Part shown: piece by piece, positions 1 to 42,795 of the stretch
Layout of the letters: each line of letters opens with the position of its first letter
How positions within the stretch are numbered: position 1 is the stretch's first letter
Source: Methylovulum sp.
Lineage (GTDB): Bacteria; Pseudomonadota; Gammaproteobacteria; Methylococcales; Methylomonadaceae
Length of the DNA: 42,795 bases
NCBI GenBank assembly: GCA_030653435.1
Contig: JAURZI010000144.1
Coordinates: 1 to 42,795 of the forward strand
Direction of reading: 5' to 3'
Translations under genes and position numbers: made by a program
The notes under the pieces: model-generated
Databases searched by the model: none
The model's input: only the letters and a program-made list of their open reading frames with translations
What the model was told of the DNA's origin: nothing

Positions 1-140
1 TTGACGCCGACACCGTAATCCGCCCCGGCGACGAAATCATGGTGCTGCCCAAAGTCGACGCCAAGTACCGCCAACTGTTCAAGGAAGTCTCGACGATGCT
101 CTACCAGATGGCCCTGGGCGCCAGGGTTATCCTGAATTAA
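1..140 (+). CDS. SLBB-type polysaccharide export protein, C-terminal end (5' cut by window edge)
   Basis: An open frame enters from the left edge (first full codon at base 3) and ends at TAA 138-140, giving the last 45 residues. The segment RPGDEIMVLP followed by a helical tail containing LYQMALGARVIL matches the C-terminus I know from SLBB/polysaccharide export outer-membrane proteins (KpsD/Wza-like), where a GD-x-I-x-V-LP strand is followed by an ILYQ-type tail. These proteins form the outer-membrane channel that exports capsule or exopolysaccharide. Its position directly before a large glycosyltransferase/sulfotransferase block fits this role. Only the end is visible, so the exact subfamily is uncertain. 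Confidence 0.6.
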   Translation, partial: DADTVIRPGDEIMVLPKVDAKYRQLFKEVSTMLYQMALGARVILN

Positions 141-147
141 GCTTTAA

Positions 148-183
148 GCTACCCCAGGCTTCGTAAGTGCAGGCTGGGGTAGC
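148..183 (+). terminator. Hairpin after the export gene, possible terminator
   Basis: Ten-base perfect arms GCTACCCCAG (148-157) and CTGGGGTAGC (174-183) enclose a 16-nt loop, eight bases after the stop codon. There is no T-run after it, so it may be a weak terminator or an mRNA-end stabiliser rather than a classic intrinsic terminator. Confidence 0.45.
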
Positions 184-568
184 CTTCCCAATCCAGAAAT
201 TAATAACCACGCAAAGGGGGTGAGCAGTTTTTAATAGCCTATTCATTACACTGGAATATTCCGTACACTCTAAAAAAACACCTACAAGGCGGTGTTCAGC
301 ATCAGCCCATCCCAATGGAGATTTCTTGGGCAAAGTATTTTGACGGCGTTTATTGCCCACCTACACCAAGTGCTTGCCGCTATCGCGTACTGGTCACCCG
401 CATTAAAACATTCTGCCGATAATTTATAGCATGTTAATAAATCACTGAGAAATCTAATGGAAGCCTGTCTAATTGACAAATAGATTAATGGGCATTAATA
501 CACGATATTTCACGGGCTGAGTCGAGGCTTGTGGGACACACCAACATTGAGCGTTTAGGTTAAGAAGA
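184..568. other. Intergenic region without a recognisable gene
   Basis: No coding sequence with recognisable family features is seen on either strand. The two short minus-strand frames here have no recognisable protein. The only structured signal I can see is a candidate promoter near 473-499 in front of the large glycosyltransferase gene. Confidence 0.5.
473..499 (+). promoter_or_regulatory. Candidate sigma-70 promoter for the glycosyltransferase block
   Basis: A perfect -35 box TTGACA (473-478) is followed after 15 nt by ATTAAT (494-499), which matches four of six -10 positions. The spacing is shorter than optimal. It would leave a leader of about 60 nt before the ATG at 569. This is a weak, sequence-only call. 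Confidence 0.3.
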
Positions 569-3199
569 ATGCAATTTCGCGAAAAAATAAAATCTTGGCA
601 TGGCGAAGCATTGCTCAACACACTCTGGGTTTTAAAGGTGGTATGCAAGCCATTGGGGCTTTATATTTTCTATAGGTCGATAGTCATTTATTTAATCAAG
701 CGTAGCGGGCTTTTTGATAGAGCCTACTATCTTGATGCTAATAATGATGTTGCGATATCGGGAAAGCTGCCATTGCGCCACTATGTTTCCTATGGGGATA
801 AAGAAGGTCGCCAACCTATGCCGCTGTTTGATCCTGGACACTACCGCGCGCAGGCGCGCAGCAGGGCAGCCAAGGTTAATGCATTGCTCCATTATGCTTA
901 CATCGGGCGCTATCGAAAAATATCCCCTAGCTCATGGTTTGATGTCGATTATTATCTAAGGAACAATAAGGATATTGCCAGAACACATATAGATCCTTTG
1001 CTGCATTACATCAAATGGGGTGGTTTGGAAGGACGTTCGCCTTGCCAGCAATTTGACGGCTCCTATTATCTGCGTACATACCCCGATGTTATCGAGATGC
1101 ACGCCAACCCTTTGATCCATTACTTGTTTGTTGGTCGGCTGGAAGGGCGGAGCACACTGCCGGAACATGGCAACAATGGCTTGGTGGGAGTAGGCGGCAA
1201 TGAACCGCTGCAAAGCTTGCCGCCTGACGACGGTGCTTGGCTTTTACTTCAGCCACGTGCACACATCGCGCAAGCGGATACTGACATTATCGTGCCGGTA
1301 TACAAAGGGCGTTTTGAAACCTTGCGTTGCCTATACAGTGTTTTGGCTGCCAGCTATCAAATATCGTTTGAACTCATCGTCATAAATGATGCCAGCCCTG
1401 ACGAAGAACTGACTGTTGAGTTACAGCGCCTGGCCGACCATAATCTGTTTACATTGTTGTCAAATTCCGAAAACCGAGGCTTTGTGCATACCGTCAACAG
1501 GGGTATACAGCTGCATAAACAGCGGCATGTAGTGTTGCTCAATTCGGACACCGAAGTCTATGACGGCTGGTTGGACAGGCTCAGCCATGCCGCGCATCGT
1601 AACGTGCTGACAGGGACGGTGACGCCGCTATCTAATAACGCAACGATATGCAGTTATCCACAGTTCCTGCATGATAATCCGTATCCGTTGGAGCTTAGCT
1701 ATGCTGACCTGGACAGCATAACCGCCAGCGTCAATGCCCATGTCGAAGTGGAAGCGCCTACCGGAGTAGGTTTTTGTATGTACATTAAACGGCCTTGCCT
1801 GCAAGCGGTCGGTTTATTTGATGCAAAAGCATTCGGCAAGGGGTATGGGGAGGAGAATGATTTTTGCCAAAAAGCCATTCAAAAAGGCTGGCGTAATATT
1901 ATTGCCGCCGACGTTTTTGTGCGCCACTTGGGGGCGGCCTCTTTCCAGGGGGAGAAAGCCAAGCGTGTCCAGGCCGCACTCAAGGTGATAGACAAACGCT
2001 ATCCGCGTTACAGTAAAGAGATTGATGACTTCATAGAGCGCGACCCTTTAAGGGAAGCCCGTTGCCATTTAGACTCGGCAAGAATGCAGCGCATGCGTAG
2101 GGGAAAAAATGTGCTTATCGTCTGCCACAACCGGGGCGGCGGTTCGGAGCGCCGTATGCAAGAAGACATCGTCGAGCTTACCGGTCAAGGCTATGGTGTT
2201 TTTACGCTACGCCCAATGTCCAGAAAGCCCTCGCATGCTATTTTAGGCCACCCATCTATAAAATCATTTCCTAATATCAATCCATTTGCTCTTGCTGAAC
2301 ACTCAGCCTTAAAATCCGAGCTAGAGGCGCTGCACATTACCGAGGTGCATACGCACAGTCTTGTGGACTTTGAGGCGGAAGCGCCAGATTATCTGGGGGC
2401 GCTCATTAAATCTTTGGGGGCGGAGTGGAAAATTTATCTCCATGACTACAAGGTTATTTGTCCGCGCATCAATTTGGCGGACGAAAACGGCCTGTATTGT
2501 GGTGAGCCTGTTGAAGCGAAATGTAACCAATGTCTGGCTGAGCGGGGCTCCGACTTTGGTGTACTGGATATCTATCAATGGCGCGCGATACATCAGCGGG
2601 CATTGTCGACGGCAAATGAGGTGCAGGTTCCTGATCAGGACGTGGCCGACCGGCTGTCGCGTTATTTTTCAGGCATACATTTTGCGATTTCTCCTCATGA
2701 ACTCATTGATTTAAAAAAGATTAAATTCAAAAGGCCCGCGCTACAACCCGAAGACAGGATGAGAATAGTTGTTATTGGTGCCATTGGCAAACTGAAAGGC
2801 TTTCATGTTATTATTTCCTGTGCCAAACAGGCCCGGCAGAATAACCTTCCCATAGACTTTATTATTATGGGTTACAGCATGAACGACAAGCAAATGGAGG
2901 AAGTCGGCGTTTATGTCACAGGCAAATACCAAGACCATGAAGCACTGGATAAACTAGCTGGTTTATCACCCCATATCGTCTGGTTACCTTCACTGTGGCC
3001 AGAAACTTACAGCTATACCTTTTCATTGGCATTGAAAGCGAACTTGCCGATATTTGCCTTTGATATTGGCGCTATTGCCAGACGCGCCAAAGAATCCGAG
3101 ATGAGCGACCTGTTAATGCCGCTGTCATGGGTCGATACGCCTGCCAAAATAAACCACCAATTTGAAACATTCAGGAAAGATTGCTTGCATTTTCATTAG
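569..3199 (+). CDS. Bifunctional GT2-GT4 glycosyltransferase with N-terminal FD-YY repeats
   Basis: This 876-residue protein has three parts. Residues 48-196 hold four copies of a ~38-residue motif (FD..YYL...DV....PL.HY...G..EGR) known from the front of large surface-glycan glycosyltransferases; copy 2 is diverged. Residues ~237-480 are a GT-A (GT2) domain: TDIIVPVYKG start, VINDASPD, the acidic NSDTE at 325-329 and GYGEENDFC near 425-433. Residues ~512-876 are a GT-B (GT4-like) domain starting KNVLIVCHNRGGGSERR and containing VVIGAIGKLKGFHVI and LWPETYSYTFSLAL. The product most likely adds two sugars to a surface polysaccharide at the inner face of the membrane. The hydrophobic stretch around residues 18-42 may be membrane-associating. 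Acceptors and donors cannot be read from the sequence. It precedes another double glycosyltransferase by 33 nt, so the two are probably cotranscribed. Confidence 0.85.
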   Translation: MQFREKIKSWHGEALLNTLWVLKVVCKPLGLYIFYRSIVIYLIKRSGLFDRAYYLDANNDVAISGKLPLRHYVSYGDKEGRQPMPLFDPGHYRAQARSRAAKVNALLHYAYIGRYRKISPSSWFDVDYYLRNNKDIARTHIDPLLHYIKWGGLEGRSPCQQFDGSYYLRTYPDVIEMHANPLIHYLFVGRLEGRSTLPEHGNNGLVGVGGNEPLQSLPPDDGAWLLLQPRAHIAQADTDIIVPVYKGRFETLRCLYSVLAASYQISFELIVINDASPDEELTVELQRLADHNLFTLLSNSENRGFVHTVNRGIQLHKQRHVVLLNSDTEVYDGWLDRLSHAAHRNVLTGTVTPLSNNATICSYPQFLHDNPYPLELSYADLDSITASVNAHVEVEAPTGVGFCMYIKRPCLQAVGLFDAKAFGKGYGEENDFCQKAIQKGWRNIIAADVFVRHLGAASFQGEKAKRVQAALKVIDKRYPRYSKEIDDFIERDPLREARCHLDSARMQRMRRGKNVLIVCHNRGGGSERRMQEDIVELTGQGYGVFTLRPMSRKPSHAILGHPSIKSFPNINPFALAEHSALKSELEALHITEVHTHSLVDFEAEAPDYLGALIKSLGAEWKIYLHDYKVICPRINLADENGLYCGEPVEAKCNQCLAERGSDFGVLDIYQWRAIHQRALSTANEVQVPDQDVADRLSRYFSGIHFAISPHELIDLKKIKFKRPALQPEDRMRIVVIGAIGKLKGFHVIISCAKQARQNNLPIDFIIMGYSMNDKQMEEVGVYVTGKYQDHEALDKLAGLSPHIVWLPSLWPETYSYTFSLALKANLPIFAFDIGAIARRAKESEMSDLLMPLSWVDTPAKINHQFETFRKDCLHFH

Positions 3200-3232
3200 C
3201 AGTAATATCAAAGAAACATTATAGAGAAAACT

Positions 3233-6200
3233 ATGCAAAATAAATTTTCAGCCGTGCGTAATTTGTCGAAAAACACTTTTCTGGGCAAAAAGAAAAAAAG
3301 CAGTATTGAAGGCTATATTGAACGTATTGATGATGCTGAAATTCATGGTTGGGTCATTAGTCGTGAACAGGAACCTTTACAGCTATCCTTAAATATTGCC
3401 GGTGTTTCTTACCCAGTCTCGACTTTGTGGCATGAGCGGGCAGACGTTGCTGAGAGTTTCGGTGACGAATTTATGCAGTCTGGCTTCACCATCAAGATAC
3501 CCAAGTCGGCTATTGATGCGTTTCTTCTGGCCTTCCAAAAAGGTAACCCTATCGATGTACTCGCCAATAATATTCCCTTGGTTAACCGGAGCAAACCCTA
3601 CAATCCGGCAACCGGCCTGTTCAAATCGGTCAACACGAAGAAGCTGAAAACCAAAAAAGTCATCGAAGGCAATGTTGAGCAAGTTTATAGCCTCGAAGTA
3701 GGGGGCTGGGTTATAAACCGTGATAAAGAAGACATTGCCCTGGAAATTTCCATTGATGGTGTTGTTTATCCGGTAACGCCGACTTGGCATGAGCGTCCTG
3801 ATGTTGCGGTGAATTTTGGTAATGAGTTTGTAAGATCAGGCTTTACCGTGGCAATACCCAATGAACTTGTCGATAAGTTCTTGCTGGCGTGCCAACATGA
3901 CAATGAAGCGCTCGAGGACGATAGTGACGACGATGTTGCTGCTGCTGATACTAAGGTTGTAAAGAAGAATCCGGTGACTATTGATATTATCGCCAACAAC
4001 ATCCCCTTAAAAAGCAAGATCAGGCAAACCAACGCGACGGTTGATTTTTTGCCGACAAATTTTAAATTTGCAACTATCGCCGAGATCAACGCTAAGCTTG
4101 GCATTTACATCACGTCAAAGGACTTTCACAATGTGCTGACAGGACAGATTGCTTATCCGCTGCGGATCAGCCAGGATAATTCAATCAATGCCAATTTCTA
4201 TCTCGAACTCGCCAAACAAAAGCTGATCAGCCACAATATCTGGAATGCGAGGACCTTGCTGAAAATTTGTCTGGCTTTTGAGAAGCGCGCGGAATTTCTT
4301 GAGTTGTTAGGCAACACCTACTTCGAGCAACGGGACTACGAAAGCGCGGCAGCACATTATGAAGCAGCCATCGCGAACAAGGGTGGTATCAGCAAATGGT
4401 TGTTTTCTAACCTGGAGCACTGCAAGAGCCAATCGCAAAACCCAAGAGCTATGGTGGAAACCCTTATTAATGGGATAGAGAGGAACCCCGAATCCAATTT
4501 TTTATATGACAGGCTGGATAATCTTGTCCAGGATTATTGGCTAAAGCAGCAAGGTATACTGGAAGCGCTATCCATAGTCAACAATCGGGACGCTTTGATT
4601 GCCAAAATGGTTGAGGTCTCGGGATTTATCTACAATACCTATCTACGTAGCTTTGGCGCGGCAGAACACCCGCAATGGCTGGGCAGCTGTAACTTGAAGC
4701 GGATCCTGATAGTCGGTGACATGCATATCCCGCAATGTGTCCGTTACCGGATAGATCAGAAAGTAGAACAGCTGGAACTGGCGGACAAAGAAGTCACGAC
4801 CATATCCTGGACCGATCTTGCCAACGAGCAAAATACATTGGTGTTTCATGATGTGGTTATTTTTTATCGCGTACCGGCAGAACCGCAAGTGCTTAAGGCA
4901 ATGGCCCAGGTAAATGCGACAGGCAAGCTCTCGCTATACGAAATCGATGATTTATTGTTTGAGGCGAGTTATCCGCCACCGTTGGAGACGTATGGCGGCT
5001 ATCTGGAATTGAACCACTATATCCAGATTCTGAAAGGCATGGCATCGTTTAACGCAGCGACGCGTTACTGCCGGTTCGGCATCGCCTCGACCCAGCCTCT
5101 GGCTGACAAATTGCAAGCGCTGGTTTTTGGTCAGCGCTGTTTTGTGCACCGCAACGGTATTGATTCGTCGAATATATTTAAACAGAAACCATCAGGGCAG
5201 ACTAACAAAACGACCATTGATATATTCTATGGTAGCGGTACGATGGCCCATAACAGTGATTTTAATGACTTGGCTTTGCCTGCAATCATGCGTATTTTGG
5301 ACGGCTATGCGAACGCTGGTTTAATGATCGCAGGTTATCTGAAGTTGCCGGCTGAATTTTTGAAGCGCTATGAAGGCCGCGTCAAGCAAATGCCGCCGGT
5401 TAAAAACATTAAGACCTATTGGACCCTGTTGGAACGTGCCGACATTAATCTTGCCGTGTTGCACGATGACGAGATTAACGGCTGCAAAAGCGAGCTGAAA
5501 TGGTTTGAAGCGGCCTGTTTGGGTATTCCTTCAGTCATGAGCAGCACTGCCAATTACCGCGATGTCATCCATCAAGGAGAAGATGGGCTAATGGCGGTGA
5601 CAACGGAAGACTGGTATCAACACCTGAAGGCATTGGTGGATAACCCTGAACTACGCAGGGAAATGGCGGAACATGCCTCGGCTAGAGTACAAATGGAATA
5701 CAGTGTTGAAGCCTTGTCGCGTAATATCTGTGACACACTGGAGTTAGCCCTGAGTTGTGCCCAAGTTGCTGAATACAAAAACCGTAAGAAAATAGCCTTG
5801 GTCAATGTTTATTTTCCGCCCCAATCAATAGGCGGGGCGACGCGGGTGGTATCCGACAATTTTGATGTGTTGCAACAAAATTATCGGGACCAGTTTGAGC
5901 TGTGCGTTTTTACCTCGGATGCCGAGCACAAGCAACCACATCTGATGACCGTATACAACCATGGCGGCGCGAGGGTATACCGATCCACTATCGTATGGCG
6001 CGAGCACATGGACTGGCATGCTTCCGATGACGGCATGAAGGAATTATTCAGCGACTTTTTGCTTGCCGAACAACCGGATCTTATCCACTTCCATTGTGTA
6101 CAAAGGCTGGGCGGCTCGGTGTTGGAAGCGGCGCTCGAAGCCGAGGTGCCTTATATTGTGACCACGCACGACGCTTGGTGGATTTCCGATTACCAGTTTC

Positions 6201-6988
6201 TGGTCGATGCCGATAACAAGGTTTACCCGGAAGCCCACCCTGATCCTTATGAACCCTATACGCCGCCAAGCTTTACCAGCCTCAGCGATTCTATTGAACG
6301 CATCCTTTATCTTAAAGATTTATTGCACAGCGCTTGTGCAGTGTTGACTGTATCCGAGTCGTTTGCCGATATTTACCGTAAAAACGAGATTCCGCAAATC
6401 AGGGTCAATAAAAACGGTATATCTGAAAGCATAGCCTGGCAAGCCAAGGATACTGTTTATACCGATAAAGTGGTCTGTGGTCATGTCGGGGGCATGGCGG
6501 AACATAAAGGCTATTTTCTGTTAAAAAAGGCTATTACTAAGCTGCAACCGAAAAACATTGAAATGTTGATTGTCGATCATTCCCATGAAGAAGGTTATCG
6601 CCAGGAAAGCCATTGGGGCAAAGTGCCGGTGACCTTTATAGGTCGGCTTAGCCAAACGCGCGTAGTCGAACTTTATCGGCAAATTGATGTGCTGTTTGCG
6701 CCGTCTACATGGCCGGAAAGCTACGGTTTGGTCACTCGCGAGGCGGCCGCATGCGGCTGTTGGGTGGTTGCCAGCACGATGGGCGGTATTGGCGAAGATG
6801 TCATTGAAGGCGAATCCGGTTTTGTTATAGAGCCAACACTAGATGCTCTTACCAGTTGCCTGATAAAAATCGATAAAACCCCTGCCGTATTTAAGGGTCA
6901 GGCCCATACGCCGACATTAAGACGAGTAGCCGAACAAGTAAAAGAATTAGCAGACATTTATCAACACAGGACAGCAAAAAATGACTAA
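3233..6988 (+). CDS. Double GT-B glycosyltransferase with two GW modules and TPR-like linker
   Basis: This 1251-residue protein starts with two related ~85-residue modules (residues ~26-116 and ~145-260). Each carries I.GW(V)I.R, a predicted beta-rich stretch, WHER.DVA..FG.EF..SGF and a closing I..NNIPL; the second has an acidic insert around 226-240. Residues ~320-440 look like TPR helices (NTYFEQRDYESAAAHYEAAI). The remainder is two GT-B domains. The first (~488-855) begins KRILIVGDMHIPQCVRYR and contains ELKWFEAACLGIPSVMS. The second (~866-1251) begins KKIALVNVYFPPQSIGGATR and contains the donor-site signature PSTWPESYGLVTREAAACG. A family-typical role is building a surface or extracellular glycan, probably adding two different sugars. 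It overlaps the next gene by 8 nt, which indicates an operon. The GW modules are probably carbohydrate- or protein-binding, but this is inferred. Confidence 0.85.
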   Translation: MQNKFSAVRNLSKNTFLGKKKKSSIEGYIERIDDAEIHGWVISREQEPLQLSLNIAGVSYPVSTLWHERADVAESFGDEFMQSGFTIKIPKSAIDAFLLAFQKGNPIDVLANNIPLVNRSKPYNPATGLFKSVNTKKLKTKKVIEGNVEQVYSLEVGGWVINRDKEDIALEISIDGVVYPVTPTWHERPDVAVNFGNEFVRSGFTVAIPNELVDKFLLACQHDNEALEDDSDDDVAAADTKVVKKNPVTIDIIANNIPLKSKIRQTNATVDFLPTNFKFATIAEINAKLGIYITSKDFHNVLTGQIAYPLRISQDNSINANFYLELAKQKLISHNIWNARTLLKICLAFEKRAEFLELLGNTYFEQRDYESAAAHYEAAIANKGGISKWLFSNLEHCKSQSQNPRAMVETLINGIERNPESNFLYDRLDNLVQDYWLKQQGILEALSIVNNRDALIAKMVEVSGFIYNTYLRSFGAAEHPQWLGSCNLKRILIVGDMHIPQCVRYRIDQKVEQLELADKEVTTISWTDLANEQNTLVFHDVVIFYRVPAEPQVLKAMAQVNATGKLSLYEIDDLLFEASYPPPLETYGGYLELNHYIQILKGMASFNAATRYCRFGIASTQPLADKLQALVFGQRCFVHRNGIDSSNIFKQKPSGQTNKTTIDIFYGSGTMAHNSDFNDLALPAIMRILDGYANAGLMIAGYLKLPAEFLKRYEGRVKQMPPVKNIKTYWTLLERADINLAVLHDDEINGCKSELKWFEAACLGIPSVMSSTANYRDVIHQGEDGLMAVTTEDWYQHLKALVDNPELRREMAEHASARVQMEYSVEALSRNICDTLELALSCAQVAEYKNRKKIALVNVYFPPQSIGGATRVVSDNFDVLQQNYRDQFELCVFTSDAEHKQPHLMTVYNHGGARVYRSTIVWREHMDWHASDDGMKELFSDFLLAEQPDLIHFHCVQRLGGSVLEAALEAEVPYIVTTHDAWWISDYQFLVDADNKVYPEAHPDPYEPYTPPSFTSLSDSIERILYLKDLLHSACAVLTVSESFADIYRKNEIPQIRVNKNGISESIAWQAKDTVYTDKVVCGHVGGMAEHKGYFLLKKAITKLQPKNIEMLIVDHSHEEGYRQESHWGKVPVTFIGRLSQTRVVELYRQIDVLFAPSTWPESYGLVTREAAACGCWVVASTMGGIGEDVIEGESGFVIEPTLDALTSCLIKIDKTPAVFKGQAHTPTLRRVAEQVKELADIYQHRTAKND

Positions 6989-7850
6989 ATTTGTTATGGG
7001 CATAGGTTCACAACGGGCAGGTTCGACCTTGTTATATACCATCTTGGAGCAATGTTCGTCTGTCTATATGAATCCTGTCAAAGAACTGCATTACTTCGAT
7101 ACGCTTTTCGGTGTGCGGAATCCTGCTGTATTGCATAAATTTTCGGTGAACCAGTTAAATAAAGACATAGAAAAAATTGTCAAGGCCAAGGATTTGGCGT
7201 TCCTTGACAGGCGCTATAAAAATTCCTTACGCACTAATTTCCTGCTGTCCACAAAAAAAGTCCAGCATATTGAGTATGCTGATTTGTTTAGGCCGTGTGT
7301 GCACAGTAATAAACTATTGGGTGAAATAACGCCTGAATACATGATCCTTCCTCAAGAGGGCATCCAGAAAATGCGTGAGACGGTAGGTGATGATGCGAAA
7401 ATTATTTTGCTCGCAAGAAACCCGGTAAAGCGTTTTGTTTCTGCGTTCAAGCTATTAATGCATGGCATGCCTGATTCTGATAAATCGCTATTTGAAGAGG
7501 AAATGCTGAAAATATTAAAACAACCCAACAGCCAGTGGTTAAAGGTTCAGGATGCTTTTAACGACTATGAATCAGCCCTTAACAATTACCGGCGCGAGTT
7601 CAAGCATGTGTTAATGCTTAGTTTTGATGAGCTGCATGGCTCCGTCGATGAGACTGCCAAGGAGTTGTCTGATTTTCTGGAACTAAAATTATCGCTGCCC
7701 AATTACAAAAAAATTGTTGGGACAAAAATTAATGCACTTGATGAGACCAGGGATTTGTCAGAAGGGACGCACTCGCTACTTCAGGCGAGATATTCAGAAA
7801 ACCAAGCCTATCTGGATAAAGTCTTTGGCAACGGCTCCTGCATCGCCTGA
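6981..7850 (+). CDS. PAPS-dependent sulfotransferase
   Basis: A 289-residue sulfotransferase. The 5'-phosphosulfate-binding loop GSQRAGSTLLYTIL lies at residues 9-22, and the 3'-phosphate motif LLARNPVKRFVSAFK (R, P and S positions intact) lies near residue 140. Between them, KELHYFD is typical of the family and positions the substrate. The family transfers sulfate from 3'-phosphoadenylyl sulfate to a hydroxyl or amine, here presumably on a sugar. The start codon overlaps the end of the upstream glycosyltransferase gene by 8 nt, so translation is probably coupled and the enzyme likely modifies that glycosyltransferase's product. No signal peptide is visible, so it would act in the cytoplasm. 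Confidence 0.88.
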   Translation: MTKFVMGIGSQRAGSTLLYTILEQCSSVYMNPVKELHYFDTLFGVRNPAVLHKFSVNQLNKDIEKIVKAKDLAFLDRRYKNSLRTNFLLSTKKVQHIEYADLFRPCVHSNKLLGEITPEYMILPQEGIQKMRETVGDDAKIILLARNPVKRFVSAFKLLMHGMPDSDKSLFEEEMLKILKQPNSQWLKVQDAFNDYESALNNYRREFKHVLMLSFDELHGSVDETAKELSDFLELKLSLPNYKKIVGTKINALDETRDLSEGTHSLLQARYSENQAYLDKVFGNGSCIA

Positions 7851-7864
7851 TATAAGGAATAATT
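7851..7864 (+). promoter_or_regulatory. TATAAGGAA ribosome-binding leader (copy 1)
   Basis: TATAAGGAAT at 7851-7860 stands just before the ATG at 7865. AAGGA is a good Shine-Dalgarno match. Near-identical leaders precede the genes starting at 8827 and 11635. Confidence 0.6.
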
Positions 7865-8689
7865 ATGATCGAAAAATTGCTTATTGGTGCCGGGGCTATG
7901 AAAGCGGGTACCACTTGGTTGTATAAACAGCTAGAAACGCATCCCAAGATTCATTTTACGCCAGAAAAGGAAATTCATTATTTTTCATACAATAAAGGCT
8001 GGGGCAATAAACTTGACCCTAAAGACAGGGCCAGAAAACTTAACAGGGTAATTAAGCGGCAAAGTAAACCCCGGATCGTGGATTGGTATAGGAACTATGC
8101 ACAGCCGGAAACTATTGATGACCAATGGTATTGCTCCTTGTTTAAGGGTGTTCCCCCTGATGTGTATTGTGCAGACTTCTCAAATCAATATTCATTGATT
8201 GAAGAAGATTCTCTACGCCACATACAAAAAATAGCTAAAGAAGTTAAAGTGATATATACGCTACGAGATCCTTTGGAAAGATTATGGTCACATGTCAAAT
8301 TCCAATACAAGTATATTGACCAAGAGGATCTTGTCGATAGCCTTACTGTAAAGGAGTTTCGAAAGCTTATCTCTAAACCATGGTTTTGGAAAAATGTAGA
8401 TTATGTCTCGAATTACGATAGATTAGTGAGTGCTTTCGGGGAAAATAATGTAAAGCTGTTTTATCTTGAAGATTTTATTGCATTTCCTCAAGGCTCTCTC
8501 TGGAGCCTAGAAAAATTCCTGGACATTCGGCACGTTGAATTCAAGCCTGAAACTGCAAGTAATAAGGTCAACAGAACTAAAGAGCTCGTCATGCCAGAGC
8601 AATGGGAAAGAATGGCCAGGCGCAGACTGAAACCTTACTATGAAGAGCTTTACTCCCGCAACTTAAGCCATCCGTCATGGCGGTATTAG
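7865..8689 (+). CDS. PAPS-dependent sulfotransferase
   Basis: A 274-residue sulfotransferase, clearly different in sequence from its upstream neighbour. The phosphosulfate loop GAGAMKAGTTWLYKQL is at residues 8-23, KEIHYFSYNKGWG follows, and the 3'-phosphate motif LRDPLERLWSHVKFQ near residues 133-147 has both the Arg and the Ser. This arrangement resembles deacetylase/N-sulfotransferase-like and heparan-type bacterial Sulfotransfer_1/3 proteins. It lies 14 nt after the previous sulfotransferase, with a strong TATAAGGAA leader in front of the ATG. Two adjacent distinct sulfotransferases suggest sulfation of two different positions of one glycan. The substrate cannot be read from sequence. Confidence 0.88.
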   Translation: MIEKLLIGAGAMKAGTTWLYKQLETHPKIHFTPEKEIHYFSYNKGWGNKLDPKDRARKLNRVIKRQSKPRIVDWYRNYAQPETIDDQWYCSLFKGVPPDVYCADFSNQYSLIEEDSLRHIQKIAKEVKVIYTLRDPLERLWSHVKFQYKYIDQEDLVDSLTVKEFRKLISKPWFWKNVDYVSNYDRLVSAFGENNVKLFYLEDFIAFPQGSLWSLEKFLDIRHVEFKPETASNKVNRTKELVMPEQWERMARRRLKPYYEELYSRNLSHPSWRY

Positions 8690-8810
8690 ATATACGCCTG
8701 TTCTTGAGCGTGTGCGGATGTCCATCATAATAGTCTGAGGCAATCATATTGCAGGCTTACACAAACTAAGTTGCGTTTGGATCAACACATAAGACTAGAT
8801 TTTCTAAAAA

Positions 8811-8826
8811 TATAAGGAATAGTTAA
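8811..8826 (+). promoter_or_regulatory. TATAAGGAA ribosome-binding leader (copy 2)
   Basis: TATAAGGAAT at 8811-8820, then AGTTAA and the ATG at 8827. It supports this start codon and matches copies 1 and 3. Confidence 0.6.
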
Positions 8827-11466
8827 ATGAAGTTTACCTTGGCCACATGTGTCAGAAACGAAGGGCCTTACCTGCTTGAGTGGGTCGCCCATTACAAGTT
8901 GCTTGGCTTTGATCGTATTATCATTTTTTCCAACGATAATGATGATGGCTCAGATGAATTGCTTGCGGCAATGGAAAAAAAACAATTGATAGATTGGCGC
9001 CCACGAACGCTTGCTCCAGACGAGAGCCCACAATTGAGCGCTTTTAGGGCGTTATCCAAAGAGCTTATGGCGGATTCCAGTGAACATGGTGGTTATCTTG
9101 CGTGGTTCGATTGCGATGAATTTCTAGCGTTAAAAATGGATGCTTCAGTACAGGATTTATTGGGGCGTTACCAATTTCCGGATGCCCTGTTTATAAACTG
9201 GAAACATTTTGGTTCATCATCCAAGCAAAATTATGAGCGTGATCTTACCGTATCCAGATTTGTGTGTTGCGACTCACAGACATTGCTTAACACCTTTGGC
9301 AAAAGCATATCGCGGTTAAACCCTAGCCTTTATAAATTCATTTCAAACCATAGGCCTATCCCCCTTAAGAATGACACCTGGGGTCGCATTGTTTATGCGG
9401 CAAATCAAGCGGATGATGTTTTGCTTGGCAAAGATGTTGTTTATGGAAACAATCCTAGAAAAAATAGCCAGTCTCCGGTGTTTCATGATGTTTGTCAGTT
9501 AAACCATTATGCGATCAGGTCTAAAGAGGAGTACGGATGGAAATCCATTCGCGGAAATGGACGGCTAGCTTTGGATAATGAAAAAAAGCAGTTCAGTAAT
9601 ATTTATTTTAAAGAACACGACTTGAACAATGAAATAGAACCCTTTACGTCAGAAAGGTATAAGAGCGCTATAACCGGTTATATAAACACACTTCCTATAG
9701 ATTTAAAGGCGTTAGATGACAACATTGTAGATGCACTTGTCAAACGCTACCGCTCAGTCATGGCTGATGATATGCCTGTTAATTCGGTTATGGCTGATCA
9801 TCTGCCTGCCAAAAAGGCCATACCTACCATTCAATCACATTGGCTATCTATTGAAGATCAGCAACAACGTCTGCGTGGTTATGCCGTTGATGTTGTTGAA
9901 AAACGCTTGTCTTACGGGTCTTTTGTAGGCGACAAATCCAACTATGTGTTTGTAGAAACCCCAAAGGCAGCTTGCAGCACTATGAAATGGGTACTTGCTG
10001 ATCTGGAGAATCGGCAGGTTCAGCTGAGGCATGCCGGAAAAAATAGTGATACGACTATGATTGTTCATTTACGCTCAAGTCATCGCATTAAAAGCCTAAT
10101 GCAGCTTAATGGTGTGGATCGTTCGAAATTGCTTAATCAGGCAGGCATCGTCCGGTTTTGCGTAGTCAGAAACCCATATGCGCGCGTGGCCTCTGCGTGG
10201 GCCGATAAAATCAGACAAAAAGAGCCGGGCTATGAAAAAATTTGGGGAAATGTTGCTAAATATTTGGGGGATGATCCGAAAGTTTGCCCTACTTTTGCCG
10301 ATTTTGTTCGCTGGATGGCAGGGACTCAAAATCCGAAATCGTGCAATCCGCATTGGCGACCTATGGTAAACCTGTTATTACCTGAATTGCTGAATTACAC
10401 GCACATTCTACATACTGAAAAGCTGGCCAGTGAATTGCAAGAGGTGTTAAATCAAATTGCCCCAGGCCAAGATGCAAACGCATTGCTTGAAAAACATAGG
10501 GCTAATGAGTCGTTACCAATCGATTGGCCGGCTTACTATGATGAAGAAACGGCAAACTTAGTCGCTTCATTCTACCAAGATGACTTTGTTCAATACGGTT
10601 ATTCATTAACTTCTTGGAAACCAGAAACCAAGATTATTAATTTAGCTGATGAAATTAACACGTTGCGTGAAAAGATAAATAAATATGAACATGCGGCGCT
10701 TAATGCCATAAGAAGCAGAAATGATGTTATTATTGAATTAATAAAAAAAAACCATTCCGTGTCCAATGAAACGGTAATTCCAAAAACGTTGAACCCCCCA
10801 AAAAAAACTATTCTGGTGCTGGGGGACTCGCACGTAAAAATATTCAAACGGCCAAATTGGCTCAATATAGGTTCTGAAATAAAATGGGAAGTCGTTTCTG
10901 TTGAAGGGGCGACCTTATCAGGTTTGGAAAATCCAAACAGTAAAACACAAGCAGGTGTTCAATTTAATGAGGCGCTATCTAAGCATAACGCTGATGTCAT
11001 TGTGCTATGCCTGGGCGAAGTTGATACCGGGTTTGTAATCTGGTTTCGCGCTGAAAAAGACGCGGTCCAGGTGCAACAGGCAGCGCAACGGGCCGTTGAT
11101 AATTATTGCCGGCTTATAGAGTCTGCGCGGCTCAAAGCGGAAGTTGTCGTCGTCAGCACGCCCTTGCCTACCTTGCCAGACGGATCAACGGAAGGCGCTA
11201 TCGCAAAGGCCAGAGCTGAAGTCACCGCTACCCAGCAGCAACGCACTGAATTAACCTGCTGGTTTAATGCCCAAATAAAAAATTGGTGCGAAGCAAAGAG
11301 TATAAGCTATGTCAGTCTTGATGATTTGTCGAAAGGGGACGATGGGCTTGTTAGTCCTGCCTTGCGGCACGCTAACCCTAGGGATCATCATTACAACCCT
11401 AAGCAATATCGCAAGCTGTTAAAGGAGAATATGTTGCCTGTAATAAGAAAACTTATGCGTTTATAA
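8827..11466 (+). CDS. Triple fusion: glycosyltransferase + sulfotransferase + SGNH-type hydrolase
   Basis: An 879-residue protein with three catalytic-looking modules. Residues 1-~290 are a GT2/GT92-like glycosyltransferase (CVRNEGPYLLEWVAHYKLLG, then FDCDEFL at 94-100 as the DXD-type metal site). Residues ~365-600 are a Sulfotransfer_2-like domain with the phosphosulfate loop FVETPKAACSTMKWV at 375-389 and FCVVRNPYARVASAWADK at 444-461. Residues ~658-879 look like an SGNH hydrolase: ILVLGDSH at 662-669 carries the block-I serine, LCLGEVDTG follows, and a late DHHYNP motif supplies the Asp/His pair. A heptad-like helix (~605-640) links the second and third parts. The protein could add a sugar, sulfate it, and transfer or remove an acyl group. 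That order of events is inference. A TATAAGGAA ribosome-binding leader precedes the ATG. Confidence 0.8.
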   Translation: MKFTLATCVRNEGPYLLEWVAHYKLLGFDRIIIFSNDNDDGSDELLAAMEKKQLIDWRPRTLAPDESPQLSAFRALSKELMADSSEHGGYLAWFDCDEFLALKMDASVQDLLGRYQFPDALFINWKHFGSSSKQNYERDLTVSRFVCCDSQTLLNTFGKSISRLNPSLYKFISNHRPIPLKNDTWGRIVYAANQADDVLLGKDVVYGNNPRKNSQSPVFHDVCQLNHYAIRSKEEYGWKSIRGNGRLALDNEKKQFSNIYFKEHDLNNEIEPFTSERYKSAITGYINTLPIDLKALDDNIVDALVKRYRSVMADDMPVNSVMADHLPAKKAIPTIQSHWLSIEDQQQRLRGYAVDVVEKRLSYGSFVGDKSNYVFVETPKAACSTMKWVLADLENRQVQLRHAGKNSDTTMIVHLRSSHRIKSLMQLNGVDRSKLLNQAGIVRFCVVRNPYARVASAWADKIRQKEPGYEKIWGNVAKYLGDDPKVCPTFADFVRWMAGTQNPKSCNPHWRPMVNLLLPELLNYTHILHTEKLASELQEVLNQIAPGQDANALLEKHRANESLPIDWPAYYDEETANLVASFYQDDFVQYGYSLTSWKPETKIINLADEINTLREKINKYEHAALNAIRSRNDVIIELIKKNHSVSNETVIPKTLNPPKKTILVLGDSHVKIFKRPNWLNIGSEIKWEVVSVEGATLSGLENPNSKTQAGVQFNEALSKHNADVIVLCLGEVDTGFVIWFRAEKDAVQVQQAAQRAVDNYCRLIESARLKAEVVVVSTPLPTLPDGSTEGAIAKARAEVTATQQQRTELTCWFNAQIKNWCEAKSISYVSLDDLSKGDDGLVSPALRHANPRDHHYNPKQYRKLLKENMLPVIRKLMRL

Positions 11467-11620
11467 CAATATTGGAGTGTACTTTAAAAGTCTCCGCAAC
11501 GAGTTGGTCGTTTAATAGAATTTTAAAATAGCCCACATCATCAGTTAGACTAATCAAAACGTAACCAATTTATTGTAAATAAATTAATAATCCTATGTAT
11601 AGTTGCTTGAAAGATAAAAG

Positions 11621-11634
11621 TATAAGGAAGGAAA
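11621..11634 (+). promoter_or_regulatory. TATAAGGAA ribosome-binding leader (copy 3)
   Basis: TATAAGGAAGG at 11621-11631 precedes the ATG at 11635. The AAGGAAGG core is purine-rich and well spaced. Confidence 0.6.
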
Positions 11635-13005
11635 ATGCGAATTATTGTCCATTTTGGAATGCCAAAAACAGGTAGCACCTCAATTGAACAAACTTTATAT
11701 AAAAGCAGGGATAAATTAAACATTTGTTATCCCGATTTAGGTTCATTTGCTCATAATGCTCATTTATCCCAAGCATTTCGTGAAATGCTTGGTGTTCGTT
11801 CTGCGAATACCATTTTTTTTGCAAAGAAAAAAGAATTGGCTCTGTCAAAGTTGAAAAAAGTGCTCGATTTAAATTCAAGTGAAAAAGATATTTTATTATC
11901 ATCCGAGCTTTTGAGTAATGCTTTTAGCATTAATGAGTTAAAAGCACTACATTCTGTACTTGTAAAGTATACAAAGGAAGTTATTGCTGTTGGTTACATA
12001 CGTACGCCTAAAGCTTACATAGAAAGCGCTTTTCAGCAACGTTTAAAGACTGGAAAAGTAAGTTCGTTCGATTTAGAACCTTGTTTCCCTTATTATCAAT
12101 TTTTTTTTGAAAAATTTGACCAAGTATTTGGTGCAGAAAACGTCCATTTTTGGAAATTTGATCCCATTAATTTTCCAAATGGCTGCGTGGTAACTGATTT
12201 TTGCCAGCGACTGGCTATTGATATACCTCCAGATTCTATTGTAAGTGTAAATCAAGGAATCTCTTTAGATTCTATACCGCTGTTGTATGCTTATGCAAAA
12301 TACCAACAAAATTTCAAATTTAATCTTCCCTCTGAAGCAAAACTGACCTTTTCGATCAACGTACCTTCTCAACATAATAAAAAATTGCGCTTCGCTTCTG
12401 AAGTGATTACACCTATTCTCGAAAAAAATCGCCATCATATTGAATGGATGGAAAACCGTATGAGTGTTTCTCTTGCAGAGGATATATACAAAAATGATCA
12501 GCATTCCATTCATACGGAGACTGAATTACTAACGTTTACCCCAGAAGCGACACAATGGTTAGCAAAAAAATTAGGAGTCAGTTATGTTAATCGCTGGCAT
12601 CCAAAAATCTCAGCACAAGAGATAGCTGAATGGATGCACATATTGCGTCTTAGGGGGGGTAAGAAAAGCAAGGCAGATCAAAAAAATATAGAAAATAGCT
12701 CAACAACACTTTTGCCTGCAATTAGAAAAAAGAATAAAAGAATAAATGTGAAGTCTCTTGTTCAGCTTGTAAAAAAAGCAGAACCTAATTTAGAAAACTT
12801 ATCTGATGAAAATGCAGTTTCATTGGTACGCGAAATTTTTAAACAAATGACTGGTTATATCGAAAATATGGATGATGCAGCCCTTATGATAGCGGGATTA
12901 GGGCAATTTAAGGTTTCCAATATAAGCAAATCGAAAGGAAATAAAAATATAACTACTAAGCAAGTAATTTTTAAAGCGCAAAAAGAGAAGAAAACAGTCA
13001 CATAG
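11635..13005 (+). CDS. AT-rich sulfotransferase with HU-like C-terminal domain
   Basis: A 456-residue protein. The N-terminal phosphosulfate loop FGMPKTGSTSIEQTL lies at residues 7-21 and the 3'-phosphate motif YIRTPKAYIESAFQQRL at 121-137, with Arg and Ser in place, so residues 1-~320 are a sulfotransferase. A Lys-rich linker (~340-371) leads to residues ~372-452, which resemble an HU/IHF-fold unit including IAGLGQFKV. The same pattern recurs in the small protein encoded at 14401-14679. The gene is visibly more AT-rich than its neighbours (long A and T runs throughout), which suggests separate acquisition. It uses the TATAAGGAAGG leader. Sulfotransferase role is secure; the role of the C-terminal part is not. 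Confidence 0.8.
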   Translation: MRIIVHFGMPKTGSTSIEQTLYKSRDKLNICYPDLGSFAHNAHLSQAFREMLGVRSANTIFFAKKKELALSKLKKVLDLNSSEKDILLSSELLSNAFSINELKALHSVLVKYTKEVIAVGYIRTPKAYIESAFQQRLKTGKVSSFDLEPCFPYYQFFFEKFDQVFGAENVHFWKFDPINFPNGCVVTDFCQRLAIDIPPDSIVSVNQGISLDSIPLLYAYAKYQQNFKFNLPSEAKLTFSINVPSQHNKKLRFASEVITPILEKNRHHIEWMENRMSVSLAEDIYKNDQHSIHTETELLTFTPEATQWLAKKLGVSYVNRWHPKISAQEIAEWMHILRLRGGKKSKADQKNIENSSTTLLPAIRKKNKRINVKSLVQLVKKAEPNLENLSDENAVSLVREIFKQMTGYIENMDDAALMIAGLGQFKVSNISKSKGNKNITTKQVIFKAQKEKKTVT

Positions 13006-13118
13006 CAAATACTGCAAGTTAAATATAATACAAGTGACAGTAAAGGGAGTAATCAGGGGTGTTGCGTTAAAATATAAATATCATCAGTTAGTTAAGATGT
13101 TGCGGTGGTAACTTCTCA

Positions 13119-13430
13119 TTAGTCACAGGTAGCCGCCGCCAAAATCAAATCGGATAACGGTGGAATGTTACTGTTACCCAGCAGCCTATCCTTAAGATAA
13201 TGCCAAAACGAAATCTTATGCTTTAGGCAGGTCTTTTTTAAGCTGGCAAAGGTGTCGCGACACCTCCGTCCTGCCTCACTACGAGTGCTGCCACTTATTT
13301 TTCGTTTTTTAACGTAATCCCGGATATCTCGTTCGCTCAGGTTGTTGTGGAGCGGTAAATAAGGTTTGTCGAGTACCCGAAGCAGTTCGTGCTGATTGTT
13401 ACCCATCCGCTTTAACGCAAGATTCAGTGT
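13119..13430 (-). pseudogene. IS66-like transposase, C-terminal fragment
   Basis: A minus-strand frame ends at 13119 and encodes the recognisable transposase C-terminus: LLRVLDKPYLPLHNNLSERD, DYVKKRKISGSTRSEAGRR, CRDTFASLKKTCLKHKISFW and a final IPPLSDLI. Homology covers only about the last 100 residues. The frame can be read up to a GTG at 13484, but its first ~17 residues are antisense to the DUF1501 remnant, so the transposase sequence is broken at about 13415-13430. The rest of the element is absent from the window and no inverted repeats were identified. This is a decayed remnant, not an active element. Confidence 0.75.
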
Positions 13431-13722
13431 CTTAGTAATTTCTGAATTCGGGCGTACTTTTTGGGAAAACGGCAACTCTGGCACCGATCATGGGCATGGT
13501 TCGGTGTATTGGGTGCTCGGTGGCGGCATAAAAGGAGGTCGCATAGCGGGTGAATAAATGCAGCTTGCCTAGGGGAAGCTTTTTCAGAATAGGGATTATC
13601 CCGTGCTAAATGAGTACCGCAGTTTTATGACCGGTTTATTCCAGTCCCAATTCGGTTTTTCTAAAAACGCTTTGCAACAAATATTCCCAGGCGTTAATCC
13701 GATAGACCTGGGTTTGATCTAA
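13426..13722 (+). pseudogene. DUF1501 (sulfatase-like fold) gene remnant with in-frame stops
   Basis: Reading the plus strand in the frame of 13441 gives VISEFGRTFWENGNSGTDHG, then HGSVYWVLGGGIKGGRIAGE, a TAA at 13555-13557, MQLA, a TAG at 13570-13572, then LFQNRDYPVLNEYRSFMTG, LFQSQFGF and IFPGVNPIDLGLI with the terminal TAA at 13720-13722. This is the C-terminal third of a DUF1501 protein, recognisable by EFGRT.ENG..GTDHGHG and VLGG.(I/V).GG. The two premature stops and the missing N-terminus make it a pseudogene. DUF1501 proteins belong to the alkaline phosphatase/sulfatase-like superfamily and are usually paired with DUF1800; no DUF1800 is visible here. The fragment abuts the transposase fragment head-on, which suggests it was broken by insertion or rearrangement. 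Confidence 0.75.
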
Positions 13723-13961
13723 CGCGGCTTCGCATCTCATTTCCAATCAGGGAAATGCTTATAGACGGATTCCCAATCTACCTATAAATAAATACCCAAT
13801 TTTTTATGGTAGGCAATTTCTACCGGTTTATTTTAGGATAAACATATGGCATCTCATGTAATAATTGATAGATTTTTTCAAAAAATATGATAATTTTCAC
13901 TTGCATAGCCTAATATTTTAAGGCAATATATTGCCTGACTTAGATTTGTGAAGAACTGCCC

Positions 13962-14330
13962 ATGCATTTTCGTATCCGTAAAAATGTCATTCAAGTGATT
14001 AGAACTACATACGATGAAAACAAGAAAAAAGGCGTCAATTCAATAATAGGTACTGTCCTTTTATCAAAGCCTGAACTTTCCGATGAGCTGCGCGTGCGGT
14101 TGACGGCTGAAGAAATTTTTGCATTCGACACATGGGTCAACACACAGCACAGAACGAGTATGCTCCGCGAGGAAATTGCCGCATTAACGCTGGCGGAAAC
14201 AATGGTTCTTGCTGAGAAATGGTTCGAAAGAAGCAATGATGCAGGTGCTACACAAATGGTAGTCCGAGATATTCTTTTCCATTGGCAATCTTTACGCAAA
14301 ATGCTCGCAAAAAAAGGCTTGCTTGAGTAA
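13962..14330 (+). CDS. Small protein of unknown function
   Basis: A 122-residue frame that I do not recognise. The N-terminus (RIRKNVIQVIRTTYDE...KKG) looks like a short beta-hairpin with basic residues, and the rest is mostly helical with alternating charged residues (LTLAETMVLAEKWFERSN). There are no cysteines, no signal peptide and no membrane segment, so it is probably a soluble cytoplasmic protein. It lies 70 nt before the HU-like gene, on the same strand, so the two may form a small unit. It sits among decayed mobile-element remnants. The frame is intact and its composition is coding-like, so I judge it real, but I cannot assign a role. Confidence 0.6.
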   Translation: MHFRIRKNVIQVIRTTYDENKKKGVNSIIGTVLLSKPELSDELRVRLTAEEIFAFDTWVNTQHRTSMLREEIAALTLAETMVLAEKWFERSNDAGATQMVVRDILFHWQSLRKMLAKKGLLE

Positions 14331-14400
14331 TGGGTGTGTTGTGGTTATTGTGGTCGCCAAAACAATTTTTTAGTAAACAACATTTAAAGAGACTTATAAA

Positions 14401-14679
14401 ATGAAAGCAATTGAAATTGTAGAAATTATTAAACAATCAAACGCTAATTTATTGGGCAAGCTTACTGATAAAGAAGCAGCGAAAATTCTGTCACTGGCTT
14501 TTGCGGAGCTTGGCAAGCAATTGGGTTCAACAACCGAAGGTCCGATAAAAATACCTGGGTTAGGTGTGTTCAAAATTAAGCAAGTTGAGCGCGAAAAAGA
14601 AGGTCAAAAAGTGACTGTCAAAAGAATAGGGTTCCGTACGATGAAAGCTAGGGTTAAGGCAAAGAAGTCAGCTGAATAA
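14401..14679 (+). CDS. Small HU/IHF-like DNA-binding protein (putative)
   Basis: A 92-residue basic protein. The N-terminal helices (EIVEIIKQSNANLLGKLTD, KEAAKILSLAFAEL) and the strand motif IPGLGVFKIKQ followed by a basic strand (VTVKRIGFRTMKARVKAKK) follow the plan of HU/IHF proteins: two helices, a GFGTF-like turn, then a basic arm. HU proteins bend or wrap DNA without strong sequence preference. The usual RNPQTG arm signature is missing, so the similarity is remote and DNA binding is inferred. The same layout appears at the C-terminus of the sulfotransferase encoded at 11635-13005. The purine-rich AAAGAGA lies before the ATG. Confidence 0.5.
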   Translation: MKAIEIVEIIKQSNANLLGKLTDKEAAKILSLAFAELGKQLGSTTEGPIKIPGLGVFKIKQVEREKEGQKVTVKRIGFRTMKARVKAKKSAE

Positions 14680-15227
14680 TAAATTTTTAATTTATACCGG
14701 TATAGCTGCACAAGTTTTTGGTTGGTATTCAAATTTAATCGTTAGATTCGCCTAATGTGTAGTAATTGATTGAATGGCTTTAGTTTACAGCTGGTTTTGC
14801 AGGGTAGGGGCAGGCAATGGTCTGTTGCTACCCGAAGCTGGATTTTTCTGAACACAAGTGGTTAAAAATGTGCGTGACCTGTAACAGGCATGTCATTTGG
14901 GGCAGTATTTGTTGAAATATTTGCAGGTACCATTACTTAGGGCTAACCAGGGAAAGTGCTTGAAGACAGCGTAATATTACGCCCCATCGCACTGAAAACC
15001 TACCGATTTAAACTGCCGGAACGCCTTGCATGTAAAGGCGTTCAGCCACATAGAAGCATACTGCCTTTCACTCAGGAGGGTGCGGTGCATGGTAACGGCG
15101 GCATTGTCCATAAAGCGTCAAATAACTACTTTTGTTAAAAGCGGGTTATATAGCGTCGCGTATCCCCTGTACATTTCACTCAAGGTTAATCTGTGAATAT
15201 CCCATTATCGCCCAACAGGAATCACGC
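14680..15227. other. Gene-poor gap
   Basis: No supported gene on either strand. A 60-codon plus-strand frame from 14956 to 15138 has only a TTG start and no recognisable features, so I leave it out. A hairpin is present at 15019-15043. The rest looks like decayed sequence bordering the mobile-element scar. Confidence 0.5.
15019..15043. repeat. Inverted repeat / hairpin
   Basis: GAACGCCTT (15019-15027) and AAGGCGTTC (15035-15043) are perfect 9-nt arms around a 7-nt loop. There is no T-run, so no terminator is claimed. Confidence 0.5.
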
Positions 15228-16829
15228 ATGAAATTTCTGGATTGCACACTCCGCGATGGCGGCTATTACAACGCCTGGGATTTTTCAGCCGAACTCATTG
15301 AAGACTATCTGCAAACCATGCAAGCTATCTCGGCCGATTATGTTGAACTAGGCTTTCGTTCACTCAAAATCGATGGCTTTAAAGGTGCTTGCGCTTATAC
15401 GACTGACAGCTTTATACAGAGCCTCAATGTTCCTGTTGGCCTGAAGCTAGGCGTGATGATAAACGCCAGTGAATTAGTCCGGCATGAACAAAGTATGAAC
15501 ACCGAATTAAAACGTTTGTTCGCACCAGCGATTTCCTCACCTATTACCTTAGTTCGCATTGCCTGTCATGTCTATGAGTTTGAACAGGCATTACCAGCAA
15601 GCCTCTGGCTAAAAGAGCAAGGCTATGAAGTTGGTTTTAACCTGATGCAGGTGGCGGACCGTTCACCGGAAGAAATTCGTGCATTGGCTATGTTGGCAAC
15701 GGCTTATCCACTGGATGTGTTATATTTTGCTGACTCTATGGGCAGTATGAATACTGGAAAAACACTAGAAGTGATTCAGGCCTTTAGAACCGTATGGGCT
15801 GGCGAGCTGGGTATCCATATGCACGACAACATGGGGTTGGCCTTGGCTAACTCAGTCGCAGCAGTTCAGGCGGGCGTGACGTGGGTCGATGGGACATTGA
15901 CAGGCATGGGCCGAGGCCCTGGCAATGCCAAAACGGAATATCTGGTGCTGGAACTTGAATCTTCACGGCAAGCGCCTTGTAACATCACCGCGCTGTTAAA
16001 GGTCATCCGTAAACACTTCAAGCCGTTACAAGCGCATTACGGCTGGGGCAGCAACCCTTACTATTATTTAGCTGGAAAATACGCAATTCATCCGTCCTAT
16101 ATTCAGGAAATGCTTGCCGATAGCCGCTACAGCGACGAAGATATTTTGGCTGTCATTGAGCACCTGAAAACGGAAAACAGTAACCAGTTTAACCTCAACA
16201 CATTAAACACAGCGCGTCATTTTTATAAAGCCGAACCGGTAGGCAGTTGGCGGCCGTTGGATTTAATCCAGGGCAGGGAAGTATTAATTCTAGGCACTGG
16301 GCCGGGAGTAAAAGCGCATGGATTGGCGTTGGAAAATTTTATTCGGCAGAGAAAACCGTTTGTCATTGCGCTAAATACCCAAAAAGCATTGGCTGACGGG
16401 CTTATTGACATCCGGGCAGCCTGCCACCCGGTGCGCTTACTTGCCGATTGTGAAGAGCACGCCCGTTTACGGCACCCGTTGGCAACACCGGTGTCCATGC
16501 TGCCCGCAGATGTCAGGGAAGCGCTGGGCGATAAGCCGCTATTGGACTTTGGTCTCAGTGTCAAAGCGGATACCTTCGAGTTTCATGACCACTATGCCTT
16601 GTTGCCGACATCGTTGGTCATTGCTTATGCTTTAGCTATTGCGACCAGCGGCAAGGCAAAATGTATTTTTCTCGCTGGCTTTGATGGTTATGGCGAGGAT
16701 GATCCGCGTAATCAAGAAATGAACCGGTTATTTAAATGCTATGCCGACCAAGCGCAAAGCCTAGCTATTGCCAGCATTACGCCCACGCGTTATCAGATTC
16801 CTGAAAGCAGTGTTTACGCGCTTATCTAA
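15228..16829 (+). CDS. HMGL-type aldolase fused to a Rossmann-like domain, glycan precursor enzyme
   Basis: Residues 1-~300 form an HMGL/DRE-TIM aldolase domain: MKFLDCTLRDGGYY at the start (the RDG motif), ADYVELGFRS, and the metal-binding HMH at 197-199 within GIHMHDNMGLALANS. The family binds a divalent metal and makes or breaks a C-C bond next to a 2-keto acid. Residues ~345-533 start REVLILGTGPG and contain VIALNTQ and LAGFDGYGEDD, which look like a nucleotide- or sugar-binding Rossmann fold. I place the start at 15228 because AGGA lies 7 nt upstream and homology begins exactly there; the frame is open further up. The next gene is a CMP-sugar-type cytidylyltransferase, so the pair probably forms and activates an unusual 2-keto sugar acid. 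The product is unknown. Confidence 0.75.
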   Translation: MKFLDCTLRDGGYYNAWDFSAELIEDYLQTMQAISADYVELGFRSLKIDGFKGACAYTTDSFIQSLNVPVGLKLGVMINASELVRHEQSMNTELKRLFAPAISSPITLVRIACHVYEFEQALPASLWLKEQGYEVGFNLMQVADRSPEEIRALAMLATAYPLDVLYFADSMGSMNTGKTLEVIQAFRTVWAGELGIHMHDNMGLALANSVAAVQAGVTWVDGTLTGMGRGPGNAKTEYLVLELESSRQAPCNITALLKVIRKHFKPLQAHYGWGSNPYYYLAGKYAIHPSYIQEMLADSRYSDEDILAVIEHLKTENSNQFNLNTLNTARHFYKAEPVGSWRPLDLIQGREVLILGTGPGVKAHGLALENFIRQRKPFVIALNTQKALADGLIDIRAACHPVRLLADCEEHARLRHPLATPVSMLPADVREALGDKPLLDFGLSVKADTFEFHDHYALLPTSLVIAYALAIATSGKAKCIFLAGFDGYGEDDPRNQEMNRLFKCYADQAQSLAIASITPTRYQIPESSVYALI

Positions 16830-16948
16830 AGCAGGGTTGAAGTTAAGCTGCAATTATCGGGTTACGGTTAGGTTTGCCTGGGTGGTGCACTGCGTTATTA
16901 TTTAAGCTAATGGACCCTATGACTGACATTAAATGCGAGGTGCAAAGC

Positions 16949-17686
16949 ATGCCCCAGCCCAAAGTGACGGCTGTTGTCCCTTGCCGCAAGGGCAGCCAAC
17001 GCATTCTTAACAAGAATACCCGGCCTTTCGGCGGTTATACCCATGGGCTGCTGGAACTCAAATTGAAGCAACTGGATGCCGTTGCACGAATAGACGAAAT
17101 TGTTGTAACAACAAATGACCCAATAGTCATGGCAATAGTGGAGCATATTCGCCCAACATTGAGCAAATCTGTCATTCTCGACCATAGACCCGATGAATAT
17201 GCCAGCGATGATTCTTTGCAAGGGCTGATCGGTTACCTCGGCAATACGGTCGATACCGACGTTATCGCATGGACGCACGTCACGTCGCCACTTTTTGTGC
17301 CGGCACTGTATGATGCCGCCTTGGCGGCATATGCACAGGCCAAGCAAGCGCAATTAGCTGACAGTCTAATGGCTGTCGATGCTACGCAAACCTTTGCAAT
17401 GCGTTCTGGCGTATGGATTAGCCACGACAGTAGCATCAAACGGTGGCCGCGCACCCAGGATCTGGAAAAAATATTTCTCGTCAACAGCGCCCTGTTTGTC
17501 ATCGACAAGCCCTTAATGGTAACGCTTCAAGATCGCGTAGGCCATCAGCCCTTTTTGTTCGAGACACCCGCCCTCCATGGATTCGATATTGACTGGGAAG
17601 AGGATTTCGTACTTGGTGAAGCCTTGTACGAAACGCTGGTCAGTCGCAGATTGGGTAAGGTCAACCAAACCATCGCAGGCGTATAG
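16949..17686 (+). CDS. Acylneuraminate/CMP-sugar-type cytidylyltransferase
   Basis: A 245-residue nucleotidyltransferase of the CMP-NeuAc/CMP-Kdo synthetase family. The signature VVPCRKGSQRILNKNTRPFG near the N-terminus is the variant CTP-binding loop (P.R.GS..I..KN), VVTTNDP follows, and HVTSPLF and HGFDIDWEEDF are the later conserved blocks. These enzymes transfer CMP to the anomeric hydroxyl of 2-keto sugar acids. The ATG at 16949 is preferred because GAGG stands 8 nt upstream; two upstream in-frame ATGs (16910, 16919) are less well placed. It follows the HMGL-type aldolase gene and probably activates that enzyme's product for a glycosyltransferase. Confidence 0.8.
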   Translation: MPQPKVTAVVPCRKGSQRILNKNTRPFGGYTHGLLELKLKQLDAVARIDEIVVTTNDPIVMAIVEHIRPTLSKSVILDHRPDEYASDDSLQGLIGYLGNTVDTDVIAWTHVTSPLFVPALYDAALAAYAQAKQAQLADSLMAVDATQTFAMRSGVWISHDSSIKRWPRTQDLEKIFLVNSALFVIDKPLMVTLQDRVGHQPFLFETPALHGFDIDWEEDFVLGEALYETLVSRRLGKVNQTIAGV

Positions 17687-17752
17687 CCATGGGATGTGTG
17701 CCGTTGCCCGTGTTTTGCGTAATATAGAAAACCGCATTTTGGATTTGTTAAC

Positions 17753-20506
17753 ATGATTGAACTTGAAATCACTAGCCACAGCGAAACAGATAACCCGATC
17801 ATTAATACAAGATTGCTGTATTCGTTCAAAGCAACAAAATGCCGCATGAACACTGCTCCGCCCCACTTTATATTGTCCGGCTGGATTATAGATAAAAAAC
17901 AAGCACCTATTAACATAGTCACGGTCATTGCTGGCATTAAGGTGTGTCATGATTTAAATGTCATAAAACACGTGCTTGCCAAACGCATGGGCAAAAAACT
18001 GGGTTTTTCAATCGATGGTCGTTGCGGCTTTGCCTTCCGAATCGAGGCAGTTGCAGATGTTGACTTATTCATTGAAATAGATAACAACTTGGTGCCCTGG
18101 AAAAAAGTAAAAGTCATAACAACATCGGCACCCTCAATACCTGAGAAGGATACAGCAGCCATCTTGCAAAAATTTAAAGAGGCTAATTTTTCCGCCGTGC
18201 AAGAAGAAGACTATTGCAAGAAAAGTACATTCGCTCAATATCGACCAAATGACACTTTTGCCATTGCAATTGAGGCATTATTCTTTTTTTTTAGTAACCG
18301 GTTTAATGAAATCTCCAGCCAACACATTGATGAGGTCAACGCGCTTTATGGCGCAATAGCACAAAATATCAGTACGTTTTGGCGTGAAGTAAAAAGACTG
18401 TCCTTAGCAGATGCTTTAAATGAGCCGACGCTTAAAAGCCATTTAAAGCGATTGGTCGAAGAATTAAAAAATGATAAGTTCGCTATTGGTTTGGCCGAAA
18501 GCGCCATCACTAATAATTTAAGCTTACCCAGCCCTTTTTCTTCGGCACCAGCCTATTGCCGCGAAAGTTATGAGGTTGATGGCGGCTTTACCTGTTTACG
18601 TTTTACTGACGGTCGGCACTGTTTTTTTCTCATCCAGGGTGTCTCGTCGGCAGACGCCCTTTATTTCCCTAGCGATAATACTTTTTTAGCCTTTGCCGCC
18701 GTCAAAGAAACCCAGATACAAAGCTTGAAAAAAAAGCTGATTAGCGACTTTGCCAAGACTGTTGATTATGTTAAAGCGGAAAATAGTTTTTTTGGTATCA
18801 TCGCTTCTCATAACCGCCCGTCCCATTTTTATTATGATATTTGGCCTACGCTCGTAGAATTAAGTGAAAGACCTGCGTTGGTCGCCCAGTTGCCTAACGT
18901 GATTATGCGTTCCAATCACGATTTTAATCATGCCGATTTGTTATTTGGCGAGCACAAATGCCTTGTCCTTGATTCGGGAGCCATAAATGCACTGGCCTTG
19001 GACGAACATAAATGGTTTTTTCATGCCGGTACCCGTCTTGCGCTCAGTAACCGGTATCTTTATGAGCGGGCAGACCGTGCACTGGTCAAAAACGCTATCA
19101 GTACCCCAGGTAAAACGGCATTAGAAAAAATTAAGCACTTGGACGGGTGTTACCCTATCGTATGGATTGGCGTAGAAGGGCAAAAACGTTGCTGGCTAGA
19201 ACAAATTGAAGGTTATGCTTATATTTTAAATCAATTATTGAAAAAATATCCAAAGCTCGGCGTAGTTTTTGATGGTTGGACGCTCCCGTTAACCCCATCC
19301 GAGGGATCTATAAGCGAGGCAGAAAAGGACCTGCAAGTCGCTAACAAAATAGTCAAGAAAGTAAGCCCTAGGTTTAAATTTGTTTCCGTAGTCGGCGAAC
19401 CCAGCCATATCAAATTGGCTGTTGGCAACACGGCCGATTTTTTTATCAGTAATTATGCTACGGGTTCTATGCATATTTCACGGATGTTAGGTAAACCAGG
19501 ATTTTGTCATTTAAGCAGACGGTTTTCCGATGTTGCTTTGCGCCAGGCGATGCACATCCATCCTAATCATCATGTTTACCTATTGCCGCAGCAATACATC
19601 ACCGATGAAGATGAAGAGGTTATGCACGATCGGTTAAGCTATTCGATAGATAAAAAAGTTTTTTATCGCTTTATTGAATCGAAACTGGACAATGTGCTGA
19701 ATGCAGACGCGGCAACTAGCATAAAGATTTTTATAGAGCCCCCGTATACTGTTAATCCAGAACTGCGGAATTATTTAAAAATGGCGACTAACGGGAACCT
19801 CATCCAAATTTTTCCGGGTAAAAAGGCCCCGAATAAGCTTGAAGAGTTAACGGGGTATAGCGAAACGTATCTTAATAATAATTTGGTTTACGATGCTTTC
19901 AGTTATCGTGCCCATAAGAAAATTATTGGCTCGGCGCATTATTTGATCTGGTTAGGAAACCCATTGGAACGCGTTTATTTTCATGCGGCGAAATTGGCAA
20001 AAATAACGGCTAGTGACAAGGACGATGGAGGGCGTATGCTCGATGTTTTCAACATAGGACATAAGTCACTCGACAATTATCTGACGCGCATGGTCTCTGA
20101 TACCGACGCGGCATTTGGCCAATGCACAGAGCTTATGCTTGAAAAAGCCATTGATAATTTAAAGCATGAATTCATTTTTATCGGTCTTGATGACAGGCAA
20201 AGCGAATCTTTTGATTTGTTATGTGCCGTCATGGATTGGGACAGAAGCCTTTTTCCTAACGAAATGCCGCATAAGTTTACAATCAATCATGATGGTTTCG
20301 CTGAAAATGTCCATAGCGCGGCAAAGGCGATGGTGAGTTACGATTTACGCTTATACCAGACTGCAGTTGCGCTGTTTGATGATCGATTGAAAAGTCCTGA
20401 AAAGTTGATGGGTTACATGCAATCCTATAACTTTTATAGCAAATTACAAAACATGCTGGCTGATAAACTGATGCCGAAATCAACAATACCCAATGCTGAC
20501 AGATGA
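17753..20506 (+). CDS. Large surface-glycan protein with GW module and degenerate sulfotransferase domain
   Basis: A 917-residue protein. Residues ~36-120 form a module related to the two in the 1251-residue glycosyltransferase: ILSGWIID, VIAGIKV, then GRCGFAFRI. The middle (~250-670) is not recognised with confidence; FVSVVGEPSHIKLAVGNTAD followed by SNYATGSMHISRMLGKPGFC looks like a GT-B-type (GT61/GT9-like) donor half. Residues ~680-890 follow the Sulfotransfer_2 plan: LIQIFPGKKAPNK, WLGNPLERVYFHAAKLA, then TRMVSDTDAAFGQCTE, FIFIGLDDRQSESFDLL. But the loop lacks the family's (S/T) and the 3'-phosphate motif has Gly735 and Phe in place of the usual Arg and Ser. I infer a non-catalytic or altered domain. 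Its last codons overlap the next gene by 4 nt (ATGA), indicating translational coupling. Confidence 0.65.
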   Translation: MIELEITSHSETDNPIINTRLLYSFKATKCRMNTAPPHFILSGWIIDKKQAPINIVTVIAGIKVCHDLNVIKHVLAKRMGKKLGFSIDGRCGFAFRIEAVADVDLFIEIDNNLVPWKKVKVITTSAPSIPEKDTAAILQKFKEANFSAVQEEDYCKKSTFAQYRPNDTFAIAIEALFFFFSNRFNEISSQHIDEVNALYGAIAQNISTFWREVKRLSLADALNEPTLKSHLKRLVEELKNDKFAIGLAESAITNNLSLPSPFSSAPAYCRESYEVDGGFTCLRFTDGRHCFFLIQGVSSADALYFPSDNTFLAFAAVKETQIQSLKKKLISDFAKTVDYVKAENSFFGIIASHNRPSHFYYDIWPTLVELSERPALVAQLPNVIMRSNHDFNHADLLFGEHKCLVLDSGAINALALDEHKWFFHAGTRLALSNRYLYERADRALVKNAISTPGKTALEKIKHLDGCYPIVWIGVEGQKRCWLEQIEGYAYILNQLLKKYPKLGVVFDGWTLPLTPSEGSISEAEKDLQVANKIVKKVSPRFKFVSVVGEPSHIKLAVGNTADFFISNYATGSMHISRMLGKPGFCHLSRRFSDVALRQAMHIHPNHHVYLLPQQYITDEDEEVMHDRLSYSIDKKVFYRFIESKLDNVLNADAATSIKIFIEPPYTVNPELRNYLKMATNGNLIQIFPGKKAPNKLEELTGYSETYLNNNLVYDAFSYRAHKKIIGSAHYLIWLGNPLERVYFHAAKLAKITASDKDDGGRMLDVFNIGHKSLDNYLTRMVSDTDAAFGQCTELMLEKAIDNLKHEFIFIGLDDRQSESFDLLCAVMDWDRSLFPNEMPHKFTINHDGFAENVHSAAKAMVSYDLRLYQTAVALFDDRLKSPEKLMGYMQSYNFYSKLQNMLADKLMPKSTIPNADR

Positions 20507-21294
20507 ATAAAATTCCAGAAATATTCAATAACGTTGTTGTCGACCTAAAAAGGCTTCAAGAGATAGACGCGATGCCGGAACCTCGGATCCGATACATTGT
20601 TGCGATAACGCCGCGATCAGGAAGCTCTTATCTTTGTAACACGATGATTGGGGCTAAACTGTTTGGCCGACCTGGAGAGGCGTTGAATCAGTCATTTGTT
20701 GGTGGAAATTTGAAAAGAATTCCGGGGCGCACGCCGGACGAATATATTCGTAATGCCATTCGTGTCAGAAAAACGGCTAACAAAATTTCCGGTCTTAAAA
20801 CCAGCTGGTTTCAGTTTCAAAATTTCATGGAAGCCATGCATGACCATGCTTATTTGGACGGTTTTAAATACATTTATTTAACTAGGCGCGATCTGGCTGC
20901 ACAGGCGGTATCCTTGTATAAAGCCACTTCATCAAATGTATTTCATACCAATATACAACACAGCGAAGATGCTTTGGCAAAACTAGACGCACTAGAATAC
21001 GATTATGAGGCTATAAAAGGTTGGCACGATCATATCGTGGCCCAGGAAAAAGGCTGGCAAGACTACTTTTATAACAAGCGTATTTTTCCGTTATGTATTA
21101 GTTACGAAGATATAGAAGAGGATATAGTCCGCGTACTAAAACGCATTGCCACCTATATTGCCGTAAATCCTGATAACGTATCAATACCTGAGGAACCCTC
21201 AGTGTTCACGAAAGTAAGCGATAGCCGAAATGCCGAATGGTCGCGCCGCTTCATGATGGACTACAGTTCAAGTAAGGAGCTTGAGAATAAATAA
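20503..21294 (+). CDS. Stf0-family sulfotransferase
   Basis: A 263-residue protein matching the Stf0 (trehalose 2-sulfotransferase) family. It has the phosphosulfate loop ITPRSGSSYLCNTM (residues 35-48), a GRPGEALN segment where Stf0 carries its conserved Glu, LTRRDLAAQAVSLYKA as the 3'-phosphate motif with RRD...QAVS, EKGWQDYF, and a C-terminal SDSRNAEWSRRF. Stf0 sulfates trehalose in mycobacteria; here the acceptor is more likely a glycan or disaccharide of this locus, and that is inference. The ATG overlaps the stop of the previous gene (ATGA), so the enzyme is probably made in step with the 917-residue protein that carries the degenerate sulfotransferase domain. Confidence 0.88.
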   Translation: MNKIPEIFNNVVVDLKRLQEIDAMPEPRIRYIVAITPRSGSSYLCNTMIGAKLFGRPGEALNQSFVGGNLKRIPGRTPDEYIRNAIRVRKTANKISGLKTSWFQFQNFMEAMHDHAYLDGFKYIYLTRRDLAAQAVSLYKATSSNVFHTNIQHSEDALAKLDALEYDYEAIKGWHDHIVAQEKGWQDYFYNKRIFPLCISYEDIEEDIVRVLKRIATYIAVNPDNVSIPEEPSVFTKVSDSRNAEWSRRFMMDYSSSKELENK

Positions 21295-21346
21295 ATGGTA
21301 TCATCGCTAACAAGCTGTTTAACAACGGCGACTGAGAGCAAAGCCG

Positions 21347-22357
21347 ATGAATAGCCTAAACATAAATCATCAAGCGTATACCGGCCTTTCCGTCTATGTT
21401 GTCGAAGAACAAGCCAATCCTTCCAGCGATTTTTTTGTGTTGCCGGCGATCCGGGCGCTAGGCCACCGTGCGGTACGCTGCCATTTCGCAGATTTGCCGA
21501 CGGCGGCTGAATTGTCCGGGGCTATCGTGGTATTTGTCCGCTATGTGCCGCCCCAGTGGGTCAAACTGGTGGAGTCCATGCGGACCCAACTGCATGCGTT
21601 GATATTTTTCATGGATGACGATGTATTGGATTTGGATGCGTCTTCCGATATGCCCTGGCATTATCAGCTTAAGCTGATGCGCTTGTCGGCTTCGCGTTCA
21701 CGGTGGTTGCGGCGGCAAAAAGCGGTGCTATGGGTTTCGACACCGTATTTGCAGCAGAAATACGCGGCGTGGCAACCGCGCTTGATTTTGCCGTCAGCTG
21801 TGATGCCGTCCGACAGTCTGCGACGGATTTTTTACCACGGCTCAGCTTCTCATCAAGTCGATATTCGCTGGCTACAACCCGTAATAGCAGAAGTCCTGTA
21901 CCAAGATGCCAGTCTTGCATTTGAAATTATTGGCGGACAAGCAATTTATAGCCTGTATAAAGGTCTGCCGCGTGTCAGTATCGTGCATCCTATGAGGTGG
22001 CCAAACTATCAGGCTTTCGTTGCCATGCAAACTTACCATGTGGGGTTGAATCCCTTACAGGATATACCGTTTAACCGTGCACGTTCCTACACCAAATTTT
22101 TTGATATCACCCGTTGCAAGGCGGTGGGTATTTATTCACCAGGCAGCGCCTGTGCTGAAATAATCTGCGACCAGCATGATGGCCTAGTTGTTGAACTGGA
22201 GCGGGAAGCCTGGATAGCCGCTATTTTGAAGCTTGCCCAGGATGAACAGTTGCGGCAAACCTTATTGGCAAATGCCGAAACTAAAATGCGTGATTTGACT
22301 AAGTTGGCCCAGCATAGCTATGCCGATCAGGGTGGCGCTAAAAATGCGCTTTATTAG
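21347..22357 (+). CDS. GT-B glycosyltransferase (GT4-like)
   Basis: A 336-residue glycosyltransferase. LSVYVVEEQAN and FFMDDDVLDL lie in the N-terminal half, RRIFYHGSASHQVDI starts the donor-binding half, and YHVGLNPLQDIPFNRARSYTKFFD with GSACAEIICDQHDGLVVE gives the C-terminal nucleotide-sugar-binding block. It resembles the first GT-B domain of the 1251-residue protein (both have a YYR/K..FE-type acidic site), so the two may be related by descent. No signal peptide. Its sugar specificity is not deducible. It closes the glycan block; the next gene, mpl, is a housekeeping gene. Confidence 0.75.
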   Translation: MNSLNINHQAYTGLSVYVVEEQANPSSDFFVLPAIRALGHRAVRCHFADLPTAAELSGAIVVFVRYVPPQWVKLVESMRTQLHALIFFMDDDVLDLDASSDMPWHYQLKLMRLSASRSRWLRRQKAVLWVSTPYLQQKYAAWQPRLILPSAVMPSDSLRRIFYHGSASHQVDIRWLQPVIAEVLYQDASLAFEIIGGQAIYSLYKGLPRVSIVHPMRWPNYQAFVAMQTYHVGLNPLQDIPFNRARSYTKFFDITRCKAVGIYSPGSACAEIICDQHDGLVVELEREAWIAAILKLAQDEQLRQTLLANAETKMRDLTKLAQHSYADQGGAKNALY

Positions 22358-22439
22358 CCTTGCTCCGGTTTCAATGCTCCATAAGCGCTGCTAATACGCC
22401 AGTGCTATCATTAACCTAGTCTAGCCATCGGGATAAACA

Positions 22440-23795
22440 GTGCATATTCATATCTTAGGTATTTGCGGGACATTTATGGGCGGGCTTGCATTGATTGCAA
22501 GACAGCTGGGCTATGAGGTCAGTGGTTCGGACCAGAATGTTTACCCGCCTATGAGCACCCAGTTGCAAGAGCAGGGTATACAGCTAATGGAAGGTTACCG
22601 TGCTGAAAATCTGGACAATAACCCGGATTGGGTAGTCATTGGCAATGCTTTGTCGCGTGGTAACCCGGAAGTTGAGGCGGTGCTGGATAAAGGACTGAAA
22701 TACGTTTCGGGGCCGCAGTGGTTAGCCGAGCATGTGTTGCAGGGTAAATGGGTGCTAGGCGTTGCTGGCACGCACGGAAAAACGACGACAACCAGCATGT
22801 TGAGCTGGATACTGGAACATCAGGGGTTTAACCCCGGTTTTTTGATTGGCGGTATTCCGTTAAATTTTGGGGTTTCAGCCCGGTTGGGCAATTCGGATTT
22901 TTTTGTCATAGAGGCCGACGAGTACGATTCGGCTTTCTTTGATAAGCGTTCAAAATTTGTCCATTATCGGCCACGTACTGCAATACTGAATAATCTTGAA
23001 TTCGACCATGCCGATATTTTTCCTGATTTGGATGCCATCAAAAAGCAATTCCATCATCTGGTCAGGACGGTGCCTGGGCATGGTTTGATTATCACCCCAG
23101 AAGCAGATGCCAATATTAATGACGTATTAAGCATGGGGTGCTGGACGGCGGTGGCAAAAACATCGGTTAATGCCGGCGCGCAATGGGATGCCGTGTTGAC
23201 TGAAGCAGACGGCAGCCGGTTCAGTGTGTTTTTTGAGGGCAAGGAACAAGGCTGTGTGGCTTGGACATTAAGCGGCAAGCATAATGTTTACAATGCCTTG
23301 TCTGCCATTGCTGCGGCTAGGCATGTCGGCATCACGCCGGTGCATGCGATAGCTGCGTTGGCACAATTCAAGAGCGTCAAGCGACGCATGGAAGTCATTG
23401 CGACGGGTAATGGGGTGACAGTCTATGATGATTTCGCCCATCATCCGACCGCCATAGCAACAACCTTGGACGGTTTGCGTAAACAGGTTGGGGGCGAGCG
23501 CATCATTGCCGTGGTGGAGCCGCGTTCCAATACGATGCGGATGGGGGTGCACACCGAGACATTGGCTAGGTCGTTGCAGCAAGCGGATCAGGCTATTATT
23601 TATCAACCGGATAATATGGGTTGGGATTTAAGCGCATTGAAAAAATACGCGGCTAATATTGAAATCTGCGCGTCCATGGATGACATCATCAAGCGCTTGC
23701 AATGTGAAGCTCGCTACGGTGGTCATATCGTGTTGATGAGCAATGGCAGCTTTGGTGGTATTTATCAACGGTTGCCGTTGTGCCTGTCGGACTAG
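22440..23795 (+). CDS. mpl: UDP-N-acetylmuramate:L-alanyl-gamma-D-glutamyl-meso-diaminopimelate ligase
   Basis: A 451-residue Mur-ligase. The start HIHILGICGTFMGG and the block YPPMSTQL are characteristic of Mpl, AGTHGKTTTTSMLSWIL is the ATP-binding loop, and VYDDFAHHPTAI the C-terminal Mur-ligase block. Mpl attaches the recycled tripeptide L-Ala-D-Glu-meso-DAP to UDP-MurNAc, saving cell-wall material; it acts in the cytoplasm. The start is GTG at 22440. The length is normal (~450). It lies between the surface-glycan genes and cysD and is probably not part of that pathway. Confidence 0.95.
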   Translation: MHIHILGICGTFMGGLALIARQLGYEVSGSDQNVYPPMSTQLQEQGIQLMEGYRAENLDNNPDWVVIGNALSRGNPEVEAVLDKGLKYVSGPQWLAEHVLQGKWVLGVAGTHGKTTTTSMLSWILEHQGFNPGFLIGGIPLNFGVSARLGNSDFFVIEADEYDSAFFDKRSKFVHYRPRTAILNNLEFDHADIFPDLDAIKKQFHHLVRTVPGHGLIITPEADANINDVLSMGCWTAVAKTSVNAGAQWDAVLTEADGSRFSVFFEGKEQGCVAWTLSGKHNVYNALSAIAAARHVGITPVHAIAALAQFKSVKRRMEVIATGNGVTVYDDFAHHPTAIATTLDGLRKQVGGERIIAVVEPRSNTMRMGVHTETLARSLQQADQAIIYQPDNMGWDLSALKKYAANIEICASMDDIIKRLQCEARYGGHIVLMSNGSFGGIYQRLPLCLSD

Positions 23796-23923
23796 GCGCC
23801 GGACGCTGAAAGTTGATAGATAACTGGCATTAACCGCCCCTACAAATTAGAATAGCAAGCAGATTGTGTGCTGATATACAGGCCGACACATACTGTACCA
23901 CCCCAAACCTTATGGATTTTTTA

Positions 23924-24832
23924 ATGACCGACTATAAATTAACACATCTTAAACAGCTGGAAGCTGAAAGCATTCATATTATCCGTGAAGTTGCCGCTGA
24001 ATTTGAACGTCCTGTGATGTTGTATTCTGTGGGCAAAGACTCGGCGGTCATGTTGCATCTGACTATGAAGGCGTTTTTTCCAGGCAAGCCGCCGTTTCCG
24101 TTACTGCATGTTGACACCACTTGGAAATTCAAGGAAATGATCGCGTTTCGCGATCAGTTGATTAAGGAATTGGGGTTGGAATTGCTGGTGCACATCAATC
24201 AGGATGGTGTTGATCAAGGCATAGGTCCATTTTCGCACGGTAGTAAAAAACACACGGATGTGATGAAAACAGACGGGCTCAAACAAGCGCTAAATAAATA
24301 TCAGTTTGATGCGGCGTTTGGTGGCGCCCGTAGGGATGAAGAAAAGTCCCGCGCTAAAGAGCGTGTCTATTCTTTCCGAGATAAAAATCACACTTGGGAC
24401 CCTAAAAACCAGCGCCCTGAGTTATGGAATATTTATAACGGCAAAATAGACAAGGGCGAAAGTATCCGCGTATTCCCTTTATCCAATTGGACAGAACTGG
24501 ATATTTGGCAATATATCCATTTGGAAAGTATCCCTATTGTACCTTTGTATTTTGCCAAAGAGCGGCCTGTGGTCGATAAAGACGGTATGTTGATTATGGT
24601 GGACGATGAGCGCATGCCTATCGGCCCAGAAGATAAAGTTGAAATGAAAATGGTGCGTTTCCGTACCTTAGGCTGTTATCCCTTGACTGGCGCAGTCGAA
24701 TCTTCGGCGACCACGTTGCCGGAAATTATCCAGGAAATGTTGTTGACCACCACCTCTGAACGGCAAGGACGCCTGATAGACCATGACCAGTCCGGTTCTA
24801 TGGAACAGAAAAAGCGCGAAGGCTATTTTTAA
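23924..24832 (+). CDS. cysD: Sulfate adenylyltransferase subunit 2 (ATP sulfurylase small subunit)
   Basis: A 302-residue protein, the family's normal size, from ATG 23924 ([20 protein letters not shown]). The PP-loop [13 protein letters not shown] lies near residue 30, and [25 protein letters not shown] and the RFRTLGCYP block are all intact. CysD binds ATP and sulfate and forms adenylyl sulfate (APS) together with CysN. The frame is open 20 codons further upstream from a TTG, but homology and length favour 23924. No strong Shine-Dalgarno is visible. Its partner cysN follows. APS made here is the precursor of the PAPS used by the many sulfotransferases to the left, as well as of assimilatory sulfite. 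Confidence 0.95.
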
Positions 24833-24877
24833 ACGTCGCCCCCCACCGCCAATCAAACAGAACTCAGAGAATCCACT

Positions 24878-26506
24878 ATGTCCCACCAATCCGATTTAAT
24901 CAGTACCGATATTAATGCTTATTTGGCGCAGCATGAGCGCAAAGAGTTGTTACGTTTTTTAACATGCGGCAATGTTGATGACGGCAAAAGCACGTTGATA
25001 GGCCGTTTGTTGCACGATTCCAAGATGATTTACGAAGACCAGTTGGCGGCGGTTCAAGCCGACAGTGTCAAGTCGGGCACCACCGGTGCCGGCAAGATAG
25101 ACTTGGCGTTACTGGTTGACGGTTTGCAGGCCGAACGCGAACAAGGCATTACCATAGATGTTGCCTATCGCTATTTTTCCACCGCCACACGAAAATTTAT
25201 TATCGCCGACACACCAGGGCATGAACAATATACGCGTAATATGGCGACTGGCGCATCGACCTGCGATTTGGCGATTATTTTGATTGATGCCCGTTATGGC
25301 GTACAAACCCAAACCAAACGTCATAGTTTCATTGCCTCGTTGCTGGGTATCCAACATATCATCGTCGCAATCAACAAAATGGATTTGGTTGAGTACAGTG
25401 AGATTGTTTTTAATAAAATCAAACAGGATTATTTAAAATTTACTGAAACGCTGGATCTGCATGATATTTGTTTTATTCCAATGTCGGCGCTAGATGGCGA
25501 TAACGTGGTCAACCCAAGTGAGCACATGGCATGGTTTACCGGTGCGCCCATGATGGAGGCGCTCAATAGCGTTAAGATTGTCAATGACCGTAATTTCACT
25601 AATGCCCGTTTTCCGGTTCAGTATGTGAATCGCCCTAACCTGGATTTTCGTGGCTTTTGCGGCACAGTGGCTTCCGGCATTTTCCGTAAAGGTGACCAGA
25701 TCACAGCGTTGCCTTCAGGTAAAAGCAGCAAGATCAAATCTATTGTCACTTATGACGGAGACCTCGAAGAAGCTTTTGCGCCTATGGCTGTGACGTTGAC
25801 CTTGGAAGATGAAATCGATATCAGCCGTGGCGATATGATTGTCGGTGTTGAGCAAACACCGGCAACCGTAGCGGACAAGTTCAAAGCAAATATTGTCTGG
25901 ATGACTGAAAAAGCCTTGACGCCTGGGCGCCAGTATATAATCAAATTGGCTACCCGTAGCGTTTCTGGGTCTATCTCATTGATACATCATAGAATTGATG
26001 TCAACACGCTGGAGCATCATGATGCCAGCGAGTTGCAGCTTAATGAGATCGGTTGCTGTACGGTTTCGGTTAATGCGCCTGTTGTTTTTGACCCTTACAA
26101 GACGAGTCGGGGCACGGGGTCGTTCATTATTATTGATCGGCTCAGTAACGGTACGGTTGGTGCCGGGATGATCACTGGTGTCACCGATGACGAGTTGCTG
26201 TTGTCCGTGACTGTTGATGAGCGTGCGTCAAGATTTAGTCAGATGGCCACTGCTGTTTCACTAACCGGCGCAAACAGCCGAATTACTGCATATCAATTGG
26301 AAAGAAAACTATTTGATAACGGCCATGCGACAACCGTGTTGGAAGCCAAAGATGATGTGGCGCTTATTCAGGCTATCAAGAATGCTGGGTTGATTTGTTT
26401 GTGCCCGGACAGTAGCGTCGAGTCCTCCGATATCAGCTTTGACACCGACAACAGCTCTATTGATGATATTTATAGCGTATTAAAAGAACAGAAAATTATT
26501 TATTAA
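24878..26506 (+). CDS. cysN: Sulfate adenylyltransferase subunit 1 with decayed APS-kinase tail
   Basis: A 542-residue GTPase subunit of ATP sulfurylase. [17 protein letters not shown] is the P-loop (near residue 28), [11 protein letters not shown] is G3 and NKMDL is G4; the translation-factor-like beta barrels follow. CysN uses GTP hydrolysis to drive APS synthesis by CysD. E. coli CysN is about 475 residues; here residues ~460-542 form an extra tail. The tail matches the beginning of the CysC (APS kinase) half of CysNC fusions ([19 protein letters not shown] and NAGLICLC), but the P-loop position reads [11 protein letters not shown], without G..G.GKST, and most of the kinase is missing. So it looks like a degraded former CysNC fusion, and this protein cannot make PAPS. 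The ATP sulfurylase part is intact. Confidence 0.9.
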
Positions 26507-26563
26507 GTTACGTGCGCCGGGCCAGATTGCGGGTTATGCGTGGCTTGGCCTAGCCGGTTCTTT

Positions 26564-26585
26564 AGGTGGCAACGCGTTGCCACCT
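26564..26585. repeat. Perfect 22-nt palindrome downstream of cysN
   Basis: GGTGGCAACG and its exact complement CGTTGCCACC meet at the centre, with one further A/T pair outside. As RNA it would form a 9-bp stem with a CGCG loop. It has no T-run, so it may be a protein-binding site or a transcript-end hairpin rather than an intrinsic terminator. Confidence 0.55.
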
Positions 26586-26679
26586 GGTTTGATGGGAGAG
26601 GGCTCGGCCGTTATCGTACGGTCGCACATGAATTTAATGCTACATCCTTAACTTATCAAATAATAAAGACGAGACGACT

Positions 26680-27042
26680 ATGCGTGCGAATATGTTAACT
26701 TCTGTATTGACAGAGCTCAATGGTACATCTGCTGATATTGAAGCATCGGGCATTATATCAACTGATGGCCTGATGATAGCGTCGGTTTTACCGGCTTCAA
26801 TGGACGAAGATCGGGTGGGTGCAATGAGTGCGGCAATGCTTTCGCTGGGGGACAGGACGGCTCAAGAGCTGGCAAGAGGCGCGCTGGAACAGGTCCTGAT
26901 TAAGGGCGCGAATGGCTATGTGTTAATGGCGTATGCGGGAGCAGAATCAGTATTGACAGTGCTCGCGAAGCCTAATGCGAAGCTGGGTTTGATTTTTCTC
27001 GATGTGAAGCGTGCTGCGGCAAGCATTGCCGAGTTCCTGTAA
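26680..27042 (+). CDS. Roadblock/LC7 domain protein
   Basis: A 120-residue protein with the Roadblock/LC7 layout: an N-terminal helix (MLTSVLTELNGTSADIEAS), the strand GIISTDGLMIASVLP, a long helix with RVGAMSAAMLSLGDRTAQEL, and strands ending VLTVLAKPNAKLGLIFLDV. Such proteins (MglB, dynein light chain LC7-type) regulate small Ras-like GTPases as dimers. No Ras-like partner GTPase is encoded nearby, and CysN is a translation-factor-type GTPase that is not a known client. It stands alone between cysN and a convergent gene. Confidence 0.85.
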   Translation: MRANMLTSVLTELNGTSADIEASGIISTDGLMIASVLPASMDEDRVGAMSAAMLSLGDRTAQELARGALEQVLIKGANGYVLMAYAGAESVLTVLAKPNAKLGLIFLDVKRAAASIAEFL

Positions 27043-27074
27043 TACGCTTTGGTCTAAGGCATATTTCAATCTTT

Positions 27075-27890
27075 TTATGCCGAAAACTTGATTTCGTAGC
27101 CGGTATATTTTCGGATGTTAATGACCCCGGTATCCAGCAATAGGTATTGGCCTTTGATGCCGAGCAGCACGCCTGATATTTCCGGTGTTTTTGTCAGGCA
27201 CAACGATTTAATCTTGGTGGGATAGTGAGTAACCGGGAAATGTATGTCCACCGCTTGAGCGTCAGCTAAAAATTCAATGGCCTGTTGTCCAAAACGGTTT
27301 GTGATGTCGGCTATCTCTGCCGCGCATAATGTTACCAATTGATCGCGCTTTGCTGCCAAGTCTATTGTTGCAGCCTCATATTTAAGCATTTTTTGCCAGT
27401 TGGTCTTGTCGCTGATATGCTTGCCGAGCGCAATTTCAATCAAGCCTGAAAGATGCCTGGATTGGGTTTTAAAAATCGGCAATGCTTGTGTTGCGCCTTG
27501 GTCTATCCAGCGCGTCGGTGTTTGTGTGTGCCGGGTAATGCCGACTTTAATGTTGCTAGAATTGGCAAGATAAACAAGGTGGGGCTGAAAACAAAATTCC
27601 TCACCCCATGCCGGTTCTCTACAAGTCCCTGCGGCGTAGTGGCAGGTGTTGGGCTTCATAATGCACATATCGCACTGGGCCAATGAGATAAAACAAGGGT
27701 AGCAATAGCCTTGGTTGTAGCTCTTTTTGATAGGTTTGTTGCAATGTATGCAAAATATACAGCCTGTGTGGTTCAGTTGTATCAGTTTGCCGATTAACGG
27801 ATTTAGCGCAACTTTTTGATTACTTAAAGGCAAATCGTATTGGACGGGATTGTCCAGATAGCTGTGCATTTTTTTTAATTGTCCCTGCAT
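27075..27890 (-). CDS. DUF2797 family protein (zinc-binding, GIY-YIG-like)
   Basis: A 271-residue protein on the minus strand. A cysteine-rich N-terminal half (CIFCIHCNKPI, GYCYPCF, CDMCIMKPNTC, GTCREPAWGEEFC) is likely to bind zinc. It is followed by VYLANSSNIKVGITRHTQTP and RWIDQGA, the GIY-YIG-like block that defines DUF2797. The C-terminal third (LLLDTGVINIRKYTGYEIKF) is the conserved closing strand. The biochemical function of the family is not known to me. It runs toward the Roadblock gene and shares a divergent upstream region with the atp operon. Confidence 0.85.
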   Translation of the reverse strand: MQGQLKKMHSYLDNPVQYDLPLSNQKVALNPLIGKLIQLNHTGCIFCIHCNKPIKKSYNQGYCYPCFISLAQCDMCIMKPNTCHYAAGTCREPAWGEEFCFQPHLVYLANSSNIKVGITRHTQTPTRWIDQGATQALPIFKTQSRHLSGLIEIALGKHISDKTNWQKMLKYEAATIDLAAKRDQLVTLCAAEIADITNRFGQQAIEFLADAQAVDIHFPVTHYPTKIKSLCLTKTPEISGVLLGIKGQYLLLDTGVINIRKYTGYEIKFSA

Positions 27891-28028
27891 GGATGTATGT
27901 CTCTAAGTTAAGTCGGTAACAGCTGCTATAATGTCATAAATTGACGGCGTACTAAAGGCGTATGCGTGTAACCGATAGAGATGGCATGGATAATAAACAC
28001 ATTTTTTTCATGGAAATGGGTGTCAGCC

Positions 28029-28057
28029 TTGATTTAATAGAGGTTGGCCGCTATAAT
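28029..28057 (+). promoter_or_regulatory. Sigma-70 promoter of the atp operon
   Basis: TTGATT (28029-28034) and TATAAT (28052-28057) are separated by exactly 17 nt. This is a near-consensus vegetative promoter with a perfect -10 box. The expected start of transcription is about 28064, giving a leader of about 22 nt before the GTG of atpI. Confidence 0.65.
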
Positions 28058-28085
28058 CCAGCAGCTTTTATGTTTGGAGTTGAGT

Positions 28086-29247
<1,162 letters not shown>

Positions 29248-29271
29248 ATTTTCATCATTTTTATAACTTAA

Positions 29272-29580
<309 letters not shown>

Positions 29581-29617
29581 CACGGTATAATTTTAATAGC
29601 AACAAGAGGGACGCATC

Positions 29618-30091
29618 GTGAGTATCAATGCTACTCTGATTGGGCAAATGATTACCTTTGCACTTCTGGTATGGTTTACCATGAAGTACATTTGGCCGCC
29701 TTTATTTGACTCTTTAGAAGAACGTAGAAAGAAGATTGGAGAAGGCTTGGCTGCTGCCGAAAAAGGCCAGGAAGCTATGCAGTTGGCCGAGAAAAAAGCA
29801 AAAAATGTTTTAAAAGAGGCCAAAGAGCAGTCTTCAGAAATTGTAAGCTTGGCGCAGAAGCGTGCTAATGAAATTGTCGAAGAATCAAAGGACACGGCTA
29901 AAAAAGAAAGTGATCGCTTGGTTCATGCAGCAAAAGCACAAATTGAACAAGAAATTCAGCAGGCAAAAGAAAGTTTGCGCCAAGAAGTCGCCGTTTTAGC
30001 ATTAAGGGCGGCAGAACAGATTCTGGGCGCAGAGATAGATCATGCCAAGCATCAAGACATTATAAGCAAAATCTCTAATCAATTAGGTTAA
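29618..30091 (+). CDS. atpF: ATP synthase F0 subunit b
   Basis: A 157-residue protein: one N-terminal membrane helix (LIGQMITFALLVWFTMKYIW) followed by a long charged coiled coil (AEKKAKNVLKEAKEQSSE). Subunit b is the stator stalk linking F0 to F1. Start is GTG at 29618 with AAGAGGG before it. Confidence 0.95.
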   Translation: MSINATLIGQMITFALLVWFTMKYIWPPLFDSLEERRKKIGEGLAAAEKGQEAMQLAEKKAKNVLKEAKEQSSEIVSLAQKRANEIVEESKDTAKKESDRLVHAAKAQIEQEIQQAKESLRQEVAVLALRAAEQILGAEIDHAKHQDIISKISNQLG

Positions 30092-30096
30092 GCATA

Positions 30097-30630
30097 ATGA
30101 GTGAACTGGCAACATTAGCAAGACCTTATGCCTCAGCAGTGTTTAAAAGAGCTAAGGAGACCAGCTCGGCAGGCAAGTGGTCACAAAGCTTGGCATTTAT
30201 GTCGGCTGTCCTGAATAACGGTGAGATTTCTGTTTTACTGGATAACCCTAGGGTTGGTAAACAAGAATTGTTGGGCTTTATGCTGGATATTTGTCAAGGC
30301 CAAGTGGACGAGGAAGGTGCAAATTTTTTGGCGTTGCTGGTCCATAACAACCGTTTGGCTTTGGTTTCGACAGTTGCTCGGCTTTTTGAAACTTACAAGG
30401 CGGATGATGAGGGTTACGTTGATGTTGAAGTAGCTACCGCTTATGAGTTTTCCGAAGATGCGCGTTTGCAGTTCTCCGCAACTTTGGAAAAAGCATGGGG
30501 TAAAAAAATCCACATGAATGTAATTCTAGACAAGTCATTAATTGGTGGCGTTCTAGTACGGGCAGGCGACAAAGTGATAGACGGCTCTATTAGAGGTCAG
30601 CTTCAACACATGCAAAAGACTCTTCAGTGA
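30097..30630 (+). CDS. atpH: ATP synthase F1 subunit delta
   Basis: A 177-residue soluble subunit. ELATLARPYASAVFKRA at the N-terminus and the C-terminal IGGVLVRAGDKVIDGSIRGQ block are typical. It ties subunit b to the top of the F1 alpha/beta ring. It starts 5 nt after atpF. Confidence 0.95.
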   Translation: MSELATLARPYASAVFKRAKETSSAGKWSQSLAFMSAVLNNGEISVLLDNPRVGKQELLGFMLDICQGQVDEEGANFLALLVHNNRLALVSTVARLFETYKADDEGYVDVEVATAYEFSEDARLQFSATLEKAWGKKIHMNVILDKSLIGGVLVRAGDKVIDGSIRGQLQHMQKTLQ

Positions 30631-30645
30631 GAGTGAGAAAAAAAC

Positions 30646-32187
30646 ATGCAATTAAACCCATCTGAAATAAGTGATCTGATTAAAAAGAAGATCGAAAACT
30701 TCGACCTGAGTTCTGAAGCTCATACAGAAGGTACTGTAGTCAGTGTGTCTGACGGTATAGTAAGAGTACATGGTCTCTCGGATGCAATGCAGGGTGAGAT
30801 GCTGGAGTTTCCTGGAAATACCTTTGGGATGGCTCTTAACTTGGAAAGAGATTCAGTCGGTGTTGTAGTCTTGGGTTCATACCAGCACATTTCCGAAGGC
30901 GATACTGTAAAGTGTACGGGAAGAATTTTAGAGGTGCCCGTTGGTGAAGCATTGTTAGGGCGTGTTGTTGATGCGCTGGGCAATCCTATCGATGGTAAAG
31001 GCTCTATCGAGACATCTGAAACGTCGCCGATTGAAAAAATAGCGCCTGGTGTTATTGCGCGTCAATCTGTTGATCAACCAGTGCAGTTGGGGTTGAAGTC
31101 AATTGATGCGATGATTCCGGTAGGTCGGGGTCAGCGTGAGTTAATTATAGGTGACAGACAAACCGGTAAAACAGCGATTGCCATTGATGCCATCATCAAT
31201 CAAAAGGGTACTGGCATTAAATGTATTTATGTTGCTATAGGTCAAAAACGTTCTTCAATCGCCAATGTGGTTCGTAAACTCGAAGAACATGGTGCTATGG
31301 AGCATACCATTGTTGTAGCAGCTTCCGCATCCGAATCGGCAGCTATGCAGTTCATTGCACCTTATACAGGCTGCTCGATGGGAGAGTTCTTTAGGGATCG
31401 CGGCGAAGATGCGTTAATTATTTATGATGATTTGACTAAGCAAGCTTGGGCTTATCGTCAAGTTTCTTTGTTGTTGCGTAGGCCGCCGGGTCGTGAAGCC
31501 TATCCAGGAGATGTTTTTTACCTACATTCACGTCTATTGGAGAGAGCATCCCGGATCAATGCGGATGAAGTTGAAAAGCTTACTGAGGGTAAGGTAAAAG
31601 GCAAAACAGGTTCATTAACGGCGCTGCCTATTATTGAAACTCAAGGTGGAGATGTATCAGCTTTTGTGCCCACTAATGTGATTTCGATTACTGACGGTCA
31701 GATTTTCTTGGAAAGTAGCTTGTTCAACGCAGGTATCCGTCCGGCGGTGAATGCTGGGTTGTCGGTATCCCGCGTGGGTGGTGCTGCTCAAACGAAAATC
31801 ATTAAAAAATTAGGTGGCGGCACGCGTCTTGACTTGGCTCAGTATCGTGAATTGGCGGCTTTTGCACAGTTTGCTTCTGACTTGGATGAAAGCACTCGCA
31901 AACAAATCGAGCGTGGTCAAAGGGTTACTGAGTTAATGAAACAAAATCAGTACTCGCCTATGTCAGTTGCACAAATGGCCATTTCGCTATTCGCTGCTAA
32001 TGAAGGCTTTCTTGATAGCATAGAAGTTAATAAAGTGCTTGATTTTGAAAGCGCATTGCATTCCTACATGAAGTCTGAGCATTATGAATTAATGGAAAGC
32101 ATCAATGCAACGGGTGATTTCAGCAATGAAATCAAGCAGGGTATGCAAACTGCCATTGAAACGTTCATTAAAACTCATAGTTGGTAA
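30646..32187 (+). CDS. atpA: ATP synthase F1 subunit alpha
   Basis: A 513-residue subunit of normal length. The Walker [35 protein letters not shown], and the C-terminal [18 protein letters not shown] are intact. Alpha carries the non-catalytic nucleotide sites of the F1 ring. It lies 15 nt after atpH. Confidence 0.98.
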
Positions 32188-32199
32188 AAGGGTCTACAC

Positions 32200-33069
32200 A
32201 TGGCTGTTGGCAAAGAAATACGCACAAAGATCGGGAGTATTAAAAATACCCAAAAGATCACTAGGGCAATGGAGATGGTTGCTGCGAGTAAAATGCGTAA
32301 AACAAAAGACAGAATGCAGGCGACGCGTCCCTACGCAAAAAAAATCGGTCAGATAATTAAACATCTGGCACATGCAAATCCTGAATACAAACATCCTTTT
32401 CTGGTGCAACGCGAAGTAAAAAGAGTGGGGTTAATCGTGATAAGTTCAGACAGGGGGTTGTGTGGTGGATTAAATTCAAATTTATTCAGGAAGACATTGT
32501 TGCAATTAATGCAGTGGGATAATGAAAATGTTGATGTTGATGTCTGTACTATTGGTGTGAAAGCCCTAGGTTTTTTTAGCAATCTGAAAAAAATAAATTT
32601 GACTGGCCAAGTAGGTAAGATAGGTGATACTCCGCACCTTGAAGATATAGTCGGCATTATTAAAATTATGTTGGATGGGTATGAGCAAAACAAAATTGAT
32701 GAATTGTATGTCGTCAGCAATGAGTTTGTTAATACGATGACGCAAAGGCCTACGGTTGAGAAATTGCTTCCTGTTGTTGCGGGTGAAATTGAAAATGGTG
32801 TCAGCTCTGGCCACTGGGATTATATTTATGAACCCGATGCTAAAGAAATGCTTGATCATTTGTTGACACGTTATATTGAATCCATTGTCTACCAAGGTTT
32901 GGTTGAAAATAATGCTTGTGAACAAGCGGCTAGAATGGTGGCGATGAAGAGCGCATCAGACAATGCTGGTAATCTTATTAAAGAGCTGCAATTAGTTTAT
33001 AACAAAGCCAGACAGGCAGCTATTACGCAGGAAATTTCAGAAATCGTTGCCGGCGCCGCCGCTGTTTAG
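32200..33069 (+). CDS. atpG: ATP synthase F1 subunit gamma
   Basis: A 289-residue central-stalk subunit. The N-terminal helix [20 protein letters not shown] and the [17 protein letters not shown] block are diagnostic, and the C-terminal helix [18 protein letters not shown] closes it. Gamma rotates within F1 to couple proton flow to ATP synthesis. Confidence 0.97.
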
Positions 33070-33094
33070 CTCAAGCAAAATGACAAAATACTAA

Positions 33095-34492
<1,398 letters not shown>

Positions 34493-34511
34493 CTATTGTT
34501 TAGGTAATGCA

Positions 34512-34934
34512 ATGACCATGACCGTACATGTAGACATCGTAAGTGCAGAAAAGGAAATATTTTCCGGATTGGCAGAAATGATATTTGCGCCTGCTGAGCT
34601 CGGCGAGGTAGGTATTTCTCCTCGTCATGCCCCTTTATTATCTCGTCTCAATCCAGGTGAGGTGCGGGTAAAAGTATCGGAGAAAGAGAGTTATCCTTTT
34701 TTTATATCCGGTGGTATCTTGGAGGTTCAACCTCATTTGGTTACCATACTTGCGGATACTGCCATTCGAGCTAAAGATATTGACGAAGCGGCTGCAATGG
34801 ATGCTAAGGCTAAAGCAGAAGAAGCTTTATTGGATAAATCGGGAGCGGTTGACTATGAAACGGCTCACGCACAATTAATCCAAGCCATCATGCAGTTGAG
34901 GACTCTCGACAGGCTTAGAAAACGCGGTGAATAA
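34512..34934 (+). CDS. atpC: ATP synthase F1 subunit epsilon
   Basis: A 140-residue subunit. VDIVSAEKEIFSGLAEMIFA, GEVGISPRHAPLLSRL and the C-terminal helical hairpin (AIMQLRTLDRLRKR) are typical. Epsilon couples and inhibits F1. The ATG at 34512 is chosen over the second ATG at 34518 because AGGT stands about 6 nt upstream. Confidence 0.95.
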   Translation: MTMTVHVDIVSAEKEIFSGLAEMIFAPAELGEVGISPRHAPLLSRLNPGEVRVKVSEKESYPFFISGGILEVQPHLVTILADTAIRAKDIDEAAAMDAKAKAEEALLDKSGAVDYETAHAQLIQAIMQLRTLDRLRKRGE

Positions 34935-34944
34935 TCAAAGCGCG

Positions 34945-34964
34945 TGATTGATTGAGATCAATCA
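34945..34964. repeat. 8-bp inverted repeat after atpC
   Basis: TGATTGAT and ATCAATCA flank a TGAG loop, ten bases after the atpC stop. It stands just before the terminator hairpin and may help fold the transcript end. Confidence 0.5.
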
Positions 34965-34974
34965 TGGTACTTTT

Positions 34975-35011
34975 AAAAGCTCGGTAACGTTAAGCGCTAT
35001 CGGGCTTTTTT
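34975..35011 (+). terminator. Intrinsic terminator of the atp operon
   Basis: AAAAGCTCGGTA pairs with TATCGGGCTTTTTT with two G-U pairs, and the right arm runs straight into the T tract. It separates atpC from glmU, although some read-through into glmU is possible given the short spacing. Confidence 0.7.
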
Positions 35012-35029
35012 GTTTGATGGGAGTTGAAT

Positions 35030-36403
35030 ATGAAAATTAGCACGATAATTCTTGCTGCCGGTAAGGGCACGCGTATGTGTTCTGGATTGCCAAAAATTTT
35101 GCATAAAATCGCCAATAAGGCGCTATTGCGGCATGTCTATGATATGAGTATTCAATTGGAGGATAATGATATCAAGATTGTTTATGGACATGGAGGGGAT
35201 TTGGTAAAGGAAAGATTGTCCGACTTACAGGTTACCTGGATTGAGCAAAAGCAGCAACTGGGAACCGGTCATGCAATGCAGCAAGTCAGTGAGCATATCG
35301 CTAATGATGACATTGTTTTGATATTGTATGGCGACGTGCCACTCTTAAAGCTGTCTACTGTTAAGTTATTGCTGGCAAATGTAACCTCTCAATCGCTGGG
35401 TTTGCTTACAATTGATCTGGAAAACCCAAAGGGTTATGGCAGAATACTTAGGGACACTGCCGGCTTAGTGATAAAAATCATCGAAGAAAGGGATGCGTCA
35501 GAGTGTGAAAAAAATATTCATGAAGTCAATACTGGCATTATGGCGGTGCAAGGCATTAAATTAAAAAGATGGTTGGGTCAATTAAACAATAATAATGCTC
35601 AAAAAGAATATTATTTGACTGATATCATTGAAATGGCGGTCGCCGAAGGTGTTGACATCGTAACGAACCAGCCGGAAACAGAAATGGAAGTATTAGGGGT
35701 CAATGACCGGGTACAGCTCAATCAACTTGAACGTGCTTACCAGCAAGAGCAGGCTAAATACCTTATGGAACAAGGTGTGACATTAAAAGATGCTTCCCGC
35801 TTTGATTTAAGGGGAACAATTGATAGGCTTGGGCAGGATATAGAAATCGACATCAATGTTATCTTGGAAGGATGCGTCAGCATAGGCAGCAACGTAATTA
35901 TTGGTCCAAATACTTGCATAAAAAATTCTATCATTGGCGAGCAAGTGGAAATTTTGGCGAACTGCGTAATAGAAAATGCTGTTATAGGGCGGGGTAGTCG
36001 AATAGGTCCATATGCAAGATTACGTCCCGGAACTGTTTTGGGTGATGAGGTGCATATTGGTAATTTTGTAGAAATCAAAAAGTCGGTAATAGCCAAGAAT
36101 AGTAAAGTTAACCACTTAAGTTATATTGGTGATGCTACGGTTGGTAGTAGGGTAAATATTGGTGCAGGAACAATCACTTGTAATTATGATGGTGTCAATA
36201 AATTTCCAACTATCATTGAAGATGGCGCATTTATAGGTTCTGATACTCAGTTGGTTGCTCCTGTTGTTGTAGGAAAAAATGCTACAGTAGGTGCCGGGTC
36301 AACAATTACTAGAGATGTTCCTGAAAACCAGCTGACGCTAAGCAGGGTGAAACAAGTGTCAATTGCGGAATGGCGGCGCCCCGTTAAAATGGAGAAACAA
36401 TAA
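35030..36403 (+). CDS. glmU: Bifunctional N-acetylglucosamine-1-phosphate uridyltransferase / glucosamine-1-phosphate acetyltransferase
   Basis: A 457-residue protein. The N-terminal uridyltransferase has [18 protein letters not shown] and LYGDVPLL; the C-terminal half is a hexapeptide-repeat left-handed beta helix with [20 protein letters not shown] and NYDGVNKF for acetyl transfer. GlmU makes UDP-GlcNAc for peptidoglycan, lipid A and surface glycans. ATG 35030 follows GGGAG by 6 nt; an in-frame TTG at 35024 is less likely. Its last base is shared with the ATG of glmS. Confidence 0.97.
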
Positions 36404-38232
36404 TGTGCGGAATTGTAGGTGGTATTGCCCAACGCAATGTAGTGCCAATTTTGCTGGAAGGCTTAAAAAGACTGGAATATCGAGGTTATGATTCTGCAGG
36501 GATGGCGATCATAAATAATCGACAGATATGTCGGCAGCGTGAGGTTGGTAAAGTAAAGGGTTTGGAATTATTACTAGAATCCCATCCTCTTTCGGGCAAT
36601 GTCGGTATCGCACATACGCGTTGGGCCACTCATGGTAAACCTAGCACAGCTAATGCACATCCGCATGTTAGCGGTAACAAAGTTGCGGTGGTGCATAACG
36701 GTATTATTGAAAACCATGAGTTGCTAAAAAATATGCAGTTAAAAAATGGGCATGAATTCACTTCGCAAACAGACACTGAAGTGATTGTTCATGAAATTTA
36801 TGATGCGATGAAAGCAACAAATGATTTGGTCGCAGCAGTTAAGCTAGCGATCAAAAAACTTGATGGCGCTTATGCATTAGGTATCGTGAGTGTTGATGAT
36901 CCAGATGTCCTGGTTGCCTGCAGAAAAGGTAGTCCTTTAGTGATTGGAGTAGGGATTGGTGAGTATTTTATTGCCTCCGATGTGGCAGCGCTATTACCTG
37001 TTACGCAACGGTTTATTTTCTTGGAAGATGGTGATATTGCAGCAATCCGTCTTGATAAGTTAGTTATATATGATATTGATGGTCGAGTCGTCAACCGTTC
37101 TATCAAGGAGAGTAAGCTGACAGTCGATGCTGTTGACAAAGGCGATTACCGTCACTATATGTTGAAAGAAATTTATGAGCAACCTTTTGCTATCTTGCAA
37201 ACGTTGGAAGGCAGGTTCATAAATAATCGGTTACAAGAGAGTTCGTTTGGGCACAATGCATGCGAAGTGTTTGATAATATAAAGGCTATACAAATAATAG
37301 CCTGCGGGACGAGCTACCACGCTGGGTTGGTGGCTCGTTACTGGTTTGAGGAGATTGCGCGCGTGCCTTGTTCTGTAGAAGTGGCGAGCGAGTTTCGTTA
37401 TAGAACGCCAGTGGTGACGGAAGATACCCTGATTGTCACTATTTCGCAATCAGGTGAAACTGCTGATACGTTGGCTGCTTTGCAAGAAGCCAAACGATTA
37501 GGAGCTAAATATTCCTTGACTATCTGCAATGTCCCGGAAAGCTCATTAGTCAGGGAATCTGACCTTGCTTTAATGACCCGTGCAGGTCCTGAAATTGGTG
37601 TTGCTTCAACGAAAGCATTTACAACGCAACTGGTCGTATTGTTGCTGCTGGTGATTGCGGTTGGCAGGCGATTTAAATTATCGGGTAAAGTTGAACAAAA
37701 AATTACTTGCGAATTATTTGATTTGCCAGGAAATATTGAAAAAATATTGTTGCTGAATAATGAAATTAAAGTGTTGGCTGAGCAGTTTGCTGAAAAACAC
37801 CATGCCCTATTTTTAGGACGCGGCACTCATTATCCGATAGCGATGGAAGGAGCGTTAAAGCTGAAGGAGATATCATATATCCATGCAGAAGCTTATCCGG
37901 CAGGCGAGCTAAAACACGGGCCGCTAGCGCTTATTGATTCCGATATGCCAGTTGTTACGGTGGCGCCGAATAATAGCTTGTTGGAAAAGTTGAAATCAAA
38001 TATGCAGGAAGTTAGTGCGCGTGGTGGACAACTTATTGTTTTTATGGATGAAACTCTGAATCCTGCTTCTGATGATAGTGTGCGAATTATAAAAGTCCCA
38101 CAGGTTGAAAATGAAGTATCAGCTATCGCATATACTATACCTTTACAGCTGTTGGCTTATCATGTTGCCGTTTTAAAGGGGACAGATATAGATCAGCCAA
38201 GAAATCTTGCAAAATCGGTAACTGTGGAATAA
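36403..38232 (+). CDS. glmS: Glutamine-fructose-6-phosphate aminotransferase (isomerizing)
   Basis: A 609-residue enzyme. [12 protein letters not shown] has the catalytic Cys2 of the class II glutaminase domain; the isomerase half has two SIS domains ([48 protein letters not shown]) and the C-terminal [11 protein letters not shown]. GlmS makes glucosamine-6-phosphate, the entry to UDP-GlcNAc synthesis. Stop of glmU and start of glmS overlap by one base. No glmZ-type or ribozyme leader is possible here because the genes overlap. Confidence 0.97.
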
Positions 38233-38308
38233 AAATTTACGGTTTTAATTTGAGTTGTATGAAGGGAGATATGCTTACTGATAAAGAAAGCTGCTCATTC
38301 AGGTCTGG

Positions 38309-38767
38309 CTACTCGTTGATATTGTCTAGCCCAGATACGCCATTAATAGTCCAATGATCAAAGTTATTGATTTCTTTTTGGTCGTCACTATCATTATAAG
38401 TGATGCGGCAAGCATACTTTTTGATCATTGCATTGCTTGACACATTGTCCGTAATAGTGATTTCAGCGTTAATAACATACTGATAGTTGCCCAAGCTCCA
38501 GGCATTGATAGGCTTTTCAGGGAAAACTATAGATTTATCGGGGCCGAGTTCGGTTTTAATGTACTTATTGCAGTGCATAAAAGCAATTTCTGTTAAATTT
38601 GTAGAAATCGGCAGTTGGCTTGCCTTATCATTGCTGTCAACAAGGAATAGGTCGGATTTTACTACTTCGTAAACCAACGGCATAACGATTTTTTGCTGGG
38701 TTAAAAGAAGGACGGCGAATCCTGCAATGAACAAAAGCATAGGGTATTTTTTTATAAAATTTTTCAT
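38309..38767 (-). CDS. Small membrane-anchored protein of unknown function
   Basis: A 152-residue minus-strand protein. The N-terminus MKNFIKKYPMLLFIAGFAVL has a positive stretch and one hydrophobic helix (about residues 9-27), an inner-membrane anchor; the rest is predicted periplasmic, with two isolated cysteines and no recognised domain. The ATG at 38767 is preferred to the upstream TTG at 38788. It runs toward glmS and away from the pmo operon, so it is a separate unit. I recognise no family. Confidence 0.6.
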   Translation of the reverse strand: MKNFIKKYPMLLFIAGFAVLLLTQQKIVMPLVYEVVKSDLFLVDSNDKASQLPISTNLTEIAFMHCNKYIKTELGPDKSIVFPEKPINAWSLGNYQYVINAEITITDNVSSNAMIKKYACRITYNDSDDQKEINNFDHWTINGVSGLDNINE

Positions 38768-38901
38768 GAAATCCAGGAAATTAAACAAGTGTTGAAATTA
38801 ATAGGTACGGAATTCTAACAGACATCAATGTGTTAAGAGTAGGGGAATTTTATGAGTAAATGAAGATTTAATGACAAACATATTAGCAGTGTTTTTTTGA
38901 C

Positions 38902-38929
38902 TTGACATGATCGATTGAGCTGGTAGACT
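38902..38929 (+). promoter_or_regulatory. Candidate promoter of pmoCAB
   Basis: A perfect -35 TTGACA (38902-38907) is followed after 16 nt by TAGACT (38924-38929), which keeps the key T, A and T positions. The start would be near 38936, leaving a leader of about 117 nt before pmoC. A weaker pair nearer the gene (TTGACT 39006, TAAAAT 39032) has 20-nt spacing and would leave almost no leader, so I favour the upstream one. Confidence 0.45.
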
Positions 38930-39052
38930 GACTGCTCACCAAATAGACTTGGTGTCTTTCTTAAATCTTATAAAAGATAGAATGCGGAATATGGAATTGC
39001 TAGTATTGACTCTTAGTGTAATAACTAAGGCTAAAATTTTTAGGAGATAGAA

Positions 39053-39805
39053 ATGGCAGCTACAACTGAATCAGTGAAAACTGATGCTGCGGAAGCACCG
39101 CTGTTAAATAAAAAAAATATGTATCTGGGCGCAGCACTTTATATAGTGTTTTACGGCTGGGTGCGTTGGTATGAAGGCGTCTATGGCTGGTCAGCTGGCT
39201 TAGATTCATTTGCACCTGAGTTCGAAACATATTGGATGAACTTCCTGTATATCGAGTTTATATTAGAAGTATCTACTGCAGGAATCCTGTGGGGTTACAT
39301 CTGGAAGACTCGTGATCGTAAAGTGATGTCAATTACTCCAAGAGAAGAGTTGAGAAGACACTTTACTCATTGGACGTGGTTGGTTATGTATGCAATCGCA
39401 ATTTATTATGGTGCGAGCTACTTTACTGAGCAAGATGGTACTTGGCATCAAACTATAGTTCGTGATACTGACTTTACTCCAAGTCATATTATCGAATTCT
39501 ATTTGAGCTACCCAATCTACATCATTACGGGTGTTGCATCTTTCCTTTATGCTAAAACAAGGCTGCCAACTTATCAACAAGGTTTGTCTTTGCAGTATTT
39601 AGTGTCAGTAGTTGGTCCTTTCATGATTCTGCCAAATGTTGGCTTGAATGAGTGGGGTCATACTTTCTGGTTTATGGAAGAGTTGTTTGTTGCTCCTTTA
39701 CATTATGGCTTCGTATTCTTCGGATGGGCAGCTTTAGGTGTGATGGGTGTTGTAAATATAGAAGTTGGAGCTATATCTAAACTTCTGAAAAAAGATCTGG
39801 CGTAA
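39053..39805 (+). CDS. pmoC: Particulate methane monooxygenase subunit C
   Basis: A 250-residue integral membrane protein. The metal site of M. capsulatus PmoC is conserved at D128, H132 and H145 (segment DGTWHQ ... DFTPSH), and the second site at N199, H203 and H217 (NEWGHTFW ... APLHYG). GLNEWGHTFWFMEELFVAPL is the family signature. pMMO oxidises methane to methanol in intracytoplasmic membranes. A TTAGGAGATAG ribosome-binding site precedes the ATG. The order C-A-B and the sequences exclude the divergent pxm type. Confidence 0.97.
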   Translation: MAATTESVKTDAAEAPLLNKKNMYLGAALYIVFYGWVRWYEGVYGWSAGLDSFAPEFETYWMNFLYIEFILEVSTAGILWGYIWKTRDRKVMSITPREELRRHFTHWTWLVMYAIAIYYGASYFTEQDGTWHQTIVRDTDFTPSHIIEFYLSYPIYIITGVASFLYAKTRLPTYQQGLSLQYLVSVVGPFMILPNVGLNEWGHTFWFMEELFVAPLHYGFVFFGWAALGVMGVVNIEVGAISKLLKKDLA

Positions 39806-39826
39806 TCCAGTCTGTTGGCTAAAATA

Positions 39827-39883
39827 ACTATCTCCTCGGTGTTTCGTCTTTTTGTTAGGCGAAATACCAAAGCAGAAGATAGT
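39827..39883 (+). repeat. Long imperfect hairpin between pmoC and pmoA
   Basis: An outer ACTATCT/AGATAGT pairing (39827-39833, 39877-39883) and an inner GGTGTTTCG/CGAAATACC pairing with one G-U form a two-part stem; the inner stem extends by TC/GG. It could act in mRNA processing or in setting the relative amounts of the subunits. Confidence 0.6.
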
Positions 39884-39922
39884 ATTATAAAAATAATTTA
39901 AATCCTTTTAGGAGGTAAGCTA

Positions 39923-40666
39923 ATGAGCGCATCTCAATCAGCTGTACGTTCACGCGCTGAAGCAGTTAAAGTTTCACGCACGTTCGATTGGCTAATTTGT
40001 TTTACATTGTTCTTTGTTGTACTTGGTGGTTATCATATTCACTATATGTTGACTGGTGGTGACTGGGATTTTTGGACTGACTGGAAAGACAGGCGTCTAT
40101 GGGTAACTGTTGCTCCTATCGTTTCAATCACATTCCCTGCTGCTGTTCAAGCAATGTTGTGGTGGCGTTACCGTTTACCATTCGGTGCGGTTCTTTGTAT
40201 TTTAGGTCTGCTCTTAGGTGAGTGGGTTAACAGATATTTGAACTTTTGGGGTTGGACATATTTCCCAGTGAATTTCGTTTTCCCATCTAATTTGATGCCG
40301 GGTGCTATTGTTCTTGATGTTATATTGATGCTTTCAGGCAGCATGACATTGACAGCAGTAATTGGTGGATTGGCTTACGGTTTATTGTTTTATCCAGGCA
40401 ACTGGCCAATCATTGCTCCATTGCATGTTCCAGTTGAATACAATGGTATGATGATGACTTTGGCTGACTTGCAAGGTTATCACTATGTAAGAACCGGTAC
40501 TCCAGAATACATCAGAATGGTTGAGAAAGGTACGCTAAGAACTTTCGGTAAAGACGTTGCTCCAGTATCAGCGTTCTTCTCTGGTTTCGTGAGTATCTTA
40601 ATATACTTCTTGTGGCATTTCTTCGGTCAATGGTTTAACTCGACTGCATTTGTTAAAGCCGCATAA
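39923..40666 (+). CDS. pmoA: Particulate methane monooxygenase subunit A
   Basis: A 247-residue membrane protein. SAVRSRAEAVKVSRTFDW, GGDWDFWTDWKDRRLWVT, NRYLNFWGWTYFPVNFVF and GYHYVRTGTPEYIRMVEKGT are diagnostic of PmoA and distinguish it from AmoA and PxmA. It is the marker subunit for type I methanotrophs. A TTAGGAGGTAAGCTA leader with AGGAGG precedes the ATG. It spans the membrane with about seven helices. Confidence 0.98.
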   Translation: MSASQSAVRSRAEAVKVSRTFDWLICFTLFFVVLGGYHIHYMLTGGDWDFWTDWKDRRLWVTVAPIVSITFPAAVQAMLWWRYRLPFGAVLCILGLLLGEWVNRYLNFWGWTYFPVNFVFPSNLMPGAIVLDVILMLSGSMTLTAVIGGLAYGLLFYPGNWPIIAPLHVPVEYNGMMMTLADLQGYHYVRTGTPEYIRMVEKGTLRTFGKDVAPVSAFFSGFVSILIYFLWHFFGQWFNSTAFVKAA

Positions 40667-40699
40667 GATCGTAAGACATTGTTACATAAACAAAAAAAA

Positions 40700-40728
40700 C
40701 TGGTGGCTATTATATGTGTAGCCACTAG
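40700..40728 (+). repeat. Hairpin between pmoA and pmoB
   Basis: CTGGTGGCTA and TAGCCACTAG form a 10-bp stem with one G-U pair around a 9-nt loop. Like the pmoC-pmoA hairpin it has no T-run, so I read it as an RNA-processing or stabilising element. Confidence 0.6.
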
Positions 40729-40770
40729 ATACTCAGAAAACTATAGATTCTCTATTATAGAGGAGGATAT

Positions 40771-42015
40771 ATGAAATTATTAAAAGACAAGGTTGCTAAA
40801 TTATCCTTTGTCGCATTGCTGGCTACTCTTACAGCATCGATGTTTTATACACCAACTGCATCAGCTCATGGTGAAAAGTCGCAAGCAGCTTTCATGCGTA
40901 TGCGTACAATTCACTGGTTTGATCTTAACTGGTCAAAAGAAGAAGTGCCAGTTAATGATACAATGACAATTTCTGGTAAATTTTTCGTTTTTAGCGGATG
41001 GCCAGAAACAGTTGACAAACCAGAAATATCTTTCTTGAATATTGGTATTCCAGGTCCAGTGTTTATCCGTGCTGGATCTTGGATTGGTGGTCAGCTGGTG
41101 CCTCGTTCAGTATCTCTTGAATTAGGTGAAACATATGAGTTTAAAGTATTGTTGAAAGCACGTCGCCCAGGTGATTGGCATGTACACACTATGTTAAACG
41201 TAAAAGGTGGTGGTCCAATCATTGGTCCAGGTAAATGGGTAACTGTTACTGGTTCAATGAAAGACTTCGTTAACCCAATTACTACGTTGACTGGCGAAAC
41301 AATAGATCTGGAAACTTATAACTTAAGCAACACCTACTTCTGGCATGCTTTTTGGTATGCGCTTGGTTTGGCGTGGTTAGGTTACTGGATGCGTAAGCCA
41401 ATGTTTGTGCCTCGCTCTATCGCGGTTGAAGCAGGTAAAGCTGATTCATTAATCAGTGGAACTGATAGAAAAGTGGCTATGGGTTTCGCAGCTGGTACTA
41501 TCGCTATCGTTGCTATGTCAATGAGCAGCACAAATGAGCAGTATCCTGTTACTACACCTTTGCAAGCCGGTTTGTTACGTGGCATAAAATCTATTGAAAT
41601 GCCTGCAACAAGCATAGCTGTAAAAGTTGAAGATGCTACTTACCGTGTACCAGGTCGTGCTATGCAAATGACACTGACTATTACAAATAATGGTGATTCT
41701 GCCGTTCGTTTAGGTGAGTTTAACACTGCTGGTGTTCGCTTCTTGGATTCTGCGGTTGCACAAGATGAAACTGGTTATCCAGATGATTTGTTGGCTGAAG
41801 AAGGTTTAACAGTTAGTGATAACAGTCCTCTTGCTCCAGGTCAATCAAGAACAGTTCAAGTAACTGCATCTGATGCCGCTTGGGAAGTTTACCGTTTAGC
41901 TGATTTGATATATGATCCAGATAGTCGTTTTGCTGGTTTATTGTTCTTCTATGATGAAGCTGGACATCGTCAATTAATTACTATTGACGCTCCATTAATT
42001 CCTACTTTCATTTAA
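40771..42015 (+). CDS. pmoB: Particulate methane monooxygenase subunit B
   Basis: A 414-residue periplasmic copper subunit with a cleavable signal peptide ending TASA before His33. The N-terminal amine ligand HGEKSQ (H33) and HVH at 137-139 give the CuB ligands, and H48 of the bis-His site is present in MRTIHW. Position 72 is Phe (GKFFVF) where M. capsulatus has His. Two membrane helices (around YFWHAFWYALGLAWLGYW and AMGFAAGTIAIVAMS) link two cupredoxin-like domains. The gene has a strong GAGGAGG ribosome-binding site. Confidence 0.97.
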   Translation: MKLLKDKVAKLSFVALLATLTASMFYTPTASAHGEKSQAAFMRMRTIHWFDLNWSKEEVPVNDTMTISGKFFVFSGWPETVDKPEISFLNIGIPGPVFIRAGSWIGGQLVPRSVSLELGETYEFKVLLKARRPGDWHVHTMLNVKGGGPIIGPGKWVTVTGSMKDFVNPITTLTGETIDLETYNLSNTYFWHAFWYALGLAWLGYWMRKPMFVPRSIAVEAGKADSLISGTDRKVAMGFAAGTIAIVAMSMSSTNEQYPVTTPLQAGLLRGIKSIEMPATSIAVKVEDATYRVPGRAMQMTLTITNNGDSAVRLGEFNTAGVRFLDSAVAQDETGYPDDLLAEEGLTVSDNSPLAPGQSRTVQVTASDAAWEVYRLADLIYDPDSRFAGLLFFYDEAGHRQLITIDAPLIPTFI

Positions 42016-42059
42016 TGAGATAATTGGCGAACAGCTTAGGCTGTAGTCGAGGAATTATA

Positions 42060-42096
42060 AACCCCCACTGTTTTAAAAGCAGTGGGGGTTTTTTTA
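42060..42096 (+). terminator. Strong intrinsic terminator of pmoCAB
   Basis: AACCCCCACTG and CAGTGGGGGTT are perfect 11-nt arms around a TTTTAAAAG loop, followed directly by a run of Ts. It lies about 45 nt after the pmoB stop. Confidence 0.9.
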
Positions 42097-42682
42097 TGAT
42101 CATTATTAAGCAATTAAATGTAATTCAAAGTTGACATTTTTTTGAAATGTCGATTCACTTCCAATGTGCAATCCTTGGAGACTGCCAAAGTTATAATGTT
42201 GGATAAAGTGATTTAAATTTCACTCTGGCATTCTGATTCGTAAAGCGCTAATTTACGCAAACGCCTTCCTGATTTCGCTTTTACTGCCAAGCCGTTACAT
42301 TTGAACGAGAATAATTATGGAATATCCAAAAAAATCAAGAAATTAAAATAATTACATTTTGTTATTTTTTTACCGTAATTATTGCCAATTTGATCAAAAA
42401 ATGGTCAAAATCCACAATGTTTTTAATAATTCAAATTTTCAACCTATTTATATTAACTTCCATAATGAGAATTGCTGTTACCTCATGCTTCAACGAAAAT
42501 GGGAATGGTATATAGGCGTCAAGGCATAGTTGAGCCATGATGCCGATTACTTATCCCCTTACAAGCATAAGTATCTACGCAAGTTTCCAAAAGAAATGGC
42601 ATGCTGGGAATATAGGTAACAATGCAAAAGTACTTTAACAAAAAAATATGTTAGACTAAGAGGATATCCGGCACACAACATG
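42097..42682. other. AT-rich gap without a supported gene
   Basis: No gene is supported on either strand. A plus-strand stretch around 42465-42620 has short coding-like pieces (MRIAVTSCFNENGNGI, later HDADYLSPYKHKYLRK) broken by stops and a frame change; these may be relics, but I do not recognise a family. Confidence 0.4.
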
Positions 42683-42795
42683 CTAGGCAACAGCCTCTAC
42701 CCGCCGAGTGAGCATAAGAGCGCAAGCTAGATGGAGCAGCGCTAAATAGTTGGCTCTCTTACAAGTGTAACGGGTCCTGATAGCCCGAAATCCTT
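42683..42795 (-). CDS. IS5-like transposase, C-terminal end (cut by window edge)
   Basis: The minus-strand frame from the right edge reads GFRAIRTRYTCKRANYLALL then HLACALMLTRRVEAVA and stops at 42683-42685. The pattern FR.I.TRY.K...NYLA..HLA is the C-terminus of IS5-family DDE transposases. Only 36 residues are visible; element boundaries are unknown. The stop lies about 590 nt from the pmo terminator. Confidence 0.6.
   Translation of the reverse strand, partial: GFRAIRTRYTCKRANYLALLHLACALMLTRRVEAVA

Follow-up and report, generated by a model that had tools for sequence, protein, structure and literature searches.

A putative sulfated-capsule locus with several types of sulfotransferase in the methanotroph Methylovulum sp.

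Results

The window is the whole 42,795-nucleotide stretch of Methylovulum sp. DNA that was analyzed. The locus within it comprises the following features (coordinates, strand, description).

3..140, +: C-terminal 45 codons of an SLBB polysaccharide-export protein; the contig begins inside the gene
569..3199, +: GT2 glycosyltransferase (GT2-GT4), predicted capsule core; Glyco_tranf_2_3 1.1e-12, sub-cut-off GT1-type match in the C-terminal half
3233..6988, +: glycosyltransferase with two GT1/GT4-type regions (GT4-GT4), predicted capsule core; Glycos_transf_1 1.3e-28
6981..7850, +: sulfotransferase ST3a, predicted capsule core; Sulfotransfer_1/3 (2.3e-10 / 5.8e-9), loop SQRAGST, R146-x7-S
7865..8689, +: sulfotransferase ST3b, predicted capsule core; Sulfotransfer_3 8.2e-8, loop MKAGTT, R134-x7-S
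8827..11466, +: three-part protein (GT2_4, Sulfotransfer_2, sub-cut-off GDSL-like), accessory; Sulfotransfer_2 9.8e-20, loop TPKAACST, R448-x7-S
11635..13005, +: sulfotransferase, by alignment and profile, with a C-terminal HU-like domain (about residues 375-450), ST-HU; Bac_DNA_binding 0.0025, below cut-off
13119..13484, -: IS66 transposase remnant, outside the pathway; DDE_Tnp_IS66 5.8e-9, profile positions 226-281 of 284
13962..14330, +: conserved 122-aa protein of unknown function; 58-70% identity in five relatives
14401..14679, +: small HU-like protein; Bac_DNA_binding 2.6e-4, just below cut-off
15225..16829, +: HMGL-type (DRE-TIM) aldolase with a C-terminal MptE-like domain; HMGL 3e-25, PDB 3dxi putative aldolase 1.9e-58
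16874..17686, +: CMP-ulosonate synthetase-like cytidylyltransferase; CTP_transf_3 3.1e-7, PseF 3.4e-10 (below cut-off), PDB PpNeuA 5.3e-6
17753..20506, +: conserved 917-aa protein of unknown function; neither sulfotransferase nor GT61 identity supported
20503..21294, +: Stf0-type sulfotransferase, accessory; Stf0 1.3e-25, PDB 1tex Stf0 2.9e-7
21347..22357, +: weak glycosyltransferase-like protein; Glyco_trans_1_4 0.0053, below cut-off

RNA families and tRNAs gave no match in the window, and no rhamnose-type (rml) genes were seen in it; in the same-genus genome G108 such genes occur close to the locus.

The original prediction listed five sulfotransferase modules with intact PAPS motifs, and open reading frames and motifs agree on all five, Pfam family matches on four; each of the five carries both the 5'-loop and R-x7-S. 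The five modules are predicted PAPS-dependent sulfotransferases, and the Stf0 and Sulfotransfer_2 Pfam matches confirm that several subfamilies are represented. Relatives of ST3a share 67-73% identity in G108, G078, G082 and G072, and those of ST3b 63-68% in G078, G082 and G072; loop and R-x7-S were found in 10/10 ST3a-type and 4/4 ST3b proteins checked. Two 254-aa sulfotransferases, of G032 and G028, were missed by the scripted loop pattern, yet score above the Pfam Sulfotransfer_3 cut-off. The Stf0 protein had no counterpart by protein comparison within the fetched stretches of relatives. Sulfotransferases as such are not a rarity in the family, with Sulfotransfer_3 matches in 81 of 121 genomes, 80 of them above cut-off.

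ST-HU gave no Pfam sulfotransferase match in the profile scan. Its eight-member alignment retains H-x-G-x-x-K-T-G and R-x7-S, and its profile retrieves the solved sulfotransferase 3rnl (2.7e-5) and matches that of ST3a (hhalign probability 90%, E 1.5e-6); the value of only 0.54% against Sulfotransfer_2 comes from a thin, two-sequence profile and an insensitive comparison. The HU domain is also fused to a sulfotransferase in G108 and G072. The 122-aa gene adjoins an HU-like gene in each of five relatives. Of the six pairs, four are followed immediately downstream by a sulfotransferase gene (G078, G082, G108 and G072, that of G072 recognized through a sub-cut-off match), and all six have one no more than about 4 kb away. 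An HU-like domain is found both fused to and neighboring sulfotransferases, one of the two more novel side findings.

A degenerate sixth sulfotransferase copy had also been proposed in the 917-aa protein, and neither motif nor profile supports it: no PAPS loop was found in the C-terminal part, and hhalign probabilities against the ST2, ST3a and ST-HU profiles reach at most 1.84%, in comparisons whose sensitivity is limited by small alignments and a thin ST2 profile. A GT61 identity for this protein likewise found no support. As for glycosyltransferases, at least five domains had been counted; the GT2, the two GT1/GT4-type and the GT2_4 domains hold, while five is reached only with the sub-cut-off matches in 569-3199 (GT1) and 21347-22357.

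The predicted polysaccharide-export protein end was verified: bases 3-140 code for the 45 C-terminal residues of an SLBB exporter, with 95% identity over 41 residues to a 593-aa protein of G072 that has SLBB and Poly_export domains, and 80% over 40 aa to a protein of G032 that lies ahead of the same glycosyltransferase gene. A search of this genome for the rest of the exporter gave no match (query from G072, E <= 1e-20, run without a positive control). The export gene set is whole in G072, where a KpsM-type permease (144 bits), an ABC ATPase, a BexC/CtrB/KpsE family protein (271 bits) and the SLBB/Poly_export protein precede the core, the KpsM and KpsE matches being below their equivalog or subfamily cut-offs; this contig has the SLBB end only.

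Comparison across genomes, proposed originally as a check for Methylococcales and made here within the genus, indicated that exporter, glycosyltransferase and sulfotransferase genes are conserved together. GT2-GT4 has relatives at 63-73% identity in seven same-genus genomes and GT4-GT4 has matches in 8/8. SLBB, GT2-GT4 and GT4-GT4 are collinear in G032, G108, G028 and G072, and both glycosyltransferase genes also occur in G078, G082 and G123. A sulfotransferase gene directly follows GT4-GT4 in all seven genomes with an intact flank (G000, G108, G078, G082, G072, G032 and G028); G123 was left out of this count, as its contig ends inside the GT4-GT4 gene. Glycosyltransferase and sulfotransferase genes adjoin exporter genes in G072, G028, G108 and G032, and in the window they adjoin the SLBB end. 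Outside the genus, a locus of Cobetia crustatorum (L192), compared in place of that of C. marina, has the order ABC permease, ATPase, sub-cut-off Wzz match, GT4-GT4 and ST3a, with 53% (GT4-GT4) and 43% (ST3a) identity to the window.

The cysDN genes, originally counted as members of the locus, did not hold up in that role. They lie together with mpl in six of seven same-genus relatives (G028, G032, G108, G072, G082 and G123; the fetched stretch of G078 contains cysDN only), and the window glycosyltransferase and sulfotransferase proteins had no match in these mpl-cysDN stretches at 1e-4. Because mpl and cysDN stay together in stretches without such matches, we do not consider cysDN a pathway gene of the locus. 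A survey of mpl in 41 genomes yielded 30 fetched loci, two of them in this genus, and the 28 from other genera of the family all lacked cysD within about 1.5 kb. The genome holds one CysD, and the suggested search for an APS kinase located CysC on another contig.

The original prediction also described a 2-keto-sugar-like activation pair. The pair is present and can be refined to an HMGL-type aldolase with an MptE-like tail and a PseF/NeuA-like CMP-transferase. The MptE-like match was detected in 8 of 45 aldolase family members (best 1.2e-6), the window aldolase itself giving none at 0.01, and T-L-R-D-G-G and H-x-H-x-N are conserved in the family. As a 4-hydroxy-2-oxovalerate aldolase it scores well below the TIGR03217 cut-off (98.6 bits against 286). 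The CMP-transferase is 76% identical to a copy on contig C62 of the same genome, where the paralogous set includes a HAD gene; neither HAD nor NeuB/KdsA-type matches were found among the window genes scanned. In 77 distant loci, a CMP-transferase lies within three genes of the aldolase in 60 and a HAD phosphatase in 48, and the 80 aldolase loci include SAR11, Prochlorococcus, Halomonas, Pseudomonas, Shewanella and Bacillus records. Recurrence of this pair in many bacteria, often with a HAD phosphatase, is the other of the two more novel side findings.

Discussion

Based on the data presented above, we propose, with a probability of about 0.78, that the locus encodes the biosynthesis of a sulfated capsule exported by an ABC transporter (group 2/3-like), with a core to which accessory genes have been added. 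The synteny of glycosyltransferase, sulfotransferase and exporter genes extends through the genus and to Cobetia, and therefore ST3a and ST3b probably sulfate an ABC-exported capsule, as reported for Cobetia marina and a Vibrio. This methanotroph probably wears a sulfated sugar polymer like those of some marine bacteria. From the domains, motifs and synteny observed we infer the capsule identity, the sulfation and the residues modified. A KpsM/ATPase/KpsE/SLBB system would export the polymer that GT2-GT4 and GT4-GT4 assemble, and ST3a and ST3b would move sulfate, in the cytoplasm, from PAPS to hydroxyls of the polymer or its precursor. PAPS would be supplied by CysDN, an incidental neighbor of the locus, and by CysC encoded elsewhere. 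In this strain the core appears to be extended by the Sulfotransfer_2 fusion, ST-HU, Stf0, the aldolase and CMP-transferase, and further glycosyltransferase genes, which may decorate either this surface glycan or another one. The earlier view of a sulfation-rich surface-glycan locus thus stands as regards exporter, glycosyltransferase and sulfotransferase synteny across the genus, but cysDN is excluded, and the Sulfotransfer_2 fusion lies apart in relatives.

How far the capsule pathway extends along the contig is a matter of competing readings. Two loci may have merged, one being the core for a sulfated capsule (569-8689, possibly reaching 13005) and the other a separate decoration island (roughly 13962-22357) centered on a CMP-2-keto-sugar that the aldolase would make, and we place this at somewhat below an even chance. 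The core ends after ST3b in the fetched stretches of G082 and G072, an IS66 remnant lies at the junction, in a stretch of about 1 kb behind ST-HU that holds nothing else, and the aldolase occurs beside a CMP-transferase in unrelated bacteria, with homologues of the window sulfotransferases, the only ones searched for, in just 1 of 80 such loci (tblastn, 1e-6). In contrast, G032 and C. crustatorum keep core glycosyltransferase, sulfotransferase, aldolase and CMP-transferase in one locus. A rather more doubtful reading, which overlaps the capsule model and differs in scope, is that all five sulfotransferases modify different positions of a single polymer. It is consistent with the co-location of the genes along 22 kb of a single strand, with overlaps between GT4-GT4 and ST3a (6981/6988) and, by 4 bases, between the 917-aa and Stf0 genes (20503/20506), with the presence of ST3a and ST3b in the core, and with the largely collinear locus of G032, which also holds the aldolase and 917-aa genes. 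ST-HU-type genes also follow ST3 genes in four of the five genomes holding one (G000, G108, G078 and G032), but the gene stands alone in G072, among genes read as housekeeping. Moreover, relatives of the Sulfotransfer_2 fusion occur in G082, G072, G123 and G032 (in G032 as the sulfotransferase and C-terminal part only), and in 4/4 they lie on a different contig from GT4-GT4, in draft genomes in which the G123 GT4-GT4 contig measures only 4.9 kb. The end of the core after ST3b and the IS66 gap also argue against a single polymer.

In mycobacteria, trehalose is sulfated by members of the Stf0 family, and a lipid or protein substrate of ST3a is conceivable in principle, but we judge it very improbable that these sulfotransferases act in sulfolipid or protein sulfation and not on a polysaccharide, given that seven genomes have a sulfotransferase gene directly after a glycosyltransferase gene of polysaccharide type, with SLBB upstream where the contig reaches; the window Stf0 scores 71 bits against a cut-off of 400 in the NCBIfam trehalose 2-sulfotransferase model.

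Returning to the capsule model, members of a methanotroph genus are predicted to make a sulfated capsule, which can be tested, and such a capsule might influence biofilm, metal binding and encounters with phages or grazers. Natural comparisons are available within the genus, where two ST3 genes or other sulfotransferases stand behind the same glycosyltransferases, and likely capsule genes can now be told apart from the incidental cysDN neighbor. Among the matches listed, open-access PMC titles and abstract starts held no description of sulfated capsules in methanotrophs or of the aldolase/CMP-transferase set. More tentatively, the aldolase and CMP-transferase may represent an undescribed, widespread route to a CMP-2-keto-sugar acid, with an HMGL-type aldolase, fused to an MptE-like domain, taking the place of the NeuB/KdsA-type synthase; here this sugar and sulfate esters might be on the same capsule, with an HU-like domain recruited to sulfotransferases both by fusion and as a small neighbor. 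If a new ulosonic acid is indeed made, the aldolase/CMP-transferase/HAD set would matter to surface-glycan chemistry well beyond methanotrophs.

In the Neu, Leg, Pse and Kdo CMP-ulosonate pathways, a CMP-transferase, often with a HAD phosphatase, lies beside a C-C bond-forming enzyme. The CMP-transferase (16874-17686) likewise adjoins such an enzyme (15225-16829), but here it is an HMGL-type aldolase. The latter shares its barrel with the putative aldolase 3dxi and 4-hydroxy-2-oxovalerate aldolase, whereas the window family has an extra MptE-like domain and adjoins CMP-transferases.

Among known capsules, that of Cobetia marina KMM 1449 is sulfated and kps-exported, with a structure solved by NMR (PMC11766843), whereas the present capsule is predicted from genes. 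In that cluster a kps-type ABC exporter, glycosyltransferases and sulfotransferases lie together, as here, with the exporter read from G072; the C. marina cluster also holds PAPS genes (cysD, cysN/C, cysQ) and a wcb operon, while here there is no dedicated PAPS-synthesis set, cysDN being a fixed chromosomal neighbor by mpl and cysC lying on another contig. Vibrio sp. KMM 8419 has a sulfated capsule cluster (PMC11641403), and this ABC-transported capsule with sulfotransferases is likewise similar. Unlike group 2/3 (kps) loci, this contig holds only the SLBB end of an exporter, but its relative G072 resembles them in having KpsM-, KpsE- and SLBB-type genes ahead of the glycosyltransferases.

Sulfotransferase genes of the window

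The own genome assembly comprises 4.66 Mb in 161 contigs, of which the window is one complete contig (C143, 42,795 bp), and the host is regarded as a methanotroph because the open reading frames at 39053-42015 presumably encode pmoCAB, as read from their translations. All of the open reading frames claimed in the original prediction are present, and the PAPS-binding loop and R-x7-S element were found in each of the five sulfotransferase modules (5/5) for which intact motifs had been proposed.

Sulfotransferase modules and their Pfam assignments
6981-7850, ST3a: Sulfotransfer_1/3
7865-8689, ST3b: Sulfotransfer_1/3
8827-11466, Sulfotransfer_2 fusion: Sulfotransfer_2 flanked by GT2_4 and a sub-cut-off GDSL match
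11635-13005, ST-HU: no sulfotransferase match in the Pfam scan
20503-21294, Stf0 sulfotransferase: Stf0

In an alignment of eight ST-HU proteins, H6, G8, K11-T12-G13, R123 and S131 are invariant. The ST-HU profile matched the solved sulfotransferase 3rnl (2.7e-5) and reached 90% probability against the ST3a profile in hhalign, compared to less than 1% for each of three controls (the C-terminal part of the 917-aa family, its middle part, and GT61 proteins). Against the Sulfotransfer_2 profile, built from two sequences only, ST-HU reached 0.54%.

A degenerate sixth copy, proposed within the 917-aa protein (17753-20506), was not substantiated: no PAPS loop is visible in the 7-member family alignment, Pfam gave no sulfotransferase match, and hhalign probabilities against three sulfotransferase profiles, the Sulfotransfer_2 profile being thin, did not exceed 1.84%. 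Because ST-HU likewise fails against this thin profile, the sequences still allow a very remote kinship of the 917-aa protein with sulfotransferases. The family, which is present as two tandem copies in the same-genus relative G028 (L039 8393-13115), has no recognizable domain; a response-regulator receiver domain was matched by one of seven members, that of G108 (locus L042), judged by its N-terminus.

A conserved, probable capsule core

The predicted grouping of exporter, glycosyltransferase and sulfotransferase genes is upheld by their collinearity in same-genus genomes. GT4-GT4 (3233-6988) was matched in 8/8 of these; the order SLBB exporter end (bases 3-140), GT2-GT4 (569-3199), GT4-GT4 recurs in G032, G108, G028 and G072, and the GT2-GT4 and GT4-GT4 pair also occurs in G078, G082 and G123. 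The next gene downstream of GT4-GT4 encodes a sulfotransferase in all seven genomes with an intact flank, a count that leaves out G123, whose contig stops within the GT4-GT4 gene. Besides the window, this position is occupied by ST3a relatives (67-73%) in G108, G078, G082 and G072, and G032 and G028 have there a Sulfotransfer_3 protein of 254 aa; ST3b is next in line in the own genome, G078, G082 and G072. The loop and R-x7-S are carried by 10/10 ST3a-type proteins, including one paralogue and one Cobetia protein, and by 4/4 ST3b proteins. An automated loop pattern detected nothing in the two 254-aa proteins, although that of G028 shows E-H-S-G-T-T where the loop is expected. The paralogue, on own contig C7 (L049 7686-8558), lies apart from the locus and is 44% identical to ST3a.

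Ahead of the core in G072 are genes for an ABC-2 permease, which scores 144 bits with the KpsM model (cut-off 300), for an ABC ATPase, for a member of the BexC/CtrB/KpsE family, at 271 bits against a cut-off of 437.5, and for an SLBB/Poly_export protein. In G108, GT2-GT4 is preceded at a distance of ~3.5 kb by genes of the dTDP-rhamnose type. The window begins within the SLBB exporter gene (1-140), and contig C9 of G032 ends at about that place too; repeated SLBB genes, of which G108 has two ends, may cause these assembly breaks. In G032, the GT4-GT4 region is doubled inside a single 2738-codon open frame (L036 13972-19998, L102).

Accessory sulfotransferases and the HU-like pair

Sulfation of several positions of one polymer by the five enzymes, as originally suggested, is possible but not established. 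In its favor, genes of the ST-HU type come after the ST3 genes in four genomes (the own genome, where the Sulfotransfer_2 fusion intervenes, G108, G078 and G032). On the other hand, the fusion, present in 5/8 genomes including the own, never lies on the GT4-GT4 contig in G082, G072, G032 (sulfotransferase and C-terminal part only) or G123, although these are draft genomes and the GT4-GT4 contig of G123 is only 4.9 kb; ST-HU is isolated in G072, amid genes read from their N-termini as housekeeping; and in the regions retrieved from G082 and G072 the core stops after ST3b. Beyond the own genome, ST-HU was matched at 1e-8 in six of the 121 genomes, with three weak cases (G028, G172, second copies elsewhere).

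The ST-HU tail is HU-like (a sub-cut-off Pfam match) and akin to the 92-aa protein at 14401 (24%, 2.1e-6); the fusion is retained in G108 and G072, and the tail is missing from the aligned G032 and G078 relatives. The 122-aa/HU pair (13962-14679) occurs in the own genome, G032, G078, G082, G108 and G072, while the HU-like protein search gave no match in G028 or G123. The pair is immediately followed by a gene for a sulfotransferase in 4/6 genomes (G078, G082, G108 and, with a Pfam score below cut-off, G072), but not in G032 or the window. An IS66 transposase remnant (13119-13484) lies in the gap separating the sulfotransferase block from the HU/aldolase block, possibly marking the junction of two islands.

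Sulfate activation

The inclusion of cysDN (23864-26506) in the sulfation locus did not hold up. In the window it follows mpl, an order also found in G028, G032, G108, G072, G082 and G123, and in the first four of these the block runs on into DUF2797 and ATP-synthase genes. The window's glycosyltransferase and sulfotransferase proteins had no match in the fetched mpl-cysDN stretches of relatives, and in G028, G032 and G108 mpl is preceded by a different conserved pair of genes. Thus, cysDN is best read as an incidental neighbor of the sulfation locus. A Roadblock/LC7-domain protein (26680-27042) sits between cysN and DUF2797, with no match at 1e-4 in the same stretches. The suggested check for an APS kinase elsewhere in the genome came out positive, with a strong match on contig C62 (1.3e-66); a second match, on C148, is weak and partial.

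The aldolase and CMP-transferase module

The aldolase (15225-16829) is HMGL-like (3e-25) and falls below the 4-hydroxy-2-oxovalerate-aldolase cut-off. D-C-T-x-R-D-G-G and H-x-H-x-N are invariant among 45 family members, of which eight have an MptE-like match in the C-terminal domain (only 0.13 for the window protein) and five also a weak Radical_SAM match. Relatives at 1e-20 occur in 8/151 genomes of the order, and the set with CMP-transferase (16874-17686) recurs in many bacteria. Among the best 80 of at least 574 loci in a wider scan of genome contigs, the aldolase frame was recovered in 77; a KdsB- or NeuA-like CMP-transferase lies within three genes in 60/77, a HAD phosphatase in 48/77, both in 45/77 and neither in 14/77. 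CMP-transferases make up 61/298 genes at distance 1-2 compared to 15/929 farther genes, and HAD phosphatases 48/441 at distance 1-3 compared to 5/786, counts that are descriptive only because the HMMs were seeded by motif from the same loci.

The own genome has a second, paralogous set of aldolase, HAD and CMP-transferase genes on C62 (L045 10420-13503). The window seems to join an aldolase and a CMP-transferase from different sets, since its CMP-transferase is 76% identical to the C62 copy, whereas the closest aldolase found is that of G032 (85%), which has an HpcH/HpaI-type aldolase and then another kind of CMP-transferase (26%) behind it.

Comparison with known sulfated-capsule loci

Among the papers listed by searches of the open-access literature, there was no methanotroph precedent for such a locus. 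A ~12-kb locus of Cobetia crustatorum (L192) encodes an ABC permease, an ATPase, a sub-cut-off Wzz match, GT4-GT4, ST3a, CMP-transferase, aldolase and HAD, resembling the window in GT4-GT4 (53%) and ST3a (43%). In Cobetia marina KMM 1449, a capsule containing 2-sulfated rhamnose is made by a kps-exported cluster with sulfotransferases (PMC11766843), and Vibrio KMM 8419 provides a second sulfated-capsule case (PMC11641403). The window locus is thus best placed, as a methanotroph example, within a kind of sulfated-capsule locus already known from Cobetia and Vibrio, its two side modules being less familiar.
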